A stretch of 64,000 bases of DNA from Buxus sempervirens. Its lineage: Eukaryota > Streptophyta > Magnoliopsida > Buxales > Buxaceae. Below the pieces are notes generated by a model. That model was not told the origin of the DNA and made no database searches. It was given only the letters and a program-made list of their open reading frames with translations. Shown in pieces: positions 1-64,000 of this stretch. The stretch is from NCBI GenBank assembly GCA_947561395.2, contig OX387190.1, forward strand, positions 33,412,858 through 33,476,857, given 5' to 3'. Numbering within the stretch: position 1 is the first letter of the stretch; each line of letters starts with the position of its first letter. The translations under genes and the position numbers were made by a program.

Positions 1-717
1 GAGGACTTTCATTCGAATTTTCTAACAGGAAAAAAGAATTATAAAAAATGAGCAAGAAGGCTGTGTATAAGAGGGCGAAAAAGTGGGGTAGGAAAGCAAA
101 AGACAAACATGTCCCTAACATAATGCATTATTTCAAGAATTTCATGGGGTGTTTTTGGAAAGTTACTAGTTTGACATGTCCTAAGGACTGCTTTTCTTTA
201 TATATAATTAGCAAGAAAAGGGAGGGAATAGTTGCAAAACTGTGAACTGGGACAGTTTTGATTATTTTACTTATTTTCTTAAAAAATCTTAACAATGATT
301 TGTAAGAGATTTTTTGAAAGGGGCACATTATGTTGACACAATTCCTAAAGGACCTATTCTCATACTTTATATGGTATAGATAGATACAGATATATAATAT
401 AGATACGCACTCAACACAATTCCTAAAGGACCTATTCTCATACTTTATATGGTATAGATAGATACGGATATATAATATAGATACGCACTCAAGCGGATTT
501 AAAATACTGATATGGTACCAGCGCCCGACTGCTTCTAAATGGAACCACGTTATGGGTTGCCGATTCCAAGTTCTACTAGCCACGATACTCCCAGTGAAGA
601 GAGGGCTAAATGGGATCCCAAAAACTATGAGGTTGTTTTTTTTTTTTTTTTCTCTCCCTGGTTGTTTTGATTGGTGGTTGGTGTGTACGTGTTTGGTGTT
701 TGTTAATTGTTAATATC
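1..717. other. Array spacer (3' side of A1, 5' flank of a LecRK copy left of the window)
   Basis: No gene is seen. The sequence matches the spacers at 44920-46137 and 60765-62325, which lie between a B-type LecRK promoter and the 3' end of an A-type LecRK. This implies another B copy just left of the window. Relative to those spacers about 0.55 kb is missing near position 80, where the text jumps to the part that starts near 45548 in module 2. A homopolymer T run lies around 637-650. Confidence 0.7.
337..490. repeat. Two-copy tandem repeat, about 76 bp unit
   Basis: The stretch from ACACAATTCCTAAAGGACC to GATACGCACTCA occurs twice head to tail, at about 337-413 and 414-489, with one visible difference (ACAGATA versus ACGGATA). 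The sister spacers near 45825 and 62000 have a single copy, so this is a local duplication in module 1. Confidence 0.8.
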
Positions 718-730
718 GGTGGAATCCCCA

Positions 731-2330
731 AATCTGAAGGTGGTCTGGATGTTAAGTCTATTGCTGAAGTCATGAAGTGTCTCCACATTAAAATGGGATG
801 GAGGGTACTTTATGGGGACAGCTTATGGGCTGACTTTATGCGGGACAAGTACTATGGAAGGCACCATCTTCAAGATCTTAGGGAAAGGTGCGGAAGTTCA
901 AAAATATGGAAAGCAATTCTCAAAGTGAAAGATGTTATTTTTGACAATATGGCTTGGACTATTGAGGAAGGAAAAGTTAGCTTCTGGTTTGATCACTGGT
1001 CTTATTTAGGAAAACTGGTGGATTTCCTCCAAGGAGAGGTATTGCATTTTCTTGAAGCTCAGGTGATTGATTTCATTAGCCCCCTTGGAACCTGGAATCT
1101 TGACGGTCTTAAGGATGTTCTCCCGCAAGATATCATCTCTCAGATCGAGGACCTCCATCTGAGCCTATCTAATCTTAAAGATAAGCCTTTGTGGAAGGCT
1201 TCTTCTTCGGGTATTTTTTCTACCTTCTCAGCTTGGAACATTGTTAGATCTCGTGGAGTTTCGTTTACCTGGAGTAGAATTATTTGGATGAATTTTATTC
1301 CAAACAAGATTGTAGTGTTCTTTTGGAAAATGTTGAAGGGGGCGATTCCTACAGATGAAAGGATTCAACTCAGTGGAATCCAAATGTGTTCTTAGTGGAA
1401 CTGTTGCTTCAATAAAAGATTAGAGTCTGTAAATTACTTATTTTCTTTTGGTGATATTGCTCAATCTGTCTGGGAATACTTCACTAATTGTTTTCATTGT
1501 CAGTTTCATCCCCTTCATGATTTAGCCACCAAAGTATCCTTTTGGTTTAGTGCTAGCTCTTCTGACCAGTGTAGCTTATTGTTTAAAGCAACCCCTCTGT
1601 TTATATGTTGGGAAATATGGATCTCAAGGTATAAAAGCAATTTTGAAGATGAAGCCATGGTTGCAAGTCAAATTATCAGAAAAATTCAGCATTGGTTGAA
1701 GGAAGTATCCTATCTCACTAAACCTTCAAAAAACTGTAAGTTCGAAGGTGCTTTGATTTTGGATCAAATGAATATTTTTTTCTCCTTTTGTCAGACCCCC
1801 TAAAGCTCACTTTGTTTGTTGGATTAGACAAAGGACCTTTCCATTCATTTTGAATGTGGATGGAGCTTCTAAAGGTAATCTTGGAATTTCGGGAGGTGGG
1901 GGAGTTATTCGTAACTCTTCTAGTTCTTTCCAGGTGGCGTTTTCTGCTAGCTATGGCTTTAACTCTAACCTCTTGGCTAAGTTGCTTGCTTTAAGGGATG
2001 GCCTCCACTTGGCGGATTTTTAAGGCTTTCATGATCTGGACATTGAATCTGACTCAAAGGTCTTGGTTGATATTATTAATGGTTTGGCTTCTGTCCCATA
2101 GAAATTTCTTATCTGGTGGAAAGAAATCAAAGAAAGACTCAATAGTTTTAACCGGCCAGTGAAGCATGTTTACAAGGAAGCAAACTCAGTGGCAGATGCT
2201 CTTGCCAATGAGGGATGTGCCCATTCTTCAAAAAAAGTGTATGTTTCTTGCTCAGATTTATCTTCTCAGGTTCGTGATTGTTTATTTCATGACCAAACTG
2301 GTTTGTATGCCATCAGGAAGTAGTTTTGGT
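731..2330 (+). pseudogene. LINE ORF2 remnant: RT C-terminus, zf-RVT, RNase H
   Basis: Frame 731-1395 reads KSEGGLDVKS, the usual start of the region after the LINE RT core, then SLWADFMRDKYY and a zf-RVT-like stretch (KASSSGIFSTFSAWNIVRS). After disruptions near 1395-1580 the text resumes with PLFICWEIWISRYKSNF, and an RNase H domain follows at about 1850-2290 (LNVDGASKGNLGISGGGG ... ESDSKVLVDIINGL ... KEANSVADALANEG). There are in-frame stops in the RNase H part (for example near 2021 and 2099) and a frame change near 1800. No methionine start belongs to it: the ATG at 667 is host flank. It is a dead fragment. Confidence 0.85.
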
Positions 2331-2354
2331 GTTTTTGTTGGGGCTAGGCTTGAT

Positions 2355-2356
<2 letters not shown>

Positions 2357-2387
<31 letters not shown>
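2357..2387. repeat. Poly-C tract (31 C)
   Basis: An uninterrupted run of 31 C in the LINE 3' UTR. It is preceded by GGGGCTAGGCTTGATGT and followed at about 2424 by a second diverged copy of that lead-in (GGGGTAAGGCTCGATGT), so it may have grown inside a small duplication. Length is uncertain because such tracts are prone to sequencing error. Confidence 0.8.
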
Positions 2388-2558
2388 ATTGTTGGTATTT
2401 TTTCTGGTTGTTGGTTTTTTGTAGGGGTAAGGCTCGATGTCCCCTCTGCTAGTGTATCTCTTCCTTTTGGTATTAATATGCAGGTAACGGTCTGCCTCAA
2501 CCCTCCTCTCTCCGTTGGAGTGCCACTAAGGCTATTCACGCCTTAGTGGGTTTTCTTT

Positions 2559-2560
<2 letters not shown>

Positions 2561-2605
<45 letters not shown>
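2561..2605. repeat. (TA)n microsatellite at the LINE 3' end
   Basis: A run of alternating TA follows TTTCTTTAAAA and directly abuts the right-hand target duplication. It stands where a poly(A) tail would be expected. Confidence 0.85.
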
Positions 2606-2607
<2 letters not shown>

Positions 2608-2736
2608 GTGTAATCCCATTGCTAGATAGATAAAACAAAATTTGGACATGTTTCCAATCAAGACTTGTTTAAGAAAGAGAAATAAGCATTTACTGTACTT
2701 TTTTACATCTGTACGTCAGCAATCACAACGGAGACA

Positions 2737-4620
2737 CTATGCACTGCCTTTGTGCGAACTCAAGAGAGATCTAGAAGAAGACCTTGTCGTGGATGTAGTA
2801 GCCCGTGACCAATTGTTGGTGGTGCAGCTGCTACACGTACATTGACTTCGATCTGTCCCTGACTCGGTGAGGCCATTGGATGATGTGTAGTTGAACTTGC
2901 ATATATGCATAGGAGGCGCAAAGTACATTGGCACAGGCATCTTTGAAGGAAGGTTGGGCAATGGTGCTTCAAAATTAAGAACATTGATTACTTGCCTTAT
3001 AGAAGGCCGGTGAGTCTGATCAGGATGAGCACACCATAACCCAACAATCATCAAACATTCAATTTGTTTTTGATCGAAGTCCATGCTTAATCTTGCATCG
3101 GCTGCTTCAAGCAACTTCCCACTTCCATATAGTCCCCATACCCACTCTACCAGCCTTACTTGACTTGGCTCTGCCCTGTGCTCAACTGGCCTTCTCCCAC
3201 ATGCAATTTCAAGGGCAACAATCCCAAAACTGTAAACATCCGATTCCTTGCTAGCCTTGCCAGTGGTGACACACTCAGGAGCCAAGTAGCCCATGGTTCC
3301 AGCCAAAACAGTTGTTTGAGATCCTAATTCATGGTCCACAAGCCTGGCAAGACCAAAGTCTCCCAGCTTTGCATTGTAACCTGAATCCAGCATCACATTG
3401 CTTGATTTGATGTCTCTGTGCACCACACATTGTTCCCACTCCTCGTGAAGATAGAGCAACGCCGATGCCAGGCCAAGAGCTATCTTGTACCTCGTTACCC
3501 ATGTTAATGTTGCCTTTTCACCGAAGAGATGGTAATAAGGCTTCCATTGGGCATGAACTCATAAACAAGAAGGAGCTCGCCTCTTTCATGGCACCAGCCA
3601 AAAAGCTGAACCAAGTTCCTGTGTCTCAGTTGACTGACGGTCTTTACCTCTGATACATATTCCCTCTTCCCTTGTTTGGATCCTCCTGAGACCCTTTTAA
3701 CAGCAACATCAGCATTCAAGTCGCTTAAGAAGCCTTTTTAAACGCCTCCAAATCCTCCCTCTCCAAGCTTCCCTTCCTCTGCAAAGTCTCTTGTTGCACG
3801 AACCAGGTCCTGGTAAGAGAACCTTTTCGGCCCAGTTCCTTTTTCAAATTCACCATCCATTAACAAATCAAAGTCCATATCACCTCTTTTCCCCCTTGTC
3901 TTCTTTCTCCTCCTGATGAACCAAAACAAACCCAATGCACAACTTAGGGCACTAATACCAACGACCAAACTTACGATCAGCCCAATATTATTTTTCTTTC
4001 TCCGTTCATCGATCTCCAAAGTCGAATTAAATTGCCACGAAATAATGTTATGGATTTCAATAAATTTCCCTGTGGCAGCCGAGAATCCAATGCTAACTTG
4101 TTCAGGTAAAACTTTCCTCAAATCAACAACATAAAAAGGACTAGAATTCCCCGCTATAAACTGGATTTTCAGCGGAAGTCAAAAACACGCTCAAGTTTTT
4201 TGTAGCAGAATTGTAACTCACCCAAGCATTCGCTCTTGATCTTGATGCTGCTTTTCCATTTCACGTGAGCGGCAGAAACAATTGAGTTGATGTTGATGCC
4301 GACATGATCATTGCTTGGATCCCAACCATTTTTGAAACTGTCGAACTCAACTGCAACAATTTGATTTTCCGTCACGTTAACAGATTGTGGATTGAATAGG
4401 GCTAGCAATCCGCCGCTCGAATTTGCCGGGATGGTAGACCCGAATGGTGCAAGGAAGAAGGAGAGCCCATCACCATAACCGGTTTTATTGAGTGCTCGAT
4501 CTGATGATAAAAGAGAAATGAGTGGTGAAGTCTGTGAGCCTCCCTGTTCGTTTAAAGCAACCTATTGCATCATCATAGTCCCACCTTTGGGGCGAAACTA
4601 CAACGTGTCATTGGTTCACT
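2737..4620 (-). pseudogene. LecRK pseudogene A1 (type A lectin receptor kinase)
   Basis: Homologous to A3 at 62592. From the C-terminus it reads kinase, transmembrane segment and the second half of a legume-lectin domain. The kinase part 2737-3527 contains HRDIKSSN and DFGLARL. A 1-base deletion near 3528 (GGTAATAAGG where A3 has GGTAATCAAGG) shifts frame. A stop lies in the ATP-binding region near 3738 (VYKG became V-stop-KG). Further frame changes occur near 4150 and 4225 in the lectin domain, and a 4-base insertion is present near 4495 (CTCGATCTGATG against CTCTGATG in A2). The transmembrane segment reads IGLIVSLVVGISALSCALGL. The lectin N-terminus and signal peptide are missing; recognisable coding ends near 4560-4620 and remnant retroelement DNA follows. 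The frameshift and stop are shared with A2. Not functional as a receptor kinase. Confidence 0.9.
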
Positions 4621-5051
4621 CCACGAGTAACTTTATTTTACTCATAGGGCTAATAAATATATAATTTTCAATTAAATCCATCTTACACCTTTGGGTATAA
4701 TTCAAATTTAATCAAGATATTCATATTCATTACCCTATCCCGTTTTTGAATGTAAAGCAAGGATCTTCCTTTGGGCCAATCTTCACTTTCACAATCAAAA
4801 ACACAATTGATGTCCATAACCAACCCTTTCTAACCAAAACTAATTCATAATTCCTCATGGTCGGGCTACTTTGGTGGCTACCAAACCAGACACATTATGA
4901 ATTACTTATAATGGTTGAATGACATCTAATCCACTATGTAACTTTCATAAAAGATAACCATATATATATATATATATATAACCTTTCTAGATATGGATAA
5001 AATATGATGTAGTTTATTGCTGCATAAACCTAACCACGCTCCGATACCAAA
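4621..5051 (-). mobile_element. Remnant internal region of an old LTR element, with PBS
   Basis: AT-rich noncoding DNA with a short TA run (about 4962-4980). Read on the minus strand, the LTR at 5052 is followed by TTTGGTATCGGAGC, which resembles the initiator-Met tRNA primer site TGGTATCAGAGC. So this is the 5' leader of a reverse-oriented retroelement whose coding part is gone; the deletion joined it to the truncated A1 lectin domain. The same arrangement is present at 48191-48655. Confidence 0.6.
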
Positions 5052-5243
5052 TGTTAGACTTGGCTATGAAAAATTTACATGAACAAGGATCTAAGATTAT
5101 GCAACAACAAACTAGAAATTTGAAATAAATTGAAAGAAGACATTCCTGGAGCCATGATCTCCATTGCTTATATGCTAGATGGTATTTGGCCTTCAATCTT
5201 CTCTTCCCTCCTCACCTCTATACTTGCCTAAGTGATGGATGCC
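5052..5243 (-). mobile_element. Old reverse-oriented LTR, left part (split by Ogre)
   Basis: Begins TGTTAGACTTGG on the plus strand, the complement of an LTR ending CTAACA. It is cut at ATGCC by the Ogre insertion and continues at 28780-29245. The unsplit copy is 48656-49305 (650 bp), which supplies the empty site for the Ogre element. Confidence 0.75.
5239..5243. repeat. Target site duplication, left (ATGCC)
   Basis: ATGCC directly before the 5' LTR; the same 5 bases follow the 3' LTR at 28780-28784. The empty site in module 2 (about 48843) has a single ATGCC. Confidence 0.95.
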
Positions 5244-5357
5244 TGTAGACACCCCCAAATTGCACCCCAATATAAGAGATTAACTAAGAAGGGCTCCAAA
5301 GGTCTCATTTGAGCCTTGACATATGTCAAACTTTCAAAAACTTTCAAAAACAGTGCC

Positions 5358-5623
5358 AACCGCACTGTGTATGCGGTTTTTATAATTTCGGTGTAAACCG
5401 CTCTGTATGTGCGGTTACAACCGCACAGACAGCACGGTTCAGGTCCTTGCTTGTCGCGCTGGCGGCCACGTGGCTTCAAGAAGCTTCGGCCGTTAGGCCG
5501 CGTGTCCAGCACTCGATTAAAGCATAACTGAATTGAACCGTTCTGTATATGCGGTTTAGTCAATTTTGTATTAAACCGCACTTTGAGTGGCGGTTCTGTG
5601 GAAACCGCACTGAGTATACGGTT
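5358..5623. promoter_or_regulatory. Cluster of six 21-base near-palindromes in the 5' LTR
   Basis: Each copy is AACCG, 11 bases, CGGTT: 5358-5378, 5396-5416, 5419-5439, 5536-5556, 5574-5595 (12-base core) and 5603-5623. The best copies extend the arms to AACCGCA/TGCGGTT around a 7-base centre like CTGTGTA. The core CTG gives the motif a direction; 5419 runs opposite to its neighbours. The cluster lies 0.2-0.47 kb upstream of the TATA box, as enhancer elements in U3 do. CGGTT fits the MYB core CNGTTR when a purine follows; that link is only a guess. Confidence 0.85.
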
Positions 5624-5824
5624 TTGGCTGTTTCAAGGCTTTGCGAAATGGCTCGATCTCTGAGCCTTATTTACGCATATTACCTCTCTCTCAGGGACTT
5701 GAACTCCCTATTTCACCCTCCGAAACTTGCTGAATTACACCAATTCATGCCTTGGAGGAGAATTGGAATAATCTAGAAGGCCTTTTTGGCCTACCCTTGG
5801 GACTCTTCTACCCTTGACTTGGCC

Positions 5825-5832
5825 TATAAATA
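5825..5832 (+). promoter_or_regulatory. TATA box of the 5' LTR
   Basis: TATAAATA in the context GGCCTATAAATAGAGAGG, a canonical plant core promoter for the genomic transcript. The 3' LTR has the same box at 26953-26960. Confidence 0.75.
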
Positions 5833-7653
5833 GAGAGGCCCTCCTCTTGCAAATGGCTGGTAATTTGAAGCTTGGAAGCTCTGCAAGAAGAAGAGAAGCT
5901 CTGCTGGATTGTCTACTCAAAGCTCAAGCTACCTAAGGTAAAGCTCTCCTTTGGTTTTCCAGTACTCTCTTTATAATTCCAACTCCCATCTTCTACCTTT
6001 CTGTAGTATAAGGCCTCTGTGCATTCTTGCAACCCCAAACCCCTTCTAAAGTACCTGGGAATCCTCTCTAGCCGTAAAACGTGAAGAGAGAGCCTGGGGA
6101 AAAGGAAGGTGGAATGGATCCTCTAGGCTTAGAACCCTCAAGTGACGAAAAGCATGTTATATGGTTATTTTGAGCCCTTGAATGCTTCTCTGATCATTTT
6201 TTGTATTTGGAGAAGATGTGAATCCATGCTCTCAACAGCCATGGATTCCAACTTTCTCATAGAAATGTGATTTTCCAAATCTTTGCACCCACTTTTCACT
6301 ATTTTCATCAAATAGGCTAGATCTTGGATTTCCATGTAAATATGGAAAATCTGAGATCATTGGCCTTAGAATGAGTTTTTAGAAGTTCATGAGTTGTTTT
6401 TCATGATTTTAAATTGTTTTGGTCGAATCCACTTGCACACATACACTGATTTTGGCTTCTTATTCAAAGTCCTTCAAAAACAGGACAGATCTGTAGCCTG
6501 TCTTGGAATGCTCATAACTTCATCCTCCGGATGAATTTTTGAGTGATTCCAAAGACATGTGATAGATTGGGAAGTCTATTTAATATCTGGAAAATTTCGT
6601 TTGCTTCCATGTAGCCAATTTTTGATACCATCTCTTCAAAGTTTGTAAGACAGTTCAGCCCAGATTGCTGAACTTGCCACTTCGATGGTGCACTATTTGC
6701 TCAGTTTTAATCCGTTTTATGTGATTTCAATTTCTGAGTTTTCTTTGAGAAGTCTATTTTCATTTCCAACAAGTTTCAGCAGATTTCAATCTGTTTTGTG
6801 CCTTGGGTGCTCATTTGACTCAGAAGTGCTCGCTGGCATAGTCCAGAGCTCATCTGTGGCCTTCTAGGCCTGTTCAAGAGAGCACACAAGTCACATCCGG
6901 ATAGAGATTGATGTGAGGTTTTTTTCTTTGGAAAGATGTCACTACATACTTCCTCCATACCAATTTTCAGGGATTTTTATTGAGCCAAACTCCACGAATA
7001 GAGCTTTGAAAATGCCTACTTAACACTTTTTCTGAGTTATAACAGCAAATTTCATATGTGGATTTCTCTCTCGGGTTGAATCGAATTGAGCTGAATTTTT
7101 TACTGTATACTCTACTATATACCAGTTTTCAAATGGCTTTGGTTTCATTTGATTTAGATTTAAATTGAATGAGTTATGGTTTATCAAAGCTTTCAAGCTC
7201 TTTTGACCGAATTTCTCCAGATTTGCCTTGGCTTGATTTTCTTCATTTTTACTTCGATTTCACTTCACTCATGAAGTTTTAGAAGTGATGAATCCACAAA
7301 GAGAGTCTAAACTCATTAGACTTCTCATGTGGAATGGTCACACACATTGTGCTTGTTAAGCACCTTTTTGTTAATTTTACTAGCAAACAATTTATAGCAT
7401 AAGCAAGCATGTGGTAACCGTCTTAGACGGATGAGTGGGGGTGCCTAACACCTTCCCCCGCTCATAAATAATTCCCCGTACCCAATCTCTGGATTTTTCC
7501 ATATATTAGAGCTACTTTGGCTCTGTTTGGCTTTTATGAACCCGTTGGTGTCCATTCACACCCTTAAGATGGATGGTGGCGACTCTTATTCTTATCGATC
7601 CCCGCGTGACGATATAGGAGGTCATCATAGATGACATTTCCATGTCTCACAAC

Positions 7654-7671
7654 TGGCGACTCTGCTGGGGA
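7654..7671 (+). other. Primer binding site
   Basis: TGGCGACTCTGCTGGGGA begins 2 bases after the 5' LTR. It starts with TGG, complementary to a tRNA CCA end. From memory it is of the kind found in Ogre elements, where tRNA-Arg is the reported primer; the tRNA identity was not checked. Confidence 0.75.
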
Positions 7672-9261
7672 CTTTTGTGGAATTGAGCCATTGTTGTGTG
7701 CTTAGCATGTTGGATTGCTTTTATTTGATTGTTTGCTGTTTGGCTTGTTTAAGAAGCATGCTGATCTGAATGCCTTTGTTTTAGAGAGAATGCAAGACCC
7801 ATGGAAATATGGCATGTGATGTGTGTATGCCTTGATTATGTTTAGAACCATGCTTAGGAAGGCCTAACTAGTCTTAGCATGCTAGGTTGCCATATTTTCA
7901 TGATAAGCATGCTTTGATTAGAGCTTTGATGTCATGAGCATGAGATCTGAATTTTTTGAGAGATGTTTTGACTATGTTAAGCATGCTCACCATAATTAAA
8001 TGTTATTTTTGTATAACATGATAACATGCTTTCATGTTTGTATGGTTGGGTGAATGCATGTTTAGATTGAGCATGCTAGGTTTTTTATTACCTTGATATT
8101 TTCATGTTTATCTATCACAAATGATCTCTATATCATGCCTTGGTTGTTTTTGGATTGTGCTTGCATGGCTACGAAAAAAAGAGTGGCAAGGGTGGGACGT
8201 TGTGTTGAATGTGACCCATCTTGTTCAAATGCACTTGTGCACCTTTTTATTTTTTTTACACAGCCTACCTATCACCTATAGGAAGTTGAACAAGAATGTG
8301 TGTAGCTTGGCGCACCGAGGTCGTTACTTCGGAAAGCGAAAGTGAAAACATTCACCTTAGAAGCTTTGAGCCAATGATGTGATGACATGGTGGATCTAGA
8401 ATTCTGGTCATACACTAGGCTTGAGCTCTAAGTTGCCAATAAGCCAAAACCCAAAACCCCCACGCTTGAAGGTGGAGAAACACGTTTTTGGCCAAATTAA
8501 ACCAAATACGATGGGAAAAGGGTTTGTATTGAGGGAAGGCCGTCTTGCATGGCTCAGGTGGTCCAAGGCATGATATGGACACCATTTGGAAGGTAAACGT
8601 GAGGTAACAAGGTAATGTAAGCCTATTATTTGTGGTAACATCTTTACTTTGTAAATATCAAGCTCATGTTGGCCATTTGTGGGGATCTTGTTATTCCCAG
8701 AAATTTGTTGTTATCCTAGGATTGGTGTAGCCCTTAGAGAGAGTTTTTACTCTTCTTATGTGTCGTTCTACCCCAAATGTCCATAGGAGGCACCTAAAAG
8801 TCCCGAAATCCATGCATTGGGTGTCCATTTTGGGGAGGGAACCTAGGCCCTCCTATGTATGAATATTACTAATCCTTTGTTTTGCAGGAAATTGGTGTGG
8901 AGAACACCCTGGAGCTGCTGGTACAAAGGGATTTTTCCTTTTTAGTTTAAAAATTCCCATTCTCAAGCCCAAGGAGGCTAAAATTGTAATTTTATTTTGA
9001 TTCATGCCCTTGAAGGCCAATTTGTATTGTAACATGTTTCTTTTATCATAAGAAGTCTGTTTGTGCATATTTTTGGTATCCCCATGCAATCCCATGAAAT
9101 TCAAGGGTTAAACGGGCCTTTAATGCCATTTGATATGTCAAGTGTCCAATTTGGGGCAGTCCAGAAGCCACCCAATGGTGAACAGTGTGTTTGGGCAAGT
9201 AACCAAGCTAATAAAACCAATTGGAACAGGAAACAATTCGAAAATCTGTTTTTCGGCTGAA

Positions 9262-9348
9262 AACCGTCCTGAGTATGCGGTTGTCTGCATTTTCGCTGCA
9301 ACCGCATATATCATACGGTTTGGGCCAAACCGTCCTGAGTGTGCGGTT
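9262..9348. promoter_or_regulatory. Cluster of three 21-base near-palindromes in the leader
   Basis: Copies at 9262-9282 (core TCCTGAGTATG), 9300-9320 (core CATATATCATA) and 9328-9348 (core TCCTGAGTGTG), each flanked by AACCG and CGGTT. They are spaced 18 and 7 bases apart. Confidence 0.85.
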
Positions 9349-10052
9349 TTAAGCCGAAATCCCATTCTGGCCATGCTAATTAAACATTTCTGGGTCCTTT
9401 CATCCCTAAGTTATATAAGCAAATGGGCAGTGATTCCAAATAAGATAAATGGCATTTAAACCATTCCAAATCCACACGGATCAAGAAATTAAGCTCATGT
9501 TGAACATATTCACCTAAATTGAGCAAATTAATCCAACTCAAAGGTGAAAATGATGAAATGAAAGTTGGCTCAAACCAAAAGTCAGGTCAAGCACCAAATT
9601 TTGCGGTTTAAGCTAATGTTAGGCTCTTTTTACCTAGTTTGAACACTTGACCCATCTTAAGTGAAGTAAAATGATTAAAAGAAAATTGGTTCAAATAACC
9701 AATTCATACTTCAACCTCAAGAATTAAAATCACAATAAGTTCCCAAAACATGTTAAGCTTAAAAAGGAAGCTCAACTCTTTTAAAATGGGGCAAATTCCA
9801 ATCAAAAATCAATCTACAAGAAATCTTTAAACATAAAGTGTTCAAACTTTTAAGATTTCTCTCAAAGAGCAATTGGGTCATTTGGAAACCTTTGAATTCC
9901 AAGCAAATAACCATTTAAAAATCAAGTGAAAGGAAAATTTTAAGTAAATCATCTCCTTGAAAGCAATTTGAGTCTCTTTTTAACTCAAAAACACCTAAGG
10001 GGAAATCAAAAATATTTTAGGCATCTGAAAGCCTTGGAATTTCAGAAAATCA

Positions 10053-10370
10053 ACTCATAGGACCCTGGAAGCCTGAAATTCCAGATTTTTTCCAAAATCT
10101 TCATAGGCCTTCTAAAGCCTGAATTTAGAAACTCATAGGACCCTGGAAGCCTGAAATTCCAGATTTTTTCCAAAATCTTCATAGGCCTTCTAAAGCCTGA
10201 ATTTAGAAACTCATAGGACTCCTGGAAGCCTGAAATTCCAGATTTTTTCCAAAATCTTCATAGGCCTTCTAAAGCCTGAATTTAGAAACTCATAGGACCC
10301 TGGAAGCCTGAAATTCCAGAATTTTTCAAAATCTTCATAGGCCTTCTAAAGCCTGAATTTAGAAAATCAT
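10053..10370. repeat. 78-bp tandem repeat, about four copies
   Basis: Units begin ACTCATAGGA at 10053, 10131, 10209 and 10288, with a decaying fifth start near 10363. Each contains CCTGGAAGCCTGAAATTCC and CATAGGCCTTCTAAAGCC. Copies are nearly identical, so they arose recently. Confidence 0.9.
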
Positions 10371-10421
10371 AGGCCCCTGAAAGCCTGCGTAATTTCGGGA
10401 GGTTGTGGAAGCCTTAATTCC

Positions 10422-10800
10422 AAAGCATAAGCCCTTGGAAGCTTGCGTAATTCCAAGTTGTGATTTGTCTAAGGACTTTTACCTTAGGCATCTCATTTTT
10501 GTGGGACGTTGGAAGCCCTAGAATATTCCAGCATTGGTGGGTCTTTTTCGTACCAACCAAAGCATAAGCCCTTGGAAGCTTGCGTAATTCCAAGTTGTGA
10601 TTTGTCTAAGGACTTTTACCTTAGGCATCTCATTTTTGTAGGACGTTGGAAGCCCTAGAATATTCCAGCATTGGTGGGTCTTTTTCGTACCAACCAATTC
10701 ATAAGCCCTTGGAAGCTTGCGTGATTCCAAGTCTTGATTTGTCTACAGGCTTTTACTGTAGGCACATCATCTTTTGTGGGACATGTGGGAGGCCCTAGAA
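10422..10800. repeat. 137-bp tandem repeat, nearly three copies
   Basis: CATAAGCCCTTGGAAGC recurs at 10426, 10563 and 10700, exactly 137 bases apart. The third copy is more diverged towards its end. It shares the GGAAGCC word with the 78-bp array just upstream, so both may descend from one simpler repeat. Confidence 0.88.
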
Positions 10801-11078
10801 TACTCCTACAAAATTTCTAAGATTTGATCTTTTTCGTATCAATCACCTCATCTTAATAAGGTTATGTTAACCATAAATACAAAAATCAAAAAATATGAAT
10901 GCAAAAAAACCCCCAAACTCATGTTCACCAAGCCTACATGCACGCATGCATAGGTGTGTAAAGTTGATTGGATGGGACACTAACATTTTTTCTTTTTTCT
11001 TCTTCTTTTTTACTAAGGTACTAAGTTCCTACTGCAACCATTGCTCCCCGACGTTCTCAAAGATTAAAAGCTGCTACC

Positions 11079-14000
11079 ATGAACCCTGCTGAAGAACAAT
11101 CTACTGTTTCGGCTGAGGCCTTTGCTCAACTGCAAGAGCAAGTGGCAGGGATGACCAAACTGCTGGAGAATTTGCTGGCCAACCAAGCCGCTCAGGCTCA
11201 GGTGCAGGCGCAACAGGCGCAGGCTCAGGTTCACCAAGCTTCATCATCCCACAATGCACCACCACAGGCTCCACCCCAAACTGAACTTCCACCACCAATC
11301 CAACCTATCCCACCTCAACCTGAACCCTCTCATCCAAACCCCGAGCCTATCCTGATCCGGGAGGAGGAATCTGAATGCGAGAAGGAAAAGGGAAAAGAAA
11401 AAGAGAGACTGAGGGTAGAAGTAGAGAGAAAATTTTTGGATAAACTGGAGTCCATTCAGGAGGAATTGAAAGAAGTCAGGGGGATCAACACGTTGGGTGG
11501 TACCAACTTCCAAGATCTCTGCCTGTACCCCGACGCATGCTTACCGGCCAAATTTAAGTGCCCGGACTTTGAAAAATATGACGGCACCGGATGCCCAATG
11601 AGCCATCTGAAGCTCTACTGTGGGGCGTTATGCCAATTTGGCCGGGATGATGGCATCCTGATCCAACTATTCCAGAGAAGCCTAACTGGGGCAGCCTTGA
11701 GATGGTTCGCAACTGTGGACCATGGCAGAATCAGAAGGTGGAAGGACCTAGCTGATGCTTTCCTTGCTCAGTACCGTTTCAATGCTGACATCGTGCCAGA
11801 TAGGTACGATATGATGAAAATGAGTAAGGGAAGAGATGAGACAGTTAGGCAATATGCCAAAAGATGGAGAGAGGCCGCCTCTCAAGTCAGGCCTCCCATG
11901 ATGGAGCCAGAGATGGTTACCACCTTCATTGGCACATTGGGGCATCCATTTTACAATCACTTGGTGGGTCAGGTTACCACCAGTTTCGCTGCCCTAGTAC
12001 TGGTCGCGGACCGGATTGAAGATGGAATCAGATCCGGACGAATCCACGACCATTCTGCCACAGCTCGTCAGCAGGAGCCCACTTTTGATCCTTCTGCCCA
12101 GAAGCAGAAAAATGGGGCAAGAAGGAATGGAGGAAATAAAGAAGGGGAAGTAAACATGGTACAACCCCAACCACCACAAAAACCCATCCAAATCAATATT
12201 GCTGCACCTCCACCCAGTCCGGTGCAGCCACAATCGACCTATCAAAACCCTCTCAACATTAATGTTCCTCAGGCAGCAATGCCCAACCAAAAAAGGGTAT
12301 TCTTAAAAGAGGAGAGAGACGCTTGGATGGCGTCCAGAAGAAGCAGGGTCCTTTCCCCTCTTCCTGTGACACCATCCCAACTTTTGCCATCTTTGTTAAA
12401 CGCAGGGTATGTCACCCTGAAAGAACCAAATCCGAATGCTTCAAAGGGAAAGAATTTCGATCCCTCCACCACCTGTGAATACCATATGGGTGCACCAGGA
12501 CACCCTACAGACAGGTGCTGGCCATTAAAACACGCCATTCAAGATTTGATCGATCAGGGAACCCTGTTGTTTAACACAGCTGCACCCTCTCCCACCAGGA
12601 CTGACATTGGTCAGAATCCTCTGCCCCAGCATAATGGGGCTGGTCCTTCCAATTTCGTAGGGACCATCTCTTCTAGACCTAGGACGTTTGATCCCTCGCA
12701 GTTAATTGCGCCAATAGGGACGTCCGTTAAGGTCTATTTTGACCAGGAAGGGATAGAGGAACAAATCAACGTCATTTCTGGAAATAATGGAAATGGCAAG
12801 ACTGCAGAGGACATTAATGCCTCTCTAAACCGGGCCGCCTCTCTCATGGCCCAGCTTAATGTAGCCAAACCCCCTCTCATTATTAATTGCAACCAGGCTG
12901 TTGCTTCCCCCACTACTCCATCACCCAAACCATCTTTGGTCATTAATTATGACCCCACCACTGCTTCAATTACGTCTGTTTCTTCTCAGACCTTAAAATC
13001 CTCTCAACCCAAGGCACCAAGGCAATCTTCGCCTCTGGTTATTGAGGTGCCTTCTTCTAACCTTATTCCTACATCAGCTCCTGCACCTAGGTCCCACCTC
13101 CAACCCTTGGTATTTAACGTGCCTAAACCCTCTTATTCAGAAACCGCTGTACCTTGGAACTACAGCGAGGGTTATACGACCACTATCCCAGTGGCCGGAA
13201 ATCAAGGTCAGGAGGAGGTAAACCTCATGACAAGATCAGGGAGGTGTGTAGAAGGAAAAGAACAAGAAAGGAAAGAGGCAGAGCAAGTCCAGAAGGGGAA
13301 GGCCAAAATAGGGGAAGACACCCCTCAGGTTGACAATAAGGAGGCAGAGGATCTCCTAAAAATACTGAAAAAGAGTGAATTCAATATTGTTGACCAACTA
13401 ACCAAGGTCCCTGCCCAGATATCAATACTGGGATTATTGCTTAATTCAGAAAAGCATAAGGACTCACTAATGAAGGTACTCCAGAGCGCCCATGTGCCCA
13501 AAACAATTGAGCCAGACCAGCTCGGCACGATGATCGGCCAGATCCTATCTCACAATGTGATAAGCTTTTCAGAAAGCGAGATTAGCCCTATTGGAGGCTA
13601 TCACATGGACCCTTTGCACATCACTGTGCTCTGTAAGGGTAACATGATAGCCAGGGTCCTAATTGACAATGGGTCGGCCTTAAACGTCTGCCCCCTTGTA
13701 ACATGTGTGAGACTTGGTCTGGACCAATCCAAGATAAAGCAAAACGGGAGGGTGGTAAGAGCTTTCGATAGCTCCAAAACACACTCCCTGGGAGAGATTG
13801 AACTACCGATTACCATCGGACCGAATATCTTTAATATCACATTCGAAGTGATAGATATTCCGGCTGCCTTCAATCTACTTCTGGGAAGGTCGTGGATCCA
13901 CTCAGCTAGGGCTATACCCTCTACTCTTCATCAAAGAGTAAAATTTATAAGAGGCCAAAGGGTAATAACGGTCCTAGCCGAGAACCTAGTCCCTCCTGTC

Positions 14001-14852
14001 ATACCACCTGACGTACCTTTCATTAATGTAGAATTAACGGCGGACAAAATTGCTTTTCACTCTTTTCAGTTCGAAACAGTCAACTTCATACCTGGGGGGT
14101 GTCAAAAGAAAGAGAGGTTGACCTGCGCCAATAAGATGGTGGAGAAGGTCTTAAAGGATTGCAATTTCCACCCAGGGAAGGGGTTGGGAATTAACCTGCA
14201 AGGAAGGGTGACGCCCATAGAGGCACAGAGGCTAGTCCCACGAGTAGGACTGGGGATGAAAATGAGAAGATGGAAGAGGGGATCACAGAAAGAAAATGAG
14301 AGGGGAAAGAATCAAGAAAAGTTCCCTCATTTAAGGGAAACTTTCCCGAGGCCCTCTCATACCATTCAATTGGCTCCTCCTGCAGATTCCTCCAAGCCTC
14401 CGTATTTCAATGACAACCCTTTTAGAAAGCCTTATACCTCAACCCTTCAACCTTTTATCCCCCTCTCATCCACTTTGACGCCTGAAGCCACGGATGAGCC
14501 TGAGCCACTGCCACAAGAGCAGCAGGATTTCACAGAGGAGACAGGGGCATTCTTTGCAATGACAGAGAATGAAGGAAGAGATAAAGCAGAAGAAGAAGTT
14601 CCTTTTATCGACTGGGCCTCAATCAAGATTCCTGATGAGGTCACCTCGGAACTCAGCCCCGAAGCAGAAAAGGGCAGTTTTTCAAATCCGGTAATGATGG
14701 TATCGGATCGAGAGTTTGAGGAGGAACGGGTTTGCACTATACCACCTGTTCCAGAGGGCTTTGTATTGAAAAATTGGGAAGAGACCCCCTTGACATTTGA
14801 GGCTGCATATGGTTGGCAATCAGCTGCGGCCTCCAAAAAAAAACTCCATTAG
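11079..14852 (+). CDS. Gag-protease polyprotein of the Ogre-like element
   Basis: 1257 codons from an ATG in good context (CTACCATGAAC). Order: glutamine/proline-rich N-terminus, charged coil around residues 95-140, retrotransposon gag domain at about residues 157-330 (CPDFEKYDG, GAALRWFA), an unusual zinc-knuckle-like element near residue 466 (CEYHMGAPGHPTDRC), an aspartic protease with LIDNGSALNVCP (catalytic Asp about residue 863) and LLLGRSWIH, then a G-patch-like stretch near residues 1030-1055 (HPGKGLGINLQG). DNGS in place of DTGS/DSGS is usual in the Tat group. Gag forms the particle, and protease cuts the polyprotein. The ORF ends in a region that overlaps pol in the -1 frame. No internal stops. 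Confidence 0.92.
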   Translation: MNPAEEQSTVSAEAFAQLQEQVAGMTKLLENLLANQAAQAQVQAQQAQAQVHQASSSHNAPPQAPPQTELPPPIQPIPPQPEPSHPNPEPILIREEESECEKEKGKEKERLRVEVERKFLDKLESIQEELKEVRGINTLGGTNFQDLCLYPDACLPAKFKCPDFEKYDGTGCPMSHLKLYCGALCQFGRDDGILIQLFQRSLTGAALRWFATVDHGRIRRWKDLADAFLAQYRFNADIVPDRYDMMKMSKGRDETVRQYAKRWREAASQVRPPMMEPEMVTTFIGTLGHPFYNHLVGQVTTSFAALVLVADRIEDGIRSGRIHDHSATARQQEPTFDPSAQKQKNGARRNGGNKEGEVNMVQPQPPQKPIQINIAAPPPSPVQPQSTYQNPLNINVPQAAMPNQKRVFLKEERDAWMASRRSRVLSPLPVTPSQLLPSLLNAGYVTLKEPNPNASKGKNFDPSTTCEYHMGAPGHPTDRCWPLKHAIQDLIDQGTLLFNTAAPSPTRTDIGQNPLPQHNGAGPSNFVGTISSRPRTFDPSQLIAPIGTSVKVYFDQEGIEEQINVISGNNGNGKTAEDINASLNRAASLMAQLNVAKPPLIINCNQAVASPTTPSPKPSLVINYDPTTASITSVSSQTLKSSQPKAPRQSSPLVIEVPSSNLIPTSAPAPRSHLQPLVFNVPKPSYSETAVPWNYSEGYTTTIPVAGNQGQEEVNLMTRSGRCVEGKEQERKEAEQVQKGKAKIGEDTPQVDNKEAEDLLKILKKSEFNIVDQLTKVPAQISILGLLLNSEKHKDSLMKVLQSAHVPKTIEPDQLGTMIGQILSHNVISFSESEISPIGGYHMDPLHITVLCKGNMIARVLIDNGSALNVCPLVTCVRLGLDQSKIKQNGRVVRAFDSSKTHSLGEIELPITIGPNIFNITFEVIDIPAAFNLLLGRSWIHSARAIPSTLHQRVKFIRGQRVITVLAENLVPPVIPPDVPFINVELTADKIAFHSFQFETVNFIPGGCQKKERLTCANKMVEKVLKDCNFHPGKGLGINLQGRVTPIEAQRLVPRVGLGMKMRRWKRGSQKENERGKNQEKFPHLRETFPRPSHTIQLAPPADSSKPPYFNDNPFRKPYTSTLQPFIPLSSTLTPEATDEPEPLPQEQQDFTEETGAFFAMTENEGRDKAEEEVPFIDWASIKIPDEVTSELSPEAEKGSFSNPVMMVSDREFEEERVCTIPPVPEGFVLKNWEETPLTFEAAYGWQSAAASKKKLH

Positions 14853-17800
14853 TGGATTGCCCTTTTCCTGAAGGTTTTAATGAACCTTCATCTTCAGGAA
14901 AAGCCTTTTTAGAAGGTTCTCAAAAAACTCAAAAAGATTTCTCAATTTTTTCTAGAAAATCTAAAGCTTTCAAAATGGTCCAGACTGCTTATGAGCCATA
15001 TATACAGACTGAATTAGAGCAAGTTGAATACGACTTCGACCTCGAGCTCGACTTCGACCTAATGGGGATTGAAGAGGAGATCGAGGCCGAAGACGATGAC
15101 CTTCCAAGAGAAATATCATATCAATTGGAACGTCACGAAAAAGGTATTCAACCTAATATTGAAGAAACCATTTCTATAAACCTGGGAACTGAAGAGGACC
15201 CAAAAATTGTAAAGATTGGTGCATGCTTGTCTGAAATACAGCAGAAAGAAATGTCCCAATTCTTGGCCGATTACAAGGACGTGTTCGCATGGTCTTATCG
15301 GGATATGCCAGGGTTGGATACAGACATGGTTGTACACAGGCTGCCCATCCTGCCAGGAGTAAAACCTATTAAGCAGAAATTGAGAAGGTTGAAACCGGAA
15401 TGGACTTTGAAAGTCAAAGATGAAGTAGTGAAGCAGTTTCAAGCCGGGTTTTTGGCGGTGTCCACATACCCTGATTGGCTAGCCAATATAGTCCCAGTTC
15501 CAAAGAAGGATGGAAAAGTCAGGATGTGTGTGGATTACAGAGATTTGAACAAAGCGAGCCCGAAGGATGACTTCCCATTGCCACACATCGACATCTTGGT
15601 TGATAATACGGCAGTGCACAGCCTGTTCTCTTTTATGGATGGCTTTTCCGGATACAACCAAATTAAAATGGCAAAGGAGGATCAAGAGAAAACCGCTTTT
15701 ATTACTCCTTGGGGAACCTTCCACTACACAGTCATGCCTTTTGGTTTAAAGAATGCCGGGGCGACGTATCAGCGAGCCATGACAGCCCTTTTCCATGATA
15801 TGATCCACAAAGAGATGGAAGTATATGTGGATGATATGATTGCCAAATCATGTGAAGAGGAAGACCACTTAATCAATCTAAAGAGGGTATTTGACCGTCT
15901 AAGGAAGTACAGCTTAAGGCTTAATCCAGCAAAGTGTGTCTTTGGAGCCACATCTGGGAAATTATTGGGATTCATTGTAAGCAGAAGAGGGATTGAGATA
16001 GACCCGTCTAAAGCCAAGGCAATCATCGAGATGCCAGCTCCTAAGACTGAAAAAGAAGTTAGGGGCTTTCTGGGAAGAATTCAGTATATCAGCCGGTTCA
16101 TAGCACAACTTACTGCTATTTGCGAGCCGATCTTTAAACTTCTAAGGAAGAATAACCCTACTATCTGGAATGGGGATTGCCAACAAGCATTCGACAAAAT
16201 AAAGGATTATCTGTCAAATCCTCCTGTTCTAGTACCGCCAATTCCAGGAAAACCACTGATTCTGTATCTATCAGTTCTAGAAACATCAATGGGATGTGTA
16301 TTGGGGCAGCATGATGAAACAGGCAGAAAAGAAAAGGCTATCTACTATTTGAGCAAGAAGTTTACAGATTATGAGACAAGATATTCGCCATTGGAAAAGA
16401 CTTGTTGCGCTTTGGTCTGGGCGACTCAAAGGCTTAGGCACTATTTTTTAAGCTATTCGACTTTGCTGATCTCAAGGATGGATCCGCTAAAATATCTGTT
16501 TGAGAAGCCGGCTTTAACTGGTAGAACAGCAAAGTGGCAGCTTTTGCTTTCAGAATTCGACCTGACATATGTCACTCAGAAAGCAATCAAAGGTCAGGCA
16601 ATTGCTGACCACCTAGCTGAGCATCCATTACCAGATTATCAACCTCTTAAGACGAATTTCCCGGATGAGGCCATCTTATTCGCTGAAGAAGAAAGTGAAG
16701 ACTCCTGGCAGATGTTCTTTGATGGGGCTGCAAATATGAATGGAAATGGGATCGGCGCAGTATTAGTAAAGCCAGATGGTTCACATATCCCAATTGCAGT
16801 GAAATTAAGATTTCAGTGCACGAACAACATAGCAGAGTATGAGGCATGTATAATCGGATTACAGGCTGCTCTGGACCATGATGTTCAAGAACTTGACGTA
16901 TATGGAGATTCGAGTCTTATCATCTTCCAAACAACTGGGGAATGGAAAACCAAAGATCATAAGTTGATCCCATATCACCAATATTTGGAAGAAATAAGTA
17001 CCAAATTTACTCGAATTTCTTTTAGCTATATGCCAAGGGCTAAGAATCAATTTGCGGATGCCTTGGCGACATTGGCCTCAATGGTTAGTATTCCAGAAGG
17101 GGTAGACATACAACCACTTGAAATTGAAGTCAGAGACGAGCCAGCTTACTGTCTTGTTTTGGAAGGAGCGCAAGAAACAGAAATACCATGGTTCCAAGAT
17201 ATTAAGAATTTCTTGGATAATCGAAATTTACCAGAAAGCGCTAGTCCCACTGAAAAAAGAACAATACAGAAGCTAGCAGGACAGTTTCTTCTAAGTGGTG
17301 GGCAGTTGTATAAGAGATCCTACAATAATGTTCTACTCAGATGCGTCACCAAGGTTGAAGCAGAAAGGTTGATTGAAACAGTGCACGGGGGAGTATGTGG
17401 GCCGCACATGAATGGACACATGCTCGCAAGGAAAATATTGCGATTGGGATATTATTGGTCTACAATGGAGTACGATTGCTGCCTACATGTTAAGAGATGC
17501 CATTTGTGCCAAATATATGCTGATAATAAGCATGCACCACCAAGTGAGCTGCACAGCATGACCTCTCCATGGCCATTCTCTATGTGGGGTATTGATGTCA
17601 TTGGGATGATTTCTCCAAAAGCATCTAATGGACACCGGTTCATTCTAGTGGCAATTGATTATTTCACAAAATGGGTTGAAGCTGCTTCGTATGCAAATAT
17701 CACAGGAAACCATGTTCTTAAGTTTCTAAAGCACAACATAATTTGTCGCTATGGGTTGCCAAAAGCCATAGTTTCAGACAATGCTTCGAATATTAAGAAC

Positions 17801-18436
17801 AAGGATATGAAGGAGATGTGTGAGCAGTTTCAGATAACCCATCACAAATCAGCCCCTTACAGGCCAAAAATGAATGGAGCAGTAGAAGCGGCAAATAAGA
17901 ATATAAAGAAAATAATCCAGAAGATGGTGGTAAGCTATAGAGATTGGCACGAGATGTTACCATTTGCTCTCCATGCTTACAGAACCTCGATCCGAACTTC
18001 TACTGGGGCAACGCCATATTCCTTGGTTTATGGAACAGAGGCAGTCTTACCTGTTGAGGTAGAAATCCCTTCATTAAGAGTGCTTATGGAAACAGAGCTG
18101 GAAGAGGCGGAATGGGTTCAGTCTAGATATGAGCAACTTAATCTGATAGAAGAAAAGCGGTTGAATGCGCTTTGCCATGGTCAACTGTATCAGAGGAGAA
18201 TGGCCAGGGCCTACAACAAGAAAGTGAAGCCCAGAGCTTTCCAAGTGGGTAATCTAGTCTTAAAGAAGATATTACCATTTCTGGAAGACCCTCGTGGAAA
18301 GTTTAAGCCGAATTGGGAAGGACCTTATGTAGTAAAGAAGGTCTTGTCAGGAGGAGCTCTTATCCTGACAGAAATGGATGGGGCAGATTTTCCTGAGCCA
18401 ATCAACTCCGATGCGGTCAAGCAATATTTCCCTTGA
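14813..18436 (+). CDS. Pol polyprotein: RT, RNase H, second RNase H, integrase
   Basis: Open for 1207 codons from a nominal ATG at 14813; real entry is more likely by frameshifting from gag near 14835. RT spans about residues 200-400, with WLANIVPVPKKDGKVRMCVD and the catalytic YVDD (Asp 340, 341). A gypsy RNase H follows (about 470-600), then an archaeal-type RNase H beginning MFFDGAANMNGNG (Asp 637), the mark of Tat/Ogre elements. Integrase has an HHCC finger (near 880-915) and the triad Asp 928, Asp 989 and Glu 1025 with 35 residues between the last two. The C-terminal part has GPYVV, as in gypsy integrases. All catalytic motifs are present and no stops break it. It makes and inserts the DNA copy. 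Confidence 0.93.
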   Translation: MAISCGLQKKTPLVDCPFPEGFNEPSSSGKAFLEGSQKTQKDFSIFSRKSKAFKMVQTAYEPYIQTELEQVEYDFDLELDFDLMGIEEEIEAEDDDLPREISYQLERHEKGIQPNIEETISINLGTEEDPKIVKIGACLSEIQQKEMSQFLADYKDVFAWSYRDMPGLDTDMVVHRLPILPGVKPIKQKLRRLKPEWTLKVKDEVVKQFQAGFLAVSTYPDWLANIVPVPKKDGKVRMCVDYRDLNKASPKDDFPLPHIDILVDNTAVHSLFSFMDGFSGYNQIKMAKEDQEKTAFITPWGTFHYTVMPFGLKNAGATYQRAMTALFHDMIHKEMEVYVDDMIAKSCEEEDHLINLKRVFDRLRKYSLRLNPAKCVFGATSGKLLGFIVSRRGIEIDPSKAKAIIEMPAPKTEKEVRGFLGRIQYISRFIAQLTAICEPIFKLLRKNNPTIWNGDCQQAFDKIKDYLSNPPVLVPPIPGKPLILYLSVLETSMGCVLGQHDETGRKEKAIYYLSKKFTDYETRYSPLEKTCCALVWATQRLRHYFLSYSTLLISRMDPLKYLFEKPALTGRTAKWQLLLSEFDLTYVTQKAIKGQAIADHLAEHPLPDYQPLKTNFPDEAILFAEEESEDSWQMFFDGAANMNGNGIGAVLVKPDGSHIPIAVKLRFQCTNNIAEYEACIIGLQAALDHDVQELDVYGDSSLIIFQTTGEWKTKDHKLIPYHQYLEEISTKFTRISFSYMPRAKNQFADALATLASMVSIPEGVDIQPLEIEVRDEPAYCLVLEGAQETEIPWFQDIKNFLDNRNLPESASPTEKRTIQKLAGQFLLSGGQLYKRSYNNVLLRCVTKVEAERLIETVHGGVCGPHMNGHMLARKILRLGYYWSTMEYDCCLHVKRCHLCQIYADNKHAPPSELHSMTSPWPFSMWGIDVIGMISPKASNGHRFILVAIDYFTKWVEAASYANITGNHVLKFLKHNIICRYGLPKAIVSDNASNIKNKDMKEMCEQFQITHHKSAPYRPKMNGAVEAANKNIKKIIQKMVVSYRDWHEMLPFALHAYRTSIRTSTGATPYSLVYGTEAVLPVEVEIPSLRVLMETELEEAEWVQSRYEQLNLIEEKRLNALCHGQLYQRRMARAYNKKVKPRAFQVGNLVLKKILPFLEDPRGKFKPNWEGPYVVKKVLSGGALILTEMDGADFPEPINSDAVKQYFP
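14835..14843 (+). promoter_or_regulatory. Candidate -1 frameshift site (nine A)
   Basis: In the gag-protease frame the text reads TCC AAA AAA AAA CTC CAT TAG; the -1 frame continues into pol (ACT CCA TTA GTG GAT). The run fits the slippery pattern X XXY YYZ. The gag stop is 9 bases after the run. In Ogre elements an intron in this area is the usual described solution, so splicing remains an alternative; a one-base length error in the A run would also mimic this. Confidence 0.55.
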
Positions 18437-19483
18437 AGGAATATCACAAGGAAATGATCCGAGGCCATTTTTCTTCCTCCCTCACAAATTCTAATATCCC
18501 TAGTTTAAACCAAGTTGAGCCTGTTCGTGTTTTAAAGAACCCAAACTGGAGCTTACAGTCGCGAATGGAGCAGGGTTAATAGAAAAACAAAAAGGGAAAT
18601 AGAAAAGAAAGGCCAAAAGAAAAAAAACAGAGGGCCAATATTGGGAATGGGGGGTCGCATCCATTATGACTGTAAGCCCAGTTGTCCCATTTTCAAGATG
18701 TTAAAATATTGAGCCTATAATAACTTTTTTTCATAAACCCAGCCCAGCCTTCATTTCGTCCTATCGATCAAGTCCTCGGTGATCTGGGTGTATTCCTTCA
18801 AGCTCGGGATGTTGAAAGGGCAATGACGGAATAAAACAGGCCGGTCCTAGTGAAAACCGTAACAGGCACTAGGGGCAATATTGGCAGAAAGAAGGCGAAA
18901 GAAAAAAGAGAATAAAAGAAAAGGAAGAAACAGGAAAAAGGTCACCAACCGTACTTGGGATACAGATTGAACCAAACCGCCCTTTTTCTACGGTTTTGGC
19001 AGAAGGGCTATGCAACCGCATACTGAAGACGGTTTTGGCTAAACCGTTCTGAATACGCGGTTTTGCGCAGCAGAAGTGAATTGAGCAGATTTTCTGCACA
19101 GGACTGAACCAGAAGGCTGGGGCAGGCCCACTGAAGGTGGGAAGGAAACTTGGGGATGAGTCTAAGGGTTCCAAGGGGGATGGATTGGCTTTCTCCTCAT
19201 TAACTGAAATACCCTTTTTGCCCAACTTACTTCAATTCGTCCAACTATATGGGATTAAAGCATTATGGACCAATTTACAATAAAAACACACAAAAATGAA
19301 AACTATATTTTGGCCAATGATGAGAAATCAGTGACTTTTCATTAAAACGGTCAGTTTTTACAAGCATATGAGAGTTCTGAGGCCAATAGTATAAAAACCT
19401 ACTTTGTATTCTCTATCTTTCCACTAGTGGAGTTTCTCTTTGTACAGAAGTGTAAAAAAGGAAAAAAAATATAATGAAAGGGG
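18437..19483. other. Noncoding gap between pol and the antisense genes
   Basis: No supported gene. It holds three near-palindromes (18975-19062) and is the zone where the sense pol transcript and the antisense gene 19484-21138 converge. Purine-rich text at 18590-18630 and 18885-18940. Confidence 0.7.
18975..19062. promoter_or_regulatory. Cluster of three 21-base near-palindromes after pol
   Basis: Copies at 18975-18995 (core CCCTTTTTCTA), 19014-19034 (core CATACTGAAGA, reverse direction) and 19042-19062 (core TTCTGAATACG), all within AACCG...CGGTT arms. Confidence 0.85.
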
Positions 19484-21138
19484 CTAATCTCTATCCCCTA
19501 GCCTCTCCTCAAGCTCTCTGATCCGAGCCGCCTGAACCGCCACAAGCCTTTCAGCCCCCTCTGCATCTGGGTCACTGAGGAATGAGATGACGTCATCGGA
19601 GAGAGTCTGCCTGGTCCTCAAATCTCTGAGCCTGGCCATGGTCTCGTCATGCCTGCGCCATGCGGCTCTCACCTCGAAGCGACGAGCCTGTATCTGCTCT
19701 GATAATCGCCGCTCCAGGTCTTCTTTCTCCAACCTCAAAGTGCGGGCCTCCTCCACCCATATGAGCTGAAGCCGCCTATGAGAAGCCCGCTCGGTCTCCA
19801 AGAGGTCCTCATAAGTAGGACACGGGATAGCGGGAGGATCAGCCGGTACAGAGGCACAGCTCTGCACCTGCTCCCTAATCCAAAGGAGATAGTCCTTCTC
19901 ATGTAATTTGGAGAAGACGGGACCTCTCAAAAAGCAGGCCTGCGACCATTCCTTCAAAAGGCGGAAGCAGAGGCCCATGGTGGCTGGTGTGAGCGGACCT
20001 ATGAGCTCTTCATATCCCTGAGGTACTAGGATCCCCTGCACCTCCTCTCCAAACTGCCGGATGACCCTCAAAGGCAAATAGAGCAAGGCAGACCTCAAGC
20101 CCATGAGCACAGCGAAGTTTCGGTCAGAGAAGCTGATCACTGTCTCAACGGAGGGCTGGTAAGCACCGGGCCATCTCACCTGGTCGTCCTGAAGAGTCCC
20201 CAAGAAAGCAAACCATCCCTGTTTGCCGCCATGTATATTGGGACACCCCCTGTTGCTCATCAAAACAGGAACGTCCAATCTGGGGAAGAAGCGCCGGGTT
20301 ATCTCTTCAACTTGACTCAGGTGGTCAAGTAACTAGAGCTGCACAAAACAGGGAAGCATTTCCAACCTTAGAAAATTTCAACATGGCAATAATAATTACA
20401 ATTCAAGGAAAGAGATTCAAATTTTACCTGAAGTATAGGGGCGCAGGCAAGGAAACTTTTCTGCTTCCTGTGATAGCAGTCAGTCAAGGCCTGGTATATT
20501 TCAGCCAGGATCATAGGGGCGAGCCTTTCGCGCTCCCTAACTTGGCAAATGACTGAAATGAGGGATAGATCAACCTCACTATCACCTCGGGGGAATAAAA
20601 GTTGATTGACCACTATCAAGGTCAAAGCATTGAACCGGGCCGACTGGTTTGGGCTATTCAACAGCTTTTCAGTCAAAAATGACTTTGATAGGGTCAATAA
20701 AGCGTCGGCTTCCCCTAACTCTTTCTTGTTAATCCCCAAAAAGGTGGAGGCTTCCTTTTTGAAGCTCGGTTTGAGAGGTGGGTTAACTACTTTCTTAGAA
20801 AAGCTAAGGTTGAGGATGGTTTCAACCTCCTCGACTGTAGGGGTCATCTCTTTTTCCCCAAACCTGAAGAGGTTCAATTGAGGCTCCCAATGCCCAATTA
20901 GTGCCTCTATGATTTCCCATTTTAGAGGAATCTTTGGGATTGAAAGGAGGTGGCCTAGATTGGCGGAGGCCCAATCCATCTCATCTTGAGGGGTCATTGA
21001 AGAGACCCACCTCTCATAGAATGTATCTACTATGGCATACCTAGTCAAATTAGGAGGTTTGGACCTAATTTTTGGTCTAGGTGCTGATATTTCAGGTACA
21101 GAAGATGAAGAAGGCACAGAAGCTGAACCAGAAGCCAT
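19484..21138 (-). CDS. Antisense accessory gene 1: DUF7745-like coiled-coil protein, two exons
   Basis: Exon 1 is 21138-20428 and exon 2 is 20332-19484, joined over a 95-bp GT-AG intron (donor CAG|GTAAAA, acceptor CTCTAG|TTACTT) in phase 0. The nearby TGCAG acceptor would give an immediate stop, so the TAG site is preferred. The product is about 519 residues. The N-terminal half (TRYAIVDTFYERWVSSMTP ... WEIIEALIGHWEPQLNLF ... PTVEEVETILNL) resembles the plant DUF7745 family, judged from memory. The C-terminal 120 residues are a charged coiled coil (TLRLEKEDLERRLSEQIQA) ending GDRD. No function is established. It runs against pol and sits upstream of the PMD-like gene on the same strand. Open reading through both exons suggests selection or recent capture. 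Confidence 0.72.
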
Positions 21139-21269
21139 TAATGGGCAAAAGTGGATTAAAGGCAGCTAGGAGAGAGAAAATCGCCGAAACAGGGGGTTTC
21201 TGACCTAAGCAATACGTCAAAATGACGTCCTGCCCGCAATTCGCGGTTTTAAAATAACCTAAGGGCTAA

Positions 21270-21387
21270 AACCGCATACACAGAACGGTTGTGTCTAAAC
21301 CGCACTTAATATGCGGTTGCATTCCCGCAAAGTTTAAAAACCGCGGGATAAGTACGGTTCTTGCACAACCGCCCTGAATGTACGGTT
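21270..21387. promoter_or_regulatory. Cluster of four 21-base near-palindromes upstream of antisense gene 1
   Basis: Copies at 21270-21290 (core CATACACAGAA, reverse direction), 21298-21318 (CACTTAATATG), 21339-21359 (CGGGATAAGTA) and 21367-21387 (CCCTGAATGTA). A lone half site CGGTT lies at 21244-21248. The cluster is 132-249 bases before the ATG of antisense gene 1, where its promoter should be, and about 220 bases beyond the end of antisense gene 2. Confidence 0.85.
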
Positions 21388-21604
21388 TTTGCACAAAAAA
21401 GGGGTTTTCTTCTTTCTTTTAATAAGTCATGTTCCCAGCACACCTGTTACCTGTATAAACACTTGTAACATGACAAAAATAAACAAAAATATACAAAAAA
21501 GGAAACAAAACCAAAAAAATCTTCTCTTTTCATATAAACTGTCAATGGATACATCAAGTTTATATACAAATATCTGATAAATCCTAAATCCTATCTCTAA
21601 CAGG

Positions 21605-24420
21605 TCAATCCCTATCGCCTCTACCTCGCCGTCGCTGCCGGATGAAAAAGTGATCTGAGAAGCGCTGACTAGCGGGAGATGAAGGCTCACCAAGCGAGGA
21701 TGGACCAGCAGGAGCCACCGGGTCTGCAGGAGGCGCAGGATAGGTAGAAGAGGCTGAGGCTGGAGCTGGATCACCCCGGGTCAGGTCCATGAAGCATGAA
21801 ACTGAAGAGTCTGTCGCCAAGGGAACCAGCTCTAGAACCCGAGAGTCCTCGACCGGAGGAGATGGATCTGCTACGCCGGGAACATCCTCCTCTCTCGTAA
21901 GCTCGACCACCTCTGGATCTGCTACGACGGGAACATCCTCCTCTCTCGTAGGCTCGGCCGCCTCATGAACCACAGGAATCTCCGACCCACCCTCCGCTGG
22001 CTCAGGAGCAGTCTCCGGCTCAGATACAGGAGCGGTCTCAAATACAGGTGCAGCCTCCGGCATCTCGGCCGACTCAGGAACTACACCAGCAGAAGTAGCC
22101 TCGGCCGCCACCTCGCTCTCTCTCTCCGGGATCTCTATATCTCCTAAAGAGAAGGACAAAGTGCGGGAACTGGATGGTGAAGCCACCACATCCTCCTGAA
22201 AGGCAAAAACAGATTGATCAGAAGCAGAAAAGATAAAATAAAATACAGAAACTGGAAAAGACAGACCTGAGCTCCTGAAGGTCCCGCCTGACCCTGGGCA
22301 CTGGCCAACTGAGCCCGCAAGTCGGCAATGAGAGCGGCCTGCCCAGTAATGATGACATCGCTCTCAGCAATGGCAGCGTCCCTCTCAGCCAGCTGGCGCT
22401 CCAGATCCGCGTATCGAGCTCGGACCTCCTCCAGCTGTGCCTCCTGAAATGAGATAAGAAAAGAAAAGATATCAGTAAATAAGAAAGGAAGACTAAAAGA
22501 CTGCATAAGGAAAGGAGGTTCATACCGTGGTGTCATAGAGGCGGATCACTACCCCCCCTATCTCAGTAACTCCACCTCGAACGGGCATGGGCTGCATCAG
22601 ACAACCCACTGAGACCTGCCCGAACCAGGTATCATAGTCACCATCAACTAGAAGGCCATCTCCTGCCTCCCACTCGCCGAAATGGGCAGGGTCGAATGGA
22701 CCAGGAGGGATGAAAGGGGCTGTAGCTGGAGGAGCCACTGGGATCCGGAGCTCGCCAGTATGCTGGAAGAAAAATCGCTCGCCGAGGTACCATATACTAC
22801 CCAACTGCCTAATGAAGAATGGGTACCTCTGGCGCCGCTGATCCAGGGCGAAAGCGTCATCCACGAAGGGCTGAAAAGCCAGCTCGTCATGCAGGCCGTC
22901 AAGACGGGGGACAGATAGCTGAAAGTGAACAAAGAAGAATATCAGAATCTGATAAAAAGGAGAAAAGAAAATGAAGAAAAGAGAGAAGGGAAAAATGCTT
23001 ACCTCTCTCCTAAAGGTCCTGTCCAGGTGAGCCCTGGCCGACCTAGGGCGACTCTTCTCTGAGTCACGCCTAATCTGATTCCACCGGCGGGCCAAGGGAA
23101 ATGTCCCCTCAGACAAAGTGGAGGTAGGGCGAAAGTGGGCCACATAGACTCGAGCGAAGAACTGAAAAGAAGAAAAAAGAAGAAAAAAAAAAAAGAAGAG
23201 AGAACAAAAGAAAAGAAGAAAAAGAGGTTAATCAAAAAAGAAAAAAAAATATAAGAAAGAAAAGAAAGGAAAGAAAGAAGAAAAGAATTTATACCTGCAG
23301 AAAGGGCCAGAAAAATCTGCAACCTACTCCGGCTCCCCTGGGAGAAGACAGTCCGGAGACCACTCGTCGAAGGCCCGCTAGCAAGGTGCCATAGACAAGC
23401 TGGCCCCAAGCGTAGTCCCTCGCTCGGTGCAAATCCCGGAGAAGACTCAGGAAATGGGGGCTGACTGAAGTAGTATCCTCCAAGCAGAAGCAGGATCCCA
23501 TCATCAGAAGAAAGAGAAACCGGAAAGCTATCGGGAAGCTAGGATGATCCGCTGCTAGGGTACTGAATCCCCTCTCTATAAATGCCTCCCTCAACCATGT
23601 CCGGGAGATACGAGTGATCCGGCTCCGATCCCACGCCTCCACGGGCATCTCGTCGTATCCTAACAGCTCGGCAATCTCCAAGTCCGTCGGCCGATCCATC
23701 TCAGTGATGACATCTCCAGTCATCCTGATCCCGGTAATGAGGGCGAAGTCGGAGGGTCGAATGCCTATCTCCACGTCAGGCAGATGGAAGCTCAGAGTCT
23801 CTGGAAAAAAGCGCTCCAACAAAGCTAAGATCAAGGGCCGATCCTGACGGACGCCGGTGATGGTAATGAAGGGGCCAAATCCAAAACGGCCCATCTCTCG
23901 GCGCAGAGAGGACGAGCAAGCCCCTACTACATCAGCAAAAAGGGCCCAGCTCCCTCGGAAATGGGAAGAAGGATATCTAAGAGGGAGGTCTGCCCTAACG
24001 CCTGCCGAAGGATGCGTCGTCAAACTGTGAAGAAGAGAGGTGTCCCGGATCTGATCTGCTATCTCTGCAGGAATGGCGACACGAGTCGCCCGGGCTCCTG
24101 CCCTACCTCTACGACGGCCTCCCCTACGCTCTCGGACCTCATCAGCAGGCTAGAAAAGCAAATAAAAGAGGGTTTAAGTTGAATATGATAAAAGAAAGGC
24201 CAATTTTTGAAAAAGGGAAAGGGAATACCTCTGGGATCGACTCCAGCGAATCCCCAGACGCCCCAGAATCTGAATCTGAAAGCTCCAGACCACTGGGAGA
24301 AGAAGGCTCAGGGTCCGGCTCGGCCCTAAAAGAAGAGGCCACATCGGCCGGGTCCCTCCGAACCCTCGAAGACGAAGGCTCATCTGCGGGACCCCGGGAA
24401 GCGCGACGTGTGCGAGCCAT
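21605..24420 (-). CDS. Antisense accessory gene 2: plant-mobile-domain-like protein, six exons
   Basis: Six exons read cleanly with GT-AG introns, all in phase 0: 24420-24229, 24149-23295, 23161-23003, 22918-22526, 22443-22267 and 22195-21605; introns are 71-133 bp. The product is about 788 residues. The N-terminus is basic and serine-rich (MARTRRASRGPADEPSSSRV). Exons 2-4 resemble the aminotransferase-like plant mobile domain, e.g. LALLERFFPETLSFHLPDVE then FALITGIRMTGD at about residues 170-206. Exon 5 is a short coiled coil (LERQLAERDAAIAESD). Exon 6 is acidic with a repeated TREEDVP and ends in a basic tail (RQRRRGRGDRD). PMD proteins such as MAIN/MAIL1 act in the nucleus in silencing and genome stability, and PMD ORFs are known inside plant transposons. 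Role here unknown. Confidence 0.78.
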
Positions 24421-26358
24421 CTACAGGACCAATTACAGGGAGAAATTCATTATGCTTCTTCATTTAAATAAAACCATGATATTTTCTTACATGTCTTCTT
24501 TAATTTTTCTTTTCTCTAAATTAATCTAATTTGTTTGGCTTGCAGAAAAATGGAGATCGCAGAAGACACTGCAAAAAAATTCTCAACCAAACCATGATCT
24601 GGCTATTCTATTCTTTAAAATTTTTGTTCTTTTAGAAGTTTTATTGCCATTATTATGCATTTAGGCGTATTTAAGACTTACATGCAAGAATGTGAAGGTT
24701 CCTGTATACTTATCTTATACGATAAAATGAAAAAGAAAAGGGTGCATTAAGAGTTAGCTTTTCTGGGAAATTTGTATCCCGGTTTGACATTTTAAGAGGC
24801 CTAACCATCTAATCCTATTTTCAGGATATCCAAGGCAGGCTCAAGTTAACAAGGAAAATACCCGGCAAAGCCAGGCAAATTGTTCAAGCCTAGCTAAAAT
24901 TACCAAGTCAAGCCCAAGCAAGCATATCAAATCAGCAGGTTCACAAGGAAAGGCGATTCAGGATCACTAAGTTCCTAACAAGCATCCAGGTGTTCAACTC
25001 AAATTAATGTTTCTGGTGCTAATAAGGTGTCAGCATCAATTGGATCCAAAGCCAATCAATGCCAGCATGCAAGTAAACCAAGAGCGGACATCTGTGCCAC
25101 TATCCCAAACAGCAAAGATCACACCTTTCCAGGTGGAACATCAACCAAGAAAAATCAGATTCATGACAGCATGCACAGATACAGAAGTTGGAAATATCAA
25201 ACAGCATTGGCCTTCAAAAGAATTGCAGAATGTTATGGCAAAATTCAGATAAACCTATGCTGTCCACAAGCACAGAAATTGGGAGGTCTCTCAATCAGGA
25301 ACAAGAACCCAAACCATACCAGAAATCTGAGCAGTACAAATCATGGTTGGGTTCAGATCAATTTTTACAATGGGCACATGCAAAATTGGGGATTTTCTCC
25401 CATCAGCAAATAAGCAGCCAATACAGTCAATCAAGGACAAAGAATCAAAATCATGCCTCAAACAAGTTCATTCAATCAGCAAATATATGCATGGATTTTC
25501 GGATGGAGAATTTGCATGAGAAGTCCAGATTCGGCCACCTACCTGTTTCGGCCGAAAATGTAAGAAATATAGAGGATTCAACCTCACCGGAGCTCCAGAA
25601 GAGAATGGCTGGACGATTGGCGAACTCAGAAAATCCTCGATCGATGAGGAGGCGGGGGCTGAGCTGTGGTAAGATGTCAAGAGCTCGCCGGAATCCACCA
25701 ACACAAGAGGTTGTTGATCACGGCTCACAACCGAAGTCGCCGGAGAGTCAAGAGTTTGCCGGAAAAGATGAAGCCGCCGGAGGAGGAGTAATCTCACCGG
25801 AGAAAAAAGGAGATGAAAGCCGGAGGGAAACCGCGGTCGCCAGAGGAAAGGGTAAGCTTCGAACTTCCAAGGGTTTCACGAGAGAAATGAAGCCAGACGC
25901 GGTCGCGGTCTCGGTTTTATGAAACCTAGAAAACCGCACACACAGAGCGGTTGGTAATAATATTGGTGAAAACCGCACATACAGCACGGTTGAAATTGAA
26001 AATGCTAAAAACCGCATGTTCAGTACGGTTGGCACCAAAAAATGAATTTTCAAAACTTTTTCAATCTCTCTCAAAGGATCTATGTCCAAGGCAGTTGCGA
26101 ATTGCAAGAAACACCATCCTACCAACTTTTGCTTTTAAAATTTGCTCAAATCTCACTTCATAGCCACGAGTGCTCCGTGAGAGGCGAGGAGAGGATTTGA
26201 GCCTTAAGGTTAGGGACTTTTCATCAAATCCTTGAAACAAATTCTTTTTCAAAAACCATATTGGAGTTCTTGCAGCTCATAATCAAATGGACATGATCCT
26301 GAGAGGTGCAATTTGCGGGTCTTTTGCTCTCCGCTGCCAATTGATTCCAATCACAGCG
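24421..26358. other. 3' noncoding region of the Ogre-like element
   Basis: No supported gene. The half near 25560-25920 is rich in CCGGAG-type words and is open on the plus strand for 244 codons (25188-25922), but composition is biased and nothing is recognisable. It may be captured host 5' sequence or leader of antisense gene 2. Three near-palindromes lie at 25932-26030. Confidence 0.55.
25932..26030. promoter_or_regulatory. Cluster of three 21-base near-palindromes near the 3' end
   Basis: Copies at 25932-25952 (core CACACACAGAG), 25971-25991 (CACATACAGCA) and 26010-26030 (CATGTTCAGTA). All three run in the reverse direction relative to most LTR copies, and starts are exactly 39 bases apart (25932, 25971, 26010). 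Confidence 0.87.
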
Positions 26359-26371
26359 AAGAGGGGGCAGT
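26359..26371 (+). other. Polypurine tract of the Ogre-like element
   Basis: AAGAGGGGGCAGT directly before the 3' LTR, the start point for plus-strand DNA synthesis. Confidence 0.8.
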
Positions 26372-28779
26372 TGTAGACACCCCCAAATTGCACCCCAATA
26401 TAAGAGATTAACTAAGAAGGGCTCCAAAGGTCTCATTTGAGCCTTGACATATGTCAAACTTTCAAAAACTTTCAAAAACAGTGCCAACCGCACTGTGTAT
26501 GCGGTTTTTATAATTTCGGTGTAAACCGCTCTGTATGTGCGGTTACAACCGCACAGACAGCACGGTTCAGGTCCTTGCTTGTCGCGCTGGCGGCCACGTG
26601 GCTTCAAGAAGCTTCGGCCGTTAGGCCGCGTGTCCAGCACTCGATTAAAGCATAACTGAATTGAACCGTTCTGTATATGCGGTTTAGTCAATTTTGTATT
26701 AAACCGCACTTTGAGTGGCGGTTCTGTGGAAACCGCACTGAGTATACGGTTTTGGCTGTTTCAAGGCTTTGCGAAATGGCTCGATCTCTGAGCCTTATTT
26801 ACGCATATTACCTCTCTCTCAGGGACTTGAACTCCCTATTTCACCCTCCGAAACTTGCTGAATTACACCAATTCATGCCTTGGAGGAGAATTGGAATAAT
26901 CTAGAAGGCCTTTTTGGCCTACCCTTGGGACTCTTCTACCCTTGACTTGGCCTATAAATAGAGAGGCCCTCCTCTTGCAAATGGCTGGTAATTTGAAGCT
27001 TGGAAGCTCTGCAAGAAGAAGAGAAGCTCTGCTGGATTGTCTACTCAAAGCTCAAGCTACCTAAGGTAAAGCTCTCCTTTGGTTTTCCAGTACTCTCTTT
27101 ATAATTCCAACTCCCATCTTCTACCTTTCTGTAGTATAAGGCCTCTGTGCATTCTTGCAACCCCAAACCCCTTCTAAAGTACCTGGGAATCCTCTCTAGT
27201 CGTAAAACGTGAAGAGAGAGCCTGGGGAAAAGGAAGGTGGAATGGATCCTCTAGGCTTAGAACCCTCAAGTGACGAAAAGCATGTTATATGGTTATTTTG
27301 AGCCCTTGAATGCTTCTCTGATCATTTTTTGTATTTGGAGAAGATGTGAATCCATGCTCTCAACAGCCATGGATTCCAACTTTCTCATAGAAATGTGATT
27401 TTCCAAATCTTTGCACCCACTTTTCACTATTTTCATCAAATAGGCTAGATCTTGGATTTCCATGTAAATATGGAAAATCTGAGATCATTGGCCTTAGAAT
27501 GAGTTTTTAGAAGTTCATGAGTTGTTTTTCATGATTTTAAATTGTTTTGGTCGAATCCACTTGCACACATACACTGATTTTGGCTTCTTATTCAAAGTCC
27601 TTCAAAAACAGGACAGATCTGTAGCCTGTCTTGGAATGCTCATAACTTCATCCTCCGGATGAATTTTTGAGTGATTCCAAAGACATGTGATAGATTGGGA
27701 AGTCTATTTAATATCTGGAAAATTTCGTTTGCTTCCATGTAGCCAATTTTTGATACCATCTCTTCAAAGTTTGTAAGACAGTTCAGCCCAGATTGCTGAA
27801 CTTGCCACTTCGATGGTGCACTATTTGCTCAGTTTTAATCCGTTTTATGTGATTTCAATTTCTGAGTTTTCTTTGAGAAGTCTATTTTCATTTCCAACAA
27901 GTTTCAGCAGATTTCAATCTGTTTTGTGCCTTGGGTGCTCATTTGACTCAGAAGTGCTCGCTGGCATAGTCCAGAGCTCATCTGTGGCCTTCTAGGCCTG
28001 TTCAAGAGAGCACACAAGTCACATCCGGATAGAGATTGATGTGAGGTTTTTTTCTTTGGAAAGATGTCACTACATACTTCCTCCATACCAATTTTCAGGG
28101 ATTTTTATTGAGCCAAACTCCACGAATAGAGCTTTGAAAATGCCTACTTAACACTTTTTCTGAGTTATAACAGCAAATTTCATATGTGGATTTCTCTCTC
28201 GGGTTGAATCGAATTGAGCTGAATTTTTTACTGTATACTCTACTATATACCAGTTTTCAAATGGCTTTGGTTTCATTTGATTTAGATTTAAATTGAATGA
28301 GTTATGGTTTATCAAAGCTTTCAAGCTCTTTTGACCGAATTTCTCCAGATTTGCCTTGGCTTGATTTTCTTCATTTTTACTTCGATTTCACTTCACTCAT
28401 GAAGTTTTAGAAGTGATGAATCCACAAAGAGAGTCTAAACTCATTAGACTTCTCATGTGGAATGGTCACACACATTGTGCTTGTTAAGCACCTTTTTGTT
28501 AATTTTACTAGCAAACAATTTATAGCATAAGCAAGCATGTGGTAACCGTCTTAGACGGATGAGTGGGGGTGCCTAACACCTTCCCCCGCTCATAAATAAT
28601 TCCCCGTACCCAATCTCTGGATTTTTCCATATATTAGAGCTACTTTGGCTCTGTTTGGCTTTTATGAACCCGTTGGTGTCCATTCACACCCTTAAGATGG
28701 ATGGTGGCGACTCTTATTCTTATCGATCCCCGCGTGACGATATAGGAGGTCATCATAGATGACATTTCCATGTCTCACA
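26372..28779 (+). repeat. 3' LTR of the Ogre-like element
   Basis: 2408 bp; same TATA box (26953-26960) and the same six near-palindromes as the 5' LTR, starting at 26486, 26524, 26547, 26664, 26702 and 26731. One base differs from the 5' LTR (27200). The target duplication ATGCC follows at 28780-28784. Confidence 0.95.
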
Positions 28780-29245
28780 ATGCCACAAGCACATAAAGTA
28801 TTGTGTTTGCATGAGTGGGAAGAGGGACCAAGAGCCCCTTATATAACTTTAGAGATTCCTCCCATCAAGGAGCCTTAATAAATAATGGTAGTCTTCACCT
28901 TCCTCAATTTAACATAGGTTAAGTGTATTCGGATGATGATAATGCTTTATTAAATGTGAATACATGATTCTTAGAATTCCATGGCTTATAGAACCCCCAT
29001 GTCTAGTAGAATTCCTTAAACGTAAATGTGATTATTTAATAGGTTAATGAACCTTGTTCATGGGAAGATGAACCATTTTATAACCACTTTTTAGAACTCA
29101 TAAAGCAGTTTAATGTGGTACATGAACCACCTTTTGGGATTAATCTAAAGCATGATCACATTTTAATCTTCTCTTCCTAAGTTAATGTGATCAATAGTAT
29201 TATAACCTTAGTTTAATGTGGTCATAAAGGCCACATAGGTTAACA
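28780..29245 (-). mobile_element. Old reverse-oriented LTR, right part, fused to the end of B1
   Basis: Starts with the repeated ATGCC and continues the LTR that begins at 5052. Its minus-strand start, TGTTAACC (29245 leftward), directly supplies the last codon and the stop of B1 (TGT TAA). The matching unsplit LTR is 48656-49305. Confidence 0.78.
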
Positions 29246-29952
29246 TACAGAAGATGATGCGATCGAAAATGCATTCATGTTGAGTGGAGTTTCAATATAT
29301 GTAGCCACGGGCATCATAGATGGTAGAATTGGCAGTGGCGCTTCAGAATTAAGCACACGAATAACTTGTCCTATAGATGGCCGCAGATTGTAATCTGGGT
29401 GAGCACACCATAGCCCAACGATCATCAAGTTCTTCATCTGTTGCTCATCAAAATTTGTAGACAATCTTGGGTCGGCCGCTTCAAGAAGCTTTCCACTTCC
29501 ATGGAGCTCCCACACCCACTCTACCAATCTTATTTTAATTTCTTCAGCTTTGGTCAGAACAGGCCAGCTTCTTCCAGAGGCAATCTCCAGTGCAACGATT
29601 CCGAAACTGAAGACATCTGATTCCTTGCTAGCCTTTCCGGTCATGGCACATTCGGGAGCCATGTAGCCCACTGTTCCAGCCAGAACTGTTGTTTGAGATC
29701 CTTGTCCATGGCTTACTAGCCTTGCAAGTCCGAAGTCGCCAAGTTTTGCATTGAAACTTGAATCCAACATAACATTGCTCGATTTAATATCCCTGTGCAC
29801 GACACATTGTTCCCACTCTTCATGCAGATAGAACAACGCCGAGGCCAAGCCGAGAGCTATCTTGTATCTCATCTCCCAAGTCAACAAGTTTTGATCTCTG
29901 AAAAGATGGGAATCCAAACTCCCATTTGGCAAGAATTCATAAACAAGGAGGA

Positions 29953-29957
29953 GTTCT
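29953..29957. repeat. Copia target site duplication, left (GTTCT)
   Basis: GTTCT before the 5' LTR and again at 34866-34870. B2, B3 and B4 have one copy at the matching place in the kinase exon. Confidence 0.95.
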
Positions 29958-30344
29958 TGTTAAAAGTGATGCAAAGTTTTAGGGATGAGTTTTATCACGT
30001 CTGAGTTTGTTTGGTGAAGTTGTGTTAGTGGGTTGGTATGTAACCCAGATTTTAGGAAGTGATGTGGTGATGTGGTTGTTGGTTATGCACTTATGCGTAT
30101 TGAGGGGTTTGTTAAGAGTAGAAGAGTAGTGGGGTCGTGTGGCATATTTACAGGCCACGTAGGAGTTTGTTTCTTTTTAAAATCAGTTGTTGAAAGAGTC
30201 AATGGAGTGTGGTGAGTCCCTGTAAGTCCCAGTAAGTGACGTTTCTGAAATAGTTGTGGTGTGGTGTTCTACAGGTTACAACATTGTCTTCAATTTATCG
30301 ATTGCACTCCAAATTTATGAAAAGTCTCTCTTCGTTTTCCAACA
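29958..30344 (+). repeat. 5' LTR of the Copia element
   Basis: 387 bp, starts TGTTAAAAGTGATGC and ends TTCGTTTTCCAACA. No difference from 34479-34865 was found by eye. Confidence 0.95.
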
Positions 30345-30349
30345 TTGTG

Positions 30350-30362
30350 TGGTATCAGAGCC
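30350..30362 (+). other. Copia primer binding site (initiator Met tRNA)
   Basis: TGGTATCAGAGCC, 5 bases after the LTR; the standard initiator-Met tRNA complement in plant Copia elements. Confidence 0.92.
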
Positions 30363-30399
30363 AGGTTCGTTCTAATCTTGCTGGGCGTTAAAGTGTGAA

Positions 30400-33300
30400 G
30401 TGGGATTCCTCTTGAAGCAATCAATCTGCAACAGGGGTATATTTTTTGTGTGGTGGTTCCTCATGTCAAACGGTATGAATACTGTTAATCTCTCACAATC
30501 CTTAGTTCCTATTTTTAATGGAGAAAATTATCAATTTTGGAGTATAAAGATGAAGACACTTTTTATTTCACAAGATTTGTGGGATCTAGTTGAAAATGGC
30601 TATGCAGAAGCAGAAAGTTCAAGATCCGTGGAGAAAACAGCGGAGCTTCGTAAGAAAGATGCGAAAGCTCTACTTGTTTTGCAGCAGGCAGTGACTGATG
30701 CTATCTTTCCCCGGATTGCTAGTGCCACAAAATCTAAAGATGCATGGACTAGCTTGAGGCAAGAATTTTATGGCGACAAAAAGGTAACCATTGTGAAACT
30801 CCAAATTCTTCGTAAAGAATTTGAGACACTGTTCATGAAGGGAGGTGAGTCTGTTCAAGATTTTTTCTCTAGAATTTCTATCACAATAAATCAGATGAGG
30901 ACTTATGGAGAAAAAATTCCAGATCAGAAAATTGTAGAGAAAATTTTGAGGAGTCTACCACCAAAATTTGATCATGTTGTGACTGCAATAGAAGAGTCTA
31001 AGGATTTGTCTACCTATTCTCTTAATGAACTGATGGGTTCTCTTTTAGTTCATGAAGAACGAATGAACAGGTCAGCAGAGAAAAATGTTGAACAAGTTTT
31101 TCAGGCCAAGTTGGAGATCAGCAATAAAGACAAAAATTGTGAAGGAACTTCTAATCAAAAGCATGATAGTCAAGGTCGTGGTAGAGGTAGCTATCGTGGA
31201 CGTGGTCGTGGTCGTGGACGTGGACGTGGTCGTGGATGCAGTAGGTCCAACAACGATTATCGAAATTCTGAAACTGGTGAGAAAGATAATCGTAATCAGA
31301 CCCAACAAAAAAGATATTGTACTTTTTGCAAGAGGAATGGACATACTGAACCGTATTGCTGGGATAAGGCAAAACAAGAAGCCAACTTTGTGGAACAAAA
31401 GCAAGAAGGAGGTAACTTGTTTCTTACTTGTGCAAATACCAATCAGAGTAATGCTGATGTGTGGTTTCTAGATAGTGGTTGTAGTAACCACATGACAGGA
31501 AAAAGAAGCCTTTTCTGCAATATGGATGAGTCTGTGAAACAGGAAGTTCGGCTTGGCAATGACAAGTGTATCCAGATTGAAGGTAAGGGAACCATTGCAA
31601 TTAAGACTAAATCAGGTACTGAAAAGAAGATGGGAGATGTTTATTATATTCCTGGTTTAGTTCATAATTTGCTTAGTGTGGGTCAATTAATACAAAGGGG
31701 GCATTCTATTCTCTTTCACGATGATATGTGTGAAATTAGAACTAAAAGCTCTAACACTCCTCACATTAAGATCCACATGGCTGAAAATAAAATGTTTCCT
31801 CTTGACATTTCATGTCTTGGTGATTGTGCTTTTGTTGCAAATGTGAAGAATGAGTCTTGGTCATGGCGTTTACGTTATGGTCACTTGCACTTTAATGGGC
31901 TGAAATTATTGAGTCAAAAGAAAATGGTGCATGGATTGCCTTCTATTGGTTGTGATAATAATGTTTGTGAAGGATGTGTTTATGGAAAGCAACATCGTGT
32001 TTCATTTCCGGTTGGAAGAGCCTGGAGGGCTAAGAAGCCTCTTGAATTAGTTCATGCTGATATATGTGGGCCGGTAAACACACCATCTCTGAACAAGAGT
32101 AGATATTTCCTATTATTTACTGATGATTTTTCTCGTATGAGTTGGGTATTTTTTATTGTTCAGAAATCAGAGGCATTTGCAAAATTCAAGGAATTTAAGG
32201 CTTTTGCAGAAAAAGAAAGTGGCCATGTTATAAAGATTCTCCGTACTGACAGAGGAGGAGAATTTTTATCTGATGTGTTTGATTCATTTTGCAAGCAAAA
32301 TGGTATTCGTAGGCAACTCACAGTCAGGAAGACACCAGAGCAAAACGGAGTTGCTGAACGAAAGAATAGAACGGTGGTGGAGATGGCTCGAAGTATGTTG
32401 AATGAGAAGCATCTTCCAAATGAATTTTGGGCTGAAGCTGTAGCTACATCAATTCGTCTTCTCAACATCTCTCCAACAAAGGCAGTGCAAAATAAGACTC
32501 CTTATGAGGCATGGTGGAACGAGAAACCCAATGTGAGTTTTTTAAGAATTTTTGGTTGCATTGCATATGCCTTGGTTGACTCTGATAACCGCACCAAAAT
32601 GGATAAGAAAAGTGAAAAATGCATATTTGTTGGCTATAGTGATGAAACAAAGGGTTATCGTTTATATAATCCTAAAACTAAGAAACTCATCATTCGTAGA
32701 GATGTTGTTTTTGATGAGAACAGTTATTGGGATTGGAAAAAAGAGTCAAATCAGAACTTGCCATTCATGGATGATGAATTAGAGACTATCTCGGGAAATG
32801 AGTATGTGCCTTCACCTCATGCTTCTTCATCATCAACATCACCAAGCAGCATTGATTCCACACTTGAAAGTGGTACTCCTCCAAGTAAGGTACGTTCTTT
32901 GAGAGAGATTTATGAATCTATGTATGCTCTTATGGTTACAGAACCTATGTGTTATGAGGATGCTTGTGGCAAAGAAGAGTGGGAAAATGCAATGAAAGAG
33001 GAGTTGACTTCCATTGAAAGAAACAATACTTGGGAGCTTGTTGATTTACCACAAGGAAAAGATGTCATTGGTGTGAAATGGGTCTACAAGGTAAAGTATA
33101 ATGCTGATGGAAGTTTACAAAAATTCAAGGCAAGATTGGTTGTCAAAGGGTATGTACAAAAATATGGTGTTGATTATCTTGAAACATTCTCTCCTGTTGC
33201 TAGATTTGAGACAATCAGAATTATATTAGCTTTGGCAGCTCAAATGCATTGGAAAGTTTTCCAATTTGATGTAAAATCAGCTTTCCTGAATGGTACTTTA

Positions 33301-34503
33301 GATGAAGATGTGTATGTTGAGCAACCGCAGGGATTTACTATCAATGGAAAAGAAGAAAAAGTGTACAAGTTGAAGAAAGCACTTTACGGTCTCAAGCAGT
33401 CTCCACGAGCATGGTACGGAAGACTTGATTTGTATCTTCACCAATGTGGCTTCCGCCGAAGTGAAAGTGAACCCACCTTGTATGTAAAGGTGAAAGGTAC
33501 CGAGATGCTCATTATTTGTGTTTATGTGGATGACATTATTTATACTGGATCCTCTCATTCTCTTATTCAAGAGTTTCAGAATAGCATGATGCATGAGTTT
33601 GATATGTCTGATTTGGGTTTATTGCATTATTTTCTTGGTCTTCAAGTTAAGCAAACTGATGATGGGATTTTTATTTCTCAAGAAAAATATGCATTGGATT
33701 TGCTTAAGAAGTATCACATGGAAAATTGCAAGGCATTTTCTACCCCCATGAATGCAAATGAGAAGTTGTGCTTAATTGATGGGACAGACAAAGCTGATGG
33801 AAAAGTGTTTAGAGGATTGGTTGGCAGCTTGATGTATTTGTCTCACACTCGTCCAGATATAATGTTTCCGGTTAGTTTGGTGTCAAGATTTATGCATAAT
33901 CCATCAATGCATCATCTTGGAACAGCAAAACTCATTCTTCGCTATATTCGTGTAACCAGCAACTATGGGATTTGGTACAAATCAGTTCCTAATTTTAAAT
34001 TGTTTGGTTATACTGACAGTGATTGGGCAGGTTTTGTAGATGACAGAAAAAGCACAAGTGGTTATATTTTCAACATCGGGTCTGGTGCTGTATCATGGTG
34101 CTCAAAAAAACAAGCTACAGCAGCACTGTCATCATCTGAAGCTGAATACATTGCTGCATCAGCTGCTGCGTGTCAAGCGATTTGGATGAGAAGAATTATG
34201 GAGGACTTAAAGCAAGCTCAATTATATGCAACAGAGATTTTTTGTGACAACAATGCTACGATCTCCATGACAAAAAATCCGGTGTTCCATGGAAGAACGA
34301 AGCATATCGAGCTCCGTCATCATTTCATACGAGATGCTGTTGCAGACAAATTTATTGTGTTGAAATACTGTTCAACCAATGAACAAGTTGCAGATGGTTT
34401 TACCAAAGCTCTTCCGTATTCAAAGTTTGTGAAGTTTAGATCCTCTCTTGGTGTATGTGATTTTGCATCAAGGGGGGATGTTAAAAGTGATGCAAAGTTT
34501 TAG
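30400..34503 (+). CDS. Copia Gag-Pol polyprotein
   Basis: One open frame of 1367 codons; the ATG at 30463 (MSNGMNTVNLSQSL) is the likelier start, since the 21 residues before it look like leader. Order: gag (FNGENYQFWSIKMKTLF, about residues 38-250), an RGRGRG-rich stretch and a CCHC knuckle (CTFCKRNGHTEPYC, about 305-318), protease with LDSG (Asp about 358), integrase with an HHCC finger (about 490-530), HADICGPV, RTDRGGEF and NGVAERKN, RT with YVDDIIYTG (Asp 1044, 1045), and RNase H (TDSDWAGF, SSSEAEYIA). All catalytic motifs are present. The last eight codons lie inside the 3' LTR. It encodes everything needed for copying, so the element may be autonomous. Confidence 0.95.
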   Translation: MGFLLKQSICNRGIFFVWWFLMSNGMNTVNLSQSLVPIFNGENYQFWSIKMKTLFISQDLWDLVENGYAEAESSRSVEKTAELRKKDAKALLVLQQAVTDAIFPRIASATKSKDAWTSLRQEFYGDKKVTIVKLQILRKEFETLFMKGGESVQDFFSRISITINQMRTYGEKIPDQKIVEKILRSLPPKFDHVVTAIEESKDLSTYSLNELMGSLLVHEERMNRSAEKNVEQVFQAKLEISNKDKNCEGTSNQKHDSQGRGRGSYRGRGRGRGRGRGRGCSRSNNDYRNSETGEKDNRNQTQQKRYCTFCKRNGHTEPYCWDKAKQEANFVEQKQEGGNLFLTCANTNQSNADVWFLDSGCSNHMTGKRSLFCNMDESVKQEVRLGNDKCIQIEGKGTIAIKTKSGTEKKMGDVYYIPGLVHNLLSVGQLIQRGHSILFHDDMCEIRTKSSNTPHIKIHMAENKMFPLDISCLGDCAFVANVKNESWSWRLRYGHLHFNGLKLLSQKKMVHGLPSIGCDNNVCEGCVYGKQHRVSFPVGRAWRAKKPLELVHADICGPVNTPSLNKSRYFLLFTDDFSRMSWVFFIVQKSEAFAKFKEFKAFAEKESGHVIKILRTDRGGEFLSDVFDSFCKQNGIRRQLTVRKTPEQNGVAERKNRTVVEMARSMLNEKHLPNEFWAEAVATSIRLLNISPTKAVQNKTPYEAWWNEKPNVSFLRIFGCIAYALVDSDNRTKMDKKSEKCIFVGYSDETKGYRLYNPKTKKLIIRRDVVFDENSYWDWKKESNQNLPFMDDELETISGNEYVPSPHASSSSTSPSSIDSTLESGTPPSKVRSLREIYESMYALMVTEPMCYEDACGKEEWENAMKEELTSIERNNTWELVDLPQGKDVIGVKWVYKVKYNADGSLQKFKARLVVKGYVQKYGVDYLETFSPVARFETIRIILALAAQMHWKVFQFDVKSAFLNGTLDEDVYVEQPQGFTINGKEEKVYKLKKALYGLKQSPRAWYGRLDLYLHQCGFRRSESEPTLYVKVKGTEMLIICVYVDDIIYTGSSHSLIQEFQNSMMHEFDMSDLGLLHYFLGLQVKQTDDGIFISQEKYALDLLKKYHMENCKAFSTPMNANEKLCLIDGTDKADGKVFRGLVGSLMYLSHTRPDIMFPVSLVSRFMHNPSMHHLGTAKLILRYIRVTSNYGIWYKSVPNFKLFGYTDSDWAGFVDDRKSTSGYIFNIGSGAVSWCSKKQATAALSSSEAEYIAASAAACQAIWMRRIMEDLKQAQLYATEIFCDNNATISMTKNPVFHGRTKHIELRHHFIRDAVADKFIVLKYCSTNEQVADGFTKALPYSKFVKFRSSLGVCDFASRGDVKSDAKF
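34471..34478 (+). other. Copia polypurine tract
   Basis: AGGGGGGA directly before the 3' LTR. Confidence 0.85.
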
Positions 34504-34865
34504 GGATGAGTTTTATCACGTCTGAGTTTGTTTGGTGAAGTTGTGTTAGTGGGTTGGTATGTAACCCAGATTTTAGGAAGTGATGTGGTGATGTGGTTGT
34601 TGGTTATGCACTTATGCGTATTGAGGGGTTTGTTAAGAGTAGAAGAGTAGTGGGGTCGTGTGGCATATTTACAGGCCACGTAGGAGTTTGTTTCTTTTTA
34701 AAATCAGTTGTTGAAAGAGTCAATGGAGTGTGGTGAGTCCCTGTAAGTCCCAGTAAGTGACGTTTCTGAAATAGTTGTGGTGTGGTGTTCTACAGGTTAC
34801 AACATTGTCTTCAATTTATCGATTGCACTCCAAATTTATGAAAAGTCTCTCTTCGTTTTCCAACA
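34479..34865 (+). repeat. 3' LTR of the Copia element
   Basis: 387 bp, same sequence as 29958-30344 by eye; the gag-pol stop lies 25 bases inside it. Confidence 0.95.
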
Positions 34866-36162
34866 GTTCTCTTCGTTCATGGCACCAGCCGATGAGTTGC
34901 ACCAAGTTCCTATGCCTCAGTTGGCTAATGATTTTTACTTCTGATGCATACTCCTTTATGCCTTGTTTGGACCCTCTTGAGACCCTCTTAACAGCCACAT
35001 ACAAGTTGAGATCTCTCAAGAAACCTCTATAGACCCCTCCAAACCCTCCCTCTCCCAGCTTTCCTTCCTCGTGGAAATTGTTTGTGGCATTGACCAATTC
35101 ACTGTAGGGGAACCTCTTAGGACCTCTTCCTTTTTCAAATTCGTTGTCCATAGACGCATCAAATTCCACATCATCTTCTCCTTTCATTATATTCTTCTTT
35201 CTCCGCAATAGAAACCACGTTAAGACCAAGCCAATAACTAATACACTCGCGCCAACTGTGCATCCAACGATGAGTCCGGTCTTCTTTTCCCTAGTTTTAG
35301 AGGTGATCAAAGTGGAATTGAATTCCCAGGAAAGAATGCTATGAATCCCGATCGAGTCTCCAGTGGCGGCCGAGAAGCCAATAGTAACCCGTTCTGGTAA
35401 ATACTTACTCAGATCAACTTCATAAGAAAGGCTAGAATTTCCATCAAAAACCGGATTTTTATCATAAGTCAAGAAGACACTTAAATTTTTTGAACTCGAA
35501 TTGTAACTAATCCAAGCATTAGCTTCCTTCCCATCTTTCATATTTGTATCCCATAATACACTATCTCGAACAGATTTAATAGAGTTGATGTCAATTCCTA
35601 TATGGTTCCCCTTTGGATCCCAGGAATTGTTGTAAGTATCAAACTCTACAGCAACAAAGGGATTTGCAGTTGAATTAAATGACTGATTACTGCTAACAAG
35701 ACCAAGAAACCCACCGTATGAATCAGGAGGCAAGCGAGAACCTTCGGGGACAATAAAGAATGCTAGGCCATCTCCAAAATTCTGCGGATCTGGTGAACTA
35801 ATGATGAAGGAGAAATGGGTGGTGAAATCGGCGAGCTTTCCGTTGGCCTTGTTCCATAGAGGTACTCCTTTGCTATATATGGCACGACCAGAACTCTGGT
35901 TGAGAGTCTTATCAGCTTGGTTTCGAGTGACCTGGATAACTTCCCCGGCTGGATAAGAGTTTCCCTGATAGCTTATGTCTGGAGTACTTGTGTTGAAACT
36001 GGAGAAGTTGAAAGATGTTGCATCCACAGCAGATACTGGGAAGAAGAAAATGGAGATATTAAAGAGAGCGAAGAGGAATTTTGTAGAATGGAGACGGGAA
36101 ATAATTGAGGTGCAGAGTACCATGGTTGTGGGAAATATCGAACACTGAACAGTGTGGTTCAT

Positions 36163-38520
36163 GATCTGGAAGATGTTAGCTATACAAAAGAGAGTAAGTC
36201 TTCTTTGTTGAACTAGTCTATATTCTTAATATAGGATAATTAGATAGTGGATGAAGCCCAGGTCTAACAATTGATAGATGTGGGCTGTGTTATGTAAGAT
36301 AAGATCTCATGTGATGCTTTGTAAGGGGTGTACCCCATGGCTTCTTCAGTTGATTAATACACAGGTCTGGAGGTCACGTCTCAACCTCCCTCTCACTCGT
36401 TGAGAGTCCCCTTCCCTGGCCTTGGGGAAGTGGTCATTAAAAAAAAGATGAAGCCCAGGTCATCTTGTTCCAGAAGAGGAGTGCCATTTCCAGAAGAGGA
36501 CGAAGCCTACGACGAAAGCACCTTAAATAGTGCGTTTTATCAAGGCCCACATTGCAGTACAGGCCTGCAGCCTAAATGCTACCATCCAAAGACGTCCGAT
36601 GTTGCCGTGTGACGGTAACTAAATAAATAAATTGTTCGATATTTCCGTCCATACGTAAGGGAGGACTTTCATTCGAATTATAAAGAAGGCTGTCTATAAG
36701 ATGGCGATAGGTGAAGGTATAACTATATTTATTAGAGGGTCCAAATATGATATTTCAAAACACAGGATATAAATATCCTGTATACAAAATAAATGTAAGG
36801 TAAACTCGCTTCTCGGGAGTTGATTACCAAGATCTCCCACTTCAATACCATGTTAAATAACTATTATAGTTAGCAGCTTAAGGCGATAGATAAAAGCAAA
36901 AATATGTATATAAGTAGTCCTAAATATCATATTTCAAGAGATAATCTCTTTCCACCAAGAAGTAATCTAAATAAATCCCATCACGTCTACTCATCATTAA
37001 GCTCAAGCTTGGCTGGCGCCAATCCTATTATTAATACTAACAGGTGGCACGTGCAGAGCAGATTATTTAAAAAATAGATATAAGTAATTATTTGGAACAT
37101 GTTTGAACATTCCTAAGCTGAAGTTTATGAAAATATAAAAGAAGTATAGAGTGGACACTTTGTCTTGAATGAGAACGATAGCAGATAAGATGATTTGTCA
37201 CAGAAAATGTAGGAAGTAAACTTACCTAATTGTTTTGAAAAAGTGGGGCAGGAAAGCAAAAGACAAACACATCCCTAGCATAATGCATTATTTGAAGAAT
37301 TTCATGGGGTGTATTTGGAAAAAAAAAGTTATTAGTTTGATATGTTCAAGGACTGTTTCCCTCTATATATAATTAGCAAGGAATGAAAAGGGAGGGAATC
37401 ATTGCAAAACTGTGAACCGAGACAGTTTTGATTATTATACCCATTTTCTTAAAAAAATCTTAATAATGATGTGTAAGTGATTTATATATAATTTTTTTTA
37501 TCATGAAGGTATATTACTAACTCTTCATTCAGCAACAATTACATATACCAAAATCACTTAAACATATGTAAGTGACATGCTGCAACTATCAAAATAACAA
37601 AACGCATAATTGAATTACATACTTATCTTGAATGTGCAGTCGCAACCCCTTGAGGTGACATGAAGTTTGGTGCAGTACTTGGCGACTTCAAGGGACTTGT
37701 ATTGATCCAATATGGTTCTATGACCTGGGAAAAATTCTCAATATAAAACAAGTGCAGGTTAGAGTTCAATTTATCAACTCAACTATCTGTGCTATAGGAT
37801 TTTGAAGGCTTCAGAAACCGTGAGGAATTATTTAATTATATTGGGTTTCTTTTCTTTGTATTATAGACAAAGCATGCTTGTTATAGATCTTCCCTTGCCC
37901 TAAAGCCAAAGCATTCTATTTACTTGCCCACCAATTCAATCCTTTCCATCAAAAAATGTGTTGAAGATTGAGCCGTGCAGAAGTCGCATGGCCACCCAGC
38001 CATGCAGGAGTAATGTCCACAGAGAGATTCAGTGGGGAACCTTTGGTTCTTAGGATGGGAAGAAAAACTTTCTGTCTGAACAAGGCCTGAATAAACGGGG
38101 CCAAATGAAGGAAACCGTATATATGTTTCACTTTTATTTTTTAACGAACTTATGAAAAGAAAATTTGAACACGGAAGCGTCAACGGGCTCATCGTCATTC
38201 TTTGACGAAAGAGAGACATCTCAGGCTTGGCAGATACAATCAATAGGCCTTTCTCAGAAGTCTATTAAACCTGTGGCTTTTCTGGGCAACTGCCCAAAGC
38301 CTAAAGCAAGCCGGAGCTGCTTCAAAGCTCTGTTGTCAAAAGTGGAAAAACCAAAAGAAGCCTTTTTTGACCATGGATTAATTTGAGGCTAGCTATTTGG
38401 TATATATTTTCAAGGTTATTTTTCAACTTTTCAAAAGTAAAAGGGCTAAAAAATTATAATTTGAAAAGTTATACCAAACAACCTCTTAGTCTCCACCGAT
38501 ATTCCGGCCGAGGCTAGTAC
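36163..38520. other. 5' flank of B1 and array spacer
   Basis: Matches 51304-53295 in module 2. The first part, to about 36660, is common to all B copies and should hold their promoter. A unique insertion of about 0.13 kb near 36270-36400 is absent from module 2. The second part (36660-37500) matches the spacers at 1 and 44920. An open frame at 37920-38243 and its copy at 52736-53063 have no recognisable features. A short inverted repeat (GGCTAGCTATTTGGTATA ... TATACCAAACAACCTC, about 38387-38485) looks like a small MITE. Confidence 0.65.
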
Positions 38521-39773
38521 CATTAAAAGTCTAAGGTGGCGTTTGTGATTGCTCATGCTTATGGGTAAGTACTTATTGAAAACTTATCTTATCTAAGTAT
38601 TTATCCATAGTTGATAAAATCTCCTTTTTTGAAAAAAACTGGTGTTTGGTTCATACGTCTATTTAAGCACTTAATAAGTTGAACAAATGGGTAAAATTGA
38701 AAGATGCATTGAAATAAATTGATTCAGTAATTTAGACAAACATTTGGCATGCATGATCTTATAAGCATATTGATGTCTTTTCTTGTTGAATAATTTGCCG
38801 TCGATGTTCGATGATCACTGAGAAAAGAGAGGGCCAGAGAGCAGAAACCTGGTCGGAGAAGGTTTACTGAATTGAGAATTACTGAAACCGGTGAGTTATC
38901 AACGACTGTGAATGATTGGATTTGGTAAGAAGACTTTGGCCGGTTATTTTCTTTTCCTCGTTTCTCAGATTGAAACTTTCTTAAATCCAGGCCTTGAAGT
39001 CCATCGGCTACACTTTGTCAAAGTTATTTACTTTTGGCCGGTTCTTTTCTTTTCCGCGTTTCTTAGATTGAAACTTTCAAATTAAGCCAGGCCTTGAAGA
39101 CCATAGGGGTGACCTAAGATAAGAAAACTAGATTACACTCTTAGGTATATTGTTATGTATGTGACTTGTATTCGTCAAAATTGGATGCGGGCCGTAAGGT
39201 ACACTCAGGACCGAGGAAGTGTATGTGGGGTATTTTTTATAATTTTGGGTATCTCTTGTATAAACCCGAACTTGGGTTATATTGCAGAGAGATTTTTCGG
39301 CCATGTAACAATTATTTTCACAGATCTAGGGAGAAACCCTCATTGTCCTCTTTGCTGAATCATGTAAATCCCTTGTCTTTGTTTACTTTGATTTCCTGCT
39401 TTGTTTTTGGTTTTATTTCTTATTGGAGATAATCAAAACTTTTAGATGTGTTGTGGATTTTAAGAGTCCTAATATGGGAGGTTTTAATGTTTCTATTTTA
39501 TAGGGATGTTATTTTAATAAGCTTTAAGTCGATTGGGATTGTTATTAGTTCCTATTTTTTAGGATTGTGGGATTGAGTTTATGGTAAATTAGGAAGTTGG
39601 AGTCATGGTAGGAGTCTACACGTTGGCTTGCGAGCGAACGAAGACATGGATGGAGAAATGTACGCCATCGTCCATATCATTTAATTGATATTTGATCTAT
39701 CTAAAATTAAGATAAATATTTGTATACATATGCATGTATGATACAATCAATTATGATTCTTAAATAAAAAGAA
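38521..39773. other. Spacer between B1 and B2
   Basis: Shared with 56175-57490. No gene is supported. It contains a direct partial duplication (GACTTTGGCCGGTTATTTTC near 38931; ACTTTTGGCCGGTTCTTTTC near 39030, both followed by AGATTGAAACTTTC) and a small repeat around 38545-38690 rich in TAAGTACTTA words. Confidence 0.6.
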
Positions 39774-40141
39774 GGGGAATTTAATTTTTAGTGGTACTTT
39801 ATCAAACTATTTAAGATTTAGTCGGCAAAGTTTTGAGTTTTAACTTTTAGTACACCTTTATCAAAATAATTAATTTTTAGTGCCATTTCATTATTACAAA
39901 TCAACTATTCCAAAAATACCCATACGTCACTTATCCAAATGACTTGTACAAGTCTAAAATGGCTTGTACAAGTCTCGGAAGTAAATTGTATAAAGGTATT
40001 TTTGGAAGAATTTATATGTAACAGTGAAATGACACTACAAATTAATTATTTTGGTAAAGGTGTATTAACAATTAAAACTCAAAACTTTGTCGACTAAATC
40101 TTAAATAGTTTAATAAAGTACCACTAAAAATTAAATTTCCC
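39774..40141. mobile_element. 368-bp MITE, Mutator-like
   Basis: Long inverted repeats of well over 100 bp, starting GGGGAATTTAATTTTTAGTGG on the left and ending with the complement (CCACTAAAAATTAAATTTCCC) on the right. The 9-bp duplication TAAAAAGAA flanks it (39765-39773 and 40142-40150). Module 2 has the empty site near 57500. A 9-bp duplication with long inverted repeats points to Mutator-like elements. Confidence 0.85.
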
Positions 40142-41033
40142 TAAAAAGAATATGATATGGGTTCGTACATCATAGCCCACATACGTACGCCATCGTCCAG
40201 ATCATTTAATTGATATTTTGATCTATCTAAAATTAAGACAAATATACATACGTATGTATGTATGATACAATCAATATTGATTCTTAAATAAAGGAGAGCC
40301 TGCAGCTGAAGTAGTCTCCGAAGGGAATTAAAAAGAAAAAGGTGGGGCTGAAAAAAGAAAAAGGAGGTGATAATGAATGCATATATGGTAATGTGTATGA
40401 ATGTTGACCATGTGAAAGAGCTTTGAGAGGAAGACTGGAATGTTGCAGTTTAATCAAGAAAGAAAATTGATAGGTAGGGGATGATACTGAATGAGGGCAA
40501 TCATGGTCTTAAGACAGACTGATCATCTGATCTGTGTTGTCTGTGTGATAAAGGTACACCTGTTTAGCCAAGTTGTTGCCCATGTCCATGTGCATGTGCG
40601 TGTCATTGTTTTGGCCCCATGCCATGAATTGCCCAGGTCCATGTGCATGTTTTGGCCCCATGTCATGAATTGCCCAGGTCCATGTGCATGTGCGTGTCAT
40701 CGATCTGTGCAAAACTCTTTTCTCCCTACATGTAGAGATCCTGAAAATAAGAGGAATTATTCTTTTGCAACTCGATCATTGCCTACATTTCTCAACATAT
40801 ATATCCCGCAATTCTTTTTGGTGATCGATCTTATGAAACATTGTAGCACTTATGCTGTTGTTCATAACCATGACTCATAATTCTAGAGGGCATCTTACTA
40901 TAAATCAAAACCATATAAAAGCAACACCAGTTAAGATCGCTATAGAAACATTATCAAACACTTATTCAGCAAGCACACAGAACATTTTTTAGGATGACTA
41001 CGAATTTATATGAATACACACTTCGATTTTTAG
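40142..41033. other. 3' flank of B2
   Basis: Shared with 57490-58286. It includes a small repeated segment at about 40580-40710 in which TTTTGGCCCCATG and GAATTGCCCAGGTCC occur twice; module 2 has one shortened copy. An open frame at 40491-40880 is partly this repeat and is not called. Confidence 0.6.
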
Positions 41034-43220
41034 CTAAATGGACGTATCCTGCGAGCGAAATAACAAGGATGCGGAAGGAGAAGATGATGAGGAAGATACG
41101 GTTAACCTGGATGAATTAGTGCTGCAAAAATCGTAAGAGATCTGGGATCGATCTTTTCCAGAATCTATTATTGCTCCAGAAGATGATGCGATCGAAAATG
41201 CATTCATGTTGAGTGGAGGTTCAATATATGTAGCCACGGGCATCATAGATGGAAGAATTGGCAGTGGAGCTTCAAAATTAAGCACACGAATAACTTGTCC
41301 TATGGATGGCCGCAGATTGTAATCTGGGTGAGCACACCATAGCCCAACGATCATCAAGTTCTTCATCTGTTGCTCATCAAAATTTGTAGACAATCTTGGG
41401 TCGGCCGCGTCAAGAAGCTTTCCTCTTCCATGGAGCTCCCACACCCACTCTACCAATCTTATTTTAATTTCTTCAGCTTTGGTCAGAACAGGCCTTCTTC
41501 CAGAGGCAATCTCCAAAGCAACGATTCCGAAACTGAAGACATCTGATTCCTTGCTAGCCTTTCCAGTTATGGCGCATTCCGGAGCCATGTAGCCTATTGT
41601 TCCAGCCAAAACTGTTGTTTGAGATCCTTGTCCATGGTTTACTAGCCTTGCAAGCCCGAAGTCGCCAAGTTTTGCATTGAAACTTGAATCCAACATAACA
41701 TTGCTCGATTTAATATCCCTGTGCACGACACATTGTTCCCACTCTTCATGCAGATAGAACAACGCCGAGGCCAAGCCGAGAGCTATCTTGTATCTCATCT
41801 CCCATGTCAACAAGTTTTGATCTCTGAAAAGATGGGAATCCAAACTCCCATTTGGCAAGAATTCATAAACAAGGAGGAGTTCTCTTCGTTCATGGCACCA
41901 GCCGATGAGTTGCACCAAGTTCCTATGCCTCAGTTGACTAATGATTTTTACTTCTGATGCATACTCCTTTATGCCTTGTTTGGACCCTCTTGAGACCCTC
42001 TTAACAGCCACATACAAGTTGAGATCTCTCAAGAAACCTCTATAGACGCCTCCAAACCCTCCCTCTCCCAGCTTTCCTTCCTCGTGAAAATTGTTTGTGG
42101 CATTGACCAATTCACTGTAGGAGAACCTCTTAGGACCTCTTCCTTTTTCAAATTCATTGTCCATGGACGCATCAAATTCCACATCATCTTCTCCTTTCAT
42201 TATATTCTTCTTTCTCCGCAATAGAAACCATGTTAAAACCAAGCCAATAACGAATACACTCGCGCCAACTGTGCATCCAATGATGAGTCCGGTCTTCTTT
42301 TCCCTAGTTTCAGAGGTGGTAAAAGTGGAATTGCATTCCCAGGGCCTAGTTTCAGAGGCGTTCCAAGTGGAATTGCATTCCGGCCGGGACCTAGTTTCAG
42401 AGATATTCAAAGTGGAATTGAATTCCCAGGAACGAATGCGATGAATCTCGATCGCGTCTCCGGTGGCGGCCGAGAAGCCAATAGTAACCCGTTCTGGTAA
42501 ATATTTCCTCAGGTCAACTTCATAAGAAAGGCTAGGATTTCCATCAAAAACGGGATTTTTATCATAAGTCAAGAAGACACTTAAATTTTTTGAACTCGAA
42601 TTGTAACTAATCCAAGCATTAGCTTCCTTCCCATCTTTCATATCTGTATCCCATAATAAATCTCGAACAGATTTAATAGAGTTGATGTCAATTCCTATAT
42701 GGTCCCCCTTTGGATCCCAGAAATTGTTGAAGGTATCAAACTCTACAGCAACAAAGGGATTTGCAGTTGAATTAAATGACTGATTACCGGTAGCAAGACC
42801 AAGAGCCCCACCGGCTGAATAATTAGGCAAGCGAGAACCTTCGGGGACAAGAAAGAATGCTAGGCCATCTCCAAAATTCTGCTTATCTGGTGAACTAATG
42901 TTGAAGGAGAAATGGGTGGTGAAATCGGCGAGCTTTCCGCTGGCCTTGTTCCATAGAGGTACTCCTTGGCTATATGTGGCGCGACCAGAACTCCCGTTGA
43001 GAGTCTTATCAGCTTGGTTTCGAGTGAGCTGGATAACTCCACTGGCTGCATAAGAGTCTCCCTCATAGAAGATGTCTGGAGTACTTGTGTTGAAACTGGA
43101 GAATTTGAAAGATGTTGCATCCACAGCAGATACTGGGAAGAAGAAAATGGAGATCTTAAAGAGAGCGAAGAGGAATTTTGTAGATTGGAGACGCGAAATA
43201 ATGGAGGAGCGGAGTACCAT
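41034..43220 (-). CDS. L-type lectin receptor kinase B2 (clade IX-like), intact
   Basis: Single-exon gene of 728 codons. Signal peptide about 1-32, legume-lectin domain about 34-270 with the metal-site stretch VAVEFDTFNNFWDPKGDH, transmembrane segment GLIIGCTVGASVFVIGLVL, then a kinase with GEGGFGGV, VAVKR, HRDIKSSN (an RD kinase), DFGLARL and MAPEC. All catalytic motifs are present. Clade-IX LecRKs sit in the plasma membrane and act in defence and cell-death signalling; the ligand here is unknown. The juxtamembrane stalk has three copies of a 14-15 residue unit (ECNSTWNASETRPW type) where B4 has one. The start MVLRSS has an ACCATGG context. An ATG 32 bases upstream (43252) is out of frame and its frame overlaps the gene. 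Confidence 0.93.
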   Translation of the reverse strand: MVLRSSIISRLQSTKFLFALFKISIFFFPVSAVDATSFKFSSFNTSTPDIFYEGDSYAASGVIQLTRNQADKTLNGSSGRATYSQGVPLWNKASGKLADFTTHFSFNISSPDKQNFGDGLAFFLVPEGSRLPNYSAGGALGLATGNQSFNSTANPFVAVEFDTFNNFWDPKGDHIGIDINSIKSVRDLLWDTDMKDGKEANAWISYNSSSKNLSVFLTYDKNPVFDGNPSLSYEVDLRKYLPERVTIGFSAATGDAIEIHRIRSWEFNSTLNISETRSRPECNSTWNASETRPWECNSTFTTSETREKKTGLIIGCTVGASVFVIGLVLTWFLLRRKKNIMKGEDDVEFDASMDNEFEKGRGPKRFSYSELVNATNNFHEEGKLGEGGFGGVYRGFLRDLNLYVAVKRVSRGSKQGIKEYASEVKIISQLRHRNLVQLIGWCHERRELLLVYEFLPNGSLDSHLFRDQNLLTWEMRYKIALGLASALFYLHEEWEQCVVHRDIKSSNVMLDSSFNAKLGDFGLARLVNHGQGSQTTVLAGTIGYMAPECAITGKASKESDVFSFGIVALEIASGRRPVLTKAEEIKIRLVEWVWELHGRGKLLDAADPRLSTNFDEQQMKNLMIVGLWCAHPDYNLRPSIGQVIRVLNFEAPLPILPSMMPVATYIEPPLNMNAFSIASSSGAIIDSGKDRSQISYDFCSTNSSRLTVSSSSSSPSASLLFRSQDTSI

Positions 43221-43416
43221 GGTTGTGGGAAATATTGAACAGTGTGGTTCATGATCTGGAAGATGTTAGCTATAAAAGACAGACTGTAGAAAAATAATTT
43301 TATGAGTTGATTTAGGGGCAGCGCTGTAGATGTACAGCCCCTCACATTCAATTGTGTGGGCCCTCAAATGAATGGGGGCCCCAACCCAAATGAATGTGAG
43401 GGGGACGTGTCCTGCA
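43221..43416. other. 5' flank of B2 up to the MITE
   Basis: The first 90 bases match the other B promoters; from about 43310 the sequence is unique to module 1. The insertion runs to about 44640 and includes the MITE below. GGGGCCC-containing inverted words occur near 43360-43380. Confidence 0.6.
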
Positions 43417-43956
43417 TAGGGCTGGCAGTGGGTCGGATATATATCCGAATCCGATCCAAAAATCCCGAATCCGATCCGAAAATATAGATCCGTGGTTCGA
43501 ACACGGATATCGGATTTCGGATCCGACCGAATTCGGATCCGTATCCGAATCTGTCCATATCCGATCTGAAAAGGATCCGAACCGAAATCAACATATACTT
43601 TTCATTAAATCATTAATAAATTTTGTATAAACTATGGTTGAACTATCATTATTCATATCTTGCTTTAATATTTATATGGCTCATTAGTTTTGATAATTAA
43701 AATTTGCTTTAATAGTTAAACTTGACTTTTGAGCTTTAAGTTCAAATCGGACCTAATTCGGATCGAATTCGGATTTCGGTTATTTATTCAGTCGAATTTC
43801 AAATTCGGATACAGTATATAAATTCGGTTTCGAATTCAGATTCACATATAAAACATCCGTCGGATTTCGGATCGAATTCAAATATCGGATTTTTATTTTC
43901 AGTTCGGATTCGGATCATGACAAATCCGTACCGTATTCAACCCGTTGCCAGCCCTA
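43417..43956. mobile_element. 540-bp hAT-like MITE rich in TCCGAATCCGAT words
   Basis: Terminal inverted repeats TAGGGCTGGCAGTGGGT and its near complement ACCCGTTGCCAGCCCTA form is seen at the right end as CCCGTTGCCAGCCCTA. Flanks GTCCTGCA (43409-43416) and ATCCTGCA (43957-43964) are an 8-bp duplication with one change, as in hAT elements. The inside is made of degenerate direct and inverted CGGAT/ATCCG words. No coding capacity. Confidence 0.82.
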
Positions 43957-43964
43957 ATCCTGCA

Positions 43965-44920
43965 GGGAATGTGAATCCGAATATCTGTAGTACTGTTATC
44001 TTGCAGCAGACCTGCTTTTTTCCAAGTGGTCCCACACAAAACAATGAAAACACCAACCTACTATCTCAACATACAGTATCTCACGGCTGATGTCATCCCC
44101 AGATTTCATTTTCTTTCTTTCTTTTTAACTCCTTTATTTTTTCGTGTGGATAATAACGTAGCAGCAGATTTCGTTAGGATTGAACATGCCCTTCATATGT
44201 AAAGGGGAGACATGATCTCTGCAATTCAACGTGCACCACAAAATGCGTCTGCCACAGTCCTTGCATATCCATAGATATTTTATGTAAGTGAGATAGTGCT
44301 TGTTTAGCAAGAAAATTGGGATTGAAAGCTGATATTTGGCTAAGGATAGAAATCTGATTTCATAAATGGAAACTCATGTATATTATGCAAGAACCACACG
44401 TCTTATTTCGTTACCCAAAAAAAAAAAAATACCACACGTCTTATTTGCAAGATCACAAGTAACCATGAAGGAAAAATTATGCTTAAATGTGGATTTATAT
44501 ATATGACTCATTTTTAGGTTGTATCTATGATTGCTTAATTAAGTACTTAACTTAGCTTTTAACTTATTAAAACACTTTTTAGTTAACATAAAATGCGCTG
44601 TTGAGTAATGTAAAATGGATAAGCTCTTGGTTTTTTTTTAAAGTCCTCTTGGTTGAACCGGTCTATATTCTTCATATAGGACAATTACATAGTGGTTGAA
44701 CCCCAGGTCATCTTGTTCTAGAAGAGAAGTGCCATTTCGAAGACTGCGAAGCCTACGACGAAAAGCACGTTAAATAGTGCGTTTTATCAAGGCCCATATT
44801 GCAGTACAGCCGTACAGGCCTGCAGCCTAAATACTACCATCCAAGGACGTCCGATATTGCCGTCCGTAACAGTAACTAAATATATAAATTGCTCGATATT
44901 TCCGTCCATACGTAAGGGAG
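43965..44920. other. Remainder of the B2 upstream flank
   Basis: 43965-44640 has no counterpart in the other modules and no gene. From about 44640 the common B promoter distal region resumes (TTGGTTGAACCGGTCTATATTC) and leads into the shared spacer. Confidence 0.55.
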
Positions 44921-46308
44921 GACTTTCATTCGAATTTTCTTACAGGAAAAAAAGAATTATAAAAAATGAGCAAGAAGGCGGTGTATAAGAGGGCGACAAG
45001 TGAAGGTACAACTATATTTATAAGAGGGTCCAAATATGACATTTCGAAACACAAGGTACAAATATCATACATACAAATAAATGTAAGGCAAACTCGCTCC
45101 TCGGGAATTGATTATCAAGACCTCCTACTTCACTACCATGTTAAATAAATATTATAATTAACTGCTTAAGTCGATAGATGAAGGTAAAAATATGTATATA
45201 AGAAGTCCTAAATATGATATTTCAAGAGATAATCTCTTTCAACCAAGAAGTAATCTAAATAAATCCCATCACGTCTATTCATCATTAAGCTCAAGCTTGG
45301 CTGGTGCCAATCCTATTATTAATACTAACCGGTGGCCCGTGTGGAGCAGATTATTAAAAAAATAGATATAAGTAATTATTTGGAACATGTTTGAAAATTA
45401 TTAAGTTGAAGTTCATGAAAATATAAAAAGAAGTATAAAGTGGACACTTCGTCTTGAACGACGGCAGATAAGATGATTTGTCACAGAAAATGTAGAAAGT
45501 AAACTTACCTAACTCTTCCAACAAAAAAAAACTTACCTAACTGTTTTGAAAAAGTGGGAAAGGAAAGCAAATTAAAAGACAAACACATCCCTAACATAAT
45601 GCATTATTTCAAGAATTTCATGGGGTTCTTGGAAAAAAAATTATTAGTTTGACATGTTCCACGTACTGCTTCCCTTTATATATAATTAGCAAGGAGTGAA
45701 AAGGGAAGGAATAATTGCAAAACTGTGAACTGAAACAGTTTTAATTATTATACCCATTTTCTTAAAAAATCTTAATAATGATGTGTAAGGGTTTTTTCGG
45801 AAGGGGCACGTTATAGTCGGCACAATTCCTAAAGGATTTATTCTCATAATTATATATAGTATATAGTATAGATAGATGATATATAATATAGACACGCACT
45901 CAGTCAAGCGGGTTTAAAATACTGATATGGTACCAGCGCGCGACTGCATCTAAATGGAACGACGGTATGGGTTGCCGATTCCAATTCCTACTAGCCACGA
46001 TACTCCCAGTGAAGAGAGGGATAACTGGGATCCCAAAAACTGTGAGGTTGTTTCTTTTTTTTTTTTTCTCTCCCTCTTCTCTGGTTGTTTCGATTTTTGG
46101 TTGGTGTGTGTTTGGTGTTTGTTAATTGTTAATATCGGTGGAATCCCATTGCTAGATAGATAAAACCAATTTTGGTTATGTTTCCGATCAAGACTTGTTT
46201 AAGAAAGAGAAATAAGCATTTACTGTACTTTTTCACATCTGTACTTCTGCAATCACAACAGAGATACTATGGCTGTGATGGCATCTCACAGCCACTTCAG
46301 GGAGAAAT
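44921..46308. other. Array spacer on the 3' side of A2
   Basis: Matches 1-717 and 60765-62591. It carries the undisturbed site for the LINE of module 1 (GGTGGAATCCCATTGC near 46137). No gene. Short open frames at 44966, 45686, 45954 and 46172 are not conserved in frame between copies. Confidence 0.65.
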
Positions 46309-48190
46309 TCAGGGAAGCATGGCAGACGATTTCAACTCACCTTTGTGCAAACCCAAGAGAGATTTAGAAGAAGAGCTTGTTGTGGACGTAGTAGCCCGTG
46401 ACCAGTGGGTGGTGGTGCAGCTACTACACGTACATTGACTTCGATCTTTCCCTGACTCGGTGAGGCCATTGGATGATGTATAGTTGAACTTGCATATATG
46501 CATAGGCGGCGCAAAGTACATTGGCACAGGCATCTTTGAAGGAAGGTTGGGCAATGGTGCTTCAAAATTAAGAACATTGATTACTTGCCTTATAGAAGGC
46601 CGGTGAGTCTGATCAGGATGAGCACACCATAACCCAACAATCAGCAAGCATTCAATTTGTTTTTGATCGAAGTCCATGCTTAATCTTGCATCGGCTGCTT
46701 CAAGCAACTTCCCACTTCCATATAGTCCCCATACCCACTCTACCAGCCTTACTTGACTTGGCTCTGCCTTGTGCTCAACTGGCCTTCTCCCACATGCAAT
46801 TTCAAGGGCAACAATCCCAAAACTGTAAACATCCGATTCCTTGCTAGCCTTGCCAGTGGTGACACACTCAGGAGCCAAGTAGCCCATGGTTCCAGCCAAA
46901 ACAGTTGTTTGAGATCCTAATTCATGGTCCACAAGCCTGGCAAGACCAAAGTCTCCCAGCTTTGCATTGTAACCTGAATCCAGCATCACATTGCTTGATT
47001 TGATGTCTCTGTGCACCACACATTGTTCCCACTCCTCGTGAAGATAGAGCAACGCCGATGCCAGGCCAAGAGCTATCTTGTACCTCGTTACCCATGTTAA
47101 TGTTGCCATTTCACCGACGAGATGGTAATAAGGCTTCCATTGGGCATGAACTCATAAACAAGAAGGAGCTCGCCTCTTTCATGGCACCAGCCAAAAAGCT
47201 GAACCAAGTTCCTGTGTCTCAGTTGACTGACGGTCTTTACCTCTGATACATATTCCCTCTTCCCTTGTTTGGATCCTCCTGAGACCCTTTTAACAGCAAC
47301 ATCAGCATTCAAGTCGCTTAAGAAGCCTTTTTAAACGCCTCCAAATCCTCCCTCTCCAAGTTTCCCTTCCTCTGCAAAGTCTCTTGTTGCACGAACCAGG
47401 TCCTGGTAAGAGAACCTTTTCGGCCCAGTTCCTTTTTCAAATTCACCATCCATTAACAAATCAAAGTCCATATCACCTCTCTTCCCCCTTGTCTTCTTTC
47501 TCCTCCTGATGAACCAAAACAAACCCAATGCACAACTTAGGGCACTAATACCAACGACCAAACTTGCGATCAGCCCAATATTATTTTTCTTTCTCCGTTC
47601 ATCGATCTCCAAAGTCGAATTAAATTGCCACGAAATAATGTTATGGATTTCAATAAATTTCCCTGTGGCAGCCGAGAATCCAATGCTAACTTGTTCAGGT
47701 AAAACTTTCCTCAAATCAACAACATAAAAAGGACTAGAATTCCCCGCTATAAACTGGATTTTCAGCGTAAGTCAAAAACACGCTCAAGTTTTTCGTAGCA
47801 GAATTGTAACTCACCCAAGCATTCGCTCTTGATCTTGATGCTGCTTTTCCATTTCACGTGAGCGGCAGAAACAATTGAGTTGATGTTGATGCCGACATGA
47901 TCATTGTTTGGATCCCAACCATTTTTGAAACTGTCGAACTCAACTGCAACAATTTGATTTTCCGTCACGTTAACAGATTGTGGATTGAATAGGGCTAGCA
48001 ATCCGCCGCTCGAATTTGCCGGGATGGTAGACCCGAATGGTGGAAGGAAGAAGGAGAGCCCATCACCATAACCGGTTTTATTGAGTGCTCTGATGATAAA
48101 AGAGAAATGAGTGGTGAAGTCTGTGAGCCTCCCTGTTCGTTTAAAGCAACCTATTGCATCATCATAGTCCCACCTTTGGGGCGAAACTAC
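46309..48190 (-). pseudogene. LecRK pseudogene A2
   Basis: Closely related to A1 and A3. The kinase C-lobe is open from 47109 to the stop at 46309 (HRDIKSSN, DFGLARL, GYLAPEC; tail ends KSSAMLP). It shares with A1 the frameshift near 47121 (GGTAATAAGG), the stop near 47331, the frame changes near 47750 and 47870 in the lectin part, and loss of the lectin N-terminus and signal peptide. Unlike A1 it lacks the 4-base insertion, and its lectin start reads RTGRLTDFTTHFSF in frame. The transmembrane segment is IGLIASLVVGISALSCALGL. It retains the 3' terminal coding segment that A1 has lost. Not functional. Confidence 0.9.
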
Positions 48191-48546
48191 AACATGTCAT
48201 TGGTTCACTCCACGAGTAACTTTATTTTACTCATAGGGCTAACAAATATATAATTTTCAATTAAATCCATCTTACACCTTTGGGTATAATTCAAATTTAA
48301 TCAAGATATTCATATTCATTACCCTATCCCGTTTTTGAATGTAAAGCAAGGATCTTCCTTTGGGCCAATCTTCACTTTCACAATCAAAAACACAATTGAT
48401 GTCCATAACCAACCCTTTCTAACCAAAACTAATTCATAATTCCTCATGGTCGGGCTACTTTGGTGGCTACCAAACCAGACACATTATGAATTACTTATAA
48501 TGGTTGAATGACATCTAATCCACTATGTAACTTTCATAAAAGATAA

Positions 48547-48600
<54 letters not shown>

Positions 48601-48655
48601 ATAAAATATGATGTAGTTTATTGCTGCATAAACCTAACCATGCTCCGATACCAAA
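48191..48655 (-). mobile_element. Remnant internal region of an old LTR element (module 2 copy)
   Basis: Counterpart of 4621-5051, with the primer-site-like TTTGGTATCGGAGC on the minus strand next to the LTR. A (TA)n run spans about 48549-48597, longer than in module 1. Confidence 0.6.
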
Positions 48656-49305
48656 TGTTAGACTTGGCTATGAAAAATTTACATGAACAAGGATCTAAGA
48701 TTATGCAACAACAAACTAGAAATTTGAAATAAATTGAAAGAAGACATTCCTGGAGCCATGATCTCCATTGCTTATATGCTAGATGGTATTTGGCCTTCAA
48801 TCTTCTCTTCCCTCCTCACCTCTATACTTGCCTAAGTGATGGATGCCACAAGCACATAAAGTATTGTGTTTGCATGAGTGGGAAGAGGGACCAAGAGCCC
48901 CTTATATAACTTTAGAGATTCCTCCCATCAAGGAGCCTTAATAAATAATGGTAGTCTTCACCTTCCTCCATTTAACATAGGTTAAGTGTATTCGGATGAT
49001 GATAATGCTTTATTAAATGTGAATACATGATTCTTAGAATTCCATGGCTTATAGAACCCCCATGTCTAGTAGAATTCCTTAAACTTAAATGTGATTATTT
49101 AATAGGTTAATGAACCTTGTTCATGGGAAGATGAACCATTTTATAACCACTTTTTAGAACTCATAAAGCAGTTTAATGTGGTACATGAACCACCTTTTGG
49201 GATTCTAAAGCATGATCACATTTTAATCTTCTCTTCCTAAGTTAATGTGATCAATAGTATTATAACCTTAGTTTAATGTGGTCATAAAGGCCACATAGGT
49301 TAACA
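48656..49305 (-). mobile_element. Unsplit old LTR, reverse orientation, 650 bp
   Basis: On the minus strand it begins TGTTAACCTATG and ends GTCTAACA, followed by an initiator-Met-like primer site. Its first six bases, TGT TAA, form the last codon and stop of B3. It gives the empty site for the Ogre element. No second LTR or target duplication is seen, because the rest of that element was deleted. Confidence 0.75.
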
Positions 49306-51303
49306 TACAGAAGATGATGCGATCGAAAATGCATTCATGTTGAGTGGAGTTTCAATATATGTAGCCACGGGCATCATAGATGGTAGAATTGGCAGTAGAG
49401 CTTCAGAATTAAGCACACGAATAACTTGTCCTATAGATGGCCGCAGATTGTAATCTGGGTGAGCACACCATAGCCCAACGATCATCAAGTTCTTCATCTG
49501 TTGCTCATCAAAATTTGTAGACAATCTTGGGTCGGCCGCTTCAAGAAGCTTTCCACTTCCATGGAGCTCCCACACCCACTCTACCAATCTTATTTTAATT
49601 TCTTCAGCTTTGGTCAGAACAGGCCTTCTTCCAGAGGCAATCTCCAGTGCAACGATTCCGAAACTGAAGACATCTGATTCCTTGCTAGCCTTTCCGGTCA
49701 TGGCACATTCGGGAGCCATGTAGCCCACTGTTCCAGCCAGAACTGTTGTTTGAGATCCTTGTCCATGGCTTACTAGCCTTGCAAGTCCGAAGTCACCAAG
49801 TTTTGCATTGAAACTTGAATCCAACATAACATTGCTCGATTTAATATCCCTGTGCACGACACATTGTTCCCACTCTTCATGCAGATAGAACAACGCCGAG
49901 GCCAAGCCGAGAGCTATCTTGTATCTCATCTCCCAAGTCAACAAGTTTTGATCTCTGAAAAGATGGGAATCCAAACTCCCATTTGGCAAGAATTCATAAA
50001 CAAGGAGGAGTTCTCTTCGTTCATGGCACCAGCCGATGAGTTGCACCAAGTTCCTATGCCTCAGTTGGCTAATGATTTTTACTTCTGATGCATACTCCTT
50101 TATGCCTTGTTTGGACCCTCTTGAGACCCTCTTAACAGCCACATACAAGTTGAGATCTCTCAAGAAACCTCTATAGACCCCTCCAAACCCTCCCTCTCCC
50201 AGCTTTCCTTCCTCGTGGAAATTGTTTGTGGCATTGACCAATTAACTGTAGGGGAACCTCTTAGGACCTCTTCCTTTTTCAAATTCGTTGTCCATAGACG
50301 CATCAAATTCCACATCATCTTCTCCTTTCATTATATTCTTCTTTCTCCGCAATAGAAACCACGTTAAGACCAAGCCAATAACTAATACACTCGCGCCAAC
50401 TGTGCATCCAACGATGAGTCCGGTCTTCTTTTCCCTAGTTTTAGAGGTGATCAAAGTGGAATTGAATTCCCAGGAAAGAATGCTATGAATCCCGATCGAG
50501 TCTCCAGTGGCGGCCGAGAAGCCAATAGTAACCCGTTCTGGTAAATACTTACTCAGATCAACTTCATAAGAAAGGCTAGAATTTCCTTCAAAAACCGGAT
50601 TTTTATCATAAGTCAAGAAGACACTTAAATTTTTTGAACTCGAATTGTAAATAATCCAAGCATTAGCTTCCTTCCCATCTTTCATATTTGTATCCCATAA
50701 CACACTATCTCGAACAGATTTAATAGAGTTGATGTCAATTCCTATATGGTTCTTTGGATCCCAGGAATTGTTGTAAGTATCAAACTCTACAGCAACAAAG
50801 GGATTTGCAGTTGAATTAAATGACTGATTACTGCTAACAAGACCAAGAAACCCACCGTATGAATCAGGAGGCAAGCGAGAACCTTCGGGGACAATAAAGA
50901 ATGCTAGGCCATCTCCAAAATTCTGCGGATCTGGTGAACTAATGATGAAGGAGAAATGGGTGGTGAAATCGGCGAGCTTTCCGTTGGCCTTGTTCCATAG
51001 AGGTACTCCTTTGCTATATATGGCACGACCAGAACTCTGGTTGAGAGTCTTATCAGCTTGGTTTCGAGTGAGCTGGATAACTTCCCCGGCTGGATAAGAG
51101 TTTCCCTGATAGCTTATGTCTGGAGTACTTGTGTTGAAACTGGAGAAGTTGAAAGATGTTGCATCCACAGCAGATACTGGGAAGAAGAAAATGGAGATAT
51201 TAAAGAGAGCGAAGAGGAATTTTGTAGAATGGAGACGGGAAATAATTGAGGTGCAGAGTACCATGGTTGTGGGAAATATCGAACACTGAACAGTGTGGTT
51301 CAT
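49300..51303 (-). pseudogene. LecRK B3, interrupted by one nonsense codon
   Basis: From 51303 the frame encodes signal peptide, a whole lectin domain, transmembrane segment and the start of the juxtamembrane region, and stops at 50242 after KRFPYS. The change is GAA to TAA (B1 keeps CCCTACAGTGAATTG). Beyond it the kinase is open to 49300 with GEGGFGGV, HRDIKSSN, DFGLARL and MAPEC. A three-base deletion makes WDPKNHIG where others have WDPKGNHIG. The C-terminal tail is replaced by VC-stop from the adjoining LTR, as in B1. It could still make a 353-residue lectin-transmembrane protein without kinase; whether it does is unknown. The ATG at 51303 is in frame with the one at 51264. Confidence 0.9.
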
Positions 51304-53295
51304 GATCTGGAAGATGTTAGCTATACAAAAGAGAGTAAGTCTTCTTTGTTGAACTAGTCTATATTCTTAATATAGGATAATTAGATAGTGGATGAAGCCC
51401 AGGTCATCTTGTTCCAGAAGAGGAGTGCCATTTCCAGAAGAGGACGAAGCCTACGACGAAAGCACCTTAAATAGTGCGTTTTATCAAGGCCCACATTGCA
51501 GTACAGGCCTGCAGCCTAAATGCTACCATCCAAAGACGTCCGATTTTGCCGTGTGACGGTAACTAAATAAATAAATTGCTCGATATTTCCGTCCATACGT
51601 AAGGGAGGACTTTCATTCGAATTATAAAGAAGGCTGTTTGTAAGATGGCGATAGGTGAAGGTACAACTATATTTATAAGAGGGTCCAAATATGATATTTC
51701 AAAACACAGGATACAAATATCCTGTATACAAAATAAATGTAAGGCAAACTCGCTTCTCGGGAGTTGATTACCAAGATCTCCCACTTCAATACCATGTTAA
51801 ATAACTATTATAGTTAGCAGCTTAAGGCGATAGATAAAAGCAAAAATATGTATATAAGTAGTCCTAAATATCATATTTCAAGAGATAATCTCTTTCCACC
51901 AAGAAGTAATCTAAATAAATCCCATCACGTCTACTCATCATTAAGCTCAAGCTTGGCTGGCGCCAATCCTATTATTAATTCTAACAGGTGGCACGTGCAG
52001 AGCAGATTATTTAAAAAATAGATATAAGTAATTATTTGGAACATGTTTGAACATTCCTAAGCTGTTTATGAAAATATAAAAGAAGTATAGAGTGGACACT
52101 TTGTCTTGAACGAGAAAGATAGCAGATTGGATGATTTGTCACAGAAAATGTAGGAAGTAAACTTACCTAATTGTTTTGAAAAAGTGGGGTAGGAAAGCAA
52201 AAGACAAACACATCCCTAACATAATGCATTATTTCAAGAATTTCATGGGGTGTTCTTGGAAAAAAACAAGTTATTAGTTTGATATGTTCCAAGGACTATT
52301 TCCCTTTATATATAATTAGCAAGGAATGAAAAGGGAGGGAATCATTGCAAAACTGTTAACTGAGACAATTTTGATTATAATACCCATTTTCTTAAAAAAA
52401 TCTTAATAATGATGTGTAAGTGATTTGAATATAATTTTTTTGATCATGAAGGTATGTTACTAACACTTCATTCAGCAACAATTACATATACCAAAATCCC
52501 TTAAAAATATATAAGTGACATGCTGCAACAATCAAAATAACAAAACGCAGAATTGAATTACATGCTTATCTTGAATGTGCAGTCGCACCCCTTGAGGTGA
52601 CATGAAGTTTGAAGGCTACCTCAGTTCAGAAACTGTGAGGAATTATTTAATTATATTGGGTTTCTTTTTTTCTGTATTAGAGACAAAGCATGCTTGTTAT
52701 ATATCATCACTTGCACTAAAGCCAAAGCATTCTATTTACTTGCCCACCAATTCAATCCTTTCCATCAAAAAATGTGTTGAAGATTGAGCCGTGCAGAAGT
52801 CGCATGGCCGCCCAGCCATGCAGGAGTAATGACCACAGAGAGATGCAGTGGGGAACCTTTGGGTCTTAGCTAGGATGGGAAGAAAAACTTTCTGTCTGAA
52901 CAAGGCCTGAATAAACGGGGCCAAATGAAGGAACCCATATATATGTTTCACTTTGATTTGTTAACGAACTTACGAAAAGAAAATTTGAACAGGGAAGCAT
53001 CAACGGGCTCATCGTCATTCTTTGACGAAAGAGAGACATCTCAGGCTTGGCAGATACAATCAATAGGCCTTTCTCAGAAGTCTATTAAACATTGTGGGTT
53101 TTCTGGGCAACAGCCCAAAGCCTAAAGCAAGCCGCTCTGTTGTCAAAAGCGGAAAAACAAAAAGAAGCCTTTTTTGGCCATGGATTAATTTGAGGCTAGC
53201 TGTTTGGTATATATTTTCAAGGTTATTTTTCAACTTTTCAAAAGTAAAAGGACTAAAAAATTATAATTTGAAAAGTTATACCAAACAACCTCTTA
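51304..53295. other. 5' flank of B3 and array spacer
   Basis: Matches 36163-38480. No gene supported. The small open frame at 52736-53063 corresponds to 37920-38243 but differs in frame between the two copies, which argues against coding. Confidence 0.65.
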
Positions 53296-53744
53296 GGCCT
53301 CGTTTAGCTTTCATTTTAGGAATGAGTTATTCCAAGCCTTGGAATGAATTCTGATACCAAAATGAGTGTTTGGTAATGCATGCAAGAACTCATTCTATAA
53401 GAATGAAAATGAGAAAACCTTTGATTTTCAGAAATGGCTTCAACCCCGTTTTTGGATTTGAGAATGGGTTCTGATTTTTATGCGGTGGCAAACTTGTAAT
53501 TATTGTTAACTTTAAGCAATGGCATAAATTGTAAATATGCCAATTGAGCCTTCTCTCCTTCTTCAATAAAAGACTTTCTAATCGTCAATAAAACAACTCC
53601 TCTTCTTCTTCGTTGCCGCTCTAGTTATTTAAGGGAAAAATGAGGGTTTCTACCATTTTGAAATGGGGAGAACAACTGTGACCCATTGGATATTTCCGAA
53701 ACCAAAGAGAGAAGGAACGCAGACGAGAACGCACGGAAAAAATC

Positions 53745-54352
53745 ATGGATTCGACTGCTCGAAGAAGCGGCGGAGGCCTTCTCAAAGGGTTTTACAGGGT
53801 CTTCATGCGTCGTAACTCCGTTTATGTCACTTTTATAGTCCTCAGCGCTTTTGCCGGAGAGCGGGTAGGGTTTCTTTTTGATTTGTTTCTCCATATTTCT
53901 GATTCTCAGACTAAAAATTTCCGTTCTTATATTGTGATTGCCGTGACACTCCTTGAATAGCTTGTGATTCTATTTAATGCGATCTCGAACTAGAGTCTCC
54001 AAACCATTTGGTTGTAACTGAATTTGGGACTTCGAAAGTCGGTGGGAAAAACGCTTGTTCTGTTCTATGTTAGAAATATCGGTGATCTGTTTCTGGAATC
54101 AATGTTTACATCTATACTAATCAGCGCTTTGATGGGTTTGATTCCTAGGTTAATTTGAGGCGGTATGAATATATTGAATGATCATATCTTTGATTTCTAT
54201 AATTTTATTTTTATTTTTTTCATTTTTGAGTCTTGCCTCTTCTTTCTAGATCAAGGAAGCTTTTCATGTTTCTAATTAGCGAAGGTGTGATCTCTTGGCT
54301 GCAGGCAGTGGACTATGGAGTTCACAAGCTCTGGGAGTATAACAATGTTGGG
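53745..54352 (+). pseudogene. QCR9: Captured fragment of cytochrome bc1 complex subunit 9 (QCR9), exons 1-2
   Basis: Exon 1 (53745-53864) reads MDSTARRSGGGLLKGFYRVF then MRRNSVYVTFIVLSAFAGER and ends at a GT donor. Exon 2 (54305-54352) follows a GCAG acceptor and reads AVDYGVHKLWEYNNVG, then a GT donor; both joins are phase 0. This is the known start and middle of the small QCR9/UQCR10-type subunit of mitochondrial complex III, which spans the inner membrane once. The final exon is not found. Presence of the intron and of about 0.1 kb of 5' leader shows capture from genomic DNA, not from mRNA. No stop breaks the captured exons. Confidence 0.85.
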
Positions 54353-54492
54353 GTAATATTTCTAGCACTGCCTTATTTACGCACATTGAACTTTATTATT
54401 TTATGTTAAATATGGAGTATAACGATGTTGGGGTAATAATTATAGCACTCTCTTATTTACGCACATTGAACTTTATTATATTATGTTAAATA
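54333..54492. repeat. 80-bp tandem duplication across the QCR9 exon 2 donor
   Basis: GGAGTATAACAATGTTGGGG at about 54334 recurs with one change at about 54414, followed by the same intron text. So the exon 2 end and donor site are present twice. Confidence 0.85.
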
Positions 54493-54534
54493 TTGCAACA
54501 TGCTTTTTAGTAGCGTCGTTTTCATGTAAACGTT

Positions 54535-55570
54535 AGACCTCTGTTCCTCCTATTGTTTTTGGTGATTTTAATGCTATGCTCACTAGTGCAGAGAAGCGGG
54601 GTGGAGCTCCTTTGAATCAATCTCAAAGTGAAGCTTTTCTGCTGTTCATTCAGAATTGTAATTTGTGTGAATTACCCCTAAAGGGTTCTCAATTCACTTG
54701 GACTAATGGGCAATTTGGATTCCGGCGCATCTCAGAGAAGTTAGATAGGGGGTTTGCAACTACTTCTTTTTATGATTTGTTTCCTAACCCAATTATCTAT
54801 TCGCAGGCCATCATAGCCTCAGACCATTGTACCATGTTTATTGATCTGCTGCACAAGAACAGGGGAAAGTGCCGCCCATTCAGATTTGAAGCATTTTGGC
54901 TTGAGGAGGAATCTTACCATGAAGTTCTGGAGAACGTGTGGAATCAGTGTAATTCATCCCTGTCAATACCAAGAAGACTCCAACGCCTGGCTTTTGAATT
55001 GAAGAAATGGAACAACAATGTGGTAGGAAATATCCGTGGAAAACTCAATCAAATAAAGGATCAATTGCAGTCTGTTCAACATTCTATGGCTCAATCAGGG
55101 AATCATCTATTATCCTACAAGGAAAAGGATTTGCAGAAAGAGTATGCAAAATTATTAACACAACAGGAGGTGTTTTGGTACCAGAAATCAAGGGTAAAAT
55201 GGCTGTTGCTCTTGGATTTCGGCATGTTATACTGGAGGGCGATTCCTTAATTATGATCCAACTTCTGCAAAAACGGAGTAAAGGTCTGGTGCGAGATGAG
55301 GATATTCCATGGAGGGTTTTACCGGTTCTTTCAGAAATTTTTGGGTTGTGGGAAAGGTTTGATTGCATTGAACTTCGACACACGTATAGGGAAGGCAATA
55401 TGGCTGCTGATCTATTAGCTAATTTCAGTATAGACTTCTTCTCATGTGTTTGGACTAAAAAGTCCCCAGGGTTCTTATGTAGACTTTTGTTTGATGAGGC
55501 TAGAAACGTTGTGTATTATCGTCCTGTTCACTAAATAAATAAAATTCATGTTTCACTACCAAAAAAAAAA
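54535..55570 (+). pseudogene. Internally deleted LINE (endonuclease to RT start, then RNase H)
   Basis: The first part reads FGDFNAML near 54555 (endonuclease signature), then FTWTNGQ, KLDRGF, ASDHCTMF and, near 55160, QEVFWYQKSRVKWLL, which is the region just before the RT core. Near 55199 the frame changes and an RNase H end follows (ALGFRHVILEGDSLIMIQLL ... REGNMAADLLAN), with a stop at 55534. The whole RT core is missing. A run of ten A (55561-55570) is the likely LINE tail. No target duplication was found. It lies inside the Pack-type element. Confidence 0.8.
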
Positions 55571-56100
55571 TGGAGTCTTACATGAGTACCTAAGAGACAC
55601 ATGAACTATGCAGCTCTCGGTAGTTGATTTTCCCCTCATTGATGATGAACCAAATCCAGATGGAGTAATATAAGAACAAGGAATAAGGAGGATGGATGCA
55701 TTTAGACAATCAATTGCTGAAGCTCTATCGTATGCTTGCAATAGTGGATGCCCTTGAGAGTATTATTTGTATTAATGTAATGAACTTTGCTATAAATTAT
55801 GGATGTGATAGGACTTTGTGACTTTACTGATAGTTGCTATCATTATGTGTTTTAAATTAATAGACATAATCAGCAAACCCATCATTTATTTTGTTTTTTT
55901 TTCATTTCTTAGGTGTTTCAAGTTTCATCTTTCAAAGATCAACCAATTTCTTATAATTATTCATGGAAAAAGAAAAAAAAAAGGGAAAAACAAATTTCAT
56001 GGAACTCATTTTATTACTTGTTAACCAAACAGTTTTCTAGGTGAAAATTCATTCTGCTACGTGCTAACCAAACGCAATTAGAAAGACTTCAAAATTGATT
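55571..56100. other. 3' part of the Pack-type element, nothing identified
   Basis: AT-rich. A short frame near 55690-55760 (MDAFRQSIAEALSYACNSGCP) faintly recalls transposase or nuclease C-termini but is too short to support. Confidence 0.4.
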
Positions 56101-56169
56101 CGCAAAATGAGTTTTAAGAACTCATTCTCGGAATGAGTTCCTAATCCGGAATGAAAGCCAAACGAGGCC

Positions 56170-58286
56170 TTAGTCTCCACTGATGTTCCGGCCGAGGCTA
56201 GTACCACTAAAAGTCTAAGGTGGCGTTTGTGATTGCTCATGCTTATGGGTAACTACTTACTGAAAACTTATCTTATCTAAGTACTTATCCATAGTTGATA
56301 AAATTTCCTTTTTGAAAAAAAACTGGTGTTTGGTTCATACGTCTATTTAAGCACTTAATAAGTTGAACAAATGGCAAAAATTGAAAGATGCATTGAAATA
56401 AATTGATTCAGTAATTTTGACAAACATTTGGCATGCATGATCTTATAAGCATATTGATGTCTTTTCTTATCGACTAATTTGCCATCAATGTTCGATGATC
56501 ACTGATGTCACTGGAAAATAGGAAGATATGAACAAAGAGAAACAGTCAACATGAGAAAAGAGAGGGCCAGAGAGCAGAAGCCAGGTCGGAGAAGGTTTAC
56601 TTTATTGAGAATTACTGAAACCGGTGAGTTATCAACGACTGTGAATGATCGGATTTGGTAAGAAGACTTTGGCCGGTTCTTTTCTTTTCCTCGTTCTCAG
56701 ATTGAAACTTTCTTAAAGCCAGGCCTTGAAGTCCATCGGCTACACTTTGTCAAAAAGTTATTTACTTTTGGCCGGTTCTTTTCTTTTCCGCGTTTCTTAG
56801 ATTCAAACTTTATCAAATTAAGCCAGGCCTTGAAGACCATTGGGGTGACCTAAGATAAGAAAAATAGATACACTCTTAGGTATATTGTTATGTATGTGAC
56901 TTGTATTCGTCAAAATTGGATGCGGGCCATAAGGTACACTCAGGACTGAGAAAGTGTATGTGGGGTATATTTATAATTTTGGGTATCTCTTGTATAAACC
57001 CGAACTTGGGTTATATTGCAGAGAGATTTTTCGGCCATGTAACAATTATTTTCACAGATCTAGGGAGAAAACCCCATTGTCCTCTTTGCTGAATCATGTA
57101 AATCCCTTGTCTTTGTTTACTTTGATTTCCAGATTTGTTTTTGGTTTTATTTCTTATTGGAGATAATCAAAACTTTTAGATGTGTTGTGGATTTTAAGAG
57201 TCCTAATATGGGAGGTTTTAATGTTTCTATTTTATAGGGATGTTATTTTAATAAGGTTTAAGTTGATTGGGATTGTTATTAGTTCCCATTTTTTAGGATT
57301 GTGGGATTGAGTTTATGGTAAATTAGGAAGTTGGAGTCATAGTAGGAGTCTACACGTTGGCTTGCGAGCGAACGAAGACATGGATGGAGAAACGTACGCC
57401 ATCGTCCAGATCATTTAATTGATATTTTGATCTATCTAAAATTAAGATAAATATTTGTATACGTATGTATGTATGATACAATCAATATTGATTCTTAAAT
57501 AAAAAGAATATGATATGGGTTCGTACATCATAGCCCACATACGTACGCCATTGTCCAGATCATTTAATTGATATTTTGATCTATCTAAAATTAAGACAAA
57601 TATACATACGTATTATGTATGATACAATCAATATTGATTCTTAAATAAAGGAGAGCCTGCAGCTAAAGTAGTCTCCGAAGGGAATTAAAAAGAAAAAGGT
57701 GGGGCTGAAAAATGAATGTTGACCATGTGAAAGAGCTTTGAGAGGAAGACTGGAATGTTGCAGTTTAATCAAGAAAGAAAATTGATAGGTAGGGGATGAT
57801 ACTGAATGAGGGCAATCATGGTCTTAAGACAGACTGATCATCTGATCTGTGTTGTCTGTGTGATAAAGGTACACCTGTTTAGCCAAGTTGTTGCCCATGT
57901 CCATGTACATGTGCGTGTCATTGTTTTGGCCCCATGTCATGAATTGGATATCAACCAGTGTGCAAAACTCTTTTTTCCCTACATGTAGAGATCCTGAAAA
58001 TAAGAGGAATTATTCTTTTGCAACTCGATCATTGCCTACATTTCTCAACATATATATCCCGCAATTCTTTTTGGTGATCGATCTTATGAAACATTGTAGC
58101 ACTTATGCTGTTGTTCATAACCATGACTCATAATTCTAGAGGGCATCTTACTATAAATCAAAACCATATAAAAGCAACACCAGTTAAGATCGCTATAGAA
58201 ACATTATCAAACACTTATTCAGCAAGCACACAGAACATTTTTTAGGATGACTACGAATTTATATGAATGCACACTGCGATTTTTAG
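56170..58286. other. Spacer between B3 and B4
   Basis: Matches 38488-41033 without the Mutator-like MITE, and with other small indels. No gene supported. The open frames near 56901-57166 and 57806-58133 are copies of unsupported frames in module 1. Confidence 0.65.
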
Positions 58287-60389
58287 CTAAATGGACGTAT
58301 CCTGCGAGCGAAATAACAAGGATGCGGAAGGAGAAGATGATGCAGAAGATACGGTTAACATGGATGAATTAGTGCTGCAAAAATCGTAAGAGATCTGGGA
58401 TCGATCTTTTCCAGAATCTATTATTGCTCCAGAAGATGATGCGATCGAAAATGCGTTCATGTTGGGTGGAGGTTCAATATATGTAGCCACGGGCATCATA
58501 GATGGAAGAATTGGCAGTGGAGCTTCAGAATTAAGCACACGAATAACTTGTCCTATAGATGGCCGCAGATTGTAATCTGGGTGAGCACACCATAGCCCAA
58601 CGATCATCAAGTTCTTCATCTGTTGCTCATCAAAATTTGTAGACAATCTTGGGTCGGCCGCGTCAAGAAGCTTTCCTCTTCCATGGAGCCCCCACACCCA
58701 CTCTACCAATCTTATTTTAATTTCTTCAGCTTTGGTCAGAACAGGCCTTCTTCCAGAGGCAATCTCCAAAGCAACGATTCCGAAACTGAAGACATCTGAT
58801 TCCTTGCTAGCCTTTCCAGTGATGACACATTCCGGAGCCATGTAGCCTATTGTTCCAGCCAAAACTGTTGTTTGAGATCCTTGTCCATGGCTTACTAGCC
58901 TTGCAAGCCCGAAGTCGCCAAGTTTTGCATTGAAACTTGAATCCAACATAACATTGCTCGATTTAATATCCCTGTGCACGACACATTGTTCCCACTCTTC
59001 ATGCAGATAGAACAACGCCGAGGCCAAGCCGAGAGCTATCTTGTATCTCATCTCCCAAGTCAACAAGTTTTGATCTCTGAAAAGATGGGAATCCAAACTC
59101 CCATTTGGCAAGAATTCATAAACAAGGAGGAGTTCTCTTCGTTCATGGCACCAGCCGATGAGTTGCACCAAGTTCCTATGCCTCAGTTGACTAATGATTT
59201 TTACTTCTGATGCATACTCCTTTATGCCTTGTTTGGACCCTCTTGAGACCCTCTTAACAGCCACATACAAGTTGAGATCTCTCAAGAAACCTCTATAGAC
59301 CCCTCCAAACCCTCCCTCTCCCAGCTTTCCTTCCTCGAGAAAATTGTTTGTGGCATTGACCAATTCACTGTAGGAGAACCTCTTAGGACCTCTTCCTTTT
59401 TCAAATTCATTGTCCATAGACGCATCAAATTCCACATCATCTTCTCCTTTCATTATATTCTTCTCTCTCCGCAATAGAAACCATGTTAAAACCAAGCCAA
59501 TAACTAATACACTCGCGCCAACTGTGCATCCAACGATGATTCCGGTCTTCTTTTCCCTAGTTTCAGAGGTGGTCAAAGTGGAATTGAATTCCCAGGAACG
59601 AATGCTATGAATCCCGATCGAGTCTCCGGTGGCGGCCGAGAAGCCAATAGTAACCCGTTCTGGTAAATACGTCCTCAGATCAACTTCATAAGAAAGGCTA
59701 GAATTTCCATCAAAAACCGGATTTTTATCATAAGTCAAGAAGACACTTAAATTTTTTGAACTCGAATTGTAACTAATCCAAGCATTAGCTTCCTTCCCAT
59801 CTTTCATATTTGTATCCCATAATACTCTATCTCGAACAGATTTAATAGAGTTGATGTCAATTCCTATATGGTTCCCCTTTGGATCCCAGGAATTGTTGTA
59901 AGTATCAAACTCTACAGCAACAAAGGGATTTGCAGTTGAATTAAATGACTGATTACTCCTAACAAGACCAAGAGACCCACCGTATGAATCAGGAGGCAAG
60001 GGAGAACCTTCGGGGACAATAAAGAATGCTAGGCCATCTCCAAAATTCTGCGGATCTGGTGAACTAATGATGAAGGAGAAATGGGTGGTGAAATCGGTGA
60101 GCTTTCCGGTGGCCTTGTTCCATAGAGGTACTCCTTCGCTATATATGGCACGACCAGAACTCTGGTTGAGAGTCTTATCAGCTTGGTTTCGAGTGAGCTG
60201 GATAACTTCATCGGCTGGATAAGAGTTTCCCTGATAGCTTATGTCTGGAGTACTTGTGTTGAAACTGGAGAATTTGAAAGATGTTGCATCCACAGCAGAT
60301 ACTGGGAAGAAGAAAATGGAGATCTTAAAGAGAGCGAAAAGGAATTTTGTAGATTGGAGACGCGAAATAATGGAGGTGCGGAGTACCAT
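58287..60389 (-). CDS. L-type lectin receptor kinase B4 (clade IX-like), intact
   Basis: Single-exon gene of 700 codons. Signal peptide about 1-32 (hydrophobic FLFALFKISIFFFPVSA), legume-lectin domain about 34-272 with VAVEFDTYNNSWDPKGNH (Asp 162, His 174 region), transmembrane segment about 283-305, kinase from about 350: GEGGFGGV 357-364, Lys 379, HRD 472-474, DFG 492-494, APE 518-520. The C-terminal tail is serine-rich and ends RSQDTSI, as in B2. Expected to act as a plasma-membrane defence receptor kinase; ligand unknown. Start chosen at the ACCATGG-context ATG at 60389. An upstream ATG at 60421 is out of frame and opens a 60-codon frame overlapping the gene start. Confidence 0.94.
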   Translation of the reverse strand: MVLRTSIISRLQSTKFLFALFKISIFFFPVSAVDATSFKFSSFNTSTPDISYQGNSYPADEVIQLTRNQADKTLNQSSGRAIYSEGVPLWNKATGKLTDFTTHFSFIISSPDPQNFGDGLAFFIVPEGSPLPPDSYGGSLGLVRSNQSFNSTANPFVAVEFDTYNNSWDPKGNHIGIDINSIKSVRDRVLWDTNMKDGKEANAWISYNSSSKNLSVFLTYDKNPVFDGNSSLSYEVDLRTYLPERVTIGFSAATGDSIGIHSIRSWEFNSTLTTSETREKKTGIIVGCTVGASVLVIGLVLTWFLLRREKNIMKGEDDVEFDASMDNEFEKGRGPKRFSYSELVNATNNFLEEGKLGEGGFGGVYRGFLRDLNLYVAVKRVSRGSKQGIKEYASEVKIISQLRHRNLVQLIGWCHERRELLLVYEFLPNGSLDSHLFRDQNLLTWEMRYKIALGLASALFYLHEEWEQCVVHRDIKSSNVMLDSSFNAKLGDFGLARLVSHGQGSQTTVLAGTIGYMAPECVITGKASKESDVFSFGIVALEIASGRRPVLTKAEEIKIRLVEWVWGLHGRGKLLDAADPRLSTNFDEQQMKNLMIVGLWCAHPDYNLRPSIGQVIRVLNSEAPLPILPSMMPVATYIEPPPNMNAFSIASSSGAIIDSGKDRSQISYDFCSTNSSMLTVSSASSSPSASLLFRSQDTSI

Positions 60390-61176
60390 GGTTGTGGGAA
60401 ATATTGAACAGTGTGGGTCATGATCTGGAAGATGTTAGCTATATAAAAGACACAGACTGGAGAAAAATAATTTTATGAATTGATGTTAAATTAAAGTCTT
60501 CTTGGTTGAACTGGTCTATATTCTTAATATAGGACAATTACATAGAGGTTGAAGCCCAGGTCATCTTGTTGTAGAAGAGGAGTGCCATTTCGAAGACTAC
60601 GAAGCCTACGACAAAAGCATGTTAAATAGTGCGTTTTATCAAGGCCCATATTGCAGTACAGGCCTGCAGCCTAAATGCTGCCATCCAAGGACGTCCGATA
60701 TTGCCGTCCGTAACAGTAACTAAATAAATAAATTGCTCGATATTTCCGTCCATGCGTAAGGGAGGACTTTCATTCGAATTTTCTTACAGTAAAAAAAGAA
60801 TTATAAAAAATGAGCAAGAAAGCTGTGTATAAGAGGGCGACAGGTAAAGGCACAACTATATTTATAAGAGGGCTCAAATATGACATTTCAAAACACAAGG
60901 TACGAATATCTTGTATATAAATAAATCTAAGGCAAACTCACTCCTTGAGAATTGATTATCAACACCTCCTATTTCATTACCATGTTAAATAAATATTATA
61001 GTTAACTGCTTAAGTCGATAGATGAAAGTAAAAATATGTATATAAGAAGTCCTAAATATGATATTTCAAGAGATAATCTCTTTCAACCAAAAAGTAATCT
61101 AAATAAATCCCATCGCGTCTATTCATCATTAAGCTCAAGCTTGGCTGGTGCCAATCCTATTATTAATACTAACCGG
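60390..61176. other. 5' flank of B4 and spacer
   Basis: Same layout as 43221-43310 plus 44640-45320, without the module 1 insertion. No gene. Confidence 0.65.
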
Positions 61177-61530
61177 CAGTGGCGGAACCAGGACTCCAAA
61201 TTTGGGGGGGCAAAAAAAATTTTCAATTTACACTTGTCATAAAATATAGAAATTTTAATAAGTTGGGGGTGGGCAAACCAGAAATTTTAGAGGGGGTTCT
61301 CATGAAATATAGAAATTTCAATGAGTTGGGGGGCAAACTAGAAATTTTCAAAGGAATTCTTATGAAATATAAAAATTTTCAATGGATTGGGGGGGCAAAC
61401 CAGAAATTTTAGGGGGGGCAAAACTTAAATTTTAATTAAAAAATATATAAAACATATGCCTTTTTTATTAAAAATTAAAAGTTAGGGGGGGGCAATTGCC
61501 CCCCCTAAGATGCACGTGGTTCCGCCACTG
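61177..61530. mobile_element. 354-bp hAT-like MITE
   Basis: Ends CAGTGGCGGAACCA and TGGTTCCGCCACTG-type complement (GGTTCCGCCACTG at the right), flanked by an exact 8-bp duplication CTAACCGG (61169-61176 and 61531-61538). Module 2 has the empty site near 45325. The inside has repeated TTGGGGGGGC / AAATTTT words. It belongs to a common plant MITE type; noncoding. Confidence 0.88.
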
Positions 61531-62591
61531 CTAACCGGTGGCCCGTGTGGAGCAGATTATTAAAAAAATAGATATAAGTAATTATTTGGAACATGTTTGA
61601 AAATTATTAAGTTGAAGTTCATTAAAATATAAAAAGAAGTATAAAGTGGACACTTCGTCTTGGACGACGGCAGATAAGATGATTTGTCACAGAAAATGTA
61701 GAAAGTAAACTTACCTAACTGTTTTGAAAAAGTGGGGAAGGAAAGCAAATTAAAAGACAAACACATCCCTAACATAATGCATTATTTCAAGAATTCCATG
61801 GGGTGTTCTTGGAAAAAAAATTATTAGTTTGACATGTCCCACCTACTGCTTCCCTTTATATATCATTAACAAGGAGTGAAAAGGGAAGGAATAATTGCAA
61901 AACTGTGAACTGAGACAGTTTTGATTATTATACCCATTTTCTTAAAAAATCTTAATAATGATGTGTAAGGGTTTTTTCGGAAGGGGCACGCTATGGTCGG
62001 CACAATTCCTAAAGGATTTATTCTCATAATTACATATGGTATAGATAGATGAAATATAATATAGACACGCACTCACTCAAGCGGGTTTAAAATCTGATAT
62101 GGTACCAGCGCGCGACTGCTTCTAAATGGAACGACGGTATGGGTTGCCGATTCCAAGTCCTACTAGCCACGATACTTCCAGTGAAGAGAGGGATAACTGG
62201 GATCCCAAAAACTGTGAGGTTGTTTCTTTTTTCTTTTTTTCTTTTTTTTTTCTCTCCCTCTTCTCCGGTTGTTTCGATTTTTGGTTGGTGTGTGTTTTTG
62301 GTATTTGTTAATTGTTAATATCGGTGGAATCCCATTGCTAGATAGATAAAACAAATTTTGTTATGTTTCGAATCAAGACTTGTTTAAGAAAGAGAAATAA
62401 GCATTTACTGTACTTTTTCACATCTGTACTTCTGCAATCACAACGGAGACACTCTGTCTGTGAGATGCAATCAAGACTTGTTTAAGAAAGAGAAATAAGC
62501 ATTTACTGTACTTTTTCACATCTGTACTTCTGCAATCACAACGGAGACACTCTGGCTGTGATGGCATCTCACAGCCACTTCAGGGAGCAAT
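61531..62591. other. Array spacer on the 3' side of A3
   Basis: Matches 45330-46308. No gene. It has pyrimidine-rich text around 62225-62265 and the tandem repeat at 62372-62555. Confidence 0.65.
62372..62555. repeat. Two-copy tandem repeat, about 95 bp
   Basis: AATCAAGACTTGTTTAAG to CAACGGAGACACTCT occurs at about 62372-62456 and again at about 62467-62552, joined by a short GTCTGTGAGATGC linker. Modules 1 and 2 have one copy. Confidence 0.85.
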
Positions 62592-64000
62592 TCAGGGAAG
62601 CATGGCAGACGATTTCAACTCACCTTTTTGCGAACTCAAGAGAGATTTAGATGAAGAGCTTGTTGTGGACGTAGTAGCCCGTGACCAGTTGGTGGTTGTG
62701 CAGCTGCTACACGTACATTGGCTTCGATCTTTCCCTGACTCGGTGAGGCCATTGGATGATGTGTAGTTGAACTTGCATATATGCATAGGAGGCGCGAAGT
62801 ACATTGGCACAGGCATCTTTGAAGGAAGGTTGGGCAATGGTGCTTCAAAATTAAGAACATTGATTACTTGCCTTATAGAAGGCCGGTGAGTCTGATCAGG
62901 ATGAGCACACCATAGCCCAACAATCATCAAACATTCAATTTGTTTTTGATCGAAGTCCATGCTTAATCTTGCATCGGCTGCTTCAAGCAACTTCCCACTT
63001 CCATATAGTCCCCATACCCACTCTACCAGCCTTACTTGACTTGGCTCTGCCTTGTGCTCAACTGGCCTTCTCCCACATGCAATTTCAAGGGCAACAATCC
63101 CAAAACTGTAAACATCCGATTCCTTGCTAGCCTTGCCAGTGGTGACACACTCAGGAGCCAAGTAGCCCATGGTTCCAGCCAAAACAGTTGTTTGAGATCC
63201 TAATTCATGGTCCACAAGCCTGGCAAGACCAAAGTCTCCCAGCTTTGCATTGTAACCTGAATCCAGCATCACATTGCTTGATTTGATGTCTCTGTGCACC
63301 ACACATTGTTCCCACTCCTCGTGAAGATAGAGCAACGCCGATGCCAGGCCAAGAGCTATCTTGGACCTCGTTGCCCATGTTAATGTTGCCTTTTCACGGA
63401 AGAGATGGTAATCAAGGCTTCCATTGGGCATGAACTCATAAACAAGGAGGAGCTCGCCTCTTTCATGGCACCAGCCAAAAAGCTGAACCAAGTTCCTGTG
63501 TCTTAGTTGACTGATGATCTTTACCTCTGATACATATTCCCTCTTCCCTTGTTTGGATCCTCTTGAGACCCTTTTAACAGCAACATCAGCATTCAAGTCG
63601 CTTAAGAAGCCTTTGTAAACGCCTCCAAATCCTCCCTCTCCAAGCTTCCCTTCCTCTGCAAAGTCTCTTGTTGCGCGAACCAGGTCTTGGTAAGAGAACC
63701 TTTTAGGCCCAGTTCCTTTTTCAAATTCATCATCCATTGACAAATCAAAGTCCGTATCACCACTTTTTCCCCTTGTCTTCTTCCTCTTCCTGATGAACCA
63801 AAACAAACCCAATGCACAACTTAGGGCAACGATACCAACAACCAAACCTACAATCAGCCCAATATTATTTTTCTTTCTCCCTTCATCGATCTCCAAAGTC
63901 GAATTAAATTGCCACGAAATAATGTTATGGATTTCAATAAATTTCCCCGTAGCAGCTGAGAATCCAACGCTAACTTGTTCTGGTAAAACGTTCCTCAAAT
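62592..64000 (-). CDS. LecRK A3, partial (5' end beyond the window)
   Basis: The frame is open from the right edge to the stop at 62592, covering about 469 residues: the last part of the lectin domain (VGFSAATGKFIEIHNIISWQ), transmembrane segment IGLIVGLVVGIVALSCALGL, and a full kinase with GEGGFGGV, VAVKRVSRGSKQG, HRDIKSSN, DFGLARL and GYLAPEC, then a Ser/Thr-rich tail with a cysteine cluster (QCTCSSC) ending KSSAMLP. The stop and frameshift that kill A1 and A2 are absent: VYKGF and GSLDYHLF are intact. It is the only A copy that may work. The real start is outside; I cannot say whether the N-terminal lectin half and signal peptide are present. Confidence 0.88.
   Translation of the reverse strand, partial: LRNVLPEQVSVGFSAATGKFIEIHNIISWQFNSTLEIDEGRKKNNIGLIVGLVVGIVALSCALGLFWFIRKRKKTRGKSGDTDFDLSMDDEFEKGTGPKRFSYQDLVRATRDFAEEGKLGEGGFGGVYKGFLSDLNADVAVKRVSRGSKQGKREYVSEVKIISQLRHRNLVQLFGWCHERGELLLVYEFMPNGSLDYHLFREKATLTWATRSKIALGLASALLYLHEEWEQCVVHRDIKSSNVMLDSGYNAKLGDFGLARLVDHELGSQTTVLAGTMGYLAPECVTTGKASKESDVYSFGIVALEIACGRRPVEHKAEPSQVRLVEWVWGLYGSGKLLEAADARLSMDFDQKQIECLMIVGLWCAHPDQTHRPSIRQVINVLNFEAPLPNLPSKMPVPMYFAPPMHICKFNYTSSNGLTESGKDRSQCTCSSCTTTNWSRATTSTTSSSSKSLLSSQKGELKSSAMLP

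Follow-up and report, generated by a model that had tools for sequence, protein, structure and literature searches.

Among described plant transposons, VANDAL elements carry arrays of the VANC21 motif, a 9-mer in one orientation, and the available parts of the accounts show motif binding and demethylation by VANC proteins (PMC5735166, PMC10398659). Within the LTR retrotransposons, the Tat clade (Ogre, Retand) is recognised by an additional RNase H between the RNase H and the integrase, and the parts of the literature examined place a Plant Mobile Domain (PMD) in 57% of Ogre elements (PMC6317226). For Retand they describe antisense ORFs after pol and a TRP28 protein with a proposed DNA-binding and regulatory role (PMC6317226, PMC11963269), and the Ogre lineage is further marked by a primer-binding site (PBS) complementary to tRNA-Arg (PMC9289625). 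The Tat-clade accounts (PMC6317226, PMC11963269) mention, in the parts examined, neither a target motif nor a dyad nor an array of spaced sites; the literature, as far as examined, assigns no biochemical function to Tat antisense ORFs and the PMD, and reports no DNA-binding activity of the PMD. The host PMD proteins MAIN and MAIL1 work with PP7L, and a promoter motif, 'DOWN', is common to 25 of 26 Arabidopsis genes that need PMD proteins; the parts of these sources examined call PMD chromatin binding unknown and offer direct DOWN recognition as a hypothesis (PMC7156037, PMC9899485).

We analysed a 64,000-nucleotide stretch of Buxus sempervirens DNA (contig OX387190.1, hereafter the window) in which 25 sites of the form AACCG...CGGTT lie within a single young Tat-type LTR retrotransposon of 23.5 kb (5244-28779). 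The arrays are best taken as putative double-stranded DNA operators for a dimeric protein controlling transcription of the element, most likely an antisense PMD protein that the element itself encodes; we put the probability of this reading at roughly 0.55. The element has the following parts:

5244-7651, plus strand: 5' LTR, 2408 bp (ends read from the sequence and by LTR self-comparison)
5825-5832, plus strand: LTR TATA box (LTR position 582, downstream of the LTR sites)
11079-14852, plus strand: gag-protease ORF (Retrotrans_gag and G-patch domains; protease by position only)
14975-18436, plus strand: pol ORF (RT, RNase H, second RNase H-like domain RVT_3, integrase)
19484-21138, minus strand: antisense gene B, DUF7745/Plant Mobile Domain (exons ~20368-21138 and 19484-20278)
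21605-24420, minus strand: antisense gene A, several exons with borders read by eye (Plant Mobile Domain in 23289-24023)
26372-28779, plus strand: 3' LTR, carrying the same six sites as the 5' LTR (26486-26751, corresponding to 5358-5623)

In self-comparison the LTR pair is 99.96% identical (1 difference in 2,409 alignment columns). The target duplication ATGCC flanks the element at 5239-5243 and 28780-28784, and an empty site was read in a paralogous copy near 48843. The 5' LTR is followed by TGGCGACTCTGCTGGGGA, a putative tRNA-Arg PBS going by PMC9289625. The pol domains run RT (229-389), RNase H (452-582), RVT_3 (636-754) and rve (921-1018), with RVT_3 between RNase H and rve as in the Tat clade. 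Judged by this order, the element is a Tat-type Ty3/gypsy retrotransposon, an assignment that does not separate Ogre from Retand. An Ogre-type extra ORF with a PMD is present, as PF10536 scores over the cut-off in one exon each of gene A (1.5e-15) and gene B (1.3e-11, in the first exon, which also matches PF24924 at 5.4e-22), and the Retand marker Transposase_28 (TRP28, PF04195) has no match in the antisense pieces, scanned exon by exon. The dual RNase H pol, the extra ORFs and the antisense ORFs after pol are shared with the Tat clade as described in the parts examined, whereas the antisense proteins match PMD/DUF7745 instead of the TRP28 of Retand.

The first-pass annotation had described about 25 copies of the site in six clusters, and all were located as described, six sites in each LTR and the others internally:

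5358-5439, no strand: LTR sites 1-3 (starts 5358, 5396, 5419; register kept in nine LTR relatives)
5536-5623, no strand: LTR sites 4-6 (starts 5536, 5574 [22 bp], 5603)
9262-9348, no strand: leader cluster, three sites (the sister family also has a leader cluster)
18975-19062, no strand: post-pol cluster, three sites (counterpart not seen in the sister family)
21270-21387, no strand: cluster of four sites between the antisense genes, upstream of gene B
25932-26030, no strand: cluster of three sites upstream of gene A, near the 3' end

We observed 25 exact sites in the window compared to 0.07 expected (mean of 100 dinucleotide shuffles; shuffle maximum 2), so that the suspected enrichment over shuffled sequence was confirmed; 19 of them are independent, since the LTRs differ at only one position in 2,409. 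The length, said to be constant save for one site per LTR, is 21 bp in 23 of 25 sites and 22 bp at 5574 and 26702. At gap 11 the element holds 23 perfect sites and none with one arm mismatch, and in the remaining 40,464 bases of the window gaps of 9-13 gave no site whose arms are perfect or one base off. The annotation had seen no site outside the element, which is correct for the window and fails genome-wide, where 19,195 sites (28 per Mb) occur compared to 1,691 for the reversed-pattern control; site density within the element is ~1,060 per Mb. Reversed controls should if anything be commoner, because they lack CpG. A chance origin of the sites was rejected on the shuffles, the genome control pattern and the absence of sites with one arm mismatch.

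The core had been described as drifting. This did not hold: over 18 independent 21-mers brought into one orientation (8 reversed; 22-bp site and 3' LTR duplicates excluded), its 11 positions carry 11.4 bits, whereas 200 shuffles averaged 3.07 and never exceeded 4.12. Among the window sites the core occurs in both orientations, and neighbouring sites are mostly ~28 or ~39 bp apart, two spacings that differ by about one DNA helical turn. Both observations speak against RNA hairpins serving in packaging, processing or as small-RNA precursors, an option the annotation had raised. The near-palindromes could fold, and genomic RNA would be expected to contain the internal clusters as well as the copy in the 3' LTR, but the four inner position pairs match no more often than shuffled partners do (n = 18; 8 versus 10.2 at 6-16, 6 versus 8.2 at 7-15, 10 versus 10.3 at 8-14 and 0 versus 8.4 at 9-13). 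On these pairing counts the hairpin reading was rejected, and we regard it as hardly credible.

The six LTR sites are kept in register in nine diverged LTR relatives. Arms are 93-97% identical to the window (313/324 non-CpG and 199/215 CpG positions), compared to 73-74% for the background (1242/1682 and 170/234, respectively). Each relative had been identified by one or more exact sites, and the arm figure was therefore recomputed after removing the best site of each; it came to 422/450. The contrast is smaller when all pairs of the ten LTRs are compared, with 92.4% for arms, 79.2% for background and 74.3% for the core. Wherever it is intact in the relatives, the fifth site is also 22 bp long. 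In one relative, L015, sites are intact in the LTR and upstream of gene B, but gene A lacks an exact upstream site, a point against the proposed operators.

These relatives bear on whether host silencing or chromatin machinery, or a host PMD protein of the MAIN/MAIL1 kind, recognises the arrays and marks the element for repression. According to the parts of the literature examined, silencing of transposons requires host PMD proteins, as does the expression of DOWN-motif genes, and a DOWN instance resembles a window half-site: the one printed for MORC1 matches at 9/10 bases, a score reached by 1.1% of random 10-mers under a weight matrix. The instance also contains CATGCA, an RY-like core. Recognition by a repressor alone should, however, favour loss of sites; instead, relatives retain the arms against a diverging background, and at gap 11 every site of the young window element is perfect. 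We therefore consider a repression mark improbable.

To the first-pass annotation, clusters marked the edge of every transcription unit. The description suits the LTR promoter and the two antisense genes, whereas the leader and post-pol clusters are unproven as such marks and the sister family, in the full element examined, has no post-pol cluster. The LTR TATA box TATAAATA was found in 6/9 aligned LTR relatives. Between the gene B cluster and the ATG the distance is 132 bp, measured from the closer cluster edge, both in the window and in E4234, a full element of the sister family; a TATA box lies between cluster and ATG in E4234 and was not found there in the window. Upstream of gene A in the window, reading by eye shows a TATA-like sequence ~10 bp away from the cluster. 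The distance from cluster to TATA or TATA-like sequence is 10-15 bp for gene A in both families (by eye) and for gene B in E4234 only.

Next to the window element we place this sister family, whose pol is ~91% identical and whose dS from the window is >2 or saturated in 10/12 comparisons. Its site is ATCCG-N11-CGGAT, with the same 21-bp build and switched outer bases, and the outer bases differ from those of the window in all its arrays. E4234 carries ATCCG arrays in the LTR, the leader and both antisense promoters, the same four locations as in the window, with sites 39 bp apart, and its LTR- and leader-cluster DNA cannot be aligned to the window. Core information is also present in the sister-family sites (one identical pair merged, 19 to 18; each family oriented separately). 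In a dyad search ATCCG-N11 ranked first (tied) in E4234, while in E6367 two other dyads scored better and it came third. Across the retrieved stretches 149 such dyads have gap 11, whereas ten other gaps gave between 0 and 10 apiece; some elements contribute both of their LTRs to the 149, and small overlaps between stretches are counted, with the near-duplicate L003 left out. Spacings in these stretches come from 74 unique pairs, with a 67-69 class that is partly a step over the 22-bp site. In a genomic sample from the start of contig C1 (85 ATCCG and 54 AACCG places, near-identical element copies included), the ATCCG places listed gave 53 distances between neighbours within 130 bp, of which 44 equal 39 and two equal 38. 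Genome-wide, ATCCG-N11-CGGAT occurs 48,312 times against 292 for its control. The difference between the two families, the only ones compared in full, is best read as a switch of operator specificity.

Fixed spacing is typical of tandem arrays, and the 7-nt spacers resemble one another weakly (p 0.004), as might be expected of functionless remnants of tandem duplication. Likeness is not detectable among the 17-18-nt spacers (p 0.14), however, and the arms are kept above background in relatives while arrays recur at the same places in non-alignable DNA. Plain tandem duplication was disfavoured on the longer spacers and on this recurrence, and such remnants appear very improbable.

Host transcription factors, for instance MYB/GARP-type dimers, could also bind the arrays, with the families using different paralogues of one factor family. 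The placement of arrays, ahead of the TATA box in LTRs and close to TATA-like sequences at the antisense genes, would suit such factors, which could equally serve non-autonomous copies. We also take AACCG/CGGTT to be like plant MYB cores, and TATCC/GGATA like MYB-related or GARP sites. MYB or other host factors are nevertheless less likely because the outer arm bases switch between families: with the same dyad length, regular 39-bp spacing and other outer bases in all sister arrays, several paralogues of the same geometry would be needed. The window outside the element also lacks any site at up to one arm mismatch. We rate host factors as a possible but rather unlikely explanation.

The element-encoded reading directs attention to the antisense genes. 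Both antisense genes are under constraint: dN/dS is 0.08-0.21 for gene B (five comparisons), and between window and sister family dN/dS is 0.03-0.21 wherever dS is finite. Between these families dN is 0.04-0.07 for pol, 0.18-0.25 for gag, 0.22-0.27 for gene B and 0.38-0.52 for gene A, which has the highest dN and whose protein diverges fastest; this does not single out gene A, because gag has diverged too. Two young elements without gene A protein matches still carry LTR and leader arrays, which fits a prediction of action in trans. The likeness of the DOWN instance to a window half-site is a further lead towards PMD proteins as binders. A protein search with a gene B exon gave 808 candidates, all of them weaker than E 0.001, PDB sequence searches gave two weak matches (E 0.31, 0.96) in one and none in the other, and a single-sequence structure model of a gene A exon was useless (pLDDT 37).

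Binding of a dimeric protein to the outer half-sites, as first proposed, is well supported at the level of sequence by the fixed length, constrained core, spacing, both orientations, kept arms and the sister-family dyad. The operator would be a 21-bp dyad of outward-facing CGG half-sites 11 bp apart, with family-specific outer bases and a directional core, occupied by one dimer, and spacings of ~28 or 39 bp would set dimers side by side. As the LTR promoter and the two antisense genes each have an array upstream, we propose that one protein could control these units jointly. The likeliest binder would be one of the two antisense PMD proteins, with the gene A product favoured, acting in trans as self-activator or anti-silencer; a change in its specificity would be accompanied by a change in the arrays of that family. 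Together, the data suggest that such elements may encode their own matching control protein.

This mode would resemble VANDAL/VANC within an LTR retrotransposon. In the parts of the VANC accounts examined, the systems share a short motif dense in noncoding transposon DNA, targets that differ between related families and include regions upstream of element genes, and a rapidly evolving extra gene. They differ in carrier (a Mutator-like DNA transposon versus an LTR retrotransposon with gag-pol), in motif (a 9-mer in one orientation versus a 21-bp dyad spaced at ~28/39 bp, whose core occurs either way round) and in evidence (demonstrated effects versus sequence patterns). VANC carries DUF1985 and DUF287, whereas gene A has a PMD, with DUF1985 in one of three copies and below the cut-off (E 0.063, 13.7 bits, cut-off 35.1). 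With MAIN/MAIL1, as described in the parts examined, the window shares the domain family and a promoter motif common to dependent genes; that system concerns Arabidopsis host genes and, per text, a single motif, in contrast to a spaced dyad array. Gal4-type upstream activating sequences are dimer operators with CGG half-sites 11 bp apart, several of them upstream of a TATA box. The window shares this layout, but its half-sites face the opposite way (CCG-N11-CGG) and the antisense pieces scanned have no Pfam match to Zn2Cys6. In agreement with the annotation, which knew of no description, full-text searches of open-licence literature found none of such sites (titles and abstract starts among the matches listed), and a search by motif letters gave no retrotransposon paper by title among the matches listed.

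More tentatively, and with more doubt than confidence, the antisense PMD proteins of giant Tat-type elements might be dimeric sequence-specific transactivators or anti-silencers that switch together with their operators between families, an LTR counterpart of VANC, from which host MAIN/MAIL1 might descend while still reading a relic half-site, the DOWN motif. Family-specific sites offer a sharp and cheap test of PMD binding to DNA. Such binding would account for the benefit that these elements draw from the extra genes, extend protein-operator co-evolution of the VANC kind to LTR retrotransposons and link it to host PMD control of gene expression.

A third class, GCCCG-N11-CGGGC, occurs 17,547 times genome-wide compared to 1,289 for its control; a stretch beside it (L033) gave no dyad and no match. 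Summed, the three classes reach ~85,000 exact matches in the 677-Mb genome, with background not subtracted and the sites tied to elements in a few described loci only.

We found 25 exact sites in the window (0.07 expected), and they confirm the grouping into clusters claimed by the first-pass annotation. All lie within one LTR retrotransposon, which has 23 perfect sites with an 11-base core between the five-base arms, AACCG and CGGTT, and none with a single arm mismatch at that gap. Outside this element there is no site with zero or one arm mismatch, so the annotation's claim of none elsewhere holds within the window.

Window 5244-28779: LTR retrotransposon with all the sites; LTRs of 2,408 bp, one position different between them
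Gene B, on the antisense strand in the interval from pol to the 3' LTR: DUF7745/Plant Mobile Domain (PMD); ATG at 21138
Gene A, same strand and interval: PMD; several exons, the first ATG presumed to be at 24420

The exon borders of both genes were read by eye. A 5-bp target-site duplication, ATGCC, borders the element, and the empty site is readable in a paralogous copy near 48843. In pol, RT is followed by RNase H, a second RNase H-like domain and integrase, an order that assigns the element to the Tat clade under the criterion given in PMC6317226. Toward the end of the gag ORF (11079-14852) there is a G-patch domain (residues 1023-1061), and 5' of gag the leader holds tandem repeats at 10052-10387 (~78-bp unit) and 10420-10806 (~137-bp unit), arrays also present in three relatives. 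The same receptor-kinase gene cluster contains a copia-type LTR retrotransposon (29958-34865) with identical 387-bp LTRs and none of the sites.

Since both LTRs are copies, we counted 19 independent sites. The commonest letters of 18 independent oriented 21-mers, 8 of them in the opposite orientation, are AACCG-Y-N-C-T-G-W-R-T-R-T-G-CGGTT. The core carries 11.4 bits, compared to 3.07 in shuffles, and is therefore constrained rather than drifting as first described. T6 and A16 never occur together in the unoriented sites (0/18; Fisher p = 0.023), so the extended AACCGC is always present in at least one half. An RNA hairpin had been offered as an option and was not borne out: at the inner positions, shuffled partners pair at least as often as the real ones, and positions 9 and 13 pair in 0/18. 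Judged from these sequences, the sites are DNA elements, not RNA hairpins.

The 13 spacers between neighbouring sites in the window measure 2, 7 (five), 17 (three), 18 (three) and 20 nt. A test for a 10.5-bp period gave R = 0.76 (p = 0.0006 against uniform spacers) and does not resolve the period itself; R is 0.70 at 9.5 and climbs to 0.775 at 11.5. The 7-nt spacers in the window are weakly alike (p = 0.004), and no likeness was detectable among those of 17-18 nt (p = 0.14). In all fetched DNA, the 74 unique neighbour distances of at most 130 bp comprise 28 bp (12) and 38-39 bp (40), 14 near sums of these (56, 67-69, 77-78 and 117-118 bp), and the leftovers 23 (3), 41, 83, 103 (2) and 110 bp. 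LTR sites 2 and 3 (5396-5439) have an odd 23-bp spacing outside the 28/39 scheme, which is kept in relatives too.

We compared the window LTR with nine relatives from elsewhere in the same genome, recruited via at least one exact site, and observed that the register of the six LTR sites is retained. Arm identity to the window is 313/324 at non-CpG and 199/215 at CpG positions, compared to a background of 1242/1682 and 170/234; core identity (440/601) is, letter by letter, not above background. When the ten LTRs are all compared pairwise, identity is 92.4% for arms, 79.2% for background and 74.3% for cores. Removing the best site of each relative leaves 45 sites, 24 of them with perfect arms, and 422/450 identical arm positions. 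In the same-motif relative L015 (LTR identity 82%), five LTR sites are intact and gene B has three sites upstream, but gene A has no exact site upstream.

A sister family (family 2; the window element is family 1) is represented by two elements.

C1:4234021-4257023: E4234; LTRs 99.6% identical
C1:6367038-6385193: E6367; LTRs 100% identical

Compared with the window, their pol shows 91% identity (86% for the first 200 residues of E4234 pol) and their antisense protein B 60-72%; antisense protein A, which E4234 has and E6367 lacks, shows 47-55%. Each has one AACCG dyad, AACCGGCAACTCAGGCCGGTT, in the leader; the remaining dyads are ATCCG-N11-CGGAT, mostly inside TATCCGG-N9-CCGGATA. In E4234 the LTR has four of these dyads and the leader two; four more lie upstream of gene B and another two upstream of gene A, and none follows pol. 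E6367 has neither gene A nor gene B's first exon; its LTR carries four and its leader three. Adjacent ATCCG sites within clusters of the two elements are always 39 bp apart. In a general dyad search, ATCCG-N11 came joint first in E4234 and third in E6367. Nine positions of the family 2 core contain 6.8 bits, against a null mean of 4.2 and a null maximum of 5.0. When the families are oriented independently, positions 9-11 favour T, G and A in 11, 10 and 15 of the 18 family 2 sites; family 1 favours T (17/18), G (13/18) and W (A or T, 9 each) there, suggesting a modest common core. LTR and leader cluster DNA does not align between the families except for 35 bp at the LTR TATA region, and synonymous divergence is >2 or saturated in 10/12 comparisons. 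Because the dyad, regular spacing and places are nevertheless common to both, these data point to selection. E4234 (L022) has an in-frame stop inside the region aligned to window gene B exon 1, which may mark either a broken frame or an exon border. The stretch L020 holds another LTR family (7010-8275), with TATCCGG dyads stepping 39 bp and a PBS-like sequence at 9336.

LTR sites lie upstream of the TATA box, which is at LTR position 582 in the window and 389-390 in family 2. The gene B ATG is 132 bp from the nearest edge of an upstream site in both the window and E4234; a TATA box stands 15 bp beyond this cluster in E4234, and none was found at the window cluster. Beyond the gene A cluster, a TATA-like sequence follows at ~10 bp in both elements (by eye; a consensus scan gave no match), and after it a common GCGACCGCG stretch. 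In the window, a TATA box lies 64 bp downstream of the leader cluster. Since family 2 leader TATA matches occur only in or beside the sites themselves, a leader promoter is a guess.

Across 676.5 Mb of genome we counted 19,195 AACCG sites (reversed-pattern control 1,691), 48,312 ATCCG sites (292) and 17,547 sites of a third class, GCCCG-N11-CGGGC (1,289). ATCCG neighbours at most 130 bp apart in the first listed places are separated by 39 bp in 44/53 cases, 38 in two, 77-78 in six and 103 in one. Spacing is less regular among the AACCG places listed, at 38 (five), 23 and 28 (two each), 68-69 (four), 56 and 117 bp; three mixed AACCG/ATCCG neighbours among listed places are each 39 bp apart. The GCCCG class steps by 28, 55-56 and 109-111 bp. 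Many copies of this class, as TGCCCGTA-N7-TACGGGCA, are spaced 28 bp apart in L004 (2383-2571), a stretch from elsewhere in the genome, and occur also in L001, L005, L006 and L029; in L001 they adjoin a weak gag match.

Going by sequence, we consider it very probable (about 0.9) that the sites are protein-binding operators in arrays. The best single reading, which we hold by a little over even odds, is that an element-encoded PMD protein binds them. The antisense genes look constrained, with dN/dS of 0.03-0.21 for all genes where dS is finite. Against family 2, dN is highest for A (0.38-0.52), followed by B (0.22-0.27), gag (0.18-0.25) and pol (0.04-0.07); for L015 it is 0.08-0.22 for A and 0.07-0.10 for B. 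Searching the genome with the gene A exon gave 3,262 candidates at first look; the best 150 were scored, and all of these are at least 89% identical. LTR and leader arrays are kept in E6367 and in the element listed next, both of them young and with no match to the gene A protein.

C1:3383766-3395573: E3383 (L028/L018/L030); young, LTRs ~99.5%; part of gag only

E3383 has no pol or antisense protein matches; its sites number three in the LTR, four in the leader (one is AACCGG) and two near the 3' LTR. Arrays kept without gene A would be expected under trans-action, and a host factor family, which would serve them equally well, ranks next as binder, though we regard it as rather unlikely. Inside the PMD match at window 23289-24023 (-), residues 173-214 give a sub-threshold DUF1985 match (E 0.063).

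An element-encoded PMD binder has partial parallels in the available parts of published work. In Arabidopsis VANDAL21, the noncoding regions are densely populated by a 9-base motif that VANC21 binds, related VANCs have other targets, and VANC proteins carry DUF1985 (PMC5735166, PMC10398659); a 2026 meeting report cites unpublished work on VANC-target coevolution (PMC12859917). PMD has been reported in 57% of Ogre elements (PMC6317226). The Retand antisense protein, with a different domain (TRP28), is proposed to be DNA-binding and regulatory, and the accessible portion of that source names no target site for it (PMC11963269). Extracts of two further papers describe the DOWN motif in 25/26 Arabidopsis genes needing MAIN/MAIL1/PP7L (PMC7156037) and print an instance, CATGCAGTTT, for the MORC1 promoter (PMC9899485). 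A single base separates it from CATGCGGTTT, a half-site in the window, and this likeness, from one instance, may serve as a lead: a random 10-mer matches 9/10 against the 36 half-sites with a frequency of 0.00075, and 1.1% of random 10-mers score as high as the DOWN instance by weight matrix.
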